Source: Roseococcus sp. SYP-B2431 (GTDB lineage Bacteria > Pseudomonadota > Alphaproteobacteria > Acetobacterales > Acetobacteraceae). From it: DNA of 64,000 nt. Shown here piece after piece: positions 1-64,000 of this stretch; position 1 is the stretch's first letter, and the number at the start of each line of letters is the position of its first letter. The position numbers and the translations under genes are program-made. The stretch is from contig NZ_SJXD01000030.1 of NCBI RefSeq assembly GCF_004336745.1, forward strand, positions 1 to 64,000. Reading direction: 5' to 3'. Below the pieces are notes generated by a model, which searched no databases, was not told the DNA's origin, and was given only the letters and a program-made list of their open reading frames with translations.

Positions 1-485
1 GGGGGGGGGGGGCGGGGCGCGGCCGGCCGCGCGGCCGGCGCGGCCGCCTGGCGCGCGCGCAGCCGCTCGGCCAGCCGGTGCGAGCGCCGGACGCGGGAGA
101 CGGCGGCCGCGCGGACCTTCTCGATCAGGACCGGGGCGATCTCGTCGATGGTCAGCGAGATCGCGCCATCGGGCTTGGGCACCACGTCGAAGGCGCCGAG
201 CTCCAGCGCCTCCAGCGTGGCCTCCGCGCCTTCCGCCGTGAGCGAGGAGACCATCAGGACCGGGCAGGGCCGCTCGACCATGATCCGGTCGAGGCAGGCG
301 AGGCCGCCCATGCGCGGCATCTGCACGTCGAGCGTGACCACGTCCGGGCGGAAGGCGTGAAGCTGGGTCAGCGCCTCCACCCCGTCGCGCGCGAAGGCGA
401 GCTCGAAGCCGCCCGCTTCCTGGAACACGCCGCCGAGCACGCGGCGCATGAGGGCGGAATCGTCGACGATGAGAAGCTTGATCAC
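1..485 (-). CDS. cheB: Chemotaxis response regulator protein-glutamate methylesterase CheB (partial, receiver half)
   Basis: N-terminal part of CheB, which demethylates and deamidates chemoreceptors in response to phosphorylation by CheA. The visible part is a receiver domain of about 120 residues: acidic pair VDDS near the N-terminus, phospho-acceptor Asp in VTLDVQMPRMGG, Ser/Thr switch in LMVSSLT and Lys in VVPKPDG. It is followed by an Ala/Pro/Arg-rich linker that runs off the window. The catalytic methylesterase domain is not in the window. The start is GTG at 485, overlapping the TGA of the upstream CheW gene by four bases, so the two are translationally coupled. The linker end is encoded by a run of 12 G on the plus strand. 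Assignment as CheB rather than another receiver protein rests on the receiver sequence, linker and neighbours. Confidence 0.85.
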   Translation of the reverse strand, partial: MIKLLIVDDSALMRRVLGGVFQEAGGFELAFARDGVEALTQLHAFRPDVVTLDVQMPRMGGLACLDRIMVERPCPVLMVSSLTAEGAEATLEALELGAFDVVPKPDGAISLTIDEIAPVLIEKVRAAAVSRVRRSHRLAERLRARQAAAPAARPAAPRPPP

Positions 486-1915
486 GAGGCGCGCGAATGC
501 GCCGTGAGATCGCGCAGCAGGTCGGCCTCGGCGCGGTTCAGCAGGGCGGCCGGATCGATCAGCAGGACCACCTCGCCGCTGCGGGCGACCCGCGCCGCAC
601 GGTCGAAGATCCGGCCGCCGCCATCGGACATGTCGGGCGCGGGGAGCAGGTCGGCGGCCTCCACCTCCAGGATCTCCGCGGCTCCATCCACCGCGAAGCC
701 GGCCTGCAGCGGGCCAAGCGTGACGATGACCACGCGCCCTCCCGCGGCCTCCTCGCCGGCGACGGCGAAGCGCTGCCGCTGGTCGATGACCGGGATCACC
801 CGGCCGCGCAGGCTCATGACGCCGCGCACATAGGCGGGGGCCTTCGGCAGCCGCGCCAGGGCTTCGGGAAGGCGCACCACCTCGTCCACGGCCACGATGG
901 GCAGGCCGTAGGATTCGCCGCCGAGGCGGATCACCAGGAAACGCTCGCGGCCGGCGGCGGGCGAGAGGCTGGCCATGGTCTCGTCCTTGTCCTGGTCCGT
1001 GTCGGCGAGCAAACGCGCGACGCGATCATCCGCCAGCACGCGCTCCGGCGATAAAATCGAGACGAGGCCCCGCCCGTCGGCCAGGCGCAGCACGGCGTCG
1101 ATCCGCGCCTCGCCCGCCCCCCGGTTGAACAGGTCGGGCGCCGGCCCCACCCGGTCGCGCGGGGCGCGCAGGATGACGTCGACCCGATCCACCACGAGCG
1201 CCAGGCGGTGCCGGCCGATCCGCGCGACGACGACGCGCTCGGTGCCGGCCAGCGCCCGGCCCGGCAGGCCGAGCAGCGCGCGCAGCGAAAGGGCCGGCAG
1301 CACGGCGCCGCGCAGGGGGAAGACCCCCAGCAGCACCTCTTCCGTCCGTGGCAGCGTGGTCAGGACGGCGGGAAGGTTCACGACCTCGGCAACCGCGCCC
1401 AGCGGCAGGGCATAGTCCTGGCCGGCCAGGGTGAAGGCCAGGAAGGCCAGCTCCTTGGCCACCGCGGCGGCCCCGGCCTCGGGACGGGACGGCATGGCGC
1501 GGGCCGGGGCGCGGAGGCCGCCGAATCGCTCTCGCAGGGCGGCGTCGAGGTCCAGCCAGCGGGCGCCGTCCTCCTGGTCGAGCAGCAGCCGGCCGTCGCC
1601 GGGCCCGGCCCCGTCGTGCCCGACCGCCCGCAGGGCCTCCACGGCATCCACCGCCAGACCGACGGGCGGATCGCGGCGGAGGACCACGACGCGCTCCGCG
1701 CCCGCCGGCACGTCCTGCGCGCCCAGCAGGCCGCGCAGCGAGACCACCGGCAGCACCGTGCCGCGCAGATGCATCACCCCGAGCAGCCCGGCCGGGCCGT
1801 TCGGGACGCGACTGATCCGAGGGCTCCGGATCACCTCGGCCACGTTGCCCGCCGCGATGGCGACCCGCGTGTCGCCCGCCCGCACGGTCAGCCGATGGGC
1901 GCTGGCGGCCGGCAC
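482..1915 (-). CDS. Coupling protein with three CheW domains
   Basis: Chemotaxis scaffold linking receptors to the CheA kinase. The 477 residues contain three successive CheW-like folds, at about residues 8-125, 160-290 and 320-460. Each carries the typical signature of a conserved valine/leucine strand followed by (V/F)xLRG: GVMHLRGTVLPV, GVFPLRGAVLPA and GVMSLRGRVIPV. Ordinary CheW has a single domain of about 150-170 residues, so this is a triplicated version without a CheA or receiver domain attached. GTG start at 1915, four bases after the stop of the MCP gene; its own stop overlaps cheB. The operon order MCP-CheW3-CheB suggests a dedicated chemosensory array. Whether it controls motility or another output cannot be told from this window. 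Confidence 0.88.
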   Translation of the reverse strand: MPAASAHRLTVRAGDTRVAIAAGNVAEVIRSPRISRVPNGPAGLLGVMHLRGTVLPVVSLRGLLGAQDVPAGAERVVVLRRDPPVGLAVDAVEALRAVGHDGAGPGDGRLLLDQEDGARWLDLDAALRERFGGLRAPARAMPSRPEAGAAAVAKELAFLAFTLAGQDYALPLGAVAEVVNLPAVLTTLPRTEEVLLGVFPLRGAVLPALSLRALLGLPGRALAGTERVVVARIGRHRLALVVDRVDVILRAPRDRVGPAPDLFNRGAGEARIDAVLRLADGRGLVSILSPERVLADDRVARLLADTDQDKDETMASLSPAAGRERFLVIRLGGESYGLPIVAVDEVVRLPEALARLPKAPAYVRGVMSLRGRVIPVIDQRQRFAVAGEEAAGGRVVIVTLGPLQAGFAVDGAAEILEVEAADLLPAPDMSDGGGRIFDRAARVARSGEVVLLIDPAALLNRAEADLLRDLTAHSRAS

Positions 1916-1919
1916 CGCC

Positions 1920-3848
1920 TCAGCCTTCGGCCGAGCGGTTCAGCTCGTTGGCCAGAAGGGCGATCTCCTCGATGGCGGCGGCGAGGCCCTCGGCGCTCTG
2001 CGACTGCTGCCGCGCGGCCGCCGCCGCCTCGGCCGCGGCGCGGCTGGCCTCGTCCGCCACGGCGGCGATCTGGCCGACGCCGGAGAGCACCTGCGAGCTG
2101 GCGGCCAGGATGTCCTCGCTGCCGCGCGCGATATCGTCGGCGCCGGCGCGCAGGGAGGCGGTATCGGCCGCCATCAGCTCCATCCGCTCGTCGATGGCGC
2201 GGTTCTTCTCCACCTCGGCCCCGGTCAGGGCCGAGAGCTGGTCCACCTCGCGGCGCACCTTGCCGATCTGCGCGGCGATGGTCGTCACCAGCTCCTTGGC
2301 GGCCTCGGCGTTCTGCGCGGCGTCGCGCGCCAGGGCACGGATGTCGCCCGAGACGACGGCGAAGCCCCGGCCGGCCTCGCCGGCACGGGCGGCCTCCACC
2401 GCGCCGCTGGTGGCCAGCATCGTCGTCTGGACGGCGATCAACGCCAGCCCGTCCACGATCTTGCCGATGGAGCCGGCCTCCCCATCCAGACGCTCGATGA
2501 TGTCCTGCACGGCCGCGTTCCGTTCCATGGCGGCGCCGACGCCGGCGATGAGCGCGCCCACGGCGTTGCGGCTTTCGGTGATGCGCTCGGCGACCGTGGA
2601 GGCCCTGGCGGCGCTGGCCTTGGCGGTGGCGGAGGAGGCGCGCGCGGCCTTCTCGATCTGCGCCATGGCCGAGCCGGCCTGCTGGGTCGCCGCGGCCTGG
2701 ATCTGGGCGCCGCGGCTGATCTGGTCGACCGCGACGAGGATCTCGCCGGCCGAGCCGGAGAGCTCCTGCACGGTGGCGGAGAGTTCCTCGGCGGCGGCGG
2801 ACACTTCCTGCACCGCCTGGGCCCCGCCGTCGCCCTTCACCAGGAGCTCCGTCATCTCGGCCAGGGCGGCGGAGGCGGTCTGGCTCTGCTCCAGGGCTTG
2901 GCCCTGCTGCTGGACGGCACGCTGCGCCTCCGCGGCGGCGGCGGCCTGCTCCTCCGCCGCGCTGGACACGCTTTCCGCGCCCCGCCGAGTCTCGCCGGCG
3001 GCGGTGTCCGCCTCCATGGCGCCGATCAGGATCGCCTGGCTTTCGCCGGCCAGCGCCGTCACCTCGCGCCGGACGGTGCCGAGCGTCTCGTTGACCTGGG
3101 CGGCGGCCTTCGCCCCGGCCTCCGCCTCCGTCGCGGCCAGGCGCAGGCGGCCCGCCGCGTCGCGCACCGTGGCGGAGATCCCGCCGGCCAGGGCCTGGAT
3201 CTCGAGCGAGCGCTTCTCGGCCGTCTGGGCCAGCGCCCGGACCTCGTCCGCGACCACGGCGAAGCCCCGGCCGTCGTCGCCGGCCCGGGCGGCCTCGATG
3301 GCCGCGTTCAGGGCGAGGAGATTGGTCTGGTCGGCGATGTCGGCGACGCCCCGGGTGATCTCGCCGATTCGCGCGGCATGAGCTTCCAGCGCGGCGACGA
3401 CCTCGACGCAGCCCATCTGGCGATGGGCATTGGCGCTCACCGCGCGGACCGAGGCGTCGATCGCCGAGCCCACCTGGCCCAGCAGGGTCTGCATCGCCTC
3501 GGTGCGCTGGCGCGAGGCCTCGGCGCGTTCCCGCGCCTGGCCGAAGGAGGCCGTCATCGCCACGACGGCGGCCAGGGATTCATGGGCGGCGCCGGCCGCC
3601 TCCTCCGCGCCGCTCGCGATCTGCCCCAGGGCGCGGCGCAGCTGCTCGACGGCGGCCGCCGCCTGGGCGATGCCGCCGGCCAGTTCGAGGCTGGCCGCGG
3701 CCATGCGCTCGCCGGCATTCTCCCGGCGCGAGACGGGCCTGCGCACGGCTGCGCGCTTCGCGGGGGCGCTGGCCTGGGGCGGCTCGGGCGTCGCGGACGG
3801 GCGCTGTCTCGGTCGGCTCGCGAGCGTCGTCGTCTTCACCAGCGCCAT
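1920..3848 (-). CDS. Soluble methyl-accepting chemotaxis protein with two signalling tips
   Basis: Chemoreceptor of 642 residues from ATG 3848; a longer reading frame to 3905 exists but its extra residues look non-coding. There is no hydrophobic segment, so it is predicted cytoplasmic. The protein is almost entirely Ala/Glu-rich helical heptads. A canonical hairpin tip lies at about residues 169-206 ([15 protein letters not shown] then [12 protein letters not shown]). A second, degenerate tip lies at about 469-506 ([16 protein letters not shown] then [12 protein letters not shown]), with a methylation-helix-like [13 protein letters not shown] stretch between them. Standard MCPs have one tip, so this looks like two fused signalling modules. 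Tip 2 lacks the NLLALNAA core, so its CheA/CheW contact may be weak or altered. First gene of the MCP-CheW-CheB operon. Confidence 0.85.
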
Positions 3849-4111
3849 GTCGCTTCCGTCTCTCCGTCTTCCAGTCGCCGGACATCCAAGCATGTTTGGC
3901 GGCACGCGCCCATTGGTTGCACCGGGACCGCCGGCGCAAGCCTATGTGTCTGATCAACTCTCCCGATCTGGGAGGGATGGCGCGGCGGCTTGATCGGGCC
4001 CGGCCGGTCCGGGATAGACTGCGGCGGGGCCTGAATGCATGGACGCATCGCCATGCGCCGACAGCCTCGTCCGGAGGGTGCCCGGACAACACGCCGCGCT
4101 TTGGAGACAGA

Positions 4112-4489
4112 ATGCCAGCCGCCGACCCCACCGCTCCGCGGACGATCCTCTTCGTCGAGGACGAGATCCTCATCGCCATGGTCGCGGGCGAGATGATCGC
4201 GGACCTCGGCTACAAGGTGCTGGAGGCGGGTTCCGGTGCCCAGGCGCTGAAGATCCTGGAGAGCGACGCGACCGTCGACCTGCTCATCACGGATTATTCC
4301 ATGCCGAGGATGACGGGGGCCGAGCTGGTGAAGGCCGCCCGCGGGCTGCGGCCCGGTCTGCCCGTGCTGATCGCGACCGGCTATTCCGAGCTGCCTGAAG
4401 GCGGCGGTGCCGGCGTGCCGCGGCTGAACAAGCCGTACCAGCAGGCGCAGCTGAGGGCGGCCATCGAGAAGCTTCTCGGCGCGCCGTAG
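4112..4489 (+). CDS. Stand-alone response regulator receiver (CheY-like)
   Basis: Single receiver domain of 125 residues with no output domain. Acidic residues are at 16-18 (VEDE), the phospho-acceptor is Asp61 in LLITDYSMPRMTG, Thr89 is in IATGYS and the conserved Lys107 is in LNKPY. The motif TDYSMPRMTG and the Lys-Pro-Tyr ending resemble receivers that act with hybrid histidine kinases (the FixL/CheY-like single-domain class) more than classical CheY. ATG at 4112 is preceded by GGAGACAG. The gene is divergent from the chemotaxis operon, and no kinase is adjacent. The partner kinase cannot be named from the sequence. Confidence 0.82.
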   Translation: MPAADPTAPRTILFVEDEILIAMVAGEMIADLGYKVLEAGSGAQALKILESDATVDLLITDYSMPRMTGAELVKAARGLRPGLPVLIATGYSELPEGGGAGVPRLNKPYQQAQLRAAIEKLLGAP

Positions 4490-4578
4490 CGGCCGCGGCC
4501 GGCCGGACGCCATGTCGGCGGCGGAGCAGATGAGGCTCCGGCTGCGGCATGACCCCCGGCCAGCAGGATTTGCGGTCG

Positions 4579-6117
<1,539 letters not shown>

Positions 6118-6237
6118 TCAGCCGAGCGCCATGGCCAGCGCGAAGGCGCCCAGCATCACGATGATGACCGCGATCGGAAGGCCGAGGCGCGGCTTCATGG
6201 CCTGTTCACGTGCCGGGGCAGCCGCCGGGATGACCAT
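6118..6237 (-). CDS. Possible small single-span membrane peptide
   Basis: Open frame of 39 codons (ATG 6237) or 26 codons (ATG 6198), ending in a strongly hydrophobic helix (LGLPIAVIIVMLGAFALAMA) after basic residues. That is the shape of a one-pass inner-membrane peptide. Neither start has a convincing ribosome binding site and no family is recognised. It lies between gdhA and the DUF2171 gene. The evidence is only the composition of the last 26 residues. Confidence 0.3.
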   Translation of the reverse strand: MVIPAAAPAREQAMKPRLGLPIAVIIVMLGAFALAMALG

Positions 6238-6383
6238 GCCTGCCGGGCGCGCGAGCAATGGCACGCCCGGCTGCCGCCGGAGCGCGAGCGAGCGCAGCCC
6301 GTCAGCTGCGGCAGATCCTGGAGGCGCGATACGGCCCTGCACCACGGCCTCTCAACTCAGCCCCGGAGGGACAACGACGATCC

Positions 6384-6626
6384 TCAGGCGGCCGGCTGCG
6401 CCTGCAGCGACTTCTTCGCCTCGCCCGAATTCACCGTCAGCACGACCTTGCCGTTCTCGACGCCCTTCACCTGGCTGAGCGGCAGGAAATGGTGGTGGCC
6501 CTTGCCATGCGGGTCGCTGTCCTTGGTGAGCTTGATCCGGTCGCCCTGCACATGGTCGACCGTGCCGACCGGGTTCCCGCAGGAACCCACGATCTGCATG
6601 TGCTCCTTGATGTCCGTGGCGTTCAT
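6384..6626 (-). CDS. DUF2171 family protein
   Basis: Small soluble protein of 80 residues. It matches the DUF2171 pattern: INxHM-type start (ATDIKEHMQIVGSCGNPVGTVD), a central DRIKLTKDSDPHGKGHHHFLPL segment rich in His, and a VKGVENGKVVLTVNS strand. The family resembles PRC-barrel-like folds and has no assigned enzymatic role. The start is fixed by a strong AAGGAG eight bases before ATG. A GCAAC-N16-CGTT motif lies 50 bases upstream, suggesting stress-dependent (EcfG-like) expression. Members of this family are often found near stress genes. Confidence 0.82.
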   Translation of the reverse strand: MNATDIKEHMQIVGSCGNPVGTVDHVQGDRIKLTKDSDPHGKGHHHFLPLSQVKGVENGKVVLTVNSGEAKKSLQAQPAA

Positions 6627-6675
6627 ATCGGTACTCCTTGCAACACCGGCGTCGGAGTGGCGCCGTCGCGAAAGG

Positions 6676-6700
6676 AACGCCTCGCGGACAGGGAGGTTGC
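6676..6700 (-). promoter_or_regulatory. Predicted EcfG-like promoter of the DUF2171 gene
   Basis: On the minus strand, GCAAC (6700-6696), a 16-base spacer and CGTT (6679-6676), 50 bases before the ATG at 6626. The known EcfG consensus is GGAAC-N16/17-CGTT, so one -35 base differs. The same form recurs at five other places in the window. Confidence 0.55.
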
Positions 6701-6758
6701 CCCGGCAGGCTTACGGCGGGGTCATGCCACGGGTCACTTCCGTCGTGGGAACAGGAGC

Positions 6759-7967
6759 TTACGGCCGGGTGAGGCTCTCCATGGCCGCCTGCACGCCGCC
6801 CTTGGCGTGCGGCACGCCGGCGAGCCCCAGCGCCATCTCGAGCGAGGCCAGCGTGCCGAGGATCATCGGCTCGTTGAGGTCGCCCAGATGGCCGATGCGG
6901 AAGACCTTGCCCGACAGCTTGGCGAGCCCGCCGCCGGTGGAGACGTTGAACTTCTCCAGCGCGATCTTCCGCACGTCCTCGGCATTGATGCCCTCGGGCA
7001 TCAGCACGGCGGTGACGCTGTCGGAATAGCGCTCGGGATTCTGGCAGAAGAGCTGCGGGCCGCTATTGCCCGACCAGTGCTGCACGCAGGCACGGACCGC
7101 CTTGGCGAGCCGGGCATGACGCTTGAAGACGTTCTCGAGCCCTTCCTCCTCGAGCAGCAGGCGCAGCGCCTCCTGCAGCCCGTAGAACAGCGTCACCGGC
7201 ACGGTGCCGACGAAGCTCTTCTGCTTGCGGGCCAGCATCTCCGTCCAGTCGAAATAGTGGCGCGGATGCGTGCTCGCGCGATGCGCCGCCATGGCCTTCT
7301 CGGAGGCGCCGGTGAAGCTGAAGCCGGTCGGCAGCATGAGCCCCTTCTGGCTGCCGCCGACGCAGACATCGACGCCCCAATCGTCCATGCGGAAGTCGTA
7401 GCAGCCGAGCGAGCTGATCGTGTCCGCCATCAGCAGCGCCGGGTGCTTCAGCTCGTTCAGGATGGCGCGCACCTGGTCCAGCGGCAGGCGCATGCCGGCG
7501 GCCGTCTCGTTGTGGACGCAGCAGACGGCCTTGATCTCGTGGCCCGTGTCGGCGGCCAGCGCCTCGCGGATCGCGGACATCTCCACGCCGCGGCGCCAGT
7601 CGCAGGGGAGATGCTTCGTCCTGAAGCCCAGCGTGCCGCACATCTTCATCCAGGAATCGGAGAAGTGGCCGGTCTCGGGGATCAGCACGAGGTCGCCGGG
7701 CGACAGCGTGTTGACCAGCGAGGCCTCCCAGGCGCCGTGGCCCGAGGCCGTGTACATGAACAGGTGCTGCTCGGTCTTGATGACCTTCTTCAGCCCGGCG
7801 AAGCAGGCGTCGTAGACGGCGACGAAGGCGGGATCGTTGAAGTCGATGCTGGCGCGCGCGGTGGCGAGCAGCACGGAATCGGGAATGTTCGTCGGGCCCG
7901 GATTGGCGAAGAAGAGGCGGCCGCGCGCCATGGGGCGCGCGGGAGCCGGGGCTGTATGGCCGTCCAT
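6759..7967 (-). CDS. Class V aminotransferase, serine--glyoxylate aminotransferase type
   Basis: PLP enzyme of 402 residues, expected to transfer the amino group of serine (or alanine) to glyoxylate, giving glycine and hydroxypyruvate. The family start is FANPGPTNIPDSVL. Also present are the active-site stretch TASGHGAWEASL, the Asp in LLMADTISSLG and the PLP-binding Lys in CVGGSQKGLMLP; the C-terminal part RIGHLGDLNEPMI is typical. Length equals the SgaA family. ATG 7967 has AGGAAAG upstream; Met13 is a weaker alternative. It follows a TctC receptor gene on the same strand across a hairpin at 7990-8016, and may act on compounds that receptor binds. The exact amino donor is not determined. 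Confidence 0.82.
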   Translation of the reverse strand: MDGHTAPAPARPMARGRLFFANPGPTNIPDSVLLATARASIDFNDPAFVAVYDACFAGLKKVIKTEQHLFMYTASGHGAWEASLVNTLSPGDLVLIPETGHFSDSWMKMCGTLGFRTKHLPCDWRRGVEMSAIREALAADTGHEIKAVCCVHNETAAGMRLPLDQVRAILNELKHPALLMADTISSLGCYDFRMDDWGVDVCVGGSQKGLMLPTGFSFTGASEKAMAAHRASTHPRHYFDWTEMLARKQKSFVGTVPVTLFYGLQEALRLLLEEEGLENVFKRHARLAKAVRACVQHWSGNSGPQLFCQNPERYSDSVTAVLMPEGINAEDVRKIALEKFNVSTGGGLAKLSGKVFRIGHLGDLNEPMILGTLASLEMALGLAGVPHAKGGVQAAMESLTRP

Positions 7968-7989
7968 TGTTTCGTGACTTTCCTAGCGA

Positions 7990-8016
7990 CGTTCCGCCCC
8001 AGTATCGGGCGGAACG
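7990..8016. repeat. 10-bp perfect inverted repeat between tctC and aminotransferase genes
   Basis: Arms CGTTCCGCCC and GGGCGGAACG with a 7-base loop. It lies between the stop of the TctC gene (8040) and the start of the aminotransferase gene (7967). There is no T run on either strand, so a simple intrinsic terminator is unlikely. It could be an operator, an mRNA-processing hairpin or a partial attenuator. Confidence 0.5.
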
Positions 8017-8039
8017 CCGCTCTCTTCAACGCTCCGCTG

Positions 8040-9029
8040 TCAGCGCTGCAGCCGGACTCCGGTGCGGGCCACCACGTCGCGGTACTTCGCGACCTCCGCG
8101 GCCAGGAAGTCCCGCGCACCCTCGGGCGTATTGGCGCCGCTCCAGGCGGAAACGCCGGCGGTGAGCAGGCGTTCGCGGATCGGCGCCTCGGCGACGGTGG
8201 CGGCCAGCGCGCGGTTGAGCTGAGCGAGGACGGCCGGCGGGAGGCCGGGCGGGCCGATGATCATGTTCCAGGTGGTCATCTCGAAGCCTGGGATGGCGGC
8301 CTCGCCCAGGGTGGGGATGTCGGGGAAGGAGGGGAAGCGCTCGCGGCTCGTGACCGCCAGGCCGCGCACGAGCCCGTCGCGCACCTGGCCGGCCGCGCTC
8401 GCGAGCACGGCGATGCCGAACTGGCCTTCGCCCTGGTGGATCGCCGTCAGCATCAGGCCGCCGCTGCGATAGGGCACGTGGGTGAACCTCGCGCCGCCCA
8501 GCGCCAGGGCCATCACCTCGACGGCGAGATGCGGGATGGAGCCGACGCCGGAGGTGGCATAGGCGAATTCCTCGGGGCGCGAGGCGCGCAGGCGCTGCGC
8601 CACCTCGGTCGCCGTGCGGGCGGGGAAGTTCGGGTTGCTGACGAGGATGAGCGGCGCGGTGCCGACCATGCCGATATGCGTGAAGTCGGCGATCGGGTCG
8701 TAGGCCGTGCCGCCCTCGAGCGCCGCCGGCACGATGGCATGCGAGGAGACCTCGATCAGCATGATGGTATGGCCGTCGGGCGCCTGGCGCCGCAGCCAGT
8801 CGGAGGCCACGACGCCGGAGGCGCCGGCCCGGTTCTCCACCACCATGCGCCCGTTGGGCGAGAGGTTCTGGGCGAAGCGCTCGGAGATCAGGCGCGACGC
8901 GATGTCGGTGCTGCCGCCCGGCGCGAAGCCGGTGACGAGGGTGATGGCGCGTTCCGGATAGGTCTGCGCCGCCGACGGCGAGGCCAGCAGGGCCAGGGAC
9001 AGCGCGGCGAGCGCCAGGTTGCGAAGCAT
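8040..9029 (-). CDS. Tripartite tricarboxylate transporter (Bug/TctC) substrate-binding protein
   Basis: Periplasmic receptor of 329 residues with an N-terminal signal peptide (LALAALSLALLASPSAAQ). The family signature follows it: YPERAITLVTGFAPGGSTDIASR, then VVENRAGASG. The usual ligands are carboxylates such as citrate or nicotinate, or aromatic acids; the ligand here is unknown. No TctA/TctB membrane genes are adjacent, so it is an orphan receptor like most Bug proteins. GAGG precedes the ATG by seven bases. It is placed upstream of an aminotransferase and downstream of an Ldh2-type dehydrogenase, so an organic or amino-acid-derived substrate is plausible. Confidence 0.88.
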   Translation of the reverse strand: MLRNLALAALSLALLASPSAAQTYPERAITLVTGFAPGGSTDIASRLISERFAQNLSPNGRMVVENRAGASGVVASDWLRRQAPDGHTIMLIEVSSHAIVPAALEGGTAYDPIADFTHIGMVGTAPLILVSNPNFPARTATEVAQRLRASRPEEFAYATSGVGSIPHLAVEVMALALGGARFTHVPYRSGGLMLTAIHQGEGQFGIAVLASAAGQVRDGLVRGLAVTSRERFPSFPDIPTLGEAAIPGFEMTTWNMIIGPPGLPPAVLAQLNRALAATVAEAPIRERLLTAGVSAWSGANTPEGARDFLAAEVAKYRDVVARTGVRLQR

Positions 9030-9158
9030 GGACGATCCTCAACTCTTCTTGTCGCCGAACTAAGCCTCAGCGGAGGGAGGCATGCAAGCCGTTACGGCCG
9101 GCAAGCGGAAGCCGGCGCGCGGGGCGGGCCTCCTCGGCGATCTTCGCGGATGCCGGGC

Positions 9159-9836
9159 CTATTCCGGCACGCGGCCGAAGAGTCCATGATCCAGCGACGC
9201 ACGATACACCCGCGCCGGGAACTCCGAGGCGCTCGCGGCGCCGCGCAGGGCGGCCACGTCGTCGTCCATCAGCGGCGTGATGGCCGGCAGGTATCGCGGG
9301 ACCGGCAAGGGCGTCACGGGACGGCCGAGCAGCGTCTCGATCACCTCGTCGGTGATGGGGGCCAGGGCGCCACAGGTCATCTCGAAGCCGCCGAGGCGCA
9401 TGAGCCGGCCGGCGAAGGCGGTCCCCTCCATGCCCTCGCGCGAGAGCATCCCATCCTCGATGCGCAGCTTCGTGCCGCGCAAGAGGTCCTGGGCCTCGAC
9501 GCCGCCCTCGCTATGCCCGCCCACCACGCGGAAGAGCGTGAAATGCGCGCGGGAGAGGGCGGCCAGCACGGCGGCCTCCTCGCTGCCCTCCTCGTAGCCG
9601 CCGGCCTTGGCCTCGCGGTCGAGCGCGCGCGAATGCCCGCCCATCGGCCCGAAGACGCCGAGGTCGAGCACGAGCTGGAACTGCGCCTCGTTGGCGACCT
9701 GCACCTCGTCGTCCTTCCAGCCGAAGCCGAGCGCGCGCGCCTGCGAGGCCGCCGAGACGCGGGGGATGCGCCGCGCGGCGGCGCTCAGGATTCGCTCCCG
9801 GATGGCGCGATAGGCTTCGTAGCTGGACGTGCTCAC
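9159..9836 (-). CDS. Conserved-looking protein of unknown function
   Basis: Soluble protein of 225 residues with no signal peptide, membrane span or motif that I recognise. The codon pattern and tight spacing support a real gene. GTG start at 9836 is ten bases after the stop of the Ldh2-type dehydrogenase gene, in the same orientation. The middle part (EAAVLAALSRAHFTLFRVVGGH) looks alpha-helical, and ELSK-like catalytic motifs are absent. Operon position between a 2-hydroxyacid dehydrogenase and a TctC receptor suggests a role in the same small-molecule pathway. That is context only. Confidence 0.6.
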   Translation of the reverse strand: MSTSSYEAYRAIRERILSAAARRIPRVSAASQARALGFGWKDDEVQVANEAQFQLVLDLGVFGPMGGHSRALDREAKAGGYEEGSEEAAVLAALSRAHFTLFRVVGGHSEGGVEAQDLLRGTKLRIEDGMLSREGMEGTAFAGRLMRLGGFEMTCGALAPITDEVIETLLGRPVTPLPVPRYLPAITPLMDDDVAALRGAASASEFPARVYRASLDHGLFGRVPE

Positions 9837-9846
9837 GCGCCCGCGC

Positions 9847-10932
9847 TCATGGGCCGTTGATGCCGAGCGACGCCGCGGTGTCGAGAATGCCCTGCCAGGC
9901 GTCGCGCGCGAGCGGCACGCCCGAGACGGTGCGCGCGGCGCGGCGGTGGTTCTCGGGCTCGCCGGGGACCAGCACCGGCGCGTCGGCCGCGGCCGGCGCG
10001 CAGGACTTCACCCAGGCCAGGTAGTCGGCGGCGGCCGCGTGGAAGGCGTCCTCGTCGCCGAAATGCTGGGGCGAGAGGTAGATGGACAGCATGCCGTTGG
10101 CGATGCGGCCGCGCTCGGTGATCGGGCCGGAGGTGCCGCCGCCCGTCAGCGCGCCCGCCAGCAGCTCGCACATCAAGGCGAGGCCGGAGCCCTTGTGGTC
10201 GCCGAAGGCGCGGATCGCGCCCGTGCCGCCGGCCGCGTTGCGCGGGCCGACCTGATCGTAATCGCCGTAGAGCGTGTGCGGATCGCCCGACATCTCGCCG
10301 TCGGCGGTGATGAGCGCATTGCCCGGCAGGGCCTTGCCGCCGTTGGAGGCGACCAGCACCTTGCCCTCGGCCACGAAGGAGGTCGCGAAGTCGAGGATGA
10401 CCGGGCCGCCCGGCAGCGGCACGCCGATGCTCATCGGCGCCGTCGAGAAGCGCCGCTCCTTGCCGCCGAAGGGCGCCACCAGCACCGAGCCCGCCACGTT
10501 CACGAAATGGATGGAGATGAGGCCCTGGGCCGTCGCCATCTCGGCATAGTCGCCGGTGCGGCCGATATGGCCGGCATTGCGCAGGCCGACGATGCAGGAG
10601 CCCTTCTCCAGGGCACGCGCGATGCCGAACTCGGTGGCCTGCTGCGCGACGGTCTGGCCGAAGCCGAAATTGCCGTCGAGCAGGGCGAAGGCGCCGCCGT
10701 CGCTGATGACGCTGATCTTCTGGCCGGCGACCACGTAGCCCGACTTCTGCCACTGGACGTAGCGCGGCACGCGGTCCACGCCGTGGCTGTCATGGCCGGC
10801 GAGATTGGCGCCGACCAGATGGTTGGAGATGCGCGCCGCTTCCACGGCGCTGCAGCCCGAGGCGCTGAAGATCCTGGTGACGAAGCTCTCCAGCTCGTTC
10901 ACGGGAATGTAGACGTAGTCGGGCTCGGCCAT
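9847..10932 (-). CDS. Ldh2/malate-L-lactate dehydrogenase family oxidoreductase
   Basis: NAD(P)-dependent 2-hydroxyacid or 2-oxoacid oxidoreductase of 361 residues in the LDH2/MDH2 family, which includes L-lactate/malate, ureidoglycolate and delta-piperideine-2-carboxylate enzymes. Family features seen: NLAGHDSHGVDRVPRYV (the conserved SHG with active-site His), the glycine-rich NAGHIGRTGDYAEMA, VAPFGG, and GDHKGSGLALMCELL near the C-terminus. The start is supported by AGAGGA before ATG. It is the first gene of a four-gene run with the unknown 225-residue protein, a TctC receptor and the aminotransferase, a plausible catabolic unit for an imported hydroxy or amino acid. Confidence 0.85.
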   Translation of the reverse strand: MAEPDYVYIPVNELESFVTRIFSASGCSAVEAARISNHLVGANLAGHDSHGVDRVPRYVQWQKSGYVVAGQKISVISDGGAFALLDGNFGFGQTVAQQATEFGIARALEKGSCIVGLRNAGHIGRTGDYAEMATAQGLISIHFVNVAGSVLVAPFGGKERRFSTAPMSIGVPLPGGPVILDFATSFVAEGKVLVASNGGKALPGNALITADGEMSGDPHTLYGDYDQVGPRNAAGGTGAIRAFGDHKGSGLALMCELLAGALTGGGTSGPITERGRIANGMLSIYLSPQHFGDEDAFHAAAADYLAWVKSCAPAAADAPVLVPGEPENHRRAARTVSGVPLARDAWQGILDTAASLGINGP

Positions 10933-10997
10933 GCGCTTTTCCTCTTCTCGGGAGGAAATTGCCCCTGGCCGGCGGGCGCGTCCAGACCTGCGCCGGC

Positions 10998-11390
10998 TCA
11001 GCTCGTCGGGGTGCAGGCCGTGATGGCGACGCGGAGCGTCGTGCCGGCCAGCGATCCGCCGAAGGGGTAGAGGGTCTGCTGGTCCCTGGTGGAGCTGCCG
11101 GCGATCCGGAAGGGCCCCTCGGAGCCGGACTTGCGCTGGCTGTTGCCCTGCAGCTCGATATTTGCCGTGACCGACACGGGCTGCGAGCCGCGGTTGCGGA
11201 ACACCACATGAATGGAGGCCATCGGGCCGCTGCCGGCGAGGTAGGCGCGGTCCAGGGCCAGCCGGCAGGTCGAGCCCGAGAGGGGCGTGAAGACGAGGTT
11301 CTGCCCGCTCCAGCCGGTGGACTGCGCGGCGGCGGGCGGCGCGGCGCCCATGGCGGTGGCCAGCAGCGTGGCGGCGATGAGGTGACGCAT
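10998..11390 (-). CDS. Small secreted protein of unknown function
   Basis: 130 residues from ATG 11390, beginning with a clear Sec signal peptide (MRHLIAATLLATAMGAAPPAAAQ). The mature part of about 107 residues is rich in beta-type sequence and has two cysteines (CRLALDR and the C-terminal ACTPTS) that could form a disulfide. Its Ig-like feel (strand VVFRNRGSQPVSVTANIEL) suggests a periplasmic beta-sandwich. No family is recognised. An in-frame extension to 11516 has no coding character. It follows the dehydrogenase gene on the same strand side but is separated by about 60 bases. Confidence 0.65.
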   Translation of the reverse strand: MRHLIAATLLATAMGAAPPAAAQSTGWSGQNLVFTPLSGSTCRLALDRAYLAGSGPMASIHVVFRNRGSQPVSVTANIELQGNSQRKSGSEGPFRIAGSSTRDQQTLYPFGGSLAGTTLRVAITACTPTS

Positions 11391-11566
11391 GAGATCCTGT
11401 CCTGACCTTCTCGTTCCGCCGCGATCCGGCGCGTCGTCAGGATGGCCGGCCGGATGGCATGCATCCATCCGGCTCCGGCGATGGCGGCGATAGGCGGCGC
11501 CTTTCGTGCGGCTCATCGCGCGGCCGATGCACCGCTCCGTCGATTCCGCCTCCGCGGATTGGCGCC

Positions 11567-12655
<1,089 letters not shown>

Positions 12656-12725
12656 AGAGGATTCCCTTGTTGGCCCGGCCGGTTCACGCCATGGCGCCTG
12701 CGGCGCCCAGGCGCTCGGACGGGCT

Positions 12726-13631
12726 TCAGCCCTTGGTGGCGCCGGCGGTGAGGCCGGCGATGTAGTAGTCCATGAGGAAGGCGTAGATGACGACGGGCGG
12801 CAGCGCCGCGAGCAGCGCGCCGGCCATGATCTGCCCCCAGGCGAAGGTGTCCGCGCGCACCAGCTGCGAGACGACGCCGATGGTCAGCGGCATCTGGTCC
12901 GGCGTGGTGACGAAGGCCGTCGGATAGACGAAGGCCGCCCAGGACACGGTGAAGGCGAAGATGGTCGCCGCGATGATCCCGGGCATGGCGACCGGGATGA
13001 AGATCTTCAGCAGCATCTGCGGCCAGGTGGCGCCGTCGATCAGCGCCGCCTCGTCCAGCTCCTTCGGGATGGAGGCGAAGTAGCCGATCATGATCCAGGT
13101 GCAGAAGGGCACGGTCAGGGTCGGATAGACCAGCACGAGGCCCCAGATGGAGTTCAGCAGCCCGAGCCCGCCGACGATCTGGTAGAGCGGGATGAAGAGC
13201 AGCGTGTCCGGCACCAGATAGGTGAGGAACACGCCCGTCGCGAGGAACTGGCTGCCGAAGAAGCGCATCCGCGCCAGGGCGAAGGCCGCGAGGATCGAGA
13301 TCACCATGGTGACCAGGACGACCAGGCCCGTGATGACGACGCTGTTCACGAAGAAGCGGAGGAACATCGAGTTGCTGAGCAGCGCGCCGTAATTCTCCAG
13401 CGTCGGCTCGCGCACCAGCCAGGGATTGCCCCGCATGTTCGCGATCTCGGCGCTGCCCTTCAGGCTCGTGATGAACATATAGACCGGCGGCGCGAGAAAG
13501 ATGATCGCGGCCACGGTGAGCGAGGCATAGGCCATCCACAGAGCCCAGCGCCGCTCGCGCGAGAGGCTCCCGGCCTTGCTGTAGATGCCGCTGCCCTTCG
13601 CGACGTCGTTGGAGGCGGAGACAGCGGACAT
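12726..13631 (-). CDS. Carbohydrate ABC transporter permease (MalG/UgpE type)
   Basis: Inner-membrane permease of 301 residues with about six spans. The binding-protein-dependent EAA loop reads [28 protein letters not shown]. It starts at ATG 13631, where the upstream permease gene ends in TGATG with a one-base overlap, so translation is coupled. The N-terminal 35 residues before span 1 are polar and cytoplasmic. It pairs with the MalF-type permease upstream and the ATPase downstream to form one importer. Confidence 0.92.
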
Positions 13632-14569
13632 CACATCTGTTCCTTGTTCCGACGGGTCACGCCGCGCAGCACGAAGAAGGCGCAGATCGCGAGGATCGGC
13701 AGCATGAAGAGGGACACGGCCGCGCCGCGCGGGATGTTCCCGCTCAGGATGCCGACCTGGAAGGCGTAGCTCGCGAAGACATGGGTGAGGTCGCGTGGCC
13801 CGCCATTCGTGAGCACGCGCACGATGTCGTAATTCGCGAAGGTCACGATCAGGCTGAACAGCACGGTGATCGAGATGATGTTCGCCATCATCGGCACCGT
13901 GACGTAGCGCAGGCGCTGGAAGCTGGAGGCGCCGTCGATCGCCGCGGCCTCGTAGAGCTGCTCCGGGACGCTCTTCAGTGCGGCGAGATACATGATCATG
14001 AAGAAGGGCGCGCCGACCCAGACGTTCACGATGATGATCGCGGCCCGCGCCCAGAGCGGCTCGCCGAGCCAGGGCACGGGCGGCGCGCCGACGAGCGAGA
14101 TCAGGTAGTTGATGGAGCTGTAGGAGGGATCGTACATCCACCACCAGCCCAGCGTGGAGAGCGCCGGCGGGATGACCCAGGGCACCAGCAGCATGCCGCG
14201 CCACTTGCGCTGACCCTTGGTCGGGATGTGGTGCAGCATATGCGCCAGCCAGAAACCGATCAGCGCCTTCGCGATGACCGCCGTGATGGCGAAGATGCAG
14301 GACTGCCAGACGACGTTCCAGAAGGTGTCGGTGTCGAAGAGGATCTCGAAGTTGCCGAAGCCGATGCTGCGCTCCATCGTGCGGTTCAGCGTCGAGAGAT
14401 AGATGCCGTAGCTCGCCGGATAGGCGACGAGGCAGACGATCACCAGCAGCAGCGGCAGGGTCATCAGGAAGGCAATGGTCGATCGCCGTCGCGCGAAGCG
14501 CTTCAGGCTGCCCGTGCCGGCGGGCACGGAAGCCGGACGCGAATCGGCCGTGAGGGTATCGGCGGACAT
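13631..14569 (-). CDS. Carbohydrate ABC transporter permease (MalF/UgpA type)
   Basis: First permease of the importer, 312 residues. The EAA motif is [23 protein letters not shown] and about six hydrophobic spans are present. The N-terminal tail contains a basic stretch before span 1 (FARRRSTIAFLMTLPLLLV). It lies between the binding-protein gene (64 bases upstream) and the second permease (one-base overlap). Confidence 0.92.
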   Translation of the reverse strand: MSADTLTADSRPASVPAGTGSLKRFARRRSTIAFLMTLPLLLVIVCLVAYPASYGIYLSTLNRTMERSIGFGNFEILFDTDTFWNVVWQSCIFAITAVIAKALIGFWLAHMLHHIPTKGQRKWRGMLLVPWVIPPALSTLGWWWMYDPSYSSINYLISLVGAPPVPWLGEPLWARAAIIIVNVWVGAPFFMIMYLAALKSVPEQLYEAAAIDGASSFQRLRYVTVPMMANIISITVLFSLIVTFANYDIVRVLTNGGPRDLTHVFASYAFQVGILSGNIPRGAAVSLFMLPILAICAFFVLRGVTRRNKEQM

Positions 14570-14633
14570 GGGAAGATCTCCTGCCGTGAAACGAGGATCG
14601 GGCGGGGGATCGCTCCCCCGCCCGGATTCCGGC

Positions 14634-15992
14634 CTAGCCGCGCGCGAAGTTGCGCAGCTCGCGCTCGGCCCAGGTGAGGGCCTGGTCGACCGTCTGGCCG
14701 CCCTGCGCGACGCGGGCGATCATCTTGGTGTTGATCGCCTGGCTGTAGGCCTGCACCGCGATCTCCGCCGGGGCCGGCGCGAAGGCGATGTTCTGCTGCG
14801 CATTGTGATGCGGCTTCAGCGGGTAGTTGTAGACCACGCCCGTGGGCGGGCCTTCCGTCTCCCAGATCTTGAAGTCGGACATCGTGCCGAAGGGCGGGAT
14901 GTCGTAGCCGGAGCTGGTCGTGGTCTGCGCCTCGGCCTGCTCGCGCTCGGAGAGGAATTCCAGCAGCCCCTTGGCCGCCGGCTTCGCCCGGCTGAAGCTC
15001 CAGATGCCCCAGAAATACGGCAGATAGGGCGTGAAGCGTCCCGCCGGGCCGGCCGGCATGGGGAAGGTCCAGCACTTCTCGGCCACCTGCGGCGCGTCGC
15101 GCTTCGCCACCGCCCAGGTCGAGGGCGGGTTGAAGATCAGCGCCGAGCGGCCCGAGATCAGCGCGCGGTTGTTGGACGCATCGTCCCAGGCATAGATGTC
15201 GTTGGGCATGAAGCGGCACAGCCGCACGGCATATTCGAGCGCCTGCCGCACCGCCGGATTGCTGCGCACGGTGACGGTGCCGCGCTCGTCGACCATGTTG
15301 GCGCCATAGCTGCGGAACAGCGCGCCGACCCAGTCCACCGCATCGGTGAAGCTGCCCATCGGCAGGCCGAAGGGCACCTGCGCCTGGGCGCATTTCTCCG
15401 CCGCGATCAGGAAGTTGTCCCAGTTCCACTGATCGACGCCGGGGCCGAGCTGGTTGGCCGCCGGGTACATCGCCTGCACGTCGATGCCGGCATGCTGCTT
15501 CAGCAGGTCGAACCGCCCGAGCGACGGCTTGTGCTGGCTGCCGGACACCGCGGGGATCGCGCGCCAGGCGCCCTCGCGCTTGGCGAGGTACTCGCCGATC
15601 GGGTTGATCGCCCCGTATTTGGCGACGAGGCGGCCCACCACGTCGTCCACCGGCTCCAGCAGCCGCGCATGGGCCGAGGGCTCCCAGGTCGGGAAGCTCA
15701 GGATGTCGTGGCCCGAACGGCTCTGCGCCTGCGCCGCGATGGTCAGCAGGTTCTGGTTGCCGACCGAGGTGATGAAGTCGACCTGGACCTCGACCCGGTT
15801 GCGCTGGCCCCATTCGGCGCAGAGGCGCCGGATCACGTCGTTGCCCACGGGCACCCAATGGTCCCAGAAGCCGCAGCGCAAGGAGCCGCCGGTGCCCTGC
15901 GCGTGAACCATCGGGGCGGACAGCACGCCTGCTGCGATCACCCCGGCCCCCGAGCGCAACGTATTGCGCCGGGATATCCTGTTCCCTGCCAT
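14634..15992 (-). CDS. Extracellular solute-binding protein of a sugar-type ABC importer
   Basis: Periplasmic ligand receptor of 452 residues. The N-terminus MAGNRISRRNTLRSGAGVIA carries a twin-arginine-like RR followed by a hydrophobic stretch ending in VHAQ, so Tat export is likely. Family 1 binding-protein character is seen in FWDHWVPVGNDVIRR and in the C-terminal helices. ATG 15992 is chosen because AGGGAG lies nine bases before it; a TTG three codons upstream also exists. First gene of the SBP-permease-permease-ATPase operon. The ligand is unknown. The divergent FAD oxidoreductase at 16110 may act on the imported compound. Confidence 0.9.
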   Translation of the reverse strand: MAGNRISRRNTLRSGAGVIAAGVLSAPMVHAQGTGGSLRCGFWDHWVPVGNDVIRRLCAEWGQRNRVEVQVDFITSVGNQNLLTIAAQAQSRSGHDILSFPTWEPSAHARLLEPVDDVVGRLVAKYGAINPIGEYLAKREGAWRAIPAVSGSQHKPSLGRFDLLKQHAGIDVQAMYPAANQLGPGVDQWNWDNFLIAAEKCAQAQVPFGLPMGSFTDAVDWVGALFRSYGANMVDERGTVTVRSNPAVRQALEYAVRLCRFMPNDIYAWDDASNNRALISGRSALIFNPPSTWAVAKRDAPQVAEKCWTFPMPAGPAGRFTPYLPYFWGIWSFSRAKPAAKGLLEFLSEREQAEAQTTTSSGYDIPPFGTMSDFKIWETEGPPTGVVYNYPLKPHHNAQQNIAFAPAPAEIAVQAYSQAINTKMIARVAQGGQTVDQALTWAERELRNFARG

Positions 15993-16109
15993 CTCGAACA
16001 ACTCCCTGTGTTTTTCAGTGACGGTCTTTGCCGCTGGCCGAGGTTACCCACGGCCCGCAGCCGAGCGCAACCGCTTGCTGCGACGGGTTACCCGCACGAA
16101 GATGATCCC

Positions 16110-17216
16110 ATGGACACTCGATTCTTCGACGCGCTGGTGATCGGCGCGGGAATCGCCGGCGCAACCGCCGGCGCGCACCTCTCCCCGACTCACAAGGTCG
16201 CCCTGCTGGAGGCCGAGGAGAGCGCCGGCTACCACACCACCGGCCGCTCCGCCGCCATCTGGATCCTCAGCTACGGCAGCGAGGACGCGCAGATTCTGAC
16301 CGGCGCCTCGCGCCGCTTCCTGGAGAACCCGCCGCCCGGCTTCACCGAGGTGCCGATCGCCCATCCGCGGGCGGTGCTTAATCTTGCGAAGGCGGAGGAC
16401 CTGGGCGACCTGCAGGACGCCCTGCTGCATGGCCGCACCACCCTGACCCTCGCGCAGGCGCAGGCGCTCGTGCCGGCGCTGAAGATCGGTTCCGTGGCCG
16501 GCGCCGCCATCGAATACGACGCCTTCGACATCGACATCGCCGCGCTGCACCAGGGCTTCCTGAAGCAGATCCGCGCGAATGGCGGCGTGCTGGCGCTGCG
16601 GAACCGCGTCGGCCGCATCTGGCGGGAGAAGGGCGCCTGGCACGCGGAAGGCGCGGGCGGCGAGGTCTACGCCGCGCCGGTGATCGTGAACGCCGCCGGT
16701 GCCTGGGGCGACGTGGTCGCCACGATCGCGGGCGTGACGGCCATCGGCCTGCAGCCCAAGCGCCGCACCGCCCTCATCATCGATCCGGGCGAGTACGACA
16801 CGGCGGACTGGCCGATGGTCGTGGACGTGAACCACTCCTGGTACGTGCGGCCCGAGGCCCGGCGCAAGCTGATGGTCAGCCCGGCCGACGAGACCGACAG
16901 CGCGCCCATGGACGCGCAGCCGGACGAGCTCGACGTCGCCATCGCCATCGACCGCATGCAGCAATGCCTCGACATCCCGGTGACGCGCGTGGAGCACCGC
17001 TGGGCCGGGCTGCGCACCTTCACGCCGGATCGCGGGCTGGCGATCGGCGCCTCGGAGCAGGCGGGCTTCTTCTGGTTCTGCGGCCAGGGCGGCTATGGCA
17101 TCCAGACCGCGCCGGCGGCGGGGCGGCTCCTGGCGCAGCTCATCCGCGGCGAGACGCCCGACGCCGACGTGCTGCCGGCCATCGCGCCCACCGATCCGAC
17201 GAGGTTCCACACGTGA
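16110..17216 (+). CDS. FAD-dependent amine/amino-acid oxidoreductase (DAO family)
   Basis: Flavoprotein of 368 residues in the glycine oxidase/D-amino-acid dehydrogenase superfamily. The dinucleotide-binding fold is at the N-terminus (ALVIGAGIAGATAGAHL), followed by the acidic ribose-binding LLEAEESAGYHTTGRSAA. A second FAD segment (VIVNAAGAWGDVVA) lies near residue 190, and the C-terminal FAD contact is FCGQGGYGIQTAPAAGRL. Expected to oxidise a C-N or C-O bond of a small substrate. ATG 16110 is divergent from the ABC importer (118-base gap). Its TGA overlaps the GTG of the dehydratase-like remnant, indicating an operon in which the second gene has been disrupted. Confidence 0.85.
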   Translation: MDTRFFDALVIGAGIAGATAGAHLSPTHKVALLEAEESAGYHTTGRSAAIWILSYGSEDAQILTGASRRFLENPPPGFTEVPIAHPRAVLNLAKAEDLGDLQDALLHGRTTLTLAQAQALVPALKIGSVAGAAIEYDAFDIDIAALHQGFLKQIRANGGVLALRNRVGRIWREKGAWHAEGAGGEVYAAPVIVNAAGAWGDVVATIAGVTAIGLQPKRRTALIIDPGEYDTADWPMVVDVNHSWYVRPEARRKLMVSPADETDSAPMDAQPDELDVAIAIDRMQQCLDIPVTRVEHRWAGLRTFTPDRGLAIGASEQAGFFWFCGQGGYGIQTAPAAGRLLAQLIRGETPDADVLPAIAPTDPTRFHT

Positions 17217-17425
17217 CGCTGCCCGATTTCGGCGATGTCCTGGCCGCGGCCGAGAGGCTCAAGGGCCGCATCCGCCGCACGCCCATGCTGCGCCACCGCG
17301 CGCTCGACGCGGCGGCCGGCGGCGTGGTGCTGGTGAAGCCGGAGCCCTTGCAGATCACCGGCAGTTTCAAGCTGCGCGGCGCGACCAACGCCGCGCTGCT
17401 GCTCGACGATGCGGCGCGCCGGGGC
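17213..17425 (+). pseudogene. Truncated threonine-dehydratase-like gene (N-terminal fragment)
   Basis: GTG at 17213 overlaps the stop of the FAD oxidoreductase (GTGA), as in a normal operon. The first ~70 codons encode the N-terminus of a fold-type II PLP enzyme of the threonine ammonia-lyase family: FGDVLAAAERLKGRIRRTPM, then VLVKPEPLQITGSFKLRGATNA with the PLP Lys in FKLRGA. Homologues continue for about 250 more residues (SSGNHAQ and so on). Here the similarity stops after LLLDDAARR, and the frame runs on out of family until a stop at 17500. The missing part is not elsewhere in the window. The breakpoint is near 17415-17425, where DUF1345 sequence begins in another frame. Confidence 0.75.
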
Positions 17426-17963
17426 CATGCCCTGGCGCGAGGCGGCGATGCTGGGCTGGTGCAGCCATGTCGCCGTCTACGCCACGTTGCTCTTCCATGA
17501 CCTCGGCGATGCCGATCCCGACACCATGCGCGAGCGCGCCCGCCTCCTGGCCGAGGGCCGCGCCGTGGTGCTCACCCTCTCGCTGCTGACGGCGACGGCC
17601 TCGCTGCTGGTCGTCGCCATGCTGCTGGCCGGTGGAAAGCAGGAGGTGACCGAACAGGTCATCTCCGTCGCCACGCTCATCTCCGCCTGGTTCTACGTGC
17701 ATCTGCTCTTCGCGCAGGACTACGCGCACGAGTTCTGGATGAACGGCAACGGCCTCGATTTCCCTGGAGGCGGCGACGAGCCGCCTTTCGGCGAGTTCGT
17801 CTACTTCGCCTTCGTGGTCGGCTGCACCTTCCAGGTCAGCGATGCCACCACCAACACGCCCCGCATGCGGCGGATCGTGATGCTGCACGGGCTGGTGGCC
17901 TTCTGGTTCAACACGGTGGTCCTGGCCTCGGCGGTGAGCACGATCGCCAGCCTGGGGGGCTGA
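17409..17963 (+). pseudogene. DUF1345 membrane protein missing its N-terminus
   Basis: Open frame of 184 codons encoding the DUF1345 core: LGWCSHVAVYATLLFHDL, the segment DTMRERARLLAEGRAVVL, further spans, and the conserved STFQVSD-like GCTFQVSDATTNTP with a final hydrophobic helix. Family members have an extra first membrane span of roughly 35-40 residues before the PWR-x-LLGW stretch, which is absent here. The first ATG (17409) falls inside dehydratase-derived sequence and has no ribosome binding site. The gene therefore appears to be decapitated by the same event that truncated the dehydratase. Residual expression by read-through from the oxidoreductase mRNA cannot be excluded. Confidence 0.65.
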
Positions 17964-17978
17964 ACGGCGGCGCGCCAA

Positions 17979-18007
17979 CGCCGGGCGGGCGGATGGCTCG
18001 CCCGGCG
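17979..18007. terminator. Hairpin between convergent genes
   Basis: Perfect 9-base arms CGCCGGGCG and CGCCCGGCG around an 11-base loop. It sits in the 57-base gap between the DUF1345 remnant (plus) and the SYLF gene (minus). No T run follows, but the position suits a bidirectional transcription stop. Confidence 0.5.
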
Positions 18008-18020
18008 CCGGGGGAGATCC

Positions 18021-18581
18021 CTAGCTCGGATTGATCCGCGTGATCTTCGTGCCGTTGAGCGCGACGGCCGCCATCAGGCCCTGCTGGCCGAAGGTGATCG
18101 CATAGACGGGCTCGCTCAGCGTCGTGGAGGTCGCATTGGCCTGCAGGCCGCGGTCGAGCGCCACGACGGTCGGGCCCGTGCCGATCTCCCAGCCATCGGC
18201 GTTCATCAGCGCGCGCAGGGCGTCGTCCGTCATGAAGAACATCGCGAGGCCCGCGGCCTGCGCGCCGGCCAGAAGGCCGAAGGACAGGCCGGCGATGTTG
18301 AAATAGCCGGTCGTCGCCTCGCCGCGGATCAGCGCGCCCTCGCCGAACTGGCCGCCCACGATGAAGCCGCCGCTGACGATGCGCGGGAAGACCAGGACCG
18401 CCCTGGCACGGCGGAACAGCGGGGCCGCATTTTCCATGCCCCGTAGCCGGACCAGGGCGGCCGAGACCTCGGAGTTGATTTCGGCGCGCGTGGCGGCCTG
18501 GGCGCGCCTTGGCGCCAGTACCGGCGCGGCGGCCAGGAACGGAAGCGCGGCCGCGGCGCGCGCAAGCTGACGACGTTGCAT
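18021..18581 (-). CDS. SYLF/Ysc84 domain exported protein
   Basis: 186 residues from ATG 18581, with AGGAG seven bases upstream. N-terminal signal peptide with a basic start (MQRRQLARAAAALPFLAAAP) and an RAQA cleavage region. The rest is a SYLF (DUF500) lipid-binding domain: RARAVLVFPRIVSGGFIVGG, a GYFNIAGLSFGLLAGAQ core and the LNGTKITRINPS end. Bacterial SYLF proteins are periplasmic or membrane-associated and often stress induced. A GCAAC-N16-CGTT motif lies 39 bases upstream, consistent with general-stress control. Confidence 0.85.
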   Translation of the reverse strand: MQRRQLARAAAALPFLAAAPVLAPRRAQAATRAEINSEVSAALVRLRGMENAAPLFRRARAVLVFPRIVSGGFIVGGQFGEGALIRGEATTGYFNIAGLSFGLLAGAQAAGLAMFFMTDDALRALMNADGWEIGTGPTVVALDRGLQANATSTTLSEPVYAITFGQQGLMAAVALNGTKITRINPS

Positions 18582-18619
18582 GGGAAGGCTCCTGTTGCCC
18601 CGGGTGACGATGCCGGGAA

Positions 18620-18644
18620 AACGCTGCCCATGAGGGATGGTTGC
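18620..18644 (-). promoter_or_regulatory. Predicted EcfG-like promoter of the SYLF gene
   Basis: Minus strand GCAAC (18644-18640), 16-base spacer, CGTT (18623-18620), with the -10 reading CGTTTT. It is 39 bases before the SYLF ATG. Confidence 0.55.
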
Positions 18645-18701
18645 AAGCCCCCTCCGACCGGGGCAAGGCTGTCGCGTCATCTTCACGGGAGCGACAACGA
18701 C

Positions 18702-19340
18702 GTGATCCGCATTCTCGGCCGCGCCAACAGCACCAATGTCTGGAAGCCCCTCTGGGTGCTCGAGGAGCTCGGCCTGCCCTATGAGCGCAGCGACGCCGGC
18801 ATGGAGCACGGCGTGGTGGACACGCCCGAATACCGCGCCCTGAACCCGAACGGGCGCATCCCCTCCCTGCGCCACGGCGAGGTGGAGCTGTGGGAGAGCA
18901 ACTCCATCTGCCGCTACCTCTGCCTGCTCGCGGGCGACGACGCCAGGGGGCTCTATCCGGCGGAGCCGGGGAAGCGCGCCAGCGTGGACCGCTGGATGGA
19001 CTGGCAGCTCTCCACCCTCTCCCCCGCCGAGCGCGACCTGTTCTGGACCATGGTCCGCACGCCGGCGGAGAAGCGCGACATGACGGTCGTGCGCAACGCG
19101 GTCACGAACAGCGCGAAGTGCTGGGCCATCCTGGAGAGCCGCCTGCGGGATGGGCGCCCCTATATCGACGGCGACACCCTGACGCTCGCCGACATCATCC
19201 TCGGCTGCTTCGCGCGGCGCTGGTTCGGCCCCGAAGTCCGCGTGCCCGACATGCCTGAATTCCCCAGCCTCGAAGCCTGGTTCGCGCGGATCGGGGAAAG
19301 GCCCGGCTTCCGGAAGTTCGTCGCGCCGAAGCTGTTCTGA
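18702..19340 (+). CDS. Glutathione S-transferase family protein
   Basis: 212 residues. The N-terminal thioredoxin-like domain (IRILGRANSTNVWKPLWVLEEL) has Ser/Asn near the catalytic position. The cis-Pro motif GRIPSLRH and the glutathione gamma-glutamyl contact ESNSICRYL follow. The helical C-terminal domain includes LTLADIILGCFARRWF with the conserved N-capping Asp. GTG start at 18702 is supported by GGGAG ten bases upstream; an in-frame upstream ATG (18576) has no such site. Likely a detoxification or thiol-transfer enzyme of unknown substrate. Divergent from the SYLF gene. Confidence 0.85.
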   Translation: MIRILGRANSTNVWKPLWVLEELGLPYERSDAGMEHGVVDTPEYRALNPNGRIPSLRHGEVELWESNSICRYLCLLAGDDARGLYPAEPGKRASVDRWMDWQLSTLSPAERDLFWTMVRTPAEKRDMTVVRNAVTNSAKCWAILESRLRDGRPYIDGDTLTLADIILGCFARRWFGPEVRVPDMPEFPSLEAWFARIGERPGFRKFVAPKLF

Positions 19341-19350
19341 ACCGCGCCGG

Positions 19351-20385
19351 CTACCAGGCTTCCCCGAGGCGGCGCATGCGGCGGATCACATAACCCGCCC
19401 AGACCAGCTGCACCGCCAGCGCCGGCAGCACGACCAGCGGCTTGTCCGCCGGATCGAGCCCCAGGAAGACGAAGGCCAGCGCCGCGTGGAACAGCGCGAA
19501 GCCCCAATGCGCCCCCGCCACCGCGCGCACGGGAACGCCCGTGCGCTGCGCCATCTGGTAGAGGTGCGAGCGGTGCGGCGCGCTCACGCGCTCGCCGGCC
19601 AGCGCGCGCCGCGCCAGCGTGAAGCTCGCATCGAAGAGCAGCCCGAAGAGCAGCAGCGGCACGATGAGGAAGCTGACCTGGCTCGCCTCGAAGCCGGCCG
19701 CCGCCACGCCCAGCACCGCCAGCATGAAGCCCGCGAACTGGCTGCCCACGTCGCCCATGAAGATCCGCGCCGGATGCCAGTTGAAGGGCAGGAATCCCGC
19801 GAATCCGGCCAGCAGGAACATCGCCGCCGCATGCGCGAACCAGCTCTCGTTGAGCGCCGCGATCACCGCTAGCGTGGCGCTCGCGATGACCACGACGCCG
19901 GTGACCAGCCCGTCCAGCCCGTCCATGAAGTTCACGGCATTGGTGCAGCCGACGATCCAGAACAGCGTGATCGCGAGCCCGAGGATTCCGAGCTCCACCT
20001 CGCCGAGGACCGGCAGCGCCAGGGTCCGCAGCGCGAGCCCGGTGGCCATGGCCACCGCCGCCGCCGCCGCCTGGGCGCCGAGCTTCACGAGGAAGCTGAA
20101 ATCCTTCAGGTCGTCCGCCAGCGCGATCCCCGCGATCGCGACCGCCGCCAGCACGACCGCGGTGAAGCGCGTCTCGGCGAGGCTGGTGAAGTGATAGAGC
20201 ACCAGCATGCCGACGATGAAGGCCAGCACCGGCCCGACGCCGCCGCCCTTGGGCGTCGGCCGCGTGTGCGACTTGCGCGCGTCCGGATGGTCGAGGATCG
20301 GCCAGGCGATCATCGCCCGCACCGCCGCCGCCGAGACGAGGGCGAGCGGCGCGGCCATCAGCAGGGTGAGCAGATAGGGGGGCAT
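19351..20385 (-). CDS. WecA/MraY-like polyprenyl-phosphate sugar-1-phosphate transferase
   Basis: Integral membrane enzyme of 344 residues with about ten spans, in glycosyltransferase family 4. It transfers a sugar-1-phosphate from a UDP-sugar to undecaprenyl phosphate, starting O-antigen or exopolysaccharide synthesis. Diagnostic stretches: RKSHTRPTPKGGGVG (cytoplasmic loop), ALADDLKDFSF (DD pair), NAVNFMDGLDGL (NxxNxxDGxDGL) and FMGDVGSQ (catalytic Asp). The His-rich loop APHRSHLYQ is present (HRxH). MraY itself is less likely because no mur genes are nearby. No other polysaccharide gene is next to it. Confidence 0.87.
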   Translation of the reverse strand: MPPYLLTLLMAAPLALVSAAAVRAMIAWPILDHPDARKSHTRPTPKGGGVGPVLAFIVGMLVLYHFTSLAETRFTAVVLAAVAIAGIALADDLKDFSFLVKLGAQAAAAAVAMATGLALRTLALPVLGEVELGILGLAITLFWIVGCTNAVNFMDGLDGLVTGVVVIASATLAVIAALNESWFAHAAAMFLLAGFAGFLPFNWHPARIFMGDVGSQFAGFMLAVLGVAAAGFEASQVSFLIVPLLLFGLLFDASFTLARRALAGERVSAPHRSHLYQMAQRTGVPVRAVAGAHWGFALFHAALAFVFLGLDPADKPLVVLPALAVQLVWAGYVIRRMRRLGEAW

Positions 20386-20470
20386 CGGCCCGGCCTATGC
20401 AACGGGCCGGCCCGCGCCGCAATCGGCGGCCGCTCCGTTCCGGACTTGTTCTGGATAACGCGGGCCGGGC

Positions 20471-21568
20471 CTAGCTCCGGCCGGTCGCCGGCACGCTGCC
20501 GGACGCGCTCCCCTGCGCCTTCGCCGCCACGAGCGAGCGGCGGATATCCTGCTCGCAGGCGATCAGCTGCGCCTCGGCCGCCCGGCGCTGGGTCTTCGCC
20601 TCGTCGGCGATGCGCAGGCTGTCCTCGATGGTGCCCACCAGCGCCGCATTGGCCTGCTTGATCGCCTCGATGTCGAAGCTGCCGCGCTCCAGCTCCTTGC
20701 GGGCCTCGGCATTGCCGGTGCGCAGCGTCTCGGCATTGGCGACGAGCAGCTTGTTGGTCAGGTCCGTCGCCTGCTTCACCGCCGCCCCCGCCTCGCGCAT
20801 GCGGTGGATCGCCAGCGCCTGGGCGAGCTGCTGGCTCCACAACGGCACCGTATTGGCCAGCACCGACTGGATCTTCGAGGAGAGCGCCTTGTCGTTCTCC
20901 TGGATCAGCCGGATGGCCGGCAGCGTCTGCATCGCCACCTGCCGGGTGAGGCGCAGGTCGTGCACGCGCCGTTCCAGCTCGTCCCGGGCGGCGCGCGTGT
21001 CGCGCAGGGTCTGCGGCGAGAGCGCGTCGCCGCCCTCCTTCGCCGCCGCGGCCTCGAGCGCGGGGATCACCTCCGCATCCGTCTGCTTCAGCACGCGCTC
21101 GCCGGCGGCGATGTGGTCGGCCAGGGCGTGGAACCAGTCGAGGGTCGCGACATAGAGCCGCTCCAGCCGCTCCACATCCTCCAGCAGCCTGGTGCGGTGC
21201 GTGTCGAGCTTGGCGCCGATGAGGCCGACCTGCTCGCGCACGCCCTCGTAGCGCTGCACGATGGCGGTCGTCTCCGCGCCCGCCTTGGTGAAGATGCGCT
21301 GGAAGAAGCCCGGCTTCTCGCCGAGCGTCCCCACGTCGAACCCGCGCAGCGCGGAGAGCATGGCCGAGAGCGTCTGCCCGGCCTCGCCCGTCTCGCGGTT
21401 CTGCGCGCCTTCCAGCATGGCGTCGGCCGCGGCCTGCGCGCGGGATTGGGCCGCCGCGCCGAAGCGCAGGATGGTGCCGGGATCCTTGAGCTCGATCGCG
21501 GAGGCGAGACGCGCGATCTCCTCCTCGCGGACGGCGGGAGAGGTGGGCTGGACGGGGTTTTCGCTCAT
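20471..21568 (-). CDS. TelA-family toxic anion resistance protein
   Basis: 365-residue, largely helical cytoplasmic protein of the TelA family (named for tellurite resistance, real function unsettled). Family features: LRFGAAAQSRAQAAADAML, the long coiled-coil middle, LTRQVAMQTLPAIRLIQENDKAL, and NTVPLWSQQLAQALA. ATG 21568 overlaps the TGA of the XpaC-like gene (ATGA), so the two are coupled. XpaC-TelA pairs are a common bacterial arrangement; the pair may act on the cell envelope. Confidence 0.88.
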   Translation of the reverse strand: MSENPVQPTSPAVREEEIARLASAIELKDPGTILRFGAAAQSRAQAAADAMLEGAQNRETGEAGQTLSAMLSALRGFDVGTLGEKPGFFQRIFTKAGAETTAIVQRYEGVREQVGLIGAKLDTHRTRLLEDVERLERLYVATLDWFHALADHIAAGERVLKQTDAEVIPALEAAAAKEGGDALSPQTLRDTRAARDELERRVHDLRLTRQVAMQTLPAIRLIQENDKALSSKIQSVLANTVPLWSQQLAQALAIHRMREAGAAVKQATDLTNKLLVANAETLRTGNAEARKELERGSFDIEAIKQANAALVGTIEDSLRIADEAKTQRRAAEAQLIACEQDIRRSLVAAKAQGSASGSVPATGRS

Positions 21569-22443
21569 GTTCCTTCCTGGCGCAGCCGTTCGGCCAGCAC
21601 CTTCACCTGGATGTCGAGGGCCTCGCTCTCGGCCGAGCGCAGCTCGCTGCGGAGCTTGCGCGCGGAATCGGCGAGGTCGGTCAGCAGGGCGGGCAGCGTC
21701 TCCGGCGGCTCGGCGCCCGCCTCCAGCCGGTCGACGATGCGCGAGAGCCCGTCGAGATGCACGCTGAGGAAGCGTCGCGCGTCATGCAGCCGGGCCGGGC
21801 GGGCCTCCAGATCCTCGACGACGCCCTGCATGGCGCCGGCGGCCTCCAGCAGCTGCATGCCGAGCGGCAAATGCGGCGCGGCGCCGGCGATGCGGGCGAG
21901 TTGGCCGCGCGGGCCCTCGAGCAGGTCGGGCTTGGCGGGCTCCGCCACCGGCTCGGGGACCGGCTCCGCCACCACCTCGATCTCGGTCTCGGCGAGGTCC
22001 TGGGTGAGCAGCCGCGTACCGAACCAGGCACCGAAGCCGAGCGCCGCCGCGATGGGCGGATGCAGCCCAGCGGACATGAAGGCGACGATGCCGGCGGCCA
22101 CGCCCATCAGCACGGCGCCGCGGCGCGTGTCGCCCTCGGTGCCGCGGGCCATGCGGTTCGCGGCCATCCAGGCCAGGGCCAGGCCGAGGATCGAGCCCGC
22201 CAGCCGGTGAGGGCGCCCCAGCACGATCTCGGCGGGAATGTCGAGCATCAGCGGCCAGAGGAAGGCCGGCAGCATCCAGACGCGCCAGCCGAAGACGCGG
22301 CGCGGCTGGTCGCCCTCGCGGTTCCAGGGCGACCAGCCGGGCGGCCGGATGCCGCGGCCCTCGCGAAGGCGCTGGCGGAACTCGTCCTTCCGCTGGCGCC
22401 ATTCCCGCTTCATCGCGCGCTTCTGCTCCCGCCAGACGCCCAT
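21565..22443 (-). CDS. XpaC-like (5-bromo-4-chloroindolyl phosphate hydrolysis) membrane protein
   Basis: 292 residues. A basic N-terminal cytoplasmic part (KRAMKREWRQRKDEFRQ) is followed by three or four membrane spans (about residues 52-145). An acidic Pro/Glu linker (VVAEPVPEPVAEPAKP) and a helical C-terminal domain (LEARPARLHDARRFLSVHL) complete it. Gene order and overlap with telA support XpaC family membership. ATG 22443 overlaps the TGA of a 38-codon gene by one base (TGATG). The biochemical activity is unknown, because the name comes from a phenotype. Confidence 0.75.
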   Translation of the reverse strand: MGVWREQKRAMKREWRQRKDEFRQRLREGRGIRPPGWSPWNREGDQPRRVFGWRVWMLPAFLWPLMLDIPAEIVLGRPHRLAGSILGLALAWMAANRMARGTEGDTRRGAVLMGVAAGIVAFMSAGLHPPIAAALGFGAWFGTRLLTQDLAETEIEVVAEPVPEPVAEPAKPDLLEGPRGQLARIAGAAPHLPLGMQLLEAAGAMQGVVEDLEARPARLHDARRFLSVHLDGLSRIVDRLEAGAEPPETLPALLTDLADSARKLRSELRSAESEALDIQVKVLAERLRQEGT

Positions 22444-22559
22444 CAGCGGAAGAGCGCGATCACGGCGGGCAGCCAGAGGCTGAGGCCGAGCAGCCCGAGG
22501 CCGATGGTCCAGCGCAGGGGCGCGGGCCAATGGGGAAGGAGGGGTGTCTTGCCGAACAT
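22443..22559 (-). CDS. Small single-span membrane peptide at the head of the xpaC-telA operon
   Basis: 38 residues. A short polar N-terminus (MFGKTPLLPHWPAPLR) is followed by one hydrophobic helix (WTIGLGLLGLSLWLPAVIAL) and a C-terminal FR. Its TGA overlaps the xpaC-like ATG (TGATG), which argues that it is translated. No strong ribosome binding site is visible. The family is not recognised. It could be a third component of the XpaC/TelA system. Confidence 0.5.
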   Translation of the reverse strand: MFGKTPLLPHWPAPLRWTIGLGLLGLSLWLPAVIALFR

Positions 22560-22637
22560 TCTGGCGAGACATGTTGCCCGGGGAGGGTCACGGTGCAAGG
22601 CCCAGGATGCAGGCAACCTCCGCGCCATCACGCGGAC

Positions 22638-23522
22638 ATGTTTGGCGTGATATTGCGCTGCGACATGTGGATGCGCCGAAGCCTGATCGCCGCCGGGATC
22701 CTGGGCGCCTCCTCGGGGGCCTACGGCTTCGGCTACTCGCCCACCAGCGGGCCCGCCGTCGCGCGCTATGCGCTGACGCCCGCGGGCTGGCCACCGGGGC
22801 TGCGCGTGCGGATCGCGGTGCTGGCCGACCTGCATGCCGGGGCGCCGCTGATGACCGCGGAACGGGTGGCGGGGATCGTTGACGCCACCAATGCCCTGAC
22901 GCCCGACATGGTGCTGCTGCTCGGCGACTACGGGCCGGTGAGCCTGCTGGTGCGGGCGCCCTACCGCCCCGCCGAGATCGCCCCCATCCTCGGACGGCTG
23001 CGCGCGCCGCTCGGGCGCTTCTGCGTCTCGGGCAACCATGACTGGTGGGAGGATCCGGAGGTCATGGCCCGTCGCAGCCGGGAGCCGGAATGGCTGCGCC
23101 AGCTGCGGATCGCGGGCATCCGGCCGCTCCAGAATGCGGCGACTCGGCTGCCGCAGGGCTTCTGGATCGCCGGGATCGACAGCCAGATCGCCTATCAGTG
23201 GAACCGCGGCGCGGACGACCTGCCCGGCGCGCTCGCCGCGATCACCGACGACGCGCCGGTGATCCTGATGGCGCATGAGCCGGACATCTTCGCGACGATG
23301 CCCGACCGCGTGGCGCTCACCCTCTGCGGCCATACGCATGGCGGCCAGGTGCGGATCCTCGGCTATTCGCCGCGCGTGCCCTCGCGCTACGGCAATCGCT
23401 ACGCCTATGGGCTGGTGGAGGAGGGTCGGCGTCGGCTGATCGTCTCGGGCGGGCTCGGCACCTCGAAGATCCCGGTGCGCTTCGGCGTGCCGCCGGAGAT
23501 CGTGGAGGTTACCCTGGGGTAG
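22638..23522 (+). CDS. Membrane-anchored metallophosphoesterase (YkuE/YaeI type)
   Basis: Calcineurin-like phosphoesterase of about 294 residues. Metal ligands are in the order expected: AVLADLHAG (DxH), LLLGDYGP (GD), VSGNHDWW (GNHD), LMAHEPD (H) and CGHTHGGQV (GHxH). A hydrophobic stretch near the N-terminus (SLIAAGILGASSGAYGFGY) suggests a signal anchor, as in YaeI/YkuE proteins that act at the membrane on lipid A precursors or similar. Possible starts are ATG 22638, 22665 and 22671; none has a clear Shine-Dalgarno. In GDYGP an Asp is followed by Tyr where many homologues have Phe. Confidence 0.82.
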   Translation: MFGVILRCDMWMRRSLIAAGILGASSGAYGFGYSPTSGPAVARYALTPAGWPPGLRVRIAVLADLHAGAPLMTAERVAGIVDATNALTPDMVLLLGDYGPVSLLVRAPYRPAEIAPILGRLRAPLGRFCVSGNHDWWEDPEVMARRSREPEWLRQLRIAGIRPLQNAATRLPQGFWIAGIDSQIAYQWNRGADDLPGALAAITDDAPVILMAHEPDIFATMPDRVALTLCGHTHGGQVRILGYSPRVPSRYGNRYAYGLVEEGRRRLIVSGGLGTSKIPVRFGVPPEIVEVTLG

Positions 23523-23537
23523 GGGCGGCCCGGGCCG

Positions 23538-23942
23538 TCAGGATCCGGTCGGGGCCCAGAGGCCGAACAGCAGCAGCCCCGCGCCGGCGCCCAGCGCGCC
23601 GAAGGTCAGCACCATGCCGAGCTGGCGGAGGATGAGCTTCTCCGGCTCCGGCGAGAGACCCAGCGCGTGCAGCAGGCGCCCGCCCAGCGTCGCCCCGCCC
23701 AGGATGTGCAGCAGCCCGGGCGCCAGGTCCCGCGCCTCCAGCAGCAGGAGCAGCAGCAACGCCATCGGCGCGTATTCGACGAAGTTGGCCTGGGCGCGGA
23801 TGGCGCGCAGCAGCCGCCGGTCCTCGCCAGGGCCGAGATGCGTGCCCGTGGCCCGGCGCCGCAGGCTCACCCGCGCCGAGAGCAGCATCAGCAGCAGCGC
23901 CAGCAGGCCGGCATAGAGCGAGGTGACGGGAAAGGCGGTCAT
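23538..23942 (-). CDS. MAPEG family membrane protein
   Basis: 134 residues with four predicted spans. The MAPEG pattern is visible as RRLLRAIRAQANFVEYAPMALLLLLLLEA, containing the conserved RxQxNxxEY. The C-terminal LRQLGMVLTFGALGAGAGLLLF completes the bundle. Members are membrane-bound glutathione or eicosanoid enzymes, but bacterial substrates are unknown. ATG 23942 overlaps the TGA of the upstream esterase gene (ATGA). A second MAPEG protein is encoded at 45251-45643. Confidence 0.85.
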   Translation of the reverse strand: MTAFPVTSLYAGLLALLLMLLSARVSLRRRATGTHLGPGEDRRLLRAIRAQANFVEYAPMALLLLLLLEARDLAPGLLHILGGATLGGRLLHALGLSPEPEKLILRQLGMVLTFGALGAGAGLLLFGLWAPTGS

Positions 23943-24691
23943 GCCAGGAACGGCTCCACCTCGGCCAGGAAGCCGTGCGGATTGTCGGCGTGCAGCCAGT
24001 GGCCGGCCTTCTCCACCACGGCGAAGCGCGCCTGCGGGAAGAGCCGGCGGAAGAGCTCGTGGTTGTCGGGCCGGATGTAGCGGCTCTCCGCGCCGGAAAG
24101 GATGAGCGCCGGGCCCTCGTAGCGGCCGGATTCGGCAAAGTCCTCGATGGCGGTCATGGAGCCCGCGAGTTCCGCCAGACCGAGCTTCCAGCCCGGCGGC
24201 TGCGCGGAAAAGTCCAGCGATTGCAGCAGGAAGGCGCGGATGCCGGCCTCGGGCACGGAGGGCTCCAGCGCCGCGTCGGCCTGCTTGCGGGTCAGCCCTT
24301 CCGTCAGGGGAATGGCGCGGATGGCCGCGAGATAGCCGCGCATGGCCGGCGGGTACTTCACCGGCGCGATGTCGGCCACGATCAGCCGCCCGACCATCCC
24401 GCCATGCCGCAGGGCCAGCGCCATGGCGACCTTGCCGCCCATGGAGTGGCCGAGCACCGCCGGCGCCCGCAGCCCGCGCGCGGCGATGAGCTCGCAGAGA
24501 TCGGCCGCCATCTCGGCATAGCCGCCGGGCGCGCGCGGGCTCTCGCCGTGGTTGCGCAGGTCCGGCGCCAGGACATGGTGCCGCTGGGCCAGCCGCTTCT
24601 GGATGCCGCCCCAGTTCCGGGCGGCGCCGAAGAGGCCGTGCAGGAGGAGGACCGGGCTGCCCTCGCCCATCTCGATGACGTTCAGCTTCAT
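23939..24691 (-). CDS. Alpha/beta-fold hydrolase (YbfF-like esterase)
   Basis: Cytoplasmic esterase of 250 residues. The oxyanion segment is LLLHGLFGAARNWG, then APDLRNHGES. The nucleophile elbow GHSMGG, the acid in LILSGAESRYI (Asp replaced by Glu/Ser region) and the catalytic His in VEKAGHWLHAD complete the triad region. Length and the motif DLRNHG match the YbfF/acyl-CoA thioesterase-esterase group. Coupled to the downstream MAPEG gene; the DMT exporter gene ends four bases before its start. Confidence 0.85.
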   Translation of the reverse strand: MKLNVIEMGEGSPVLLLHGLFGAARNWGGIQKRLAQRHHVLAPDLRNHGESPRAPGGYAEMAADLCELIAARGLRAPAVLGHSMGGKVAMALALRHGGMVGRLIVADIAPVKYPPAMRGYLAAIRAIPLTEGLTRKQADAALEPSVPEAGIRAFLLQSLDFSAQPPGWKLGLAELAGSMTAIEDFAESGRYEGPALILSGAESRYIRPDNHELFRRLFPQARFAVVEKAGHWLHADNPHGFLAEVEPFLA

Positions 24692-24695
24692 GGGA

Positions 24696-25571
24696 CTATC
24701 CTCTAGCAGCCAGGACGACGCTCAGCAGCACCAGGCTGCCGCCGAGGATGAGATCCCAGCCCAGCGGCTCGCCCAGCCAGACCACGGCCAGGGCGACGCC
24801 GAAGACCGGCACCAGCAGGAAGCCGACGGAGGCGAGCACGGCGTTGAGGTGCCGCGCCGCCTCCACATTGGCCCAGGTGCCGATCGGCGCCGCGACCAAC
24901 CCGATGAAGGCGACGGCCCACAGCGCCGGCCCGCCGACGCCCCCGCCAGCCGAGAAGGGCTCGCGCCAGAGGGCGAGCGGCAGGAGGACGACCAGCGCAG
25001 CCACGGCGAAGACCCAGGGCAGCAGCTCGAGGATGGGCCGCGTCGGCGGCCGGAGCCGCGTCACGACGATGGCGATGCTCCAGAACAGGGCCGAGGCCAG
25101 CAGCATGCCATGGCCGAGCAGCATGCCCGGCGCCGACCAGTCGATCGCCCAGGGCCCCATCATGACGAGGATGCCGAGCAGGCCGATGCCGGCCGCGGCC
25201 CAGCGCAGCGGCGAGACCTTCTCCTTCAGAATCCAGACGGAGAGCGGGACGAGCCAATAGGTCGTGACGTTGCAGAGGATGGCCGTGCGCCCCGCCGGCA
25301 CCATCGCCAGCGCCATGTGCGAGAGGGCGAAGAAGCCGCCGATCTGCAGCAGCCCGAGGGTCGCGATCACGGGCCAGTCGTGCCGCGGCGGCAGGTGGAG
25401 GCGGCCCAGCGCGGCCATCACGGCGCCCGTGGCCACCGCGGCGAGTCCCGCCCGGCCGAAGCCGAACCAGAGCGGCGTGGCGAACTGATAGGCGTGCTTG
25501 GTGAGCGGCCAGATCCCGCCGAAGAACACGACCACCAGCAGCAGGAGCTGGAGCGCCCTGCCCTGGCTCAT
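24696..25571 (-). CDS. DMT superfamily (EamA) exporter
   Basis: 291 residues with ten predicted transmembrane spans made of two EamA repeats (about 5-140 and 150-285). Typical features are WPLTKHAYQFATPLWFGFGRAG in span 1-2 and PLSVWILKEKVSPLRWAAAGIGLLG before the midpoint, mirrored by VALAVVWLGEPLGWDLILGG near the end. The likely role is efflux of small metabolites or amino acids; the substrate is unknown. It starts at ATG 25571 and is followed after four bases by the esterase gene. Confidence 0.88.
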   Translation of the reverse strand: MSQGRALQLLLLVVVFFGGIWPLTKHAYQFATPLWFGFGRAGLAAVATGAVMAALGRLHLPPRHDWPVIATLGLLQIGGFFALSHMALAMVPAGRTAILCNVTTYWLVPLSVWILKEKVSPLRWAAAGIGLLGILVMMGPWAIDWSAPGMLLGHGMLLASALFWSIAIVVTRLRPPTRPILELLPWVFAVAALVVLLPLALWREPFSAGGGVGGPALWAVAFIGLVAAPIGTWANVEAARHLNAVLASVGFLLVPVFGVALAVVWLGEPLGWDLILGGSLVLLSVVLAARG

Positions 25572-25638
25572 GGCCCGGGGATCCGGGGCCGGGATAAGGC
25601 CCGTGGGACAGCGCCGCCGGGCCGGTGGTCCATGCGGG

Positions 25639-26640
25639 CTAAACCGTCAGCACGATCTTCCCGATGTGCTGGCTGCTCTCCATGAGCTCGTGCGCCCTGA
25701 CGGCCTCGGCCAGCGGGAAGGTGGCGTGGATGTGCGGGCCGGCCTTGCCCTGCTCCAGCAGCGGCCAGACCTTGGCCCGCAGCGCGTCGGCGATCTCCGC
25801 CTTCTGCGCCGTGGTGCGCGGCCGCATGGTGCTGCCGGTCACGTTCAGGCGCTTCACCATGATCGGGCGGAGGTCCGCCTCCGGGACCATGGGGCCGCTC
25901 AGGAAGGCGATGATGGAAAGCCGGCCGTCCAGCTTCAGGCAGCGGAGGTTCCGGTTGAAATAGGGCCCGCCCACCATGTCCAGCACCACGTCGACCAGCT
26001 TGCCGTCGGTGACGCGCTTCACCTCCTCGAAGAAGTCGTGGCTGCGGTAGTTGATGGCGTGGTCGGCGCCGAACTTGCGCACCGCCTCGCACTTCTCCTC
26101 CGAGCCCACGGTGGTAAGGACCTGGCAGCCGAAGGCCTTGGCGAGCTGGATGGCCGTCAGGCCGATGCCCGAGCTGCCGCCGTGGATCAGCACGGTCTCG
26201 CCCGGCTTGAGGCTCGCCCCGGCCGCGTGCGGCGTGCCGAAGAGGTTCGCCCAGACAGTGAAGTAGGTCTCCGGGACCGCGGCGGCGCGGATGGCGTCGT
26301 AGCCCTTGGGCCAGGGCAGGGTCTGGCTTTGCGGCGCCGTGCAATACTCGGCATAGGCCCCGCCGTTCGTCAGTGCGCAGACCTTGTCGCCGACCTTGAA
26401 GCCCGTGACCGAGCCGCCGAGCGCGACCACCTCGCCCGCGCATTCCAGCCCCAGGATGGGGGAGGCGCCGGGCGGCGGCGGATAGCTGCCGGAGCGCTGG
26501 GCCACATCGGGCCGGTTCACGCCCGTCGCCTCGACCTTGATGAGCACCTCGTCCGCCGCCGGCGTCGGCACCGGCCCGCTCGCGACGGTCATCACCTCGG
26601 GGCCGCCGCCTGCGCCATGGGCGATGTAGGTCATGTTCAT
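25639..26640 (-). CDS. Zinc-independent NAD(P)H:quinone oxidoreductase (medium-chain dehydrogenase)
   Basis: 333 residues, PIG3/QOR group. N-terminal GroES-like domain (VLIKVEATGVNRPDVAQRSG, then LGLECAGEVVALG) and a Rossmann fold (VLIHGGSSGIGLTAIQLAKAFG). No structural-zinc cysteine cluster is present. GNRPD-like NRPDVAQR is characteristic of the PIG3 subfamily. GGAGG eight bases before ATG 26640 fixes the start. Expected to reduce quinones with NADPH in the cytoplasm. Confidence 0.88.
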   Translation of the reverse strand: MNMTYIAHGAGGGPEVMTVASGPVPTPAADEVLIKVEATGVNRPDVAQRSGSYPPPPGASPILGLECAGEVVALGGSVTGFKVGDKVCALTNGGAYAEYCTAPQSQTLPWPKGYDAIRAAAVPETYFTVWANLFGTPHAAGASLKPGETVLIHGGSSGIGLTAIQLAKAFGCQVLTTVGSEEKCEAVRKFGADHAINYRSHDFFEEVKRVTDGKLVDVVLDMVGGPYFNRNLRCLKLDGRLSIIAFLSGPMVPEADLRPIMVKRLNVTGSTMRPRTTAQKAEIADALRAKVWPLLEQGKAGPHIHATFPLAEAVRAHELMESSQHIGKIVLTV

Positions 26641-26779
26641 GGGCGGTCCCTCCAGATGCGGGCGCAGGTTTCCGCCCGCGCCGGGGGACCGTCAAGAGAG
26701 GGGAACGCCGGCCCGCCGCGCATCCGCGACGCCTTTCGGTCATTGCGCGGCGCGCAATTGCGGCGGAAACTGGGCAGAG

Positions 26780-27949
26780 ATGCGCCGCCGCCTCGCCCTT
26801 GCCCTGCCGTTCCTGGCTGCCCCTGCGCTTGCGCAGCAGCAGGCGGCCGAGTGGCGCGTCGGCGCGCTCTTCCCGCTGTCGGGCGCCGCCGCCCTGGTCG
26901 GCGACGAGGCCGCGCGCGGGCTCGAACTCGCCGTCGAGGAGCGCAACGCGGCCGGCGGCCGCGCCATCCGCCTCATCCGCGCCGATGTCACCGAGCCGGC
27001 CCAGGCCCTCGCCGAGGCCCGCCGCCTGATCCAGCAGGAGCGCGCGGGGCTGCTTTTCGGCAGCGTCTCGGCCCCGATCGGCCTGGCCGCCATCCAGGCC
27101 GCCGAGTCGCTCGAGACCCCCTTCGTCGAGCTGGCCGCCGCCGCGGACAACCTGACCGAGCGGGGCGCCCGGCACCTGGTGCGGACGGCGCCGCGCGCCG
27201 CGGATTACGGCATCCTCGGCGCCGAGGCCCTGACGCGCTTCCTGCCGGGCCATCTCGGCCGGCCGGCCGAGGCGCTGCGGGTCGCGCTGCTGCACGAGAA
27301 CGGCGGCACCTCCGAGAGCATTGCCCTGGCCCTCGATGCCCGGCTGCGCGAGGCGGGCGTGATGGTGGCCGAACGGCTGCCGCATGGCGCCCGCACCAGC
27401 GAGATGGCGGCCATGGTCCACCGCCTGCGCGCCGCGAGCGTCAACGTGCTGATCCACGCGGCCAATGAGGGCGACGCCATCTCGCTCTTCCGGGCGCTGG
27501 CGGAGGCGAACTGGCGGCCGGCCGCGGTGATCGGCGCCGGGCTGGCCTGGGGCCTGGCGGACCTGGCGCGCGCCGTCGGGCCCGCGCTGGATTCCGCCTT
27601 CGCGCTGGACGTTCCGCCCATCGAGACGGCCGACCGCGTGGCGCATGGGGCGCGCCCCTTCGCGGAGGTCTATCAGCGGCGCTGGGGCACGCCGCCGCGC
27701 TCGGGCCTTTCGCTGGCCGCCTATGCCGGGGCGCAGCTCGTGCTGTCCCAGCCGAACCTGGAGCGCGGGCCGCTGCGCGCGGGGCTCGTCGCCATGGATC
27801 TTGCCGAGGGAAGCCTGCCGAACGGCTGGGGCTTCCGGATCGACGAGCGGGGCCAGAACACGCGGGCACGGCCGGTGCTGCTGCAATGGCAGGCGGGGAA
27901 GCCGGTGGCGGTGTTCCCGGCCGAGATGGCGGCCGCCGCGCCGGTCTAG
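26780..27949 (+). CDS. LivK-like periplasmic binding protein (orphan)
   Basis: 389 residues with a signal peptide (MRRRLALALPFLAAPALAQ). The body is a type I periplasmic binding fold: WRVGALFPLSGAAALVGDEAARGLELAVEERNAAGG, the family start for branched-chain amino acid, amide and urea receptors. No LivHMGF genes are adjacent, so the receptor is unlinked to its transporter or serves a sensor. ATG 26780 follows a GGGCAGAG. Divergent from the quinone oxidoreductase gene. Confidence 0.87.
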   Translation: MRRRLALALPFLAAPALAQQQAAEWRVGALFPLSGAAALVGDEAARGLELAVEERNAAGGRAIRLIRADVTEPAQALAEARRLIQQERAGLLFGSVSAPIGLAAIQAAESLETPFVELAAAADNLTERGARHLVRTAPRAADYGILGAEALTRFLPGHLGRPAEALRVALLHENGGTSESIALALDARLREAGVMVAERLPHGARTSEMAAMVHRLRAASVNVLIHAANEGDAISLFRALAEANWRPAAVIGAGLAWGLADLARAVGPALDSAFALDVPPIETADRVAHGARPFAEVYQRRWGTPPRSGLSLAAYAGAQLVLSQPNLERGPLRAGLVAMDLAEGSLPNGWGFRIDERGQNTRARPVLLQWQAGKPVAVFPAEMAAAAPV

Positions 27950-27994
27950 GTGGCGCCCGGTCGTCCCGCCCGCGCGGATCGTCGCAGGCCTGCC

Positions 27995-28966
27995 TCACAT
28001 CCCCCGATCGGCCCGGGTGGCGGCCAGATCGTCCTCGCGGAAAGCGGCCAGGATCGCGGGCACGCCCTCCTGCGGCGCGAAGCCCAGCCGCTTCGCGCGC
28101 GTCGCGGCGAATTCGGCGGGCCAGCCGCCCACGATGGCGGCGATCGCCTCGTCCGGCTCGCGCTTCACCAGGGCGCGCTCGGCGGGCGTCAGCGCGGCCA
28201 GCATCTCGCCCACGCTCACGGCGAGGCCGGGCGGATTGACGCCGCGATCGATGCCGAGCGGCGCCGCGTCCATGGTCGCGGCATGCATCAGCCAGTCCAC
28301 GGCCCGGCGGGGCGAGCAGACCCAGACGCGGAACTCGTCGCCCACGGGCAGCGGCGTCTCCAGCCCGAGCAGCGGCTCGCGCAGGATCGCCGAGAAGAAG
28401 GAGGAGGCCGCCTTGTTCGGCCGGCCCGGCCGCACGATCACGGTGGGGAGGCGGATGGAGACGAGGTCGAGCATGCCGCGGCGCGAGGCATCGGCCAGCA
28501 GCAGCTCGGCCGCCGCCTTCTGGGCACCGTAGGAATTGCCGGGAACCTGGCGGGCGTCGTCGGGCAGCAGGGCGGACTGGCCGCCGCCGAAGCTCGCCAC
28601 GCTGGAGGTGAAGAGGAGGCGGGGTGGGGCGGAGAGCTTCCGGCAGGCCTCGATGACGGCGAGCGTGCCCTGCAGGTTCACCCGCATGCCGAGGTCGAAA
28701 TCCGCCTCGGCCGCGGCGCTCACCACGGCGGCGAGGTGCACGACGAGATCGGTCCCGTCCGGGATGGCGCGGGAGACATCGGCGACGCTGGCGACGTCGC
28801 CGGCCAGGCAGGTCACCTGGAAAGGCGCTTCCAGCGGCGCCGGCTCGGCGAGGTCGAAGAGCGTCAGCGCCGCGATGGGCCTGCCGCCGAGGCGGCCCTG
28901 CTGCGCCAGGCGTTGCGCCAGCTTGCGGCCGAGGAACCCGCCGCCGCCGAGGATCGTGATCTTCAT
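27995..28966 (-). CDS. denD: NAD-dependent epimerase/dehydratase, D-erythronate dehydrogenase (DenD) type
   Basis: Short-chain dehydrogenase of 323 residues. Rossmann motif GGGGFLG at the N-terminus, Asp in TLFDLAEPAPL binding NAD, and a catalytic set with Ser in LLFTSSVASFGG and YxxxK in NSYGAQKAAAE. The extended C-terminus (SPRRAVDWLMHAATM, then NPPGLAVSVGEML) is characteristic of DenD, which oxidises D-erythronate to 2-oxo-tetronate. The usual partner genes of that pathway (OtnK, OtnC, OtnI) are not in the window, so the substrate is a prediction. Divergent from the diaminopropionate ammonia-lyase gene with a 46-base gap. Confidence 0.75.
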   Translation of the reverse strand: MKITILGGGGFLGRKLAQRLAQQGRLGGRPIAALTLFDLAEPAPLEAPFQVTCLAGDVASVADVSRAIPDGTDLVVHLAAVVSAAAEADFDLGMRVNLQGTLAVIEACRKLSAPPRLLFTSSVASFGGGQSALLPDDARQVPGNSYGAQKAAAELLLADASRRGMLDLVSIRLPTVIVRPGRPNKAASSFFSAILREPLLGLETPLPVGDEFRVWVCSPRRAVDWLMHAATMDAAPLGIDRGVNPPGLAVSVGEMLAALTPAERALVKREPDEAIAAIVGGWPAEFAATRAKRLGFAPQEGVPAILAAFREDDLAATRADRGM

Positions 28967-29012
28967 GCCGGCAGATTGCTCCCCGCCGCGTCCGACGCCA
29001 AGTTCCCGGCCC

Positions 29013-30179
29013 ATGACCGCATTCCGCCTCGTCCTGAACCGCAACCCCGGCACGCCGGGGATCGTCATCCTGCCGGAGGGCGGCTATCGCCGGGCCCGCG
29101 CCGAGATCATGTCCTGGCCGGGATATGCGCCCACCGCACTGCGCCGGCTGGATTTTCCGGGGCCGGCCAGTGTCCGCTACAAGGATGAGGGCACGCGCTT
29201 CGGGCTGGGCAGCTTCAAGGCGCTCGGCGGTGCCTATGCGGTGCTGAAGCTGGTCGCGGCCGAGCTGGCGAAGCGCGGTGTGGCGAACAACGCGACCGGC
29301 GCGGCGCTGGAAGGGGGGGAGCACCGCGAGGCCGCGCAGCAGATCACCGTCACCTGCGCCACCGACGGCAATCACGGCCGCTCCGTCGCCTGGGGTGCCC
29401 AGCGCTTCGGCGCGCGCTGCGTCATCTTCGTGCATCACAACGTCAGCCAGGGCCGGCGCGACGCCATCGCCCGCTACGGCGCCGAGATCCGCGAGGTCAC
29501 CGGCAATTACGACGACAGCGTCCGCGCCGCGCAGGAGACCGCCCAGGCCGAGGGCTGGTTCGTCATCAGCGACACCTCCTATCCCGGCTACACCGAGCCG
29601 CCGCGCGACGTGATGCAGGGCTACCGGCTGATGGCCGAGGAGGCGATCGGCGCCATGCCCGAACCGCCCACCCATGTCTTCGTCCCCGGCGGGGTCGGCG
29701 GCGTCGCGGCGGCGGTGGCGGTGCAGCTCCGGGCCATGTGCGGCGCCCAGGGAGGACAAGCCTCCCCGCGCCTGATCATCGCCGAGCCGGAGCGCGCCGC
29801 CTGCCTTACCGACAGCCTGGAGGCCGGGGCCTTCACCACCGTCGGCGGCGATCTCGACACCGTCATGGCCGGGCTGGCCTGCGGCGAGCCCTCGCTGCTG
29901 GCCTGGCAGGAGCTGGAGCGCAGCGCCTTCGCCTCGATGGCGCTGCCCGACGCGGCGGTTCCCGGGGCCATGCAGGCGCTCGCGGCGCAGGGGATCGAAG
30001 CGGGGGAAAGCGCCGTGGCGGGCGTCATCGCCCTGGAGGCCGCATGGAACGATCCGCAAGCGCGCCAGGCCCTCGGCCTGGGCACGGAAAGCCGGATCCT
30101 GATCTTCGGCACCGAGGGCGCCACGGACCCCGAGCTCTACGCGCGCATGCTGCGGGCCAATTCCCCTTCACGGAACTGA
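29013..30179 (+). CDS. dpaL: 2,3-Diaminopropionate ammonia-lyase
   Basis: PLP enzyme of 388 residues, converting 2,3-diaminopropionate to pyruvate and two ammonia. Family features: VRYKDEGTRFGLGSFKALGGAYAV with the PLP Lys in SFKALGGA, then CATDGNHGRSVAWGAQ, FVPGGVGGVAAAVA, and the C-terminal IIAEPERAACLTDS and VGGDLDTVMAGLACGEPS. These are as in E. coli YgeX. The ATG at 29013 has little Shine-Dalgarno. It is the nearest upstream gene to ugpB (74-base gap), but no functional link is known. The product pyruvate would enter central metabolism. Confidence 0.88.
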   Translation: MTAFRLVLNRNPGTPGIVILPEGGYRRARAEIMSWPGYAPTALRRLDFPGPASVRYKDEGTRFGLGSFKALGGAYAVLKLVAAELAKRGVANNATGAALEGGEHREAAQQITVTCATDGNHGRSVAWGAQRFGARCVIFVHHNVSQGRRDAIARYGAEIREVTGNYDDSVRAAQETAQAEGWFVISDTSYPGYTEPPRDVMQGYRLMAEEAIGAMPEPPTHVFVPGGVGGVAAAVAVQLRAMCGAQGGQASPRLIIAEPERAACLTDSLEAGAFTTVGGDLDTVMAGLACGEPSLLAWQELERSAFASMALPDAAVPGAMQALAAQGIEAGESAVAGVIALEAAWNDPQARQALGLGTESRILIFGTEGATDPELYARMLRANSPSRN

Positions 30180-30253
30180 CCTTTTTATGTCACATGGCGG
30201 CAATGACGGGGGCTTAGTCGCCGCGCGTCCATAAACTTCCGGGAGTGCCTTTC

Positions 30254-31597
30254 ATGCTGCGTCGTTCCCTCGGCCAGGCCGCCCTCGCTGCTGCCGCCCT
30301 TCCTCTCGCCACACCCGCTCTGGCCCAGAGCGGGCCCATCGAGCTTCAGTTCTGGCACGGCCTGCCGCAGCCGCTCGGCGGCCTGCTCGAGAAGCTGGTC
30401 GGGGACTTCAATGCCAGCCAGACGGGCGTGAAGATCGCCCCGTCCTTCCGCGGCTCCTATCCGGAGACGATGGTCGCCGCGATCGCCGCCTTCCGCGCCT
30501 CTCAGGCGCCGCACATCGTGCAGATGTTCGAGGTCGGCACCGGCACCATGATGGCCGCCGGACGCGCCGTGAAGCCGGTCCATGAGCTGCTGGCCGAGAC
30601 GGGCGTGCAGATCGACTTCAACGACTTCCTCCCCGGCGTGCGCGGCTACTACGCCGCCGCCGACGGGAAGCAGATGTCGATGCCCTTCAACAGCAGCACC
30701 TCGGTCGTCTTCTACAACAAGGACATGTTCCGCCGGGCGAACCTCAACCCCGACCAGTTCCCGGCCACCTGGGAAGGCGTGGAGCAGGCGATGCGCGCGC
30801 TGAAGGCCGCCGGCGTCGAGGCGCCGCTGACGACCTCCTGGCCGACCTGGCTGAACCTCGAGCAGTTCAGCGCCATCCACGACATTCCCTTCGCCTCCCT
30901 GGCCAACGGCTTCGGTGGCCTCGGCACCGAGCTGCGGATCAGCAACCCGCTGGTCGTGAAGCACATGACCAACCTGCAGGCCTGGGCGCGCGACGGTCTC
31001 TACCGCTACGGCGGCCGCGACAACGCGGCGGATGCGCTGTTCCCCTCGGGCCAGGTCGCGATCGCCATGGCCTCCTCCGGCCTGCGCGCGCGCATCACCA
31101 ACGAGGCGCGGTTCCAGTGGGGCGTGGGTATGCTGCCCTATTATCAGGGCACGGCGAATGCGCCGGGCAACTCGATCATCGGCGGCGCGAGCTTCTGGAC
31201 GATGAACAAGGGCCCCCGCGACACCCGCTCCGCCGCCGAGTACCGGGGCGTGGCCGAATTCTACAAGTATATCAGCGACACCGAGGTCGGCGCGAAGTGG
31301 CACAGGGACACCGGCTACCTGCCGCTGACCCGCGCCATGTTCGAGGCGACGAAGAAGACGGACTTCTACCAGCGCAATCCGGGCGCCGACGTGCCGATCG
31401 AGCAGATGCTGCGCGGCACGACGAGCGACAACACGCGCGGCCTGCGCCTCGGCGGGCTGATCGAGATCCGCAACATCATCCAGGAAGAGATGGAGAAGAT
31501 GCTGCAAGGCCAGCAGACGCCGGAACAGGCCATGGCCGCCGGCACGACGCGCGGCAATGTGGTGCTCCGCAACTTCGAGCGGACGAACCGGGGCTGA
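30254..31597 (+). CDS. ugpB: sn-Glycerol-3-phosphate-type ABC transporter binding protein
   Basis: Periplasmic receptor of 447 residues with a signal peptide ([25 protein letters not shown] split over the first 25 residues). The family pattern is [23 protein letters not shown], then [18 protein letters not shown] and [16 protein letters not shown], as in UgpB. ATG 30254 has GGGAG eight bases upstream; GTG three codons earlier is less likely. First gene of a ugpBAEC operon, followed by a strong palindrome at 31636-31664. Ligand assignment to glycerol-3-phosphate or its diesters is by similarity. Confidence 0.9.
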
Positions 31598-31635
31598 TCC
31601 GGCTGCCGGGCGACCCGAAACTGTTGTCCAACAAG

Positions 31636-31664
31636 GGCCTCGCATGGCACTGCCATGCGAGGCC
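31636..31664. repeat. Near-perfect 29-base palindrome between ugpB and ugpA
   Basis: Two 14-base arms (31636-31649 and 31651-31664) fully complementary around a single central C, reading GGCCTCGCATGGCA and its complement. No T run follows. It is placed 38 bases after the ugpB stop and 18 bases before the ugpA start. A stable hairpin here could protect ugpB mRNA or attenuate downstream expression, as REP-type elements do after malE. It is also symmetric enough to be an operator. Confidence 0.7.
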
Positions 31665-31682
31665 GGGCCGCTCGGAGGACCA

Positions 31683-32564
31683 ATGCAGAAGAAGGTGATC
31701 TTCAAGGGCGCCGTGCTGCCCTATCTGCTGCTCGCGCCGCAGCTGCTCATCACGGGCATCTTCTTCTTCTGGCCCGCCGGCCAGGCCATCTACCAGTCCT
31801 TCCTGCGCGAGGACGCCTTCGGGCTCTCCGTCGAATTCGTGGGCTTCGAGAACTTCCTCGACGTGGTGCGGGACCAGACCTGGCTCGACTCGGCCGGGCG
31901 GACGCTCCTCTTCTCCGGTTCCGTGGCCGTGCTGGCGCTGGGCTCGGCGCTGTTCCTCGCGGTCCAGGCCGACAAGCACATCCGCGGCGCTGACGTGTAC
32001 AAGACGCTGCTGATCTGGCCCTACGCCGTGGCGCCGGCCATCGCGGCGGTGCTGTGGCTCTTCATGTTCCATCCGAATATCGGCCTCTTCGGCCGCATGC
32101 TGAACGGCCTCGGCATCCCCTGGGACTACCGGCTGAATGGGAACCAGGCGATGCTCATGGTCATCATGGCCAGCGCCTGGAAGCAGGTGAGCTACAACTT
32201 CATCTTCTTCCTCGCCGGGCTGCAGAGCATTCCCAGGGCCGTCCTGGAGGCCGCCGCGATCGATGGCGCCAAGCCCGCGCGGCGCTTCTGGACCATCATC
32301 TTCCCGCTGCTCTCGCCGACGGCCTTCTTCCTGTTGGTGGTGAACCTCGTCTACGCTTTCTTCGACACCTTCGGCGTGATCCACAGCCTGACGCATGGCG
32401 GCCCCGGCAAGGCGACGGAGACGCTGATCTACCGCGTCTATACCGACGGCGTGATCAACCTGAACCTCGGCTCCAGCTCGGCGCAGAGCGTGATCCTGAT
32501 GCTGCTGGTCGTGGCGCTGACGGTGATCCAGTTCCGCTACGTCGAGCGGAAGGTGCATTACTGA
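31683..32564 (+). CDS. ugpA: sn-Glycerol-3-phosphate-type ABC transporter permease
   Basis: 293 residues, about six spans. The EAA loop is [27 protein letters not shown]-terminal basic [20 protein letters not shown] as in UgpA. GGAGG immediately upstream of ATG 31683. Its TGA overlaps the ATG of ugpE (TGATG). Confidence 0.92.
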
Positions 32565-33450
32565 TGTCGGTCACGACCGACGCGACGGCGCTTGCCGAGC
32601 GCACCCGCCGCCGGCAATTCCGGGAAAAAATCGTCACCCATGTCTGCCTGCTCGCCGGCATCCTGATCTTCGTCTTCCCGATCTACCTGACGCTGATCGG
32701 CTCGACGCATGACGTGAACACCATCGGCCGCGGCGACGTGCCGCTGCTGCCGGGCGCCGAGGCCGTGGCCAACTACACCCAGGCCTGGGGCGCCGGCGGC
32801 GGCCGCTACATGGGCACGCCCGCCGGGACGATGCTGGCCAACAGCCTGATCATGGCGCTGTGCATCGCCGTGGGGAAGATCGCGATCTCGCTGACCTCCG
32901 CCTATGCCGTGGTCTTCTTCCGCTTTCCCCTGCGGATGGTCTTCTTCTGGCTGATCTTCATCACGCTGATGCTGCCGGTGGAGGTGCGCATCATCCCCAC
33001 CTTCCAGGTGATGGTGGACCTCGGCCTGACCAACACCATGGCCGGCCTGGTGATCCCGCTGATCGCCAGCGCCACGGCGACGCTGCTGTTCCGGCAGTTC
33101 TTCCTCACCATCCCGGACGAATATGTCGAGGCGGCGAAGATCGACGGCGCGGGGCCCATCCGCTTCTTCATCGACGTGGTGCTGCCGCTTTCGCGCACCA
33201 ACATCGCGGCGCTCTTCGTCATCCTCTTCATCTATGGCTGGAACCAGTATCTCTGGCCGCTGCTGATCGTGAACGACCGCAGCCTGGAGACGGTCGTCGT
33301 CGGCCTCACCAAGATGATCGGCACGGGGGACCAGCAGAACGAGTGGAACGTCATCATGGCGACGGCCGTCTTCGCGCTGCTGCCGCCGGTGGCCGTGGTC
33401 GTGTTCATGCAGCGATGGTTCGTGAAGGGCCTGACGGAGACCGAGAAGTA

Positions 33451-33451
<1 letters not shown>
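32564..33451 (+). CDS. ugpE: sn-Glycerol-3-phosphate-type ABC transporter permease
   Basis: 295 residues, about six spans. The EAA motif is [24 protein letters not shown], and [13 protein letters not shown] is typical of UgpE. It is coupled at both ends: one-base overlap with ugpA and TAATG overlap with ugpC. Together with ugpA it forms the heterodimeric membrane channel. Confidence 0.92.
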
Positions 33452-34524
<1,073 letters not shown>

Positions 34525-34565
34525 TCGGGGCACGCTGCCGCCCAACAATCCGGGAGCTACGATCC

Positions 34566-35549
34566 ATGCAACGCCGCCAGGCCCTGGCGCTCGGCGCCCT
34601 CGCGCCCTTCGCCGCCGCGCGTTCCCCTCTGGCCCAGACGGCCGCCGACTGGCCCTCGCAGCCCGTCCGCCTCATCGTCCCCTTCGCCGCCGGCGGGCCG
34701 ACCGACATCCCGGCGCGCCTCGTCGCCGACGAGATGTCGCGCCAGCTTCCCAACCGGATCGTCGTGGAGAACCGCACGGGCTCGGGCATCATCATCGGCA
34801 CGGACATCGTGGCGAAGGCGCCCAAGGACGGGCTGACGGTGCTCTACAGCACCATCGGCCATGCCGTGGTGCGCGCGCTCTTCCCGCGTGTGACCTTCGA
34901 CCCGGTGGCGGATTTCGCGCCGGTGGCGCTCGTCGGCAAGGTGCCGATGATCATGATGGTCAACAAGGATTTCCCGGCCCGCACGCTGCCGGAGTTCATC
35001 GCCCTGATCCGCGCCAATCCCGGCAAGTACGACTATGCCAGCAGCGGCAATGGCGGCGCCGTGCACCTGGCGACCGAGCTCTTCCTGCACATGGCGGGCG
35101 GGCTTCGGATGAACCACATCGCCTTCCGCGGCAGCGCGCCCGCCATGCCCGACCTGCTCGCCGGCCGCATCCCGATGCTGATCGACGTCGCCGCCGGCGC
35201 CATCCCGATCATCCAGCGCGGCGACCTGCGGCCACTGGCCATCTCCACGCGCGAGCGCAGCTCCCTGGTGCCCGACGTGCCCACCTTCATCGAGGGCGGC
35301 GTGGCGGACTACGAGGCCTATACCTGGCACATGCTCCTGGTGCCCTCGGGCACGCCCGTGCCGGTCATCAACGCGATCAACGCGGCGGCGAACCGCGCGC
35401 TGGAGGTGGAGGCGGTGCGCAACCGGCTCACCGAGATGACGGTCGAGGTCGTGCGCGGCAGCACGCCGGCCAGCGCCGCGGCCTTCCTGGCGGCCGAGAT
35501 CGCGAAGTGGGAGCCGGTGATCGCGGCGGCGGGCATCAAGGTGGATTGA
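34566..35549 (+). CDS. Tripartite tricarboxylate transporter (Bug/TctC) substrate-binding protein
   Basis: 327 residues with a signal peptide (MQRRQALALGALAPFAAARS, then PLAQ). Family signature WPSQPVRLIVPFAAGGPTDIPARLVADEM, VVENRTGSG, and YASSGNGGAVHLATELF. It starts 41 bases after ugpC in the same orientation and may be co-transcribed with the ugp operon, although it belongs to a different transporter class. No TctA/B is nearby. One of three orphan receptors of this family in the window; the ligand is unknown. Confidence 0.88.
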   Translation: MQRRQALALGALAPFAAARSPLAQTAADWPSQPVRLIVPFAAGGPTDIPARLVADEMSRQLPNRIVVENRTGSGIIIGTDIVAKAPKDGLTVLYSTIGHAVVRALFPRVTFDPVADFAPVALVGKVPMIMMVNKDFPARTLPEFIALIRANPGKYDYASSGNGGAVHLATELFLHMAGGLRMNHIAFRGSAPAMPDLLAGRIPMLIDVAAGAIPIIQRGDLRPLAISTRERSSLVPDVPTFIEGGVADYEAYTWHMLLVPSGTPVPVINAINAAANRALEVEAVRNRLTEMTVEVVRGSTPASAAAFLAAEIAKWEPVIAAAGIKVD

Positions 35550-35582
35550 GGGACGGCCTCTCCTGGGAGGCGCCGCGCAGGA

Positions 35583-36401
35583 TCAGGCCTGCGCGCCCGC
35601 CGCTTCCCAGCCGGCCTTGCGCTCGTAGTGCTTGTAGTACTTGTCCGTCACCTGATCGGTCATCACGACGATGGCGACGTCGGTGGTGTTGAACTGCGCG
35701 TCCAGCACGGCACCGTCGCCCACGAAGCCGCCGAGCCGCAGATAGCCCTTGATGAGGGGCGGCAGCGCCAGCAGCGCCGCCTTCGCGTCGTAGCTGCCGC
35801 GGGGCAGCCGGTCCATCGCGATGTAGCGCGATTCCAGCGCGCGGGGGCAAAGGTGCGGCGGCGCCTGGTGGTGGTGGGCGAGATAGGACAGCGCCTCCGC
35901 ATTGGCATCGGGGTCGATGCCCTGCAGGCTGGCGCAGCCGAACATCAGCGCGATCTTGTGGTTGAACACATAGGCGGCGATGCCCTGCCACAGCAGCTGC
36001 AGCGTGCCCCGCGTGCGATAGGCGATGTCGGTGCAGGAGCGGCCGAGCTCCAGGATCCCGCCGGGATAGTTCAGGATATTGGTGATGTCGTATTCGTCGG
36101 CCGAGTAGAACTGGCCGATCTGCTCGGCGGCCTGGCGGCGGATGAGCCGGTAGGTGCCGACGACGCTTTCCGGCCCCTCGCCCCGGTCGTGGTCGACCAC
36201 GAGCAGATGGTCGGCGACCACGTCATAGGCGTCGACGTCGAGCTTGCTGGCGAGCGTCTCGGCATCCGGATGGGCGCCCATTTCCTCGTAGAAGACCCGG
36301 TAGCGCAGGGCCTGGGCGGCGGTGACCTCCCAGTCCTGGTCCGCGACGCGGACGCCGAGATTTCCGGAGCGAAGCTCCGCGAAAGGCTGCGGCCCGCTCA
36401 T
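35583..36401 (-). CDS. olsB: L-ornithine N-alpha-acyltransferase (ornithine lipid synthesis)
   Basis: 272 residues. The GNAT-like hemolysin/OlsB fold has the segments ALRYRVFYEEMGAHP, VVDHDRGEGPESVVGTYRL, ILELGRSCTDIAYRTRGTLQLLWQGI and VFNHKIALMFGCASLQG. OlsB makes lyso-ornithine lipid from ornithine and 3-hydroxyacyl-ACP; the second acyltransferase OlsA is not in the window. ATG 36401 overlaps the TGA of fur (ATGA), so it is co-translated with the regulator. ACP is encoded about 6 kb away. It converges with the TctC gene. Confidence 0.88.
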   Translation of the reverse strand: MSGPQPFAELRSGNLGVRVADQDWEVTAAQALRYRVFYEEMGAHPDAETLASKLDVDAYDVVADHLLVVDHDRGEGPESVVGTYRLIRRQAAEQIGQFYSADEYDITNILNYPGGILELGRSCTDIAYRTRGTLQLLWQGIAAYVFNHKIALMFGCASLQGIDPDANAEALSYLAHHHQAPPHLCPRALESRYIAMDRLPRGSYDAKAALLALPPLIKGYLRLGGFVGDGAVLDAQFNTTDVAIVVMTDQVTDKYYKHYERKAGWEAAGAQA

Positions 36402-36829
36402 TTGCGCCGGGGCGCCCGCGTGCCGGCCGGTTCCGCCGTCGAGGGGGTCGCCTTGCGCCCGAAGATCTCGAGGCGCAGCTGCACGAGGTCGAAGCCCAGC
36501 CGCGCGGCGATCTTCTGGGCGAGCGCATCGTGCTCGGAGTCCTGGAATTCGATCACGCTGCCGGTGTCCACGTCGATCAGGTGGTGATGGATGCCGCGAT
36601 CGGCAGGGTCGAAGCGCGCCCGGCCGCCGCCAAAGTCGCGGCGCTCCAGGATGCCCTTCTCCTCGAGGAGGCGGACGGTGCGGTAGACCGTCGCCACCGA
36701 GACCCGGCTGTCGAGAGCCACGGCCCGGCGGTAGAGCTCCTCCACGTCGGGGTGGTCCTCGCTCTCGGAGAGGACGCGCGCGATGAGCCTGCGCTGGCCT
36801 GTCATCTTCAGGCCGCGCTCGATGCACAT
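36398..36829 (-). CDS. fur: Fur family metal-responsive transcriptional regulator
   Basis: 143 residues from ATG 36829. Winged-helix DNA-binding part (LKMTGQRRLIARVLSESEDHPDVEELYRRA, then VSVATVYRTVRLLEEKGI) and a dimerisation part with the metal-site stretch HHHLIDVDTGSVIEF. That stretch lacks the CxxC zinc motif, as in alphaproteobacterial Fur/Mur. Homologues begin about ten residues earlier. In-frame upstream codons (SRIER) match, but no ATG/GTG/TTG exists; an ATT at 36859 has a perfect AAGGGGAG seven bases before it, giving a 153-residue protein. ATG 36829 has no ribosome binding site. Coupled to olsB. Whether it senses Fe or Mn cannot be decided. Confidence 0.9.
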   Translation of the reverse strand: MCIERGLKMTGQRRLIARVLSESEDHPDVEELYRRAVALDSRVSVATVYRTVRLLEEKGILERRDFGGGRARFDPADRGIHHHLIDVDTGSVIEFQDSEHDALAQKIAARLGFDLVQLRLEIFGRKATPSTAEPAGTRAPRRK

Positions 36830-36906
36830 GCGCTCGATGCGGGACGCCGCTTCGAGAATGGTCCGGCTCCCCTTGCCTGCCGCTTCGTCACATTGCCGTG
36901 ACGCCC

Positions 36907-37338
36907 TTAGCTCTTAGCAGGCTGATCGCTCTTGCGCGACTGGGTACCGAGACCGATCTGCTTGGCCAGCGACGAGCGGTGCTTGGCGTAGTTCGGCGCG
37001 ACCATCGGGTAGTCGGGCGGCAGGCCCCACTTGTCGCGGTACTGGTCCGGCGTCATCCCATAGGAAGTCTGCAAATGCCGCTTGAGCATCTTGAGCTTCT
37101 TGCCGTCCTCCAGGCAGATCAGGTAGTCCGGCGTGATCGACTTCTTGACCGGCACGGCGGGCGCCTTCTTCTCGGCCTCGATGCGGGCCGGGACGGAGCC
37201 AAGCGAGGAAAGCGTGCGGTGGACTTCCACGATCAGACCGGAAAGATCGTTCACGGAGACCGGATTGTTCGACACATGAGCCGAGACGATTTCCGCGGTC
37301 AGCCCCAACAGATCGCCGACGGAAGAACTGTCTGACAT
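36907..37338 (-). CDS. mucR: MucR/Ros family transcriptional regulator
   Basis: 143 residues. The core is a Ros/MucR zinc-finger-like domain: ITPDYLICLEDGKKLKMLKRHLQTSYGMTPDQYRDKWGLPPDYPMVAPNY. It has the single Cys and His ligands seen in MucR proteins and conserved YPMVAPNYA. The N-terminal 45 residues form an oligomerisation region (LTAEIVSAHVSNNPVS). MucR silences AT-rich promoters and controls envelope, motility and cell-cycle genes in alphaproteobacteria. Divergent from the TusA-like gene across a 121-base region holding a 9-base inverted repeat, a candidate autoregulatory site. Confidence 0.92.
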   Translation of the reverse strand: MSDSSSVGDLLGLTAEIVSAHVSNNPVSVNDLSGLIVEVHRTLSSLGSVPARIEAEKKAPAVPVKKSITPDYLICLEDGKKLKMLKRHLQTSYGMTPDQYRDKWGLPPDYPMVAPNYAKHRSSLAKQIGLGTQSRKSDQPAKS

Positions 37339-37403
37339 AGCTTTTGTTCCTATCCACTAGAAGAGCGCCAGGGTCTACAGGGTTTGACCGCGGTTCCGCA
37401 AGA

Positions 37404-37441
37404 CGGATCGGCGTGCAGGATCCGAGCATTGGGCCGATCCG
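37404..37441. promoter_or_regulatory. Inverted repeat in the mucR/tusA-like divergent region
   Basis: Perfect 9-base arms CGGATCGGC and GCCGATCCG separated by 20 bases. It ends 18 bases before the tusA-like ATG and lies 65-103 bases upstream of mucR. The position suits an operator acting on either promoter. No specific regulator is identified. Confidence 0.4.
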
Positions 37442-37459
37442 TAACCGGAAGTGGGAATT

Positions 37460-37693
37460 ATGACGGTGTTGCAACTGGTCGATGTTTCTACGGACACTTG
37501 CCCCATGACCTTCGTCCGGGCGCGGCTTCGGCTGGACCGGATGCTGGCGGGCGAAATCCTGGAAATCCGCTTCAAGGGCGACGAGCCGCGCCAGAACCTG
37601 CATCGAAGCCTGGCCGAGCAGGGACATGCCATCCTGCTCATGGAGTTCGAGGAGGATAAGACCGGAAGGCTGCTGGTCAGGAAAGGCGGCTGA
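37460..37693 (+). CDS. TusA/SirA-like sulfurtransferase family protein
   Basis: 77 residues with the TusA fold pattern: VDVSTDTCPMTFVRARLRLDRMLAGEILEIRFKGDEPRQNLHRSLAEQGHAIL. The active-site cysteine is kept in TCPMT, but the usual CPxP is CPMT, so the last proline is replaced. This is typical of a subgroup not tested as tRNA 2-thiolation proteins. ATG 37460 has GGAAG eight bases upstream; a GTG at 37451 is less likely. It may relay sulfur, but the partner is unknown. Confidence 0.78.
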   Translation: MTVLQLVDVSTDTCPMTFVRARLRLDRMLAGEILEIRFKGDEPRQNLHRSLAEQGHAILLMEFEEDKTGRLLVRKGG

Positions 37694-37720
37694 ATTCGCC
37701 GCTTCTTCCCGGTACTTGGC

Positions 37721-38152
37721 TCAGCCCGACAGGCAGCGCCGCATCGCCAGGGCATGGGAACCGGGCGCGTAGTAGTCCCGCCGCAGACCGATCCTGGCAA
37801 AGCCCGCGGCGGCGTAGAGACCGATGGCCGCCGCGTTCGCCTCGGCCACTTCGAGGAACATCGCCTTCGCCCCGGCGGCGGCCACCCTTGCGAGCGCGGC
37901 CCTCACCAGCGCCGCGCCGAGGCCGCCGCGCCGCGCCGCCGGCGCCACCGCGAGCGTCAGGATCTCCGCCTCGTCGAGCGTCTGGCGTGCGAGAATGAAG
38001 CCCGCCTCGCCGGCGCGCAGCGCGAAGGTGCCGTCCAGCGCCAGCAGGGCCGCAAGGGTTTCCGCATCCCAGGCCGAGCCGGGCGGAAAGCAGGTGGCAT
38101 GGAGGGCCGCGAGCAGGGCGGCATCCTCCGGTCCGGCGCCGACCAGCTTCAT
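37721..38152 (-). CDS. rimI: Ribosomal protein S18-alanine N-acetyltransferase
   Basis: 143 residues, GNAT fold. Acetyl-CoA-binding motif VAPAARRGGLGAALVRAAL (RxxGxG/A type), EVAEANAAAIGLYAAAGFARIGLRRDYY as in RimI. ATG 38152 overlaps the TGA of tsaB (ATGA), the usual tsaB-rimI arrangement. It acetylates the N-terminal alanine of ribosomal protein S18. Confidence 0.85.
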   Translation of the reverse strand: MKLVGAGPEDAALLAALHATCFPPGSAWDAETLAALLALDGTFALRAGEAGFILARQTLDEAEILTLAVAPAARRGGLGAALVRAALARVAAAGAKAMFLEVAEANAAAIGLYAAAGFARIGLRRDYYAPGSHALAMRRCLSG

Positions 38153-38778
38153 GTCGTCGCGGGCGGCTCGACATAGGCGGGCTCGACCGCGCGCGGCGGC
38201 AGGCCGCCGGACAGACGGCGCCGGGCCACGGCGGCCAGGGCGAGCGCCCCGATCTGCCGCGCGTCGCCGAGCGCCACGGGCCAGCCCCGCGCGGCCATGC
38301 GCGCCGCCGCGCGGGGCGCGCCGTCGCCGACGAGCCGGATGAGCGCGTCAGGCCGCGGGAGATCTGCTTCGGCCACGGCCTCCGGCCCTCCCCGCGCCGC
38401 GCCTTCGGTGCCGAAGCGCTCCAGGAAGAGCTGGCCGCGGCGATTCTCCGTCACGGCCCAGGCCGGGACGCCAGGCCCGGGGCCACCCGGCTCGGCCGCC
38501 AGGGCTTCGCCCGTCGTCACCGCCACGAGAGGGATGCCGCGCGCCGCGGCGATGCCCTGGGCCAGGGCGATGGCGCTGCGCAGGCCGGTGAAGCTGCCGG
38601 GGCCTACGCCCACGGCGACGGCGTCCAGCGGGCCTTCCAGCACCGCCTCGGCCAGGGGCGGCAGGGCGGAAGCCTGCCCATGCGCCCCCTCCGCGACGCG
38701 CTCGGCGCGGAGCGTGCCGTCCTCCACCAGGGCGGCCAGACAGCGGGAAAGGGCGGCATCGAGGACGAGCAGGCGCAT
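38149..38778 (-). CDS. tsaB: tRNA threonylcarbamoyladenosine biosynthesis protein TsaB
   Basis: 209 residues. ASKHA-like N-terminus (MRLLVLDAALSRCLAALVED) and the conserved GVGPGSFTGLRSAIALAQGIA, diagnostic for TsaB. It acts with TsaD and TsaE to make t6A37 on tRNAs. ATG 38778; an upstream in-frame Met at 38793 adds only five residues. Coupled to rimI. Confidence 0.92.
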   Translation of the reverse strand: MRLLVLDAALSRCLAALVEDGTLRAERVAEGAHGQASALPPLAEAVLEGPLDAVAVGVGPGSFTGLRSAIALAQGIAAARGIPLVAVTTGEALAAEPGGPGPGVPAWAVTENRRGQLFLERFGTEGAARGGPEAVAEADLPRPDALIRLVGDGAPRAAARMAARGWPVALGDARQIGALALAAVARRRLSGGLPPRAVEPAYVEPPATT

Positions 38779-38832
38779 CCTTCCGCTTCGCACCGAACGC
38801 GGAGTCCCGGCAAGGGCGAGGAGCCGGCACCG

Positions 38833-40083
38833 CTAAGGGGCGAAGTCGTGGCCTCGCGCCCGCAGGAACCGCACCATCTCTAGGTTCGCGTCCCATCCGC
38901 CCGTGGAGGGGAAGGGCTTGGGTTGGTCGGGGGCCTCCTCGAGGGTGGCCATGTATCGGACGATGCTGCCCGTATAGGCGTGATAGCCGGGCCCGTGCGC
39001 GGTGAACCCATCCCACCAGCCGAGGACCTGCAGCGATGCGATGGCGATGGAGCCGGCCCGCAGGGCGGACCGCACCCCGCCGGCCGACAGCGCCGGAGCC
39101 CAGGGCAGGGCCAGCGAGGCCAGGACGGCCGGCATCGCATAGATCAGGTGCCAGTTTCCCAGATAGGAGCGCGACATCGCGACCGCCAGGACGGCCATCA
39201 CGCTCGTGGCGAAGACGGCGATCGGGAAGGCGACGGACCGCAGGCCGCCGCCGGCATGGGCGCGCCACAGGGAGGCGACGAACAGGAGTCCCATCGCCGC
39301 GCCCAGGATCGAGCGGAGCTCGACGGTGAAGTCGGTCATCCCGATAGGCGAGCCCAGGACGACGGCGCCGAGCGCGGTGAACACATAGGCGATGTTGCGG
39401 GACAGCTGAAGGATGGCCGGGGGCCCGCCGCTGGCCCAGAGGGCCGCCGCGGCGAATTGCACGAGCAGGACCGCGGCGAGGGCCAGCTTCGTGCCCAGCG
39501 CCCGATCCGAGAGCCAGACGACGATCCCGGCGCCCGCAAAGGCGAAGGCGGCTCCGGCCGAGCTGAGACAGCCGAGCCAGATCAGGCCGAAGGCAAGTGC
39601 CAGGGACCAAGGCTCCGCCAGCCGTTTGGGCGTTCGGGACAGGACGGCGAGGCCGGCGACCGAGAAAGCCACCGATAGGGCCAGGGTGAATTGGAAGCCC
39701 CAAAGCAGCTGCATGTACTGCGCCGGTGCGACCGCGATCGCGGCAAAGAGCGCCGCCGCCCAACTCCGCGGGCCGGACGACCGCCAAAGATCGCCACAGA
39801 TCAGGATCGCGATGAAAGCGCTGACGACGAGAGTCAAAGAGACGAAAATTCGGCTGTCATATCCCGAGATAAGGGCGAGCGGGTAATGTATCAGAATTGG
39901 CAGGACGATGGCATGATTGTAAATGCTCCAGCGAAAATAGCCGCTTGGTACACCATCGATTTTCATGGCATTGAAGATCAGCAGCCATTCGTCCGTCAAT
40001 GGTTCTGGCCGAGCATAGAGAACGACGAAAATCATCGAGGCCGTGATCGCGGCAGCAAAGATGAAATAACATATTTTATTCAA
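38833..40083 (-). CDS. Polytopic membrane protein, possible GT-C-type enzyme, likely acquired
   Basis: 416 residues with roughly ten hydrophobic spans. The first loop after span 1 contains PEPLTDEWLLIFNAM, an acidic pair after the first helix reminiscent of GT-C glycosyltransferases, but no family is recognised with certainty. TTG start at 40083 with AGG eight bases upstream; ATG 40035 would cut into span 1. The 5' third (39830-40083) and the 105 bases upstream are clearly more AT-rich than the surrounding DNA (with TTTTATT, GAAATAAC), unlike the GC-rich 3' part. It is inserted between tsaB and ftsX. Confidence 0.65.
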   Translation of the reverse strand: MNKICYFIFAAAITASMIFVVLYARPEPLTDEWLLIFNAMKIDGVPSGYFRWSIYNHAIVLPILIHYPLALISGYDSRIFVSLTLVVSAFIAILICGDLWRSSGPRSWAAALFAAIAVAPAQYMQLLWGFQFTLALSVAFSVAGLAVLSRTPKRLAEPWSLALAFGLIWLGCLSSAGAAFAFAGAGIVVWLSDRALGTKLALAAVLLVQFAAAALWASGGPPAILQLSRNIAYVFTALGAVVLGSPIGMTDFTVELRSILGAAMGLLFVASLWRAHAGGGLRSVAFPIAVFATSVMAVLAVAMSRSYLGNWHLIYAMPAVLASLALPWAPALSAGGVRSALRAGSIAIASLQVLGWWDGFTAHGPGYHAYTGSIVRYMATLEEAPDQPKPFPSTGGWDANLEMVRFLRARGHDFAP

Positions 40084-40188
40084 TGAAGTGACCTGTATTC
40101 GGTAGAATCCCGAGAAAAATCTTCGGATCGCATTCTGTCAATCCCAAAGGGCATGAATCGGTTCGAGCCGCCCTGGGCCACAGCTCCG

Positions 40189-41049
40189 TCAGGGCAATCT
40201 CCGCAGCCAGGCCCGCAGCGTTACCAGCGCGGTCGCCCAGCCGATGCCCGCCGCCACGAGCGGCAGGGCCGCAAGCGCTACCCAGGGCAGGTCCGCCGCC
40301 GTCGCCTGGCGCGCCAGCACCACCGGGATCGCCTGGTCGGCCAAGGCCCAGAGCGCCGGAACCGCCAGCGCCCCGCCGCCCGCCGCGCCCAGCGCGCAAA
40401 GCCGGGCCAGCCGCCGCGCGAAACGGCCGGCGATGTCGCTGTCCCGCGCGCCGAGTTCGTGCAGGATCAGGATGGTCTCGCGCCGCGCCGCGATGCCCGC
40501 GCGCGTCGCCACCGCCACCAGGGCCGCGCCGACGAGGGCGATCACCCCCAGCATCGCCACCGAGAGGGCCTGGAGCCCCTCGGCCAGGCGGAGGGCCTGC
40601 CGCACCGCGGCGCCCTGTGTCTCCAGCTGGGCCCCGGGAATGGCCTGCACGACATCCAGGAAAGCGCTCTGGTCGGCATCGGGCCGCAGCGTGAGGGCCA
40701 CCATGCGCGGCAGCGGCAGGCCGGGAACTTCGCCGAGCCAGGGCGCGATGAGCTGGCGCAGACGCTCCTCGGGCACGAGCGTGGCCTCGAGCGTGCCCGG
40801 CAGGGCCGCGAGGCGCTCCACGAGCGGCCCCGCCTCCGTCTCGGGCGGGAGCTGCAGGAGGAGCTGGCCCGCCGCGCCCGCCTGCCACCGCTCGGCGAGC
40901 CGCCCGGCGCCCTGCGCGCCCGCAAGGCCGAGGGCCGCCAGCAAGGCCATGGCCCCGACCAGCGCCGGGAGCAGTCGGTCGGCGAGGGCCCGGCGCAGGC
41001 CGAGCGGATCCCGGCCCCTGAGATGGCGCAGCCGCGGGATCTCAGCCAT
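40189..41049 (-). CDS. ftsX: Cell division protein FtsX (ABC permease-like)
   Basis: 286 residues. Cytoplasmic N-terminus, one span (LLPALVGAMALLAALGLAG), a periplasmic domain of about 110 residues, then three C-terminal spans (LSVAMLGVIALVGAALVAVATRAGI, and others). Contains ILHELGARDSDIAGRFARR before the C-terminal helices, typical of FtsX. Start at 41049, overlapping the end of ftsE by eight bases. Works with FtsE to activate septal peptidoglycan hydrolases. The C-terminal side borders the AT-rich acquired region. Confidence 0.9.
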   Translation of the reverse strand: MAEIPRLRHLRGRDPLGLRRALADRLLPALVGAMALLAALGLAGAQGAGRLAERWQAGAAGQLLLQLPPETEAGPLVERLAALPGTLEATLVPEERLRQLIAPWLGEVPGLPLPRMVALTLRPDADQSAFLDVVQAIPGAQLETQGAAVRQALRLAEGLQALSVAMLGVIALVGAALVAVATRAGIAARRETILILHELGARDSDIAGRFARRLARLCALGAAGGGALAVPALWALADQAIPVVLARQATAADLPWVALAALPLVAAGIGWATALVTLRAWLRRLP

Positions 41050-41707
41050 GGTCGACCAGCCTCCCGGCTTCCAGCCGCAGTGCGGGGGCCGGGTACTCCA
41101 CCGGCAGAGCCTCGCTGTGGGTCGCGACGATCACGGTGGTGCCGAGGCGGTGCATCTCACGCAGCAAGGTGATGACGCGGCGCGCCTGCGCCTCGTCGAG
41201 GTTGCCCGTGGGCTCGTCGGCCACCAGCAGGGCCGGGCGGGACACCACGGCGCGCGCCAGGGCCAGCCGCTGCTGCTCGCCCCCCGAGAGGGCCGCGGGC
41301 GCCGCATCCGCGCGGTCCAGCAGGCCCACCCAGCGCAGGATCTCGCGCACATCGGCGGTGAGGCGCGCTTCGGCGACACCCTGGATGCGCAGCGGCAGCG
41401 CGGCGTTCTCGAAGGCGGAAAGGTGCGGCAGCAGACGGTAGTCCTGGAAGACGACGCCGATTCGCCGGCGCAGGCCCGGAAAGCCGCGGCGCGGCAGGCG
41501 CGCGACATCGGCGCCGAGCACCTGGACCTCGCCCTCGGTGGCGCGCAGCGAGAGATGCATCAGCCGCAGCAGGCTGGACTTGCCGGCGCCCGAGGGGCCG
41601 AGCAGCCAGGTGAAGCTTCCAGGCTCCAGCATGAAATCCAGTCCGCTGAGGGCCCAGGCGCCGCGACCTTCCGGATAACGCAGCCCGACTCGGGAAAAAC
41701 GCACCAT
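41042..41707 (-). CDS. ftsE: Cell division ATPase FtsE
   Basis: 221 residues. Walker A LGPSGAGKSS, Q-loop VVFQDYRLLPHLSAFEN, signature LSGGEQQRLALARA, Walker B LLVADEPTGNLDEAQ and H-loop VATHSEALP; the YR-LLP after the Q-loop is typical for FtsE. ATG 41707. Divergent from the zinc-ribbon protein gene at 41790, an arrangement seen in other alphaproteobacteria. Confidence 0.92.
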   Translation of the reverse strand: MVRFSRVGLRYPEGRGAWALSGLDFMLEPGSFTWLLGPSGAGKSSLLRLMHLSLRATEGEVQVLGADVARLPRRGFPGLRRRIGVVFQDYRLLPHLSAFENAALPLRIQGVAEARLTADVREILRWVGLLDRADAAPAALSGGEQQRLALARAVVSRPALLVADEPTGNLDEAQARRVITLLREMHRLGTTVIVATHSEALPVEYPAPALRLEAGRLVDHG

Positions 41708-41789
41708 GGCGGAAGTTTCGCCGCGGCGTTCATCATAAAGCAAACAGGTGGTTGCAGGATAGGCGCCGCCTTGGCACATCGAAGCCGGA

Positions 41790-42416
41790 ATGGACATCGC
41801 CTGCCCCAACTGCGCCGCGACGTATCGGGTGCCGGACGCGCTGATCGACGGCGCGAACGCGCTCCGTTGCGTGGCCTGCGAGCGTGTCTGGGTGCCGGAT
41901 CCGCCCCGGCCGGGCCAGGGGGGGATCGCCGGGGGTATTGCCGGGGAAACCCCCAGGGGAGCGTCCGAAGAGGCCACCGTCCCCAATGCCGGCGACGTCC
42001 CGCAGTCGCCGGCCGAACCGCCGCCGCTGCCCCAACCACCACTGCCCGAACCGCCGCCTCCTGTTCCCGTCGCCGCGCCGCGCGCCCCCACACCGCCGAC
42101 CGGAACGACCCCCGCCGGTGCTGCGACGATGGGAACGGCCGGGGGGGTGCCGCCCGCCGGGGCGCCCGAGCCTCCTGCCCAGCCTCCCGGCATGCGTTCG
42201 GACGTCACGCTGTCCCTGACCGCCACCCGGGCCGGCCCGCCCGACCTGGCGCCGCGGCGCCTGCCGGAAGGATCGCGCCGCCGGCTGGCCCGGCCGGGAC
42301 TCTCCCTGGCCTGGGCCCTCAGCCTGGCCATCGTCGCGGTCTTCGTGATGGCCCTGGTGATCTACCATGCCCAGATCTCGGCCGTCTGGCCGCCCTTTGC
42401 CCGGATCGCCGGGTGA
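41790..42416 (+). CDS. MJ0042-type zinc-ribbon membrane protein
   Basis: 208 residues. N-terminal zinc ribbon MDIACPNCAATYRVPD with a second CxxC (LRCVACERVW). A long Pro/Ala-rich disordered linker (about residues 38-165) follows, then one membrane span near the C-terminus (LAWALSLAIVAVFVMALVIY). Widespread next to ftsE in alphaproteobacteria, where it is unnamed. It may sense metal or act as a structural connector; function not established. Confidence 0.85.
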   Translation: MDIACPNCAATYRVPDALIDGANALRCVACERVWVPDPPRPGQGGIAGGIAGETPRGASEEATVPNAGDVPQSPAEPPPLPQPPLPEPPPPVPVAAPRAPTPPTGTTPAGAATMGTAGGVPPAGAPEPPAQPPGMRSDVTLSLTATRAGPPDLAPRRLPEGSRRRLARPGLSLAWALSLAIVAVFVMALVIYHAQISAVWPPFARIAG

Positions 42417-42650
42417 GGACGGCGTCCCGAAACCCCTGGTCTTCAAAGCCCGGGAGCCCTTAATCTGACCCGTAATCTGCGGAAGCGTGATGTGAAGGGC
42501 GGTCTGCGCCCGGGCGCGTCGCAGAATCCATCGCTCCGGGCTTGCCACACGCCCCGCGCCGGCCTAGGTGCGCCCGGACGATATATGCCAATCAGCCCCG
42601 GCGGAATGCCGTGGCACCGAGCCGGCCCACCGGCAGCAGGAGACAGGTAA

Positions 42651-42893
42651 ATGAGCGAGACCGCCGACAAGGTTAAGAAGATCGTGGTGGAGCATCTCGG
42701 CGTGGAAGAGTCCAAGGTGACGCCCGAGGCCTCGTTCATCGACGACCTCGGCGCGGACAGCCTCGACACCGTCGAACTGGTGATGGCCTTCGAGGAAGCC
42801 TTCGGCGTGGAGATCCCCGACGACGCGGCCGAGAAGATCCAGACCGTCAAGGACGCCATCGAGTTCATCGAGAAGCAGCAGGCCGCGGCCTGA
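42651..42893 (+). CDS. acpP: Acyl carrier protein
   Basis: 80 residues. Four-helix ACP with the phosphopantetheine Ser in [24 protein letters not shown] 42651 is preceded by AGGAGACAGGTAA. Carries acyl chains for FabF (28 bases downstream) and could supply OlsB. The upstream region of 234 bases holds no gene; TTGCCA and a TATATG are present but at unsuitable spacing for a confident promoter. Confidence 0.97.
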
Positions 42894-42920
42894 TCTCTCG
42901 TCTGGGATAGGGAACGTCAC

Positions 42921-44201
42921 GTGTTCGCGCAGGGCTTCGCGCCGCGCCGCGTCGTGGTCACCGGCATGGGGATCGCGAGCCCGCTCGGGCTCGGGGTCGA
43001 GAATGTCTGGAACCGGCTCACGAACGGCGAAAGCGGCATCTCGGCCATCCAGGCCTTCGACACCAAGGATCTTCCGGCGCGCATCGCCGGCCAGGTGCCC
43101 GCAGGCGTGAAGGCCGACGGCAAGCTCGACCTGGCCGAGTGGATCCCCGTCAAGGACCAGAAGAAGATGGACCGCTTCATCCAGCTCGCGCTGGTGGCGG
43201 CCATCGAGGCGGTCGAGGATTCCGGCTGGATGCCGGAGGGCGAGGAGGACCGCTGCGCGACCGGCGTGATGATCGGCTCGGGCATCGGCGGGCTCCAGAC
43301 CATCCAGGAGACCTCGGTGCTGGTCGCCGAGGGCCGCACGCGGCGCATCTCGCCCTTCTTCATCCCGGCCTCGCTGATCAACCTGGCCTCCGGCCATGTC
43401 TCGATCCGCTACGGCTTCAAGGGCCCGAACCACTCGGCCGTGACCGCCTGCGCCACGGGCGTGCACGCCATCGGTGACGCCTCGCGGCTCATCGCGCTCG
43501 GCGATGCCGACGTGATGGTGGCCGGCGGCGCCGAGGCCGCGGTCTGCGAGCTCGGCATCGGCGGCTTCTGCGCCTCCCGCGCCCTCTCCACCGGCTTCAA
43601 CGACACGCCGGCCCAGGCCTCGCGGCCCTGGAGCAAGGACCGCGATGGCTTCGTCATGGGCGAGGGCGCCGGCGTCCTGGTCCTCGAGGAGCTGGAGCAC
43701 GCCCGCGCCCGCGGCGCGAAGATCTACGGCGAGGTGATCGGCTACGGCATGTCCGGCGACGCCTATCACATCACCGCCCCGCCGGATGACGGCGACGGCG
43801 CCTTCCGCGCCATGAAGGCCGCCCTGCGCGACGCCGGCGTCACGCCGGACGAGGTGCAATACGTGAACGCCCACGGCACCTCGACCTTCGCGGACGACGT
43901 GGAGCTCGGCTCCGTGGAGCGGATCTTCGGCGATGCGGCCAAGGGCCTCGCCATGTCCTCCACGAAGTCGGCGATCGGGCACCTGCTCGGCGCGGCGGGC
44001 GCGGTGGAGGCGATCTTCTCCATCCTCGCGATCCGCGACAACGTCGCCCCGCCCACGCTGAACCTGGACGAGCCTTCGCGCGAAAGCCCGATCGACCGCG
44101 TGGCCAAGGTCGCGCAGGAGCGGAAGATCGACGTGGCGCTGTCCAACAGCTTCGGCTTCGGGGGCACCAATGCCTCCGTGGTGTTCCGGGGCGCGCCATA
44201 G
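42921..44201 (+). CDS. fabF: 3-Oxoacyl-ACP synthase II
   Basis: 426 residues. Condensing enzyme with the nucleophile Cys in VTACATGVHAIGDA and the catalytic His pair in VNAHGTSTFADD and SAIGHLLGAAG. Gatekeeper loop GFGGTNAS at the C-terminus. GTG start at 42921. Extends acyl-ACP from malonyl-ACP. Second gene of acpP-fabF-mltG. Confidence 0.97.
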   Translation: MFAQGFAPRRVVVTGMGIASPLGLGVENVWNRLTNGESGISAIQAFDTKDLPARIAGQVPAGVKADGKLDLAEWIPVKDQKKMDRFIQLALVAAIEAVEDSGWMPEGEEDRCATGVMIGSGIGGLQTIQETSVLVAEGRTRRISPFFIPASLINLASGHVSIRYGFKGPNHSAVTACATGVHAIGDASRLIALGDADVMVAGGAEAAVCELGIGGFCASRALSTGFNDTPAQASRPWSKDRDGFVMGEGAGVLVLEELEHARARGAKIYGEVIGYGMSGDAYHITAPPDDGDGAFRAMKAALRDAGVTPDEVQYVNAHGTSTFADDVELGSVERIFGDAAKGLAMSSTKSAIGHLLGAAGAVEAIFSILAIRDNVAPPTLNLDEPSRESPIDRVAKVAQERKIDVALSNSFGFGGTNASVVFRGAP

Positions 44202-44215
44202 CCCTGCCCATGGAT

Positions 44216-44247
44216 GCGCCGGCCTCCGCAACCCTTCGGGCCGGCGC
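44216..44247. terminator. Hairpin between fabF and mltG
   Basis: Perfect 9-base arms GCGCCGGCC and GGCCGGCGC with a 14-base loop, followed on the plus strand by GGCTTTGAT. Weak T run, so at most a partial terminator or attenuator ahead of mltG. Confidence 0.4.
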
Positions 44248-44261
44248 GGCTTTGATCTGAC

Positions 44262-45254
44262 ATGCTGAGAGTGCTGGCTACCCTCGGCGCCCTTCTCCTC
44301 CTGCTGGCGGCTGGCGCCGGCATCTGGGGATGGGGCGCCTATTCGCGGCCGGGTCCGCTCGCGTCTTCCGTCCAGGTGGTGATCCCGCGCGGAGGGACAG
44401 AGGCGATCGCCTCCACCCTGCGCGAGCGGGGCGTCATCGCCGATCCGAGGGTCTTCGCCGCCGCCGCCTGGCTCACGCGGGACGAGGGCCCGCTCCGCGC
44501 CGGCGAATTCGCCTTCGAGCCGCGTGTCGCCATGAGCGAAGTCCTGGCCATCCTGCGCGAGGGCCGGATGGTTCAGCACCGCGTCACCATCCCCGAGGGG
44601 CTGACGGCCCGGCAGATCACGGCCCTGCTCGAGCGCGCGGAAACCCTGACCGGGGAGGTGCCGGCCCTCCAGGAGGGCGCCCTCCTGCCCGAGACCTACA
44701 CCCATACGCGCGGCGACACGCGCGGCTCCATCGTCCGTCGCGCCGCGGCCGCCATGGACCAGGCGCTGGCCGAGGCCTGGGCCGGCCGCGCGGCCGACCT
44801 GCCGCTGGCGAGCCCGCGCGAGGCGCTCGTGCTGGCCTCCATCGTCGAGGAGGAGACCGGCGTCGCGGCCGAGCGGCCGTTGGTGGCGGGCGTCTTCGTG
44901 AACCGCCTGCGGCGCGGGATGATGCTGCAATCCGACCCGACCGTGGCCTATGGCGTCTCGCAGGGCGTGCCGCTGGACCGGGCCCTGACGCGGGCCGACC
45001 TCGACACGATGCATCCGTACAACACCTATCGCATCCGCGGCCTGCCCCCGGGGCCGATCGCCTCGCCGGGCCGCGATGCGCTGCGCGCCGCGACGCGGCC
45101 CGAGGCGACGGACAACCTGTACTTCGTGGCGGATGGGTCGGGCGGTCACGCCTTCGCGCGCACGCTCGACGAGCACAACCGCAACGTGGCCCGCTGGCGC
45201 GAGATGGGGCGGCCGACGCCGCCGCCCTCCTCGCAGGGACGCGCCGCGCCATGA
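44262..45254 (+). CDS. mltG: Endolytic murein transglycosylase
   Basis: 330 residues. N-terminal membrane anchor (VLATLGALLLLLAAGAGIWGW), then a LysM-like region and the catalytic YceG domain with the conserved Glu in LVLASIVEEETG, LQSDPTVAYGV and NTYRIRGLPPGPIASPG. Cleaves nascent glycan strands and terminates chain elongation. Its TGA overlaps the ATG of the MAPEG gene. Confidence 0.93.
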   Translation: MLRVLATLGALLLLLAAGAGIWGWGAYSRPGPLASSVQVVIPRGGTEAIASTLRERGVIADPRVFAAAAWLTRDEGPLRAGEFAFEPRVAMSEVLAILREGRMVQHRVTIPEGLTARQITALLERAETLTGEVPALQEGALLPETYTHTRGDTRGSIVRRAAAAMDQALAEAWAGRAADLPLASPREALVLASIVEEETGVAAERPLVAGVFVNRLRRGMMLQSDPTVAYGVSQGVPLDRALTRADLDTMHPYNTYRIRGLPPGPIASPGRDALRAATRPEATDNLYFVADGSGGHAFARTLDEHNRNVARWREMGRPTPPPSSQGRAAP

Positions 45255-45643
45255 CCACGGAGCTCGCCGTGCTGGCCTGGGGCTGTGTCCTGGCGCTGGC
45301 GCATGTCTTCGCGGCGGTGATCGCGAAGACCATGCAGTACGGGCCGAAATGGAACATGGGCGCGCGCGACGAGGCCCTGGCCCCGCCGACCCCGCTGGTC
45401 GGGCGCCTGGCCAGGGCGCAGGCGAACTTCTTCGAGACCTTCCCCGTGATGGCCGCCGCCATCCTGGTCGTCCATGCCGCGGGGCTCGCCAATACCTGGA
45501 CGGGCTGGGGCGCGGTCCTCTGGCTCGGCGCCCGCGCGGCCTATCTGCCCATCTATGCCCTGGGCATCGCCGGGCTGCGCACCCTCGTCTTCCTGGTCAG
45601 CCTCGCCGGCCTGCTCCTGGTGCTCTCGCCCGCCCTGTTCTGA
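45251..45643 (+). CDS. MAPEG family membrane protein
   Basis: 130 residues with four predicted spans. The RxQANFFETF signature lies in LARAQANFFETFPVMAAAIL. ATG 45251 overlaps mltG (ATGA). Function unknown in bacteria; similar in size to the other MAPEG gene at 23538-23942 but not a recent copy. Confidence 0.85.
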   Translation: MTTELAVLAWGCVLALAHVFAAVIAKTMQYGPKWNMGARDEALAPPTPLVGRLARAQANFFETFPVMAAAILVVHAAGLANTWTGWGAVLWLGARAAYLPIYALGIAGLRTLVFLVSLAGLLLVLSPALF

Positions 45644-45795
45644 GCCTTCGACCCGGCAATTTGTACGGCAGACGTGACAATGCCGGCGCGTCATGCTGCC
45701 CTCTGCCCAATCCGTGGTCAGGCATGGCGCCGCGCCTCCTGATTCCGGCCCGCCGGGCGGTTGCCGGCCCACCGAAAACACGCAGGAATCCCACC

Positions 45796-47169
45796 ATGTC
45801 CCGCAAGCAGATCGCGCCCCGGAAAATGGCCCTGGCCACCCTGGTCCAGCCCAATGGCAACCACCTCGCCGCCTGGCTCGCCCCCGAGGCGCAGCCGGAT
45901 GCCGGCACGGACATCGCCTGGTGGCAGCGCATGGCGCAGATCGCCGAGGCCGGGAAGTTCGACCTCTTCTTCATCGCGGACACGCCGACCGTCCGCACCG
46001 ACAATATGAGGATCTGGAGCCACGCGCCCACCTTCATGAACCAGCTGGAGCCGCTGACCATGCTCTCCGCCGTCGCGGGCGCGACGCGCCGGATCGGCCT
46101 GGGCGCGACGGCCTCCACCAGCTTCAACGAGCCCTACAACGTCGCGCGCTACTTCGCGTCCCTCGACCATATCTCGGGGGGGCGCGCGGCCTGGAACGTC
46201 GTGACCTCGGCCAACGACTATGCCGCGAAGAACTACGGCCATGCGAAGCTCGCGCCGCATGCCCAGCGCTACGAGCGCGCGCACGAGTTCGTCGAGGTGG
46301 TGAAGAAGCTCTGGGACTGCTGGGAGCCGGACGCCTTCATCTACGACCGCGAGCAGAAGCTCACCTTCGATCCCGCGAAGTTCCATCTCGTCGCGCATGA
46401 GGGGAAGCACTTCCGCGTGGAGGGCGGCCTCAACATCGCGCCCGCGCCGCAGGGCCATCCGGTCATCATCCAGGCCGGCGCCTCGGACACCGGCCGCGAG
46501 CTGGCCGCCGAGACGGCGGAGGTCGTCTTCGGCACCTCGGCCACGATCGGCGGCGCCGTGGAGTTCTACAAGGATCTGAAAGGCCGCATGGCGAAGTACG
46601 GCCGCCATCCGGACGAGCTGAAGATCCTGGGCGGTATCACCGTCGTCGTCGGCGACACGCAGGAGGAGGCCGAGGCCCGCAACCGCGAATACATGGAGCT
46701 GCTGCATCCCGCGGTGGGCGTGATGCGCGTCTGCCAGGACCTGGAGACGGACCTCTCCGACCTGCCCCTGGACGAGCCCGTGCCCGAGGACCGCATCCCG
46801 GCCACCAGCAACCACCACCAGGCCTATTTCAACGAGATCGTGGGCCTGATCCGCGAGGGGCTGACGCTGCGGCAGGTCGCCATGCGCTACAACCGCAGCA
46901 AGGCCACCTTCTGCGGCTCGCCGGCCCAGGTCGCGGACGTGATGCAGGAATGGATGGAGGCCGGCGCCTGCGACGGCTTCATGGTGACCTTCCCGGTCAT
47001 GCCGACCTGCCTCCAGGACTTCGTGGACAAGGTGGTGCCCGAGCTGCAGCGGCGCGGGATGTTCCGCGAGGACTATTCCGGCCCGACGCTGCGCGACCAC
47101 CTCGGCCTGTCCCGCCCCGTCAACCAGCACCTCGCCGCGCGCCCGGCGAAAGCCCAAGCCGCCGAATAG
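45796..47169 (+). CDS. LLM-class flavin-dependent monooxygenase (NtaA/SnaA/DszA group)
   Basis: 457 residues. Luciferase-like TIM barrel: NGNHLAAWLAPEAQPDAG, FDLFFIADTPTVRTDN, LEPLTMLSAVAGATRRIGLGATASTSFNEPYNVARYFASLDHISGGRAAWNVVTS, then QAGASDTGRELAAETAEVVF. Uses reduced FMN supplied by a separate reductase to oxygenate aminocarboxylates, sulfur heterocycles or alkanesulfonates. The reductase is not adjacent. ATG 45796 is nine bases upstream of a TctC gene's operon partner; the TctC gene begins eight bases after its stop, suggesting that the two process one substrate. Confidence 0.87.
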   Translation: MSRKQIAPRKMALATLVQPNGNHLAAWLAPEAQPDAGTDIAWWQRMAQIAEAGKFDLFFIADTPTVRTDNMRIWSHAPTFMNQLEPLTMLSAVAGATRRIGLGATASTSFNEPYNVARYFASLDHISGGRAAWNVVTSANDYAAKNYGHAKLAPHAQRYERAHEFVEVVKKLWDCWEPDAFIYDREQKLTFDPAKFHLVAHEGKHFRVEGGLNIAPAPQGHPVIIQAGASDTGRELAAETAEVVFGTSATIGGAVEFYKDLKGRMAKYGRHPDELKILGGITVVVGDTQEEAEARNREYMELLHPAVGVMRVCQDLETDLSDLPLDEPVPEDRIPATSNHHQAYFNEIVGLIREGLTLRQVAMRYNRSKATFCGSPAQVADVMQEWMEAGACDGFMVTFPVMPTCLQDFVDKVVPELQRRGMFREDYSGPTLRDHLGLSRPVNQHLAARPAKAQAAE

Positions 47170-47177
47170 GAATCCGC

Positions 47178-48161
47178 ATGACGCTTCTCACCCGCCGGGC
47201 CGCCCTTGCCGCCTCGGCCCTCGCGCTGCCCTCGGCCGCCCGCGCCCAAGGGGGCAACTGGCCGAACCGGCCCGTGCGCATCGTCATCGCCTTCGCGGCC
47301 GGCGGCTCGATGGACGCGATCGGCCGCTCGATGGCCCGGCATATGGAGCGGGAGTTCGGTCAGCCCTTCGTCGTCGACAACCGCAGCGGCGCGGGCGGGC
47401 GGATCGGCACGACCTCGGTCGCCCGTTCGCCGGGCGACGGCTACACCCTCCTGCTCACCAGCAGCGCCGCGCATGGCGTGGCGCCGGGCCTCTATTCCGA
47501 CCTGCAGTACCACCCGATGAACGACTTCACCCATATCGGGCTCGTCTGCACCGGGCCGATGTTCCTGCTCGCCAATGTCGACGCGCCCTATCGTGACCTG
47601 GCGGGGCTGGTGGCAACGGTGAAGGCGCGCGGCACGCCGGCGAATTTCGGGTCGGGCGGCATCGGCAGCCTGGGTCATCTGAGCGGCGAGATGGCCGGCC
47701 GCATCCTCGGCATCCCGATGCAGCACATTTCCTATCGCGGCTCGGCTCCGGCGCAGACCGATCTCATCGCCGGCCAGCTCGAGCTGATCTCCGACAACAT
47801 GTCCTCGCACGGCGCGCAGGTGAATTCGGGCCGGATGCGCGCGCTCGCCGTCGCGTCGCGCGCGCGCATGCCGGAATTCCCCGGCGTGCCGACCTGGGCG
47901 GAGCAGGGCTATCCGCAGATGGTGGCCAATGCCTGGTATGCCCTCACCGGCAGCGCCGGCATCCCGGCCGGGATCGCGGCGAAGCTCAACGCCAGCCTCG
48001 CCGGCTGGCTGGCCACGACCGAGGCGAAGGACCTGCTCCGCGGCATGGCGATGAACCCGGAGGGGCGGATGTCGCCGGCCGAGTTCACGGCCTTCGTCGA
48101 CAGCGAGGTGAAGCGCTGGGCCGAGGTCGCGCGCAGCGCCAATATCCGCGTGGAGTCGTAA
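47178..48161 (+). CDS. Tripartite tricarboxylate transporter (Bug/TctC) substrate-binding protein
   Basis: 327 residues with a signal peptide (TRRAALAASALALPSAARAQ). Signature WPNRPVRIVIAFAAGGSMDAIGRSMARHM, VVDNRSGAGG and GSGGIGSLGHLSGEMAG. AGGA precedes ATG 47178. Same operon as the flavin monooxygenase upstream. It may bind the monooxygenase substrate or feed a sensor. No TctA/B nearby. Confidence 0.88.
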   Translation: MTLLTRRAALAASALALPSAARAQGGNWPNRPVRIVIAFAAGGSMDAIGRSMARHMEREFGQPFVVDNRSGAGGRIGTTSVARSPGDGYTLLLTSSAAHGVAPGLYSDLQYHPMNDFTHIGLVCTGPMFLLANVDAPYRDLAGLVATVKARGTPANFGSGGIGSLGHLSGEMAGRILGIPMQHISYRGSAPAQTDLIAGQLELISDNMSSHGAQVNSGRMRALAVASRARMPEFPGVPTWAEQGYPQMVANAWYALTGSAGIPAGIAAKLNASLAGWLATTEAKDLLRGMAMNPEGRMSPAEFTAFVDSEVKRWAEVARSANIRVES

Positions 48162-48182
48162 ACCGGCGACCACGCCCCGAGC

Positions 48183-50093
48183 TCAACTCGCCGAGGCGAG
48201 CTCCATCCCGCGCGGCTCGGGCGCCGCCTGCATGGCCCGCGCCGCGCGGTGCTCGCGGGCGGCGCGCAGCAGGACGTCGGAGGGCGCCTCCTCGGTCGGC
48301 ACGGTCAGCAGGCCACGCGCCCGCAGCCAGGCGGCGAGCCGGGTGCTGGCCGTCCAGGCGATCAGCCATGGGGCCGCCAGCAGCCCGACCAGCACGGGCG
48401 CCATCCAGGCGGCGAGCAGCGGGTTGATCGCCACGGCCAGGGCCGTCAGCACCACGCCCAGCGCCAGATGCGCGCGCGCCAGCCGCAGCGCCGCGCGGAA
48501 GGTGATGGCCTCGCCCTCCCGGCGCTGCGCGCTCCAGCCGCCGTCGCGGCCGAGCAGGATGCCCGCCACCTGCTGCGCCTGGGTCAGCATGGTCACCGGC
48601 GAGAGCAGCGAGGAGACGAGGATCTCCAGCACGCCGCTGGCCAGGACGCGGATCCCGCCCCTGCCGCGCCGCGCGACGACAAGGGCGATCAGGGCCATGA
48701 ACTTCGGCGCGAGCAGCAGCAGGAAGGTTCCCGCGAAGACCCAGAGGGCGCGCTCGGGATCGACCACCGGCCATTGCGGAAACAGCGCATGCGACTTCGG
48801 GAAGTATTCGGGCCGGATGAAGCGCGCCTGGAGCGAGACCGCGAGGCCGAGGACGAGGAAGCCCAGCCAGAACGGCGCGCTGAGATAGGCGGCGATGCCC
48901 GTCGCCATGTGCAGCCGGCTGAGCGGATGCAGCCCCGCCGTGCCGATCACCGCCGCGTGCTGGAGATTGCCCTGGCACCAGCGCCGGTCGCGCACGGCGA
49001 GGTCGGGCAGCGTGGGCGGCCCCTGCTCGTAGCTGCCGCCGGTGAGCGGGGCGAGGTGGATGGCCCAGCCGGCGCGCCGCATGAGCGCCGCCTCGACGAA
49101 GTCGTGGCTCAGGATATCGCCGCCGAAGGGCTTGCGGCCCGGCAGCCGCGGCAGGCCCGCCGCGCTCGCGAAGGCGCGCGTGCGGATCATGGCGTTGTGG
49201 CCCCAGTAGTTGCTGTCGGCGCCGGACCACCAGGCGAGGCCCTGCGCGATCAGCGGCCCATAGACCTGGCCGGCGAATTGCTGGAGCCGGGCGAAGAGAG
49301 TCTCGCCGCCATGCAGCAGCGGCAGCGTCTGGATGAGGCCGACATCGTCATGGCGCTCCATGGCCGCCGAGAGCGTGACGATCGTGCCGGCCTCCATCAG
49401 GCTGTCGGCGTCGAGGATGAGGAACTGCTCGTAGGCACCGCCGAAGCGCCGCACCCATTCCTCGATATTGCCCGCCTTGCGGCCCTTGTTATCCGTCCGG
49501 TGCCGGTAGAAGACCGCGGGGCCCGCCGCCTGGCCGAAGGCCATGGCCGCCTCGGCCTCCGCGTCGCGGATGGCGGGGTCGGTGGTGTCGCTCAGCACGA
49601 AGATGTCGAAATGCCCGGATGCGCCCGCAGCCTCGAAGGAGGCGCGCATGGCGGCGAGCGTGGCGCGCCAATGCGCTACGCTCTCGTTGTAGACGGGCAT
49701 GAGCAGCGCGGTGCGCGAGCGCAGCCGCGGCACCGGCGCCCGCAGGCCGAGCGGATCGGAGGCGAGGGCCATCGAGACCAGCCCCGCCAGCGCGCTGGTG
49801 AAGGCCAGGGCGATCCAGACGAAGAGCATCGCGAAGATGGCCGTCATCACCACGCCCATCACGCTCCAGCGCGACAGGCCGAGCACCAGCGACATCTCCG
49901 CCGTCGCGATTCCGGTGAGGGCGAGCGCGCTGCCGACGACCAGCAGCCGTCGCAGCCACATCAGGGGCGGCGCCGAAGGGCGCCGGGTCACCCCTGGCCG
50001 GGGCGCGCGGGAAAGATCCTGCGCCGGCATCGCCATGGGCCATTCCGGCGGCAGGAGCTCGAAGCCGGGCAGCGCCCGGCTCAGCCCGTCCAT
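48183..50093 (-). CDS. opgH: Glucans biosynthesis glucosyltransferase
   Basis: 636 residues. Membrane-bound family 2 glycosyltransferase of osmoregulated periplasmic glucan synthesis. Two N-terminal spans, then the cytoplasmic catalytic part: LMPVYNESVAHW, FVLSDTTDPAIRDAE, HRTDNKGRKAGNIEEWVRRFG, LDADSLMEAG, a TGGSYEQGPP segment and VRDRRWCQGNLQH (Q-x-x-R-W-like), followed by further spans. It is shorter at the N-terminus than E. coli OpgH. ATG 50093 overlaps the end of opgG by 13 bases. Confidence 0.92.
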   Translation of the reverse strand: MDGLSRALPGFELLPPEWPMAMPAQDLSRAPRPGVTRRPSAPPLMWLRRLLVVGSALALTGIATAEMSLVLGLSRWSVMGVVMTAIFAMLFVWIALAFTSALAGLVSMALASDPLGLRAPVPRLRSRTALLMPVYNESVAHWRATLAAMRASFEAAGASGHFDIFVLSDTTDPAIRDAEAEAAMAFGQAAGPAVFYRHRTDNKGRKAGNIEEWVRRFGGAYEQFLILDADSLMEAGTIVTLSAAMERHDDVGLIQTLPLLHGGETLFARLQQFAGQVYGPLIAQGLAWWSGADSNYWGHNAMIRTRAFASAAGLPRLPGRKPFGGDILSHDFVEAALMRRAGWAIHLAPLTGGSYEQGPPTLPDLAVRDRRWCQGNLQHAAVIGTAGLHPLSRLHMATGIAAYLSAPFWLGFLVLGLAVSLQARFIRPEYFPKSHALFPQWPVVDPERALWVFAGTFLLLLAPKFMALIALVVARRGRGGIRVLASGVLEILVSSLLSPVTMLTQAQQVAGILLGRDGGWSAQRREGEAITFRAALRLARAHLALGVVLTALAVAINPLLAAWMAPVLVGLLAAPWLIAWTASTRLAAWLRARGLLTVPTEEAPSDVLLRAAREHRAARAMQAAPEPRGMELASAS

Positions 50094-51607
50094 CGGAAGG
50101 CCCAGCTCTCGGAAACGGCCGCCTGGTTCCGCGTGAGGCGCGCGCGCAGCTCGACGACGCGCGCGCTGCCGGGGTTGAGCTCGAAGGCGAGGCGCAGGCC
50201 GCCGGTCTCGCGATTGGGCTGCAGCACCACGTTCTGCACCGTGCCCGCGCTGTTCTCCACGGCGACTTCGGGCATGGCGTCGCCTGGTCCCGCGAGGAGA
50301 GGGTCCGTGTCGAGCACGAAGAGCTTCGCGCGGCTGTCGCCCACGGCGCCAATGCGCGTCGCGGTGAAGCGCGCGAGCCGGCGGTCCGCCGGCTCCTCCG
50401 CGGACCAGTGCAGCCGGTAGCGCAGCTCGATGGGCGTGTTCGCCTTGAGCGCCGCCGAGGGCGCCCAGAGGGCGGCGATGTTGTCGTGGATCTCGCTCTG
50501 CGTCGGGATCTCCACCAGCCGCACCTCGCCGGCGCCCCAATCCTGCAGGGGCTCGGTCCAGAGGCTCGGCCGGCGGTGATACTCGGCGCCGAGATCCTGG
50601 TAGTCGGCGAAGGCGCGGGCGCGCTGCACGAGGCCGAAGCCGCGCGGCGTGGCATCCTGGAAGCCGCTGACCTGGAGGTCGCGCGGATTGGCGAGCGGCC
50701 GCCAGATCTGCTCGCCGCGGCCGTTGCGGATCATCAACCCGTCGGAATCATGCACCGCGGGGCGATAGTCGCTCACGCCGTCCCGGTCCTGCGGGCCGAA
50801 GAAGAACATGCTGGTCGCCGGCGCCACGCCGATCCCCGCCACGTCCTGCCGCGGGAAGAGCGTGGCTTGCACCTCGGTCGTGGTGGTGTCGCCGGGCGTC
50901 ACCGTGATGCGATAGGCGCCGGCCAGGCTCGGGCTTTCCAGCAGGGCGTGGATCACGGCCGCCGTGTCGCCGGGCTTGGGCTTCTCCAGCCAGAAGGCGG
51001 TGAAGGCGGGGAACTCCTCGCCCTGCGGATCGGCGGTGCGGATGGACAGAGCGCGTGCGGAGAGCCCGTAGACGTTGCCTCGCCCCAGCGCGCGGAAGTA
51101 GCTGGCGCCCAGGAAGGAGCAGAGCTCGTCGAAATGGTCGGGCCGGTTCAGCGGCGACAGGAGCCGGAAGCCCGCGAAGCCGATATCCTCGTCCTCGCCC
51201 AGCGCCTGCACGTCCTCGTAGCGGAACTGCGCGGCGCGGAAGCGGATGGGCGTGGCCTGGCCCTCGGTGACCTCGAAGAGGTCCACACGGTCCTTGAACA
51301 GGAAGCCGCGATGATGCGGCTGCATGCGGAAAGGCGAGGCCGGGTCGGACCACCAGGCCTGCGCCGCGTCGAAGCGGATCTTCCGGTAGCCGTCATAGTC
51401 CAGCCGGTCCAGCTGGCGCGGCAGCGCGGCCTGGCGCCGGCGATAAGGCTGCGATGCGATGGTCCTCGCCAGTTCCGGCACGGTATTGGCGTCGAAGGCC
51501 ACCGGCCCGCGCTGCTCGGCGGGAAGGCTCTGCGTGGTGCCGCCCGTGTTTCCGAACAGGGCGGGAGCTCCCGCCACGGCGCCGATGAGAAGGCCGCGTC
51601 GCTGCAT
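50081..51607 (-). CDS. opgG: Glucans biosynthesis periplasmic protein
   Basis: 508 residues. N-terminal signal (MQRRGLLIGAVAGAPALFGN). The OpgG beta-sandwich and immunoglobulin-like domains show LDYDGYRKIRFDAAQAWW, FRYEDV, GFAGFRLLSPLNRPDHFDELCSFLGASYFRALGRGNVYGLSARAL and DSDGLMIRNGRGEQIWRPL. Together with OpgH it makes periplasmic glucans protecting against low osmolarity. AAGGGA precedes ATG 51607. A GCAAC-N16-CGTT motif 205 bases upstream, with a 31-codon reading frame in between, suggests stress control. Confidence 0.93.
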   Translation of the reverse strand: MQRRGLLIGAVAGAPALFGNTGGTTQSLPAEQRGPVAFDANTVPELARTIASQPYRRRQAALPRQLDRLDYDGYRKIRFDAAQAWWSDPASPFRMQPHHRGFLFKDRVDLFEVTEGQATPIRFRAAQFRYEDVQALGEDEDIGFAGFRLLSPLNRPDHFDELCSFLGASYFRALGRGNVYGLSARALSIRTADPQGEEFPAFTAFWLEKPKPGDTAAVIHALLESPSLAGAYRITVTPGDTTTTEVQATLFPRQDVAGIGVAPATSMFFFGPQDRDGVSDYRPAVHDSDGLMIRNGRGEQIWRPLANPRDLQVSGFQDATPRGFGLVQRARAFADYQDLGAEYHRRPSLWTEPLQDWGAGEVRLVEIPTQSEIHDNIAALWAPSAALKANTPIELRYRLHWSAEEPADRRLARFTATRIGAVGDSRAKLFVLDTDPLLAGPGDAMPEVAVENSAGTVQNVVLQPNRETGGLRLAFELNPGSARVVELRARLTRNQAAVSESWAFRWTG

Positions 51608-51618
51608 GGGCGATCCCT

Positions 51619-51714
51619 TCAGGCTCGGTGGATCGTGGAGGATGCCGACTCGGCGAATTTCGCCACGGGGCGGGGACGCTGCAGGATCGACTCCGTGTTC
51701 GCGACGGTGGACAT
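51619..51714 (-). CDS. Short open frame leading opgG
   Basis: 31 codons, ATG 51714, with AGGAA seven bases upstream. It ends 11 bases before the opgG ATG, so it could be a leader or small accessory peptide. Composition is Ser/Ala-rich without a hydrophobic segment. No family. Its expression is uncertain. Confidence 0.35.
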   Translation of the reverse strand: MSTVANTESILQRPRPVAKFAESASSTIHRA

Positions 51715-51811
51715 GGGAAGGTTCCTGAAACGCAGCCGGCCGGGACCACGCGAGCCCTTGGGTTCGACGCGATACCCGGCCGTGCCGGTGAATGATGATC
51801 CCGCCGCGATC

Positions 51812-51836
51812 AACGCGGCGGGCGGAAGGCGGTTGC
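51812..51836 (-). promoter_or_regulatory. Predicted EcfG-like promoter upstream of opgG
   Basis: Minus strand GCAAC (51836-51832), 16-base spacer, CGTT (51815-51812). It is 98 bases before the 31-codon frame and 205 before opgG. Confidence 0.5.
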
Positions 51837-51838
51837 CG

Positions 51839-52006
51839 TCAGGCCGGCATCTGGCTGCGGTCCACCATGGTGGTGAACCAGCTGCCGTCCTCGCCGCGGT
51901 ACATGACCCACCAGGGCTCGCCCCTGCGCTTCGGCACCATGGCGTATTGCGCGAAGATCGTGCCGTTCGGCGTGTGGAGCTTCATCGGCCTTGCGAAAGC
52001 GAGCAT
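51839..52006 (-). CDS. Small 55-residue protein
   Basis: 55 residues from ATG 52006 with GGGGAG seven bases upstream. The sequence is rich in Trp, Tyr and basic residues (PMKLHTPNGTIFAQYAMVPK, then GEPWWVMYRGEDGSWF), which looks like a folded beta hairpin rather than random codons. It lies 31 bases after the histidine kinase stop on the same strand and just before the opgG promoter. No family recognised. Confidence 0.6.
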   Translation of the reverse strand: MLAFARPMKLHTPNGTIFAQYAMVPKRRGEPWWVMYRGEDGSWFTTMVDRSQMPA

Positions 52007-52037
52007 CTTCGAACTCCCCGGATGGTCTCTCGGCGAG

Positions 52038-53048
52038 TCAACGCGGCCCGTCCATGCGGGTTGCCGATGATGGGAAGTTCACGATCACGCAGGCCCCCCC
52101 GTCCGGAACGTTCTCCAGCCGGAATGAGCCCCCGAGCCGCTGCGCGAAGCCGTCCATGATGGTCGTGCCCAGCCGCGGCCGATCCTGGGTCGCGCCGCTG
52201 AGGCCATGCCCGTCGTCGCGTACCGTCAGGCACAGCTCCCCGCCCAGATGCCGCAGCGCGATGGCGAGCCTTCCGGCCGGCCGGCCCGCGAAGCCATGCT
52301 TCACGCTGTTCATCACCGCCTCGGCGACGATCATGGCGACCAGCGTGGCCGGGTTGTGGCCCAGGGGCGGCGCCTGGACCAAGACCTGGACGGCGATGTC
52401 GTCGCGGCCCACCGAGCGCAGCAGGTCGAGCGTCAGCGCGTCCAGCGCCTCCGCGAGCTGCTCCCCGCCAAGCTCGGGATCGTGCAGGCGCCGATGCACC
52501 GTAGCGACGCCGTGCAGCCGCTGCACCGCCTCGGCCAGCGCGGCCTCGGCATCCGCCATATCCGTGATCCGTGCCGACTGGATGGAGAGGATCGAGGCGA
52601 GCGACTGGATGCTGTTGGCCACGCGGTGCTGCAGCTCGTGATAGAGATGCCGCTCATGGGCGAGCAGCTTCTCGATATCCTGCCGCGCCGTCACGAGCTG
52701 CGCGGCGGCGGCGTGCAGGATCTCGATCAGGCCGATCTGGCCGCCGGCGACCAGGACGAAGAGCCCGAGCGCGATTGCGCCCTGCGGCCAGGCGAGCTCG
52801 AAGGAGTGGTAGGGCGGCAGGAAGAAGTACCAGGCCGCGACCGCCGAGGCCGCCAGTACCGCCGCCGCCGGCCGCCAGCCGGCGAAGACCGCGGTCACGA
52901 AGATCGCCAGGAAGAAGGTGGCGAAGGGCACACCCTCGATGCCCAGGAGCCAGCGCAGGCCGAAGGCCGCCCCGAAGGCCGCGGCGCCGAGCGCCAGGCC
53001 TCCCGCCAGCCCTCGGCGAGGGCCGGCCAGTTTCGTGATGAGGGGCAT
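52038..53048 (-). CDS. Membrane sensor histidine kinase, HisKA_2 type
   Basis: 336 residues. Four N-terminal spans in a DUF4118/KdpD-like arrangement (LRWLLGIEGVPFATFFLAIF, AAWYFFLPPYHSFEL). A HisKA_2 dimerisation domain follows with the phospho-acceptor His141 in YHELQHRVANSIQSLASIL, and a HATPase domain with VAEAVMNSVKHGF, VRDDGHGL and RLGTTIMDGFAQRLGG. HisKA_2/HWE kinases are the class that feeds PhyR in the general stress response. No dedicated response regulator is adjacent. ATG 53048. Confidence 0.87.
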   Translation of the reverse strand: MPLITKLAGPRRGLAGGLALGAAAFGAAFGLRWLLGIEGVPFATFFLAIFVTAVFAGWRPAAAVLAASAVAAWYFFLPPYHSFELAWPQGAIALGLFVLVAGGQIGLIEILHAAAAQLVTARQDIEKLLAHERHLYHELQHRVANSIQSLASILSIQSARITDMADAEAALAEAVQRLHGVATVHRRLHDPELGGEQLAEALDALTLDLLRSVGRDDIAVQVLVQAPPLGHNPATLVAMIVAEAVMNSVKHGFAGRPAGRLAIALRHLGGELCLTVRDDGHGLSGATQDRPRLGTTIMDGFAQRLGGSFRLENVPDGGACVIVNFPSSATRMDGPR

Positions 53049-53200
53049 GGAGGCGGCGGTGGTCCCGGCTTGGCGGCTCACGCAAGCTGCCCCATGCTGG
53101 CAACGCCATCCATAACACAGGATAGGGCCCCTCCCTGGAACCCAAACTGCCCTGCAAGGCATGCCCGCTCAGGCCGCTGCCGGACTTCAAGCCTATCTCG

Positions 53201-53869
53201 GTGGAGCAGCTTCGATGGGTGGAGGGCCGCAAGCTCGGCCAGCTCCGGGTCGAGCCGGGACAGCCCATCGTCGCGGAGGGCCTTCAGGACGACCGTCTTT
53301 ATACGGTCCTCGAAGGCTGGGCGATCCGCTCCAAGTCCCTGCCGGACGGGCGCCGCCAGATTCTCAACGTCCTCCTGCCGGGCGACCTCCTCGGCCTGCA
53401 GGGCGAGCTGATGGGGGCCGCCCAACACGGTGTGGAGGCGGTGACCCGCGTGAACCTCTGCGCCTTTCGCCGCGATACGTTCCTGGCCCTCGCACAGGCC
53501 GACCCCTCGCTGGGGCTCGACATCGCCTGGCTCTCGGCTTTGAGCGAGCGCTTCTCGGACGACATCCTGCTCAGCGTGGGCCGCCGCACGGCGATGGAAC
53601 GGGTGGCCATGCTGCTGGTGCACCTGCACCGCCGCGCCGCATCGGCCGGGCTCGCGGAGAACGGCACGATCGCCTTCCCCCTGACCCAACCCCATATCGC
53701 CGACGCGCTCGGCCTCTCGACGGTGCACATCAACCGCGTGCTGCAGGCGCTGCGGCGACAGGGCCTGATCCGGCTGGCGGAGGGACGGCTCGCCATCGGC
53801 GACCTGCGGGCGCTGCGGCGCGTCGCGGCGTATTGGGAGCAGCCGGCGCCGCAGCGCCCGCTGCTCTGA
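53201..53869 (+). CDS. Crp/Fnr family transcriptional regulator
   Basis: 222 residues from GTG 53201. Cyclic-nucleotide-binding-like barrel (VEPGQPIVAEGLQDDRLYTVLEG, then LPGDLLGLQGELMG) and a C-terminal HTH_CRP (FPLTQPHIADALGLSTVHINRVLQALRRQGLI). Upstream in frame, codons 53150-53200 read PCKACPLRPLPDFKPIS, a family-like N-terminus with two cysteines, but no ATG/GTG/TTG precedes it after the TAG at 53123. CTG 53135 or 53147 is a candidate start. The real protein is probably longer than annotated here. It may respond to redox or oxygen if the cysteines bind a cluster. Confidence 0.85.
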   Translation: MEQLRWVEGRKLGQLRVEPGQPIVAEGLQDDRLYTVLEGWAIRSKSLPDGRRQILNVLLPGDLLGLQGELMGAAQHGVEAVTRVNLCAFRRDTFLALAQADPSLGLDIAWLSALSERFSDDILLSVGRRTAMERVAMLLVHLHRRAASAGLAENGTIAFPLTQPHIADALGLSTVHINRVLQALRRQGLIRLAEGRLAIGDLRALRRVAAYWEQPAPQRPLL

Positions 53870-53905
53870 GCCTCGAAGCCGCCAGGCCCGGCGCCGCCGC
53901 GGGGT

Positions 53906-55612
53906 TCAGGCCTGCGGCTGAAGCGCGGGGACGGGGTCGCCCACGCCGCCGGTCATCGCCGCCTCCACCTCGGCGAGCAGCCCGGGCAAGGTCGGGAGCG
54001 GGGTGATCCCGGGACGCCGATGGAGCCCGCCGGCCGCCTCGTCCGTCGGCGCGAAGATCAGCACCTGGTCCGAGAGCTGCCGCGCCGATGCGAGGGCGCG
54101 GTCGAGCCGCCGGGGTGGCGCGTCCGTCGCGGCCACCAGCACGACCAGCGTGGGATCGGAGGCCTCGGCGGGCGTGAGGGTCGCAAGCTGCCCCACCTCC
54201 TGGAGCGCCACCACCACGGCCGCCGCGGCGGCACGGTCCAGCGCGCCCGCGACCGGCAGGACCAGGATGTCCGCCGGTCCGTCGATCCCGTGGGACACCG
54301 CTTCCATCACCCGGGTCAGCGCGCGCGAGGCGCGGATGGCCAGCGCCGGGCCGAAGGCCTCGTTCGGGCGGTCGGTGGAGATCTGCGCGATGGCGGGCAT
54401 CACCATCTGGTCCAACGCCGATTCCACGCCGATCCGCCCGGCCTCGGTGCCGAGCAGCGCGGCCGCGTTCAGCGCATCGTCCGCCAGCAGGCGCTGGTAG
54501 AATCGGGCCGGCGCGGGCAGGGGCGGCGTATCGCCGAGCAGCACGTCGAGGAAGGCGAGCGTCCGCACGTGCCGGCCGAGGATCACCAGGCAGGCCGTGA
54601 TCGCCGGCGCCAGGATCAGCCCGAGCGGCCCCCACATCACCGCCCAGAAGGCCGAGGCGAGCAGCAGCGCCAGCGGCGTGATGCCCATGCTGCTGCCGTA
54701 GAGCCAGGGCTCCAGCACATAGGTCACCGTCACGTCCACGAACGCGAAAAGCGCGATCACCAGCAGCACGGTGGCCCAGCCCTCGGTGGTGGCGAAGGCG
54801 ACGATGAGCGGGAAGAGCATGGAGAGCGGCGCGCCGAGGAAAGGCACGAAGCGCAGCGCGAAGCCGAGCGCGCCCCAGAGCGGCGCATTTGGCACGCCGA
54901 GCAGCCACAGGCCGATGCCCATCGACAGCCCGAAGATGCCGTTGACCATGGCCTGCATCAGCAGGAAGCGACCGACGCGCGCGGTGGCATCGGCCATGGC
55001 GCCCGTGGTGCGATGCATCTCATGCAGGCCGGCGAGGCGCAGCACCCGGTCGCGCACGTCCTCGCGCTGGATGAGGATGAAGGCCATCAGCAGCAGCGTG
55101 ATGGCGAAGGTCGCGACCGGCGCGATGATGACCACCGCGAGGCCGAAGAGCGTGGAAAGCGGCCCCTGGTCCGAAGCCGCGACCGCCACGGTCTGGGTCG
55201 GAGTCGCCTGCGCCGGCGCCAGCACCTCGCCCAGGCGCTTCGCGAGCCGCATCACGCCATCGATCGGGCCGGAGCCGTCCTGGCTGATGGATTGCAGCTT
55301 CTCGCGCAGCACGTTTTCGTAGTTGGGAAGCTCGGCCGCCAGCGCCATGGCCTGGGTCAGCACGACGTAGACGAGCCCCCCGACGATGGCCAGGAAGAGC
55401 GCCATGACCAGCAGCACGGCCGCGACGCGGGGAAAGCTGCGGCGCTCGAGCCAGCTCACGGCCGGCATCGCCGCGATGGTCAGCAGCAAGGCCAGCGCGA
55501 GCGGCGCGAAGACCTCCCGGCCCAGGTAGAGCGCGGCGATCACGGCGGCGAAGATGAGCAGGCGCGACGGCCAGTCACGTGAGACGGGCGCTGGCGGGCG
55601 GAAAGGGGCCAT
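53906..55612 (-). CDS. AI-2E family permease with extra C-terminal domain
   Basis: 568 residues. The PerM/TqsA-like core of about eight spans has the conserved LFPLIVAFATTEGWATVLLVIALFAFVDVTVTYVLEPWLYGSSMGITPLALLLA. After it comes a cytoplasmic C-terminal extension of about 180 residues (from about residue 385) with USP-like alternation (VVVALQEVGQLATLTPAEAS). The family exports signal molecules or ions; the substrate here is unknown. ATG 55612; an EcfG-like promoter begins 25 bases upstream. Divergent from the DUF883 gene. Confidence 0.85.
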   Translation of the reverse strand: MAPFRPPAPVSRDWPSRLLIFAAVIAALYLGREVFAPLALALLLTIAAMPAVSWLERRSFPRVAAVLLVMALFLAIVGGLVYVVLTQAMALAAELPNYENVLREKLQSISQDGSGPIDGVMRLAKRLGEVLAPAQATPTQTVAVAASDQGPLSTLFGLAVVIIAPVATFAITLLLMAFILIQREDVRDRVLRLAGLHEMHRTTGAMADATARVGRFLLMQAMVNGIFGLSMGIGLWLLGVPNAPLWGALGFALRFVPFLGAPLSMLFPLIVAFATTEGWATVLLVIALFAFVDVTVTYVLEPWLYGSSMGITPLALLLASAFWAVMWGPLGLILAPAITACLVILGRHVRTLAFLDVLLGDTPPLPAPARFYQRLLADDALNAAALLGTEAGRIGVESALDQMVMPAIAQISTDRPNEAFGPALAIRASRALTRVMEAVSHGIDGPADILVLPVAGALDRAAAAAVVVALQEVGQLATLTPAEASDPTLVVLVAATDAPPRRLDRALASARQLSDQVLIFAPTDEAAGGLHRRPGITPLPTLPGLLAEVEAAMTGGVGDPVPALQPQA

Positions 55613-55634
55613 GGGAAGATCCTGTTGCGGAGAT

Positions 55635-55661
55635 GCAACGCGAAGTGCCCCTCCGCGTTGC
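55635..55661. promoter_or_regulatory. Palindromic EcfG-like promoter serving both strands
   Basis: Plus strand GCAAC (55635-55639), 16-base spacer, CGTT (55656-55659). The same DNA on the minus strand gives GCAAC (55661-55657), 16 bases, CGTT (55640-55637). The arms GCAACGCG/CGCGTTGC form an 8-base perfect inverted repeat. It can drive the AI-2E gene (25 bases to ATG) and the DUF883 gene (155 bases). Confidence 0.55.
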
Positions 55662-55813
55662 CGGACCGATCGAGACAGGAGTCCGCGTCGCGCATCCTCC
55701 GTCCGTCCGCCGGCGCAGACCTCGCGCCCGGCAGCGGGAAACGGATTGTCCCTGCCGCGACTCGGGATACCTTCGCGCAGTCGCGCCACTTCCAACGTCG
55801 AAAGGACAGGACC

Positions 55814-56095
55814 ATGGCCTACCCCGAGACCCCTTCCGAGGTTCCCCCCCACATGGCGGACACCCACGCCGAGATCGCCGCGCTCCGCGCCAAGATCGAG
55901 ACGCTGATGAACGATCGCGTGACGCCTGCCGTCGCCCGCGCCGCCGACAGGGCCGAGGCCGTCGCACACCAGGCCACCGACACCATCCGCGACCAGACCG
56001 AGCGGCTGAGCGGCGCCATCCGCGAGAAGCCGCTCACCGCCGTCGGCCTCGCCGCGCTGGCGGGCTACGTCTTCGCCGTCATGTGCCGCCGCTGA
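55814..56095 (+). CDS. DUF883/ElaB-YqjD-like membrane-anchored protein
   Basis: 93 residues. Amphipathic helix (AEIAALRAKIETLMNDRVTPAVARAADRAEAVAHQATDTIRDQTERL) followed by the C-terminal anchor REKPLTAVGLAALAGYVFAVMCRR. The family in E. coli (YqjD, ElaB) is stress- and stationary-phase-induced and binds ribosomes. The TGA overlaps the next ATG by one base (TGATG). ATG 55814 is preceded by AAAGGACAGGACC. Confidence 0.88.
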   Translation: MAYPETPSEVPPHMADTHAEIAALRAKIETLMNDRVTPAVARAADRAEAVAHQATDTIRDQTERLSGAIREKPLTAVGLAALAGYVFAVMCRR

Positions 56096-56511
56096 TGCGC
56101 AGCCTTCGCCTGCTCGGCGTCGCCGCGGAGGCGGAGGCGCTGCGCCTGAAGCGCGAGGCCGGGGCCTTCGCGCGCTCCACGATCCTGCAGGTCGCGGCCG
56201 GCCTGTTCGGGCTCGTGGCGCTGGGCCTGCTGCATGCCGCCGCCTGGATCTGGCTGGAACAGGGCCAGGGGCCGCTCTGGGCCACGCTATGGCTGGCGCT
56301 CGCCGACCTCGTGGTCATGGGGGCGCTGCTGCTGCTGTCCCGCCGCCGCTACGACCCGGTGGCCCATGAGGCGCTGATGCTGCGGCGCCAGTCGCTGGCG
56401 CAGCTTCGCGCGGTCTCGCCGATGGACGAGGCGCTGAGCCTGGTCCGCTGGCGCTGGGCCGCGGAGATGGGCGGGCTGGTGATGGAGCAGTTCCTGAAGC
56501 GGCGCCGCTGA
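56095..56511 (+). CDS. Holin-like/YqjE-type membrane protein
   Basis: 138 residues. Two membrane spans (STILQVAAGLFGLVALGLLHAAAWIWL, then ATLWLALADLVVMGALLLLSRR) and a basic C-terminus. Couples to the DUF883 gene by a one-base overlap, the same pair as YqjD-YqjE in enterobacteria. Phage holin superfamily III similarity is structural, not evidence for a phage. Function unknown. Confidence 0.75.
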   Translation: MRSLRLLGVAAEAEALRLKREAGAFARSTILQVAAGLFGLVALGLLHAAAWIWLEQGQGPLWATLWLALADLVVMGALLLLSRRRYDPVAHEALMLRRQSLAQLRAVSPMDEALSLVRWRWAAEMGGLVMEQFLKRRR

Positions 56512-56538
56512 GCCTTCAGGAGGAGAGCGGCGAGCCTC

Positions 56539-56563
56539 GCAACCCGGGCCGGAACCGCGGGTT
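56539..56563 (+). promoter_or_regulatory. Near-match EcfG-like promoter of the PRC-barrel gene
   Basis: GCAAC (56539-56543), 16-base spacer, GGTT (56560-56563): one base off CGTT. It ends 38 bases before the ATG of the PRC-barrel gene. Confidence 0.35.
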
Positions 56564-56601
56564 CTACCGGCAACCTTCACCCCCCGAGAAGGAACGCCGA
56601 G

Positions 56602-57174
56602 ATGGACCGCCACCACGAACCGCACAAGCCGCTGCTGTGGATGATCCTGGTCGCCGGCCTCATGGCCGCGCCGGTCTTCGCGCTCGCGCAAAGCCCCTCG
56701 CCTCCCGGCACCGTGCCGAGCCCCAGCGCCTCGCCTGCGATTCCGGATACCGCGCCCGCCCGCAGCCCGACCGGCGTGCCGGCCGCCATCGCCCCGCAGG
56801 TGGGAGCACCCTCAAACCCCCCGGCATCGGCGGCGCCCGGCGCGATGCTGACGCGGGGCGCGGCGCTGCTCAGCCAGCCCCGTATCAGCAGGCTCCTCGG
56901 GAGCCGGATCTACAACGACCGCAACCAGGCGATCGGTGAGGTGGAGGAGGTTCTGCTCGCGCCGCCCGTCACGCCGGCGGCGCCCTCGTCCCTCGGCCCC
57001 GTCGCCATCGTCCAGCTCGGCGGCTTCCTGGGCATGGGCGGGCGGCTCGTCTCCGTGCCGCTGGGCGACCTGCGCTGGAGCGCCGAGCGTGGGCGCATCA
57101 CCATGCCGGGCGCCACGCAACAGGCGTTGCGCGCCCGCCCGGCCTTCGACTACGGAATGTTGCTCGACCCGTGA
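56602..57174 (+). CDS. PRC-barrel domain exported protein
   Basis: 190 residues. Signal anchor (LLWMILVAGLMAAPVFALAQ), a Pro/Ser-rich linker (SPSPPGTVPSPSASPAIP), and a PRC-barrel domain (ISRLLGSRIYNDRNQAIGEVEEVLL to VPLGDLRWSAERGRITMPGA). PRC-barrels are small ligand- or RNA-binding folds; exported versions are common in alphaproteobacteria. AAGGA precedes the ATG. Its TGA overlaps the GTG of the YihY gene. Confidence 0.8.
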   Translation: MDRHHEPHKPLLWMILVAGLMAAPVFALAQSPSPPGTVPSPSASPAIPDTAPARSPTGVPAAIAPQVGAPSNPPASAAPGAMLTRGAALLSQPRISRLLGSRIYNDRNQAIGEVEEVLLAPPVTPAAPSSLGPVAIVQLGGFLGMGGRLVSVPLGDLRWSAERGRITMPGATQQALRARPAFDYGMLLDP

Positions 57175-58121
57175 ACGCGACGCCGCTGACCCTGAATTCC
57201 CTGCACGACGCTCCCCCCGCCAAGCGTCAGGCCGCCGCCAAGGCGCTGGATGCGGTGAAGGAGGCCGAGGTCGCGGCCGCGCCGCAGGGGAACTATTGGG
57301 CGCAGGCATGGTCGGTCGCCACGTCGGACCAGATCTCGCTGGTCGCGGCGGGCTGCGCCTTCTATGCCATGCTCGCTTTGTTTCCGGCGATCTCGCTGTG
57401 CATCGCCTTCTACGGCGTCTGGTTCAACCTCGACACGATCGAGCCGCAGCTCGCGGTGCTCTACCGGCTGTTGCCGGAGGACAGCTACGAGCTCATCGCC
57501 CAGCGCGTGCACCAGCTCGTCTCCGGGCCGAAGCAGGCGCTGGGATGGGGCGTGGTCATCAGCAGCCTGATCGCGCTGTGGTCGGCCTCCTCGGGTGTCC
57601 GGTCGCTCCTGGGCGCGCTCAACCTCGCGCATGGGCAGCACGAGCAGCGGCATTGGGCCGCCTTCTATGCGACGGCCATCGTCATCACGCTCTGCGCCAT
57701 CCTGGCGGTCACGATCGGGCTGGCCTTCCTGGTCGCGCTGCCGACCATCCTCACCATCCTGAAGTTTCCTTTCCGCGATGCGCTGCTGCTGCGCGCGGCC
57801 TCCATGGGCGTGCTGGTCTGCGCGGTCTTCCTGGCCATCGCCACGCTCTATCGCTTCGGCCCGGCGCGGCGGCCGAAATACTACCGGGTCTTCTCGGTGG
57901 GAGCGCTGACGGCCACCCTGCTCTGGCTGGTCGCCTCGCTGGCCTTCTCGCTCTACGTCAGCCACTTCGCGAGCTATGACGCGACCTATGGGCCGCTCGG
58001 CGCCGCCATCGCGCTGCTCACCTGGCTCTATGTGAGCGTCTATCTGATCCTGCTGGGCGCGGAGCTGGATGCCGCCATCGCGCGGATCCGGGACGGCGAG
58101 GGGCGCCCTGCGAAGAGTTGA
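57171..58121 (+). CDS. YihY/RbN family inner-membrane protein
   Basis: 316 residues with six predicted spans. Family features: DQISLVAAGCAFYAMLALFPAISLCIAFYG, a LLGALNLAHGQHEQRHW loop, and ATYGPLGAAIALLTWLYVSVYLILLGAELDAAI. GTG 57171 overlaps the PRC-barrel stop (GTGA). Likely a transporter-like protein of unknown substrate; named ribonuclease BN only by old mis-annotation. Confidence 0.85.
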   Translation: MNATPLTLNSLHDAPPAKRQAAAKALDAVKEAEVAAAPQGNYWAQAWSVATSDQISLVAAGCAFYAMLALFPAISLCIAFYGVWFNLDTIEPQLAVLYRLLPEDSYELIAQRVHQLVSGPKQALGWGVVISSLIALWSASSGVRSLLGALNLAHGQHEQRHWAAFYATAIVITLCAILAVTIGLAFLVALPTILTILKFPFRDALLLRAASMGVLVCAVFLAIATLYRFGPARRPKYYRVFSVGALTATLLWLVASLAFSLYVSHFASYDATYGPLGAAIALLTWLYVSVYLILLGAELDAAIARIRDGEGRPAKS

Positions 58122-58153
58122 AGAAGAACCGGCGGACGCGCGCGGCCTCTCCC

Positions 58154-58231
58154 TCAGATCACGTTCGACACATAGAGCAGGATGATGATCGGGACGGGAA
58201 TTCCCAGGAACCAGAACAGCACGGCGCGCAC
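58154..58231 (-). CDS. 25-residue hydrophobic membrane peptide
   Basis: GTG at 58231 with GGAG seven bases upstream, then 25 residues almost all hydrophobic (AVLFWFLGIPVPIIILLYVS). Short one-span peptides of this shape are seen in alphaproteobacteria near stress genes. It converges with the YihY gene. A near-match EcfG-like site lies 36 bases upstream. Confidence 0.5.
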   Translation of the reverse strand: MRAVLFWFLGIPVPIIILLYVSNVI

Positions 58232-58266
58232 GGGGATTCTCCGACTGCATTGTTCGCCGCCGTCAG

Positions 58267-58291
58267 AACCCGCACCGTTTCGATCGGTTGC
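58267..58291 (-). promoter_or_regulatory. Near-match EcfG-like promoter of the 25-residue peptide
   Basis: Minus strand GCAAC (58291-58287), 16-base spacer, GGTT (58270-58267), 36 bases before the GTG. Confidence 0.35.
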
Positions 58292-58297
58292 GAAGCT

Positions 58298-58322
58298 GCA
58301 ACCCTGCGGCAGTCCGAACGTT
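58298..58322 (+). promoter_or_regulatory. Predicted EcfG-like promoter of the repeat lipoprotein
   Basis: GCAAC (58298-58302), 16-base spacer, CGTT (58319-58322), 55 bases before the ATG at 58377. Confidence 0.55.
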
Positions 58323-58376
58323 GGGGATTCGCCGCCGAGATGACGGCGCAACCTGATCCTTTCGGAAGGAAATTTC

Positions 58377-58703
58377 ATGCATATCGCCCGTCTCCTGCCC
58401 GCCGGCCTGCTGCTCCTCGGCGTCGCCGCCTGCACGGACCCGAATGACGGCCGCCGCGGCAACCCGCCCGGCACCGCCGCGGAGCGCGCCCTCGACCGCA
58501 GTGCGGGCACGAACACCTCGGGCGCCTATCCGCGCCAGTCGGACGGCACGCCCGGGAACCCGCCCGGCACCGCGGCCGAGCGCGCCCTGGACCGCGCCGC
58601 CGGCACCAACACCTCCGGCGCCTATCCCTCGCAGTCGGACGGCACGCGCAACAACCCCCGCGGCACGGCGGCGGGCCGCGCGCTCGGCACCACGACGCGA
58701 TGA
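58377..58703 (+). CDS. Small lipoprotein with tandem 32-residue repeats
   Basis: 108 residues. Lipoprotein signal LLPAGLLLLGVAAC with Cys19 as the lipidation site. The mature part consists of two full copies of a 32-residue unit (GNPPGTAAERALDR, AGTNTSGAYP, QSDGT) at about 28-59 and 60-91, and a third, partial, at 92-108. The repeats differ at only a few residues. GGAAGGAAATTTC precedes ATG. Acidic/basic, hydrophilic and low in hydrophobic residues, so probably unstructured and surface- or periplasm-exposed. Function unknown; predicted general-stress promoter upstream. Confidence 0.8.
   Translation: MHIARLLPAGLLLLGVAACTDPNDGRRGNPPGTAAERALDRSAGTNTSGAYPRQSDGTPGNPPGTAAERALDRAAGTNTSGAYPSQSDGTRNNPRGTAAGRALGTTTR
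58458..58700 (+). repeat. 96-base tandem repeat inside the lipoprotein gene
   Basis: Two full 96-base units (58458-58553 and 58554-58649) plus a partial third (58650-58700), all in frame, encoding the 32-residue protein repeat. Confidence 0.75.
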
Positions 58704-58739
58704 TCCCCAGGGGCGCGTGACGCCGCGTCCCATCCTGAT

Positions 58740-58776
58740 GGGCGCGGCCGCTTCCCCGGAAGCGGCCGCGCCCTTT
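58740..58776 (+). terminator. Intrinsic-type terminator after the lipoprotein gene
   Basis: Perfect 16-base arms GGGCGCGGCCGCTTCC (58740-58755) and its complement (58758-58773) with a two-base loop, followed by TTT. Strong hairpin between the lipoprotein stop and the next gene; the T run is short. Confidence 0.75.
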
Positions 58777-58805
58777 GCATGTTCGGAGGGCCGCGTGGCC
58801 GGATC

Positions 58806-59657
58806 ATGAAGGCTGCTCTCGTCGTCAACGACCGTGCCGGCTCGCTCTCCGGACTCGTGGCGCCGCGCGCATCGCTGGAGGCCGCGCTGCGCGACGCCGG
58901 CTTCGATCTCGTCGCGATGGCGACCGACGCGACGCTGCAGGACCAATGGGCGGCCGTCGCGGCCAGCCCCGCCGAGATCGTCTTCGTGGCCGGCGGCGAC
59001 GGCACGCTGCGCGACGGCGCCGAACGCCTGATCGGCACGGAGCGCATCTTCGCGCCGCTGCCGGGCGGCACCATGAACCGGGTCTGCGCGCGGCTCGGCC
59101 TTTCCGACGATCCGGTGCGCGCGGCGCGCGACTACCGCCCCGGCCCCTCGGTCGCCCTCGATGTCGCGACGGCCAATGGCCAGGTCTTCCTCTACCAAAG
59201 CGTGGTGGGCGCACCGACGCGGCTCATGCGCTTCCGCGAGATGCAGCGGGGCGGCGGCACGCGCGGCTGGCTGCCGCTGGCCCGCGCCCTGCTGCGCGAA
59301 TTGTTCCGGCCGAGCTCGCGCGGCCTCTCGATCAGGCTCGGCGCCGGCCGCCGCGCGCGCGGCCACGCGGCCGTCGTCACCATGCCGGAGCCGGGCCGCC
59401 CGGCCGGCCTCGCGCTTGCGCTGGCCCGCCCGCGCGGGCCGCGCGGACGCATCCGCCAGGCCTGGCGCTGGTTCCGCGGCCGGCTGTCCGAGGATCCCGA
59501 CGTGGCCGCGCGCGAGGGCGACCGCCTCGCCGTGCATGGCAGCGCGCCCTGGCTGCGCCTCAGCCTCGACGGGGAGACGCGCATCTCGCCCTCGCCGGTG
59601 CGGTTCCGCCTGCACCGCGGCGCGCTGCGCGTGCTCGCACCGCCGCGTGCCGCCTGA
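58806..59657 (+). CDS. Diacylglycerol kinase-like lipid kinase catalytic domain protein
   Basis: 283 residues. DAGK catalytic motif EIVFVAGGDGTLRDGAERL, followed by APLPGGTMNRVCARLGL (nucleotide-binding GGTxN) and the C-terminal beta-domain. Members phosphorylate lipids or related polyols. ATG 58806; an upstream ATG at 58779 is possible. Its TGA overlaps the ATG of the metallophosphoesterase, so a kinase and phosphoesterase are co-made. Confidence 0.82.
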   Translation: MKAALVVNDRAGSLSGLVAPRASLEAALRDAGFDLVAMATDATLQDQWAAVAASPAEIVFVAGGDGTLRDGAERLIGTERIFAPLPGGTMNRVCARLGLSDDPVRAARDYRPGPSVALDVATANGQVFLYQSVVGAPTRLMRFREMQRGGGTRGWLPLARALLRELFRPSSRGLSIRLGAGRRARGHAAVVTMPEPGRPAGLALALARPRGPRGRIRQAWRWFRGRLSEDPDVAAREGDRLAVHGSAPWLRLSLDGETRISPSPVRFRLHRGALRVLAPPRAA

Positions 59658-60424
59658 TGCCGCGCATCGCCCATCTCTCGGACCTACATTTCGGCGAGGC
59701 GTCGCAGGCGCTCGTGGAAAGCCTCGCGGCGGATGTCATCATGGCGCAGCCGGATGCGGTGGCCGTCAGCGGCGACCTCACCCGCCGCGCCTCGCGCGAC
59801 GAATTCGCCCGGGCCTACGCCTTCCTCGAGATGCTGGGGGCGCCGCTGCTGGTGCTGCCGGGCAATCACGACATCCCGCACGGCAACCTCGTCGGACGCT
59901 TCATGCATCCCAAGCGCCGCTGGCAGCGCGCGCGTCCGGAGGATTCGGCCGACCAGCTGTCACTGGACGGCACGCGGCTGATCGGCCTCGACACGGTGAG
60001 CCGCGCGCAATGGCATCTCGACTGGTCCGCCGGCGGCATCACGCTGGAGCGCCGCGTCCGGCTGGCGGCGGAGCTGGAGGCGGCGCGCGGCCTGGACGTG
60101 ATCGTGGTGTGCCATCATCCCCTGCGCCACGGCGCCTGGGCCACCGCCCGCCGTGCGCCGCGCGAGGCCGGGGCGACGATCGAGCTGCTGCGCGCCCAGG
60201 GCGTGAAGGCGGTGCTCTGCGGCCACCTGCACCAGGCGGAGATGGCGCGGCTGAATCCCGAGGGGCCGCTGCAGGTCATCGCGCCCAGCGCCTTCTCGCC
60301 GCGCGGCCTGAACGCACCGAACGGGTGGAACCTGGTCGCCGTCGAGAAGGGGGAGCTGCGCGTGGAGACCCGCGAGTTCCTCTCCGGCGGCTGGCGCGGC
60401 CGGGAGCTGCTCCCGGCCGGCTGA
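59657..60424 (+). CDS. Metallophosphoesterase
   Basis: 255 residues. Ligand motifs in order: HLSDLHFGE, AVSGDLTRRA, LPGNHDIPH, VCHHPLRH and CGHLHQAEM. Cytoplasmic, without a signal. Similar to the CpdA/YfcE-like or 3',5'-cAMP phosphodiesterase group, but the substrate is open. Coupled (TGATG) to the lipid kinase gene. Confidence 0.85.
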   Translation: MPRIAHLSDLHFGEASQALVESLAADVIMAQPDAVAVSGDLTRRASRDEFARAYAFLEMLGAPLLVLPGNHDIPHGNLVGRFMHPKRRWQRARPEDSADQLSLDGTRLIGLDTVSRAQWHLDWSAGGITLERRVRLAAELEAARGLDVIVVCHHPLRHGAWATARRAPREAGATIELLRAQGVKAVLCGHLHQAEMARLNPEGPLQVIAPSAFSPRGLNAPNGWNLVAVEKGELRVETREFLSGGWRGRELLPAG

Positions 60425-60427
60425 CGG

Positions 60428-62296
60428 TCAATGCGCGGGCTGCGTCCGCTTGAGCGCGCGCCGCTCGGCCCGGGCCTCCTTCGCCGCCCGCGCCATGGCG
60501 CGCGGCCATTGCCGCTTCGTCGCGCGCCGCTGCGGCCGCGCCAGCCGCGCCCCGCCTTCGGCCCGCAGCAGGTCCAGCGTGCGCGTGTGGAAGGCGGCGA
60601 GGCCGGGGCGATGGCCGATGGAGATCAGCCCCGCCTCCGGCAGCTCGTCCAGCACCAGCTGCATCATCGCGTCCTGATTCGCCTCGTCGAGCGCGGCCGT
60701 CGCCTCGTCCATGAAGATCCAGCGCGGCTTCTGCAGCAGCAGCCGCGCGAAGGCGAGGCGCTGCTGCTCCCCGAGGCTGAGGACGCGGTCCCAGCGATCC
60801 TCGTCGTTGAGTTGGTCGACCAGCCGCTCCAGCCCGACCTTCCGCAGGGCTTCCGCGATGGCCTCGTCCTCGAAGGCGTCCGGCCCGGCCGGGTAGGAGA
60901 TGGCCGTGCGCAAGGTGCCGAGCGGGAGATAAGGCCGCTGCGGCATGAACATCATGCCCTTGCGCGGCGGCGTGCGGATCTCGCCCGCGCCCCAGGGCCA
61001 GAGCCCGCCGATCGCGCGGAACAGCGTGGATTTTCCCGTGCCCGATTCGCCCTTGATGAGCACGCGCTCGCCGGCCTGGATCTCGGCCGAGGCATTGGCG
61101 ATCACGGTGGTGCCGTTGGAGAAGGCGACCTCCAGGTTGTTCAGCACCAGCTTGTCCTCCTCGGTCTCCTGCACCTCGATGGTGGGCTGGTCCGGATCGT
61201 CGATGAGCGTGTCCAGCTCCTCGATCACGTCGCGGAAGGTGATCACGCGCTGCACGGCGCTGCGCCACTGGGCGATGAGGCCGAAATTGTCCACGAACCA
61301 GTTGAGCGCGCCCTGCACCTGGCCGAAGGCGGCGCCGATCTGCATCAGCCCGCCCAGCGTGATGGCGCCGGCGAAATAGGCCGGCGAAGCCACGATGGTC
61401 GGGAAGATCATGGCCAGCGTGCCATAGGCGCTGGTCAGCCACATGAGGTTGCGCTGGCTGCGCATCAGCCCGCGCCAGGAGCCCTTCACCTGCTCGAAGA
61501 GCGAGGTGAGGCCGCGCCGCTCGTCCGCCTCGCCGCGGATCAGGGCGATGCCCTCGCCGCTCTCGCGGGCGCGGTTGAGGCCGAAGCGGAAATCCGCCTC
61601 CGCGGTCGTGCGCTCCACGTTCAGCCGCACCATGGGCCGGCCGACGAACCAGGTCAGGAAGGTGCCGACCAGCGCGTAGAGCAGCGCGGCCCAGACCATG
61701 TAGCCGGGAATCTCCACCTCGCGCCCGGCGAGGGCGAGGTGCAGCGGGCCGGAGACGGTCCAGAGAATGCCGATGAAGGCCGTCAGCATCATCAGCGAGT
61801 TGATGATGCCCACGCCGAAATCGAGCGCGAGGTCGGTCGAGATCCGCACGTCCTCGGAGATGCGCTGGTCGGGATTGTCCGTGCTGCCCGCCATCTCGAG
61901 CTGATAGTGGCGCCCGTCGCGCAGCCAGGCCTCGGTGAGGTGGCGCGTGAGCCATTCGCGCCAGCGGAGCTGCGCCAGCTGCTTCACGTAGAGCTGGTAG
62001 ACGGCGACGCCCATCGAGAGCGCGGCGAAGCCCAGGAAGACCAGGATCTGCGTGCGGAAGGCCGCGCCGTCGCGGCTCTCCAGCGCATTGAAGAAGTCGC
62101 GGTTCCAGAGGTTCAGCCGGATCTGGATCGCCACCTGCGCCACGGTGAGCGCCAGCAGGAAGAAGAGCAGCCAGCGCGCATTGCCCCGATCCGGCGCGCG
62201 CAGCCAGACACGGGTGAGCTGGCCGAAGGCGCGGATGGAATGCTCCGCCTGTTGTTCGTGGAGGAGGCGGGCGTCGTCATCCGTCGTATTGCTCAT
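60428..62296 (-). CDS. SbmA/BacA-like ABC transporter fused to ATPase
   Basis: 622 residues. N-terminal ABC_membrane_2 part with about six spans (RWLLFFLLALTVAQVAIQIRLNLWNRDFFNALESRDG is the SbmA/BacA-type start) fused to an ATPase: Walker A IKGESGTGKST, signature LSLGEQQRLAFARL, Walker B RWIFMDEATAALDE. The ATPase part has SLGEQQ instead of SGGQ. Such YddA-type exporters/importers act on peptides, vitamin B12 or very long acyl chains. ATG 62296 overlaps the upstream gene by four bases. Confidence 0.88.
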   Translation of the reverse strand: MSNTTDDDARLLHEQQAEHSIRAFGQLTRVWLRAPDRGNARWLLFFLLALTVAQVAIQIRLNLWNRDFFNALESRDGAAFRTQILVFLGFAALSMGVAVYQLYVKQLAQLRWREWLTRHLTEAWLRDGRHYQLEMAGSTDNPDQRISEDVRISTDLALDFGVGIINSLMMLTAFIGILWTVSGPLHLALAGREVEIPGYMVWAALLYALVGTFLTWFVGRPMVRLNVERTTAEADFRFGLNRARESGEGIALIRGEADERRGLTSLFEQVKGSWRGLMRSQRNLMWLTSAYGTLAMIFPTIVASPAYFAGAITLGGLMQIGAAFGQVQGALNWFVDNFGLIAQWRSAVQRVITFRDVIEELDTLIDDPDQPTIEVQETEEDKLVLNNLEVAFSNGTTVIANASAEIQAGERVLIKGESGTGKSTLFRAIGGLWPWGAGEIRTPPRKGMMFMPQRPYLPLGTLRTAISYPAGPDAFEDEAIAEALRKVGLERLVDQLNDEDRWDRVLSLGEQQRLAFARLLLQKPRWIFMDEATAALDEANQDAMMQLVLDELPEAGLISIGHRPGLAAFHTRTLDLLRAEGGARLARPQRRATKRQWPRAMARAAKEARAERRALKRTQPAH

Positions 62297-62943
62297 CGGC
62301 GTAGCTCGGGCAGTCCTTCCAGGGAATTCTGATCCTTGCCCAGGCGTTGGGCATCGATGGCGGCGAGGTTGCCGCGCCGCGTGCCGAGGCCCTCCGCCGC
62401 GACCGTCCCGCCCACGGCGAGCCGGTCGCCGAGCGCCTTGTGGTGTTCGACGCCGAGTCGGATGCTGCCGCCCTCGGCGAGGATCACGCCCATGCTCTCG
62501 CCCTGCGGCGTCAGCAACGGCGCCTGCACCCGGCCGGAGAGGGTGATCCGTTCCGTGCCGGTGGCCGTGCTGGCGAACCAGGCGGGGCGCTCGACGAAGC
62601 TCGCCGGATCGGAATCGACCTTGGCCCAGGCCAGAAGGGTGACCACCGGGGCGGTGCGGGCGCGAATGCCCCAGACGGCGATGGAGCCGCCGCGCTCGAT
62701 GGCGCCCATCAGCGCCTCGGCCTCGGAGGGCGGGAAGACGAACTGCGTCCCCTCGCGGAACAGACCACGGTCCACCTCGCCGGCGGGGTTGGAGATCCAG
62801 CGCTCCAGCCGTCCGGAATAGGAGGGGAGCTGCGTCGGGTCGAACCACAATCCGCGGGGGTCGCGGGCCCGGACGGGCGAGGCCCCGAAGGGCATCGCCA
62901 GCGCGGCGGCGCCGCCCGTCAGCAGGATGCGCCGGCCGATCAT
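62293..62943 (-). CDS. Exported protein of unknown function coupled to the ABC transporter
   Basis: 216 residues from ATG 62943. N-terminus MIGRRILLTGGAAALAMPFG, then a cleavable signal region with RR, so Tat or Sec export is likely. The mature protein has an OB-like beta pattern (TERITLSGRVQAPLLTPQGESMGVILAEGGSIRLGV). It starts one base after the DUF1328 stop and overlaps the ABC gene (ATGA). Family not recognised. An upstream TTG start (62955) is possible. Confidence 0.65.
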   Translation of the reverse strand: MIGRRILLTGGAAALAMPFGASPVRARDPRGLWFDPTQLPSYSGRLERWISNPAGEVDRGLFREGTQFVFPPSEAEALMGAIERGGSIAVWGIRARTAPVVTLLAWAKVDSDPASFVERPAWFASTATGTERITLSGRVQAPLLTPQGESMGVILAEGGSIRLGVEHHKALGDRLAVGGTVAAEGLGTRRGNLAAIDAQRLGKDQNSLEGLPELRR

Positions 62944-62944
62944 G

Positions 62945-63109
62945 TCAGAAACCAAAGCCGCGGCCGGTCAGCAGCGAGACGGCGAAGAGCACCAGGAAGA
63001 TGAAGAACAACACACGGGCGATGCCCGTGGCCGTGGAGGCGATGCCGCCGAATCCGAACAGGCCGGCAATCAGGGCGACCACAAGGAAGATGATGGTCCA
63101 GGTGAGCAT
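62945..63109 (-). CDS. DUF1328 family small membrane protein
   Basis: 54 residues. [20 protein letters not shown], then [21 protein letters not shown], the whole being two hydrophobic helices typical of DUF1328. GGAAGGGG precedes ATG 63109. Small stress-associated membrane proteins of this family are common near csbD. The next gene starts one base after its stop. Confidence 0.85.
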
Positions 63110-63207
63110 GGCCCCTTCCTTTCGCTATCGAAACGCATTGGAGGCGACGACGCCGCCGGCCCTGCTGGAACCGGCGGCGCCCGAAGCCGTCACGAAGCGG
63201 TACGAGC

Positions 63208-63405
63208 CTAGTAGCGGCTCTCCCAATCCTTCACCTGCGCCTCGGCCTCGTCCTTGGCGATGCCGTAGCGCTCCTGGATCTGGCCGATGAGCTGCTCGCG
63301 GCGGCCCTCGATGACGGTCATGTCGTCATCGGTGAGCTTGCCCCACTGCTCCTTGACGGAGCCGGTCATCTGCTTCCAGTTGCCCTTGATCGTGTCCCAG
63401 TTCAT
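63208..63405 (-). CDS. CsbD family stress protein
   Basis: 65 residues. CsbD consensus MNWDTIKGNWKQMTGSVKEQWGKLTDDD, then EGRREQLIGQIQERYGIAKDEAEAQVKDWE. Small cytoplasmic stress protein, sigma-factor controlled in many bacteria. AAAGGAG before ATG 63405 gives an excellent start. EcfG-like promoter 44 bases upstream, between this gene and phyR. Confidence 0.93.
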   Translation of the reverse strand: MNWDTIKGNWKQMTGSVKEQWGKLTDDDMTVIEGRREQLIGQIQERYGIAKDEAEAQVKDWESRY

Positions 63406-63448
63406 TTGCGTTCTCCTTTAGATCCACCTGTTGGCGGTGTGCGGGATT

Positions 63449-63474
63449 AACGCATGATGGAGGCCGGGAGTTGC
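63449..63474 (-). promoter_or_regulatory. Predicted EcfG-like promoter of csbD
   Basis: Minus strand GCAAC (63474-63470), 17-base spacer, CGTT (63452-63449, reading CGTTAA), 44 bases before the csbD ATG. Confidence 0.6.
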
Positions 63475-63481
63475 AGGCGCC

Positions 63482-64000
63482 TCAATGCAGGGGAACGCGG
63501 CCCGCGGTGATCGCCTGATAGGTGAAGATGGCGAGCGTCACCGGATCGAAGGGCTTGCGCATGACGAAGGCGGGCTCGACGCCCTCGGCGGTCAGCAGCT
63601 GCTCCGGATAGGCGGTGACGAAGATCACCGGCGCGCTCACCGTTTCCAGGATGCGGCGCACAGCCTGGATGCCGTTGCCGCCGCGGCCGAGGTTGATATC
63701 GGCCAGGATCAGACCCGCGCCCTTCTCCGTGGCGAGGCGCACCGCCTCCGCCTCGGTGGCCGCGATGCCGACGACGCGGTGGCCGCAGCCCTGCACCAGC
63801 ATGCGCAGGTCCATGGCGATGACCGGCTCGTCCTCGATGATCAGCACGTCGGTCGCGGAAGCGGCCTTCACGGCGGCACGCGCCTCGGCAACGCGTTCGG
63901 CCGCCTCGGCCTCGTCCAGCCCGGCGATGCGGGCGGCGTCGGCGAGCGTGATCTCCTCGAGCGTGGTCAGGAGCAGGAGATGCCGGCCGAGGGGGCGGCC
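63482..64000 (-). CDS. phyR: PhyR-type general stress response regulator (partial)
   Basis: Anti-anti-sigma factor that, once phosphorylated, binds NepR and frees sigma EcfG. The visible 172 codons contain the end of a sigma-factor-like domain (LLLTTLEEITLADAARIAGLDEAEAAERVAEARAAV) followed by a receiver: VLIIEDEPVIAMDL, phospho-acceptor Asp in LILADINLGRGGNG, VIFVTAYPE and Lys in RKPFDP. The order sigma-like then receiver is diagnostic for PhyR. The N-terminal sigma-like part runs off the window. NepR and EcfG are not in view. Confidence 0.88.
   Translation of the reverse strand, partial: GRPLGRHLLLLTTLEEITLADAARIAGLDEAEAAERVAEARAAVKAASATDVLIIEDEPVIAMDLRMLVQGCGHRVVGIAATEAEAVRLATEKGAGLILADINLGRGGNGIQAVRRILETVSAPVIFVTAYPEQLLTAEGVEPAFVMRKPFDPVTLAIFTYQAITAGRVPLH

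What the first reader, a model, noticed from the sequence alone, without database searches (positions are those of the whole stretch)
6676..63474. Recurring GCAAC-N16/17-CGTT motif upstream of stress-type genes
Seen in the sequence: exact matches at 6676-6700, 18620-18644, 51812-51836, 55635-55661 (both strands), 58298-58322 and 63449-63474. All lie in intergenic DNA and point at DUF2171, SYLF, opgG, AI-2E/DUF883, a repeat lipoprotein and csbD. Five of the downstream starts lie 25-100 bases away; DUF883 and opgG are farther. Known: the EcfG consensus is GGAAC-N16/17-CGTT, and PhyR, found at the right edge, controls EcfG. Inference: these are promoters of a lineage-specific general-stress regulon whose -35 is GCAAC. 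My rough estimate at 70% GC is about 0.3 chance matches per 64 kb at one spacing on both strands.
Basis: partly seen in the sequence, partly recalled or inferred. Interest (0 to 1): 0.75.

Follow-up and report, generated by a model that had tools for sequence, protein, structure and literature searches.

The report
Stress-gene promoters with altered recognition sequence
This bacterium appears to mark dozens of its stress-protection genes with a one-letter variant of the usual alphaproteobacterial stress promoter, and the change goes together with one changed amino acid in the protein that should read that letter.

Summary
The genome has 63, against 22 for the reversed pattern. Of the 63, 46 are intergenic and 38 lie on the right strand up to 200 bp before a start; reversed control 1 of 22. 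GGAAC, the textbook EcfG -35, is nearer background (32 versus 22). ecfG, just outside the window beside phyR and a nepR-like gene, has the motif 32 bp before its start.

The variant marks one clade. Where EcfG has Cys in place of the Ser that contacts -35 base 2 in M. tuberculosis SigH, promoter-like sites near ecfG are C 75, A 19, G 4; in Ser-type relatives of the same family C 8, G 9, A 3; in other families G 33, C 6. The Cys form arose once, so the link is one event, not replicated.

GCAAC is already known as a working minority EcfG -35 (PMC7083833). New here are its dominance and a candidate specificity residue. No expression data.

The parts
6676..6700 (-). GCAAC-N16-CGTT promoter candidate, 49 bp before DUF2171 gene 6384-6626
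6384..6626 (-). DUF2171 gene (PF09939)
18620..18644 (-). GCAAC-N16-CGTT promoter candidate, 38 bp before gene 18021-18581
18021..18581 (-). Ysc84/SYLF-domain gene (PF04366)
51812..51836 (-). GCAAC-N16-CGTT site, 204 bp before the opgG-like gene 50081-51607
   Evidence: glucan biosynthesis protein G by similarity
52040..52064 (-).
51839..51985 (-). 48-aa ORF with a PWW motif; similar ORFs in two other genomes also have GCAAC...CGTT upstream
55635..55659 (+). GCAAC-N16-CGTT site, 154 bp before gene 55814-56095 (93 aa)
55637..55661 (-). overlapping divergent GCAAC-N16-CGTT site, 24 bp before the AI-2E family transporter gene 53906-55612 (PF01594)
56539..56563 (+). weaker relative (GCAAC-N16-GGTT), 38 bp before gene 56602-57174
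58298..58322 (+). GCAAC-N16-CGTT site, 54 bp before lipoprotein-like gene 58377-58703
63449..63474 (-). GCAAC-N17-CGTT site, 43 bp before csbD
63208..63405 (-). csbD (PF05532)
63482..64000 (-). phyR, 3' part; the gene continues right of the window (L031:3483-4196, minus). ecfG (L031:4643-5278) and a nepR-like gene (L031:5287-5505) follow, with GCAAC sites at L031:4586 (+, 32 bp before ecfG) and L031:4519 (-, 322 bp before phyR)

Best explanation
The motif is the EcfG-dependent general-stress promoter of this genome. The sigma factor EcfG, released when phosphorylated PhyR captures its anti-sigma factor NepR, should direct RNA polymerase to -35 GCAAC and -10 CGTT, 16 or 17 bases apart, upstream of an estimated 40-50 genes, ecfG itself among them (autoregulation). 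Relative to the usual GGAAC, the second -35 base has shifted from G to C (to A second most often) in one clade of family f1. The best candidate cause is Cys157 of EcfG, which replaces the Ser that in M. tuberculosis SigH (S182) hydrogen-bonds O6 of that second G; the Arg that reads the first G is kept (R161 here, R186 in SigH). Shown by sequence: enrichment, position, strand bias, gene content, a site before ecfG, the clade-wide shift, the residue change. Inferred: that EcfG drives these promoters, and that the Cys causes the shift. The partner-switch mechanism is established knowledge from other alphaproteobacteria, not shown here. The score below is for the promoter reading and the shift of base 2; for the Ser-to-Cys cause alone I would say 0.4.
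For: Window 8 versus 0.41 expected; genome 63 versus 22 reversed; GGAAC 32 versus 22. 38 of 63 GCAAC sites promoter-like, against 4.6% of random positions in the window and 5 of 24 GGAAC sites read (Fisher p 0.0015), and 1 of 22 reversed-pattern sites. Strand matters: 25 sites are promoter-like only as read, 2 only if flipped (two-sided p 6e-6). Median distance to the start 43 bp. Site 32 bp before ecfG; EcfG and PhyR domains above Pfam cut-offs except PhyR_sigma-like and NepR, both just below. Downstream genes include CsbD, DUF2171, PRC-barrel, Ku, pyridoxamine-oxidase-like, DUF3309 and glycine zipper. Base 2 near ecfG: Cys clade C75 A19 G4; Ser type of the same family C8 G9 A3; other families G33 C6 (Fisher on sites, G versus not G, Cys versus Ser within the family, p 9e-6; loci with any GGAAC 4 of 28 versus 6 of 11, p 0.017). 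csbD promoters (genes picked by their N-terminal motif): Cys clade C12 A1; Ser type of the family G1; other families G3 C1. Contacts in SigH: PMC6411747 passages; residue alignment. In C. glutamicum the residues that differ between SigH and SigD include the matching Ser (Val in SigD), with -35 base 2 G versus T (PMC11588781 passages). EcfG transcribes a GCAAC promoter in vitro in S. granuli (PMC7083833).
Against: No transcript or binding data. Gene calls and starts come from a home-made codon-model caller. Seventeen of 63 sites are inside called genes and 8 intergenic ones failed the promoter-like test; with a background of about 22, perhaps a third are chance. GGAAC is not wholly unused: 5 of 24 sites read are promoter-like, above the random baseline (p 0.004), as are 3 of 9 GTAAC sites (p 0.007). 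Ser-type EcfGs in the same family already use many GCAAC sites (8 of 20), so the Cys cannot be the whole cause. The Cys form is one origin, so the association is unreplicated, and sites and loci within the clade are not independent. Four GGAAC sites persist in the Cys clade, all in genus g10.
Confidence: 0.85

Rival explanations
1. The sites are read by another ECF sigma factor, for instance the ECF gene that lies in tandem upstream of ecfG in many relatives, not by EcfG.
For: A second ECF gene with Ala at the key position lies just upstream of ecfG in many of the 20 family-f1 loci read.
Against: Searched with the G012 copy, the window's genome has as best match EcfG itself (42%), then two of 33 and 35%, yet the motif is strongly enriched here. 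ecfG carries the motif upstream, and the downstream genes include EcfG-type targets. Other ECF sigma factors of this genome were not surveyed.
Confidence: 0.06
2. The motif is a two-fold symmetric operator (GCAACG...CGTTGC) of a transcription factor, not a promoter.
For: GCAAC and CGTT are partly each other's reverse complement; 3 overlapping both-strand pairs exist among the 63 matches. The letter after CGTT is G in 17 of 31 sites, as symmetry would want.
Against: Strand bias, 25 versus 2. The letter after GCAAC is C in 18 and G in 11 of 31, whereas symmetry would need G; the second letter after CGTT is C in only 13 of 31. Spacing is 16-17, as for EcfG promoters.
Confidence: 0.04
3. The shift to C at base 2 is family-wide relaxation or drift, and the Ser-to-Cys change is a bystander.
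For: Ser-type members of family f1 are already mixed (C8 G9 A3; upstream of DUF1328 C6 A4 G3 in the 13 of 30 loci where a site was found, partly the same sites, looser pattern). Ser-type genomes of other families can also be mixed (G124 and G098, each C2 G1). One origin only.
Against: G almost vanishes only in the Cys clade (4 of 98 versus 9 of 20), and the changed residue is the one known to contact that base. GC content alone does not explain it: G145 (0.70) is G5 C1 and G115 (0.69) is G5.
Confidence: 0.45
4. Chance matches in intergenic DNA.
For: The reversed control finds 22 genome-wide.
Against: 63 versus 22; 38 of 63 versus 1 of 22 promoter-like; the same boxes before csbD and DUF1328 genes in relatives.
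Confidence: 0.01

Closest known systems
EcfG (ECF15) general stress response promoters, GGAAC-N16/17-CGTT
   Same: Same -10, spacing, closeness to the start, several target types, a site before ecfG, and a phyR-nepR-ecfG locus.
   Different: -35 base 2 is C (A second), less often G; in other families near ecfG it is G in 33 of 39.
GCAAC minority promoters of Sphingopyxis granuli and Sphingomonas melonis (PMC7083833: passages and section 11; PMC6599016: passages)
   Same: Same GCAAC -35; in S. granuli a GCAAC/CGTT promoter is among the templates transcribed by EcfG1 and EcfG2 in vitro. Table 1 of PMC6599016 lists a GCAAC motif before a general stress protein 26 gene; here a GCAAC site precedes a pyridoxamine-oxidase-like gene.
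   Different: There the motif found is GGAAC with GCAAC as a lesser form; here GGAAC is near background genome-wide.
Corynebacterium glutamicum SigH versus SigD -35 specificity (PMC11588781, passages)
   Same: A change at the matching recognition-helix position (Ser to Val) goes with a change of -35 base 2 (G to T).
   Different: Different sigma factors, and several residues differ at once; that the position matches is my reading of the motif, not an alignment I ran.

Membership tests
EcfG / ECF15 general stress response system | sigma factor with ECF sigma-2 and sigma-4 domains | tested here: met
   Pfam Sigma70_r2 and Sigma70_r4_2 above cut-off; the best PDB sequence match (5uxx_A) aligns over residues 19-168 with a GCAIGTIKSRVSRAR helix.
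EcfG / ECF15 general stress response system | adjacent phyR (sigma-like domain plus receiver) | tested here: met
   PhyR_sigma2 and Response_reg above cut-off; PhyR_sigma-like 24.1 bits against a cut-off of 27.
EcfG / ECF15 general stress response system | adjacent nepR anti-sigma factor | tested here: met
   Borderline: PF18557 E 1.3e-5 but 25.2 bits against a curated cut-off of 25.7; ORF directly downstream of ecfG.
EcfG / ECF15 general stress response system | partner switching: NepR binds EcfG, phosphorylated PhyR binds NepR | not testable with these tools
   needs biochemistry
EcfG-dependent promoter | -10 CGTT, spacing 16-17, close before starts | tested here: met
   38 of 63 GCAAC sites are promoter-like; of these 31 have spacing 16 and 7 have 17, median distance 43 bp. 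The pattern itself fixed CGTT and 16-17, so only the position is an independent test.
EcfG-dependent promoter | transcription depends on EcfG | not testable with these tools
   no expression data; in vitro precedent for GCAAC only in S. granuli
canonical GGAAC consensus | G at -35 base 2 | tested here: not met
   0 in window; GGAAC 5 of 24 sites read promoter-like versus GCAAC 38 of 63.

The most novel reading that the evidence does not exclude
A single Ser-to-Cys substitution in the -35 recognition helix of the master stress sigma factor re-specified its promoters once, in the ancestor of a many-genus clade, and a whole regulon of several dozen promoters followed from GGAAC to GCAAC/GAAAC while -10, spacing and gene content stayed.
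Probability: 0.4. Interest if true: 0.65.

Novelty: new variant of a known kind. Interest (0 to 1): 0.5.

Why it matters
Searches with the GGAAC consensus would miss most of the predicted general stress regulon in this clade. If the Cys is the cause, it is a natural case of a global sigma factor changing its DNA specificity at one base while its regulon is kept, with Ser-type relatives of mixed preference as possible intermediates. That makes the question of how a whole regulon changes its recognition sequence testable with one residue and one base.

Tried and rejected
The genome-contig scan with EcfG returned mostly Actinobacteria and no close relatives; of its 80 loci only 8 alphaproteobacterial ones were looked at, and they are in no count. 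The first comparative script miscalled frames in GC-rich loci; it was redone with two starting models, and only one search is used.

Raw genome counts across 60 genomes of the order are noisy because the reversed control differs widely between genomes. Summed: 8 genomes with a Cys EcfG, GCAAC/control 460/220 and GGAAC 328/294; 34 other EcfG-bearing genomes, 1462/1542 and 1192/1595; 16 without an EcfG match at E <= 1e-42, 490/571 and 479/888. G017 and G057, with weak EcfG matches (E 6e-43 and 1e-42) that hold a stop, were left out; G006, whose match also holds a stop, was kept. The residue was not read in all 34. Genome-wide the family's Ser-type genomes thus show no clear excess of either form as a group.

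The tandem-ECF rival was tested and found unlikely. DUF1328 upstream regions in Ser-type genomes: of 30 loci, 13 had a site, 6 had none, and in 11 my script did not locate the ORF. Organism not identified: plasmid searches gave only distant hits or none; the name Acetobacteraceae for family f1 is my inference and comes from no call. Rfam: no match in the window. Pyrimidine-purine preference 8-9 bases after CGTT (C 21 of 31, then A or G 24 of 31; p 3e-4 for the first alone) fits a start site, but many columns were looked at.
Full report
Observation. GCAAC-N16/17-CGTT occurs 8 times in the window on both strands, against 0.41 in dinucleotide shuffles. The textbook form GGAAC-N16/17-CGTT does not occur in the window. 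Among 360 letter permutations of the two boxes, the real pair included, GCAAC/CGTT has 7 hits within 220 bp upstream of called starts, the next best 3, the mean 0.11.

Genome. The window is contig C30:1-64000 of a 4.71-Mb genome in 31 contigs. GCAAC-N16/17-CGTT: 63 matches; read backwards, 22. GGAAC: 32 versus 22. GWAAC: 41 versus 21. I called genes with a codon model trained on the window and read the surroundings of all 63 GCAAC sites, 24 of 32 GGAAC sites and 33 of 41 GWAAC sites. Promoter-like means intergenic with a same-strand start from -5 to 200 bp downstream: GCAAC 38 of 63, GAAAC 14 of 24, GGAAC 5 of 24, GTAAC 3 of 9; random positions in the window 4.6%, and all four exceed that baseline (p 1e-34, 2e-13, 0.004, 0.007), GCAAC far more than GGAAC (Fisher p 0.0015). 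Reversed-pattern control: 1 of 22. If the strand is flipped, 15 of 63 GCAAC sites are promoter-like, 13 of them in both senses.

The regulator. Just right of the window lie phyR (minus), ecfG (plus) and a nepR-like gene (plus; just below Pfam's cut-off). A GCAAC site lies 32 bp before ecfG, and another points at phyR from 322 bp. In the window phyR is the truncated gene at 63482-64000.

Genes behind the sites. In the window: DUF2171, Ysc84/SYLF, AI-2E transporter, CsbD, plus a 93-aa gene, a 48-aa ORF and a 108-aa lipoprotein-like gene without Pfam match, and an opgG-like gene. Elsewhere I scanned 30 proteins, 29 behind GCAAC sites and one (DUF892) behind a GAAAC site: DUF3309, SH3, glycine zipper, DUF72, DUF748/AsmA (below cut-off), fasciclin, PEP carboxylase, ATPase_gene1, DUF892, Ku, flavin reductase, pyridoxamine-oxidase-like, NAD epimerase, CheB, chalcone-synthase-like, DUF6311, DUF6894, PRC-barrel, DUF3775, ABM; 10 had no Pfam match. 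Ku, PRC-barrel and general stress protein 26 appear among the top EcfG-regulated genes of S. melonis (PMC6599016, Table 1 passage).

Clade. I read about 9-20 kb around ecfG in 60 loci of family f1 (58 genomes) and around the best EcfG match in 40 loci of other families (39 genomes), and counted promoter-like GNAAC-N16/17-CGTT sites by base 2 (lengths). EcfG with Cys, 32 loci: C75 A19 G4. EcfG with Ser in f1, 28 loci: C8 G9 A3. EcfG with Ser in other families and a nepR or phyR recognised by motif beside it, 17 loci: G33 C6. In f1 no such neighbour was demanded; one was recognised in 28 of the 32 Cys and 25 of the 28 Ser loci. The remaining 23 loci of other families, set aside as not securely EcfG, give G10 A1 C1. 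The window's own genome is not in these tallies. csbD promoters: Cys clade C12 A1, Ser f1 G1, others G3 C1; DUF1328: Cys clade C8 A5, Ser f1 C5 A2 G2, others G3 (genes picked by N-terminal motif). On an EcfG tree of 78 rows the Cys form is one fully supported group, one change. So the association is statistically strong but evolutionarily one event.

Residue. In the M. tuberculosis SigH open complex, R186 contacts the first G and S182 the second G of the -35 (PMC6411747, passages). In the alignment Cys157 of this EcfG lies opposite that Ser, and R161 opposite R186 (residue numbers of this EcfG). In C. glutamicum the residues that differ between SigH (GGAAT) and SigD (GTAAC) include the Ser of the TVMSR motif, Val in SigD (PMC11588781, passages). 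Hence the proposal that loss of the Ser hydroxyl removes the preference for G. That Ser-type members of f1 are already mixed argues that other changes came first.

What is known. EcfG promoters are described as GGAAC-N16-CGTT or close to it (PMC7083833 and PMC6599016, passages); in S. granuli GGAAC and GCAAC are the two most frequent -35 boxes, and a GCAAC promoter (gsp) is among those transcribed in vitro by both EcfGs (PMC7083833, section 11 read). My searches of the held open-access library for EcfG with GCAAC (2 papers, both sphingomonads), for two of EcfG, NepR, Acetobacteraceae and Roseomonas (139 papers, 20 listed) and for related terms (30 papers, 12 listed) showed no listed title on an EcfG regulon in this family; one listed paper mentions ecfG only as not expressed in an Acetobacteraceae strain (PMC10949492, passages). 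Subscription papers are not held and the listings were cut, so this is weak evidence of absence.

Verdict. It is a new variant of a known promoter class: same kind of regulator, same -10 and spacing, altered -35 base 2, with a specific testable candidate cause.

Noticed in passing
window 51839-51985 (-): 48-aa ORF with a PWWVMYR stretch; similar small ORFs in L186 (G036) and L276 (G338), each with a GCAAC...CGTT site upstream. Possibly a conserved, easily overlooked stress-regulon gene.
   Followed up: partly
window 55635-55661: Overlapping divergent promoter pair sharing its boxes, possible because GCAACG and CGTTGC are reverse complements. Two more such pairs among the 63 genome matches (C1:212449 and C1:614755).
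   Followed up: no
L031:4643-5505: Gene order is ecfG then nepR, with phyR divergent; in G051 (L194) a NepR-like ORF also follows ecfG. In Sphingopyxis granuli nepR2 precedes ecfG1 (PMC7083833).
   Followed up: no
L182-L190, L193-L200: A second ECF sigma gene (Ala in the place of the key Ser) lies directly upstream of ecfG in 17 of the 20 family-f1 loci, but has no close counterpart in the window's genome.
   Followed up: partly
L272/L273 (G221), L274/L275 (G335): Two EcfG copies in one genome, all four with Cys.
   Followed up: no
[quoted passage not shown] some small genomes (G007, G021, G059) keep it.
   Followed up: no
window 56539-56563 (+): GCAAC-N16-GGTT 38 bp before gene 56602-57174, a possible further member with a variant -10.
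   Followed up: no
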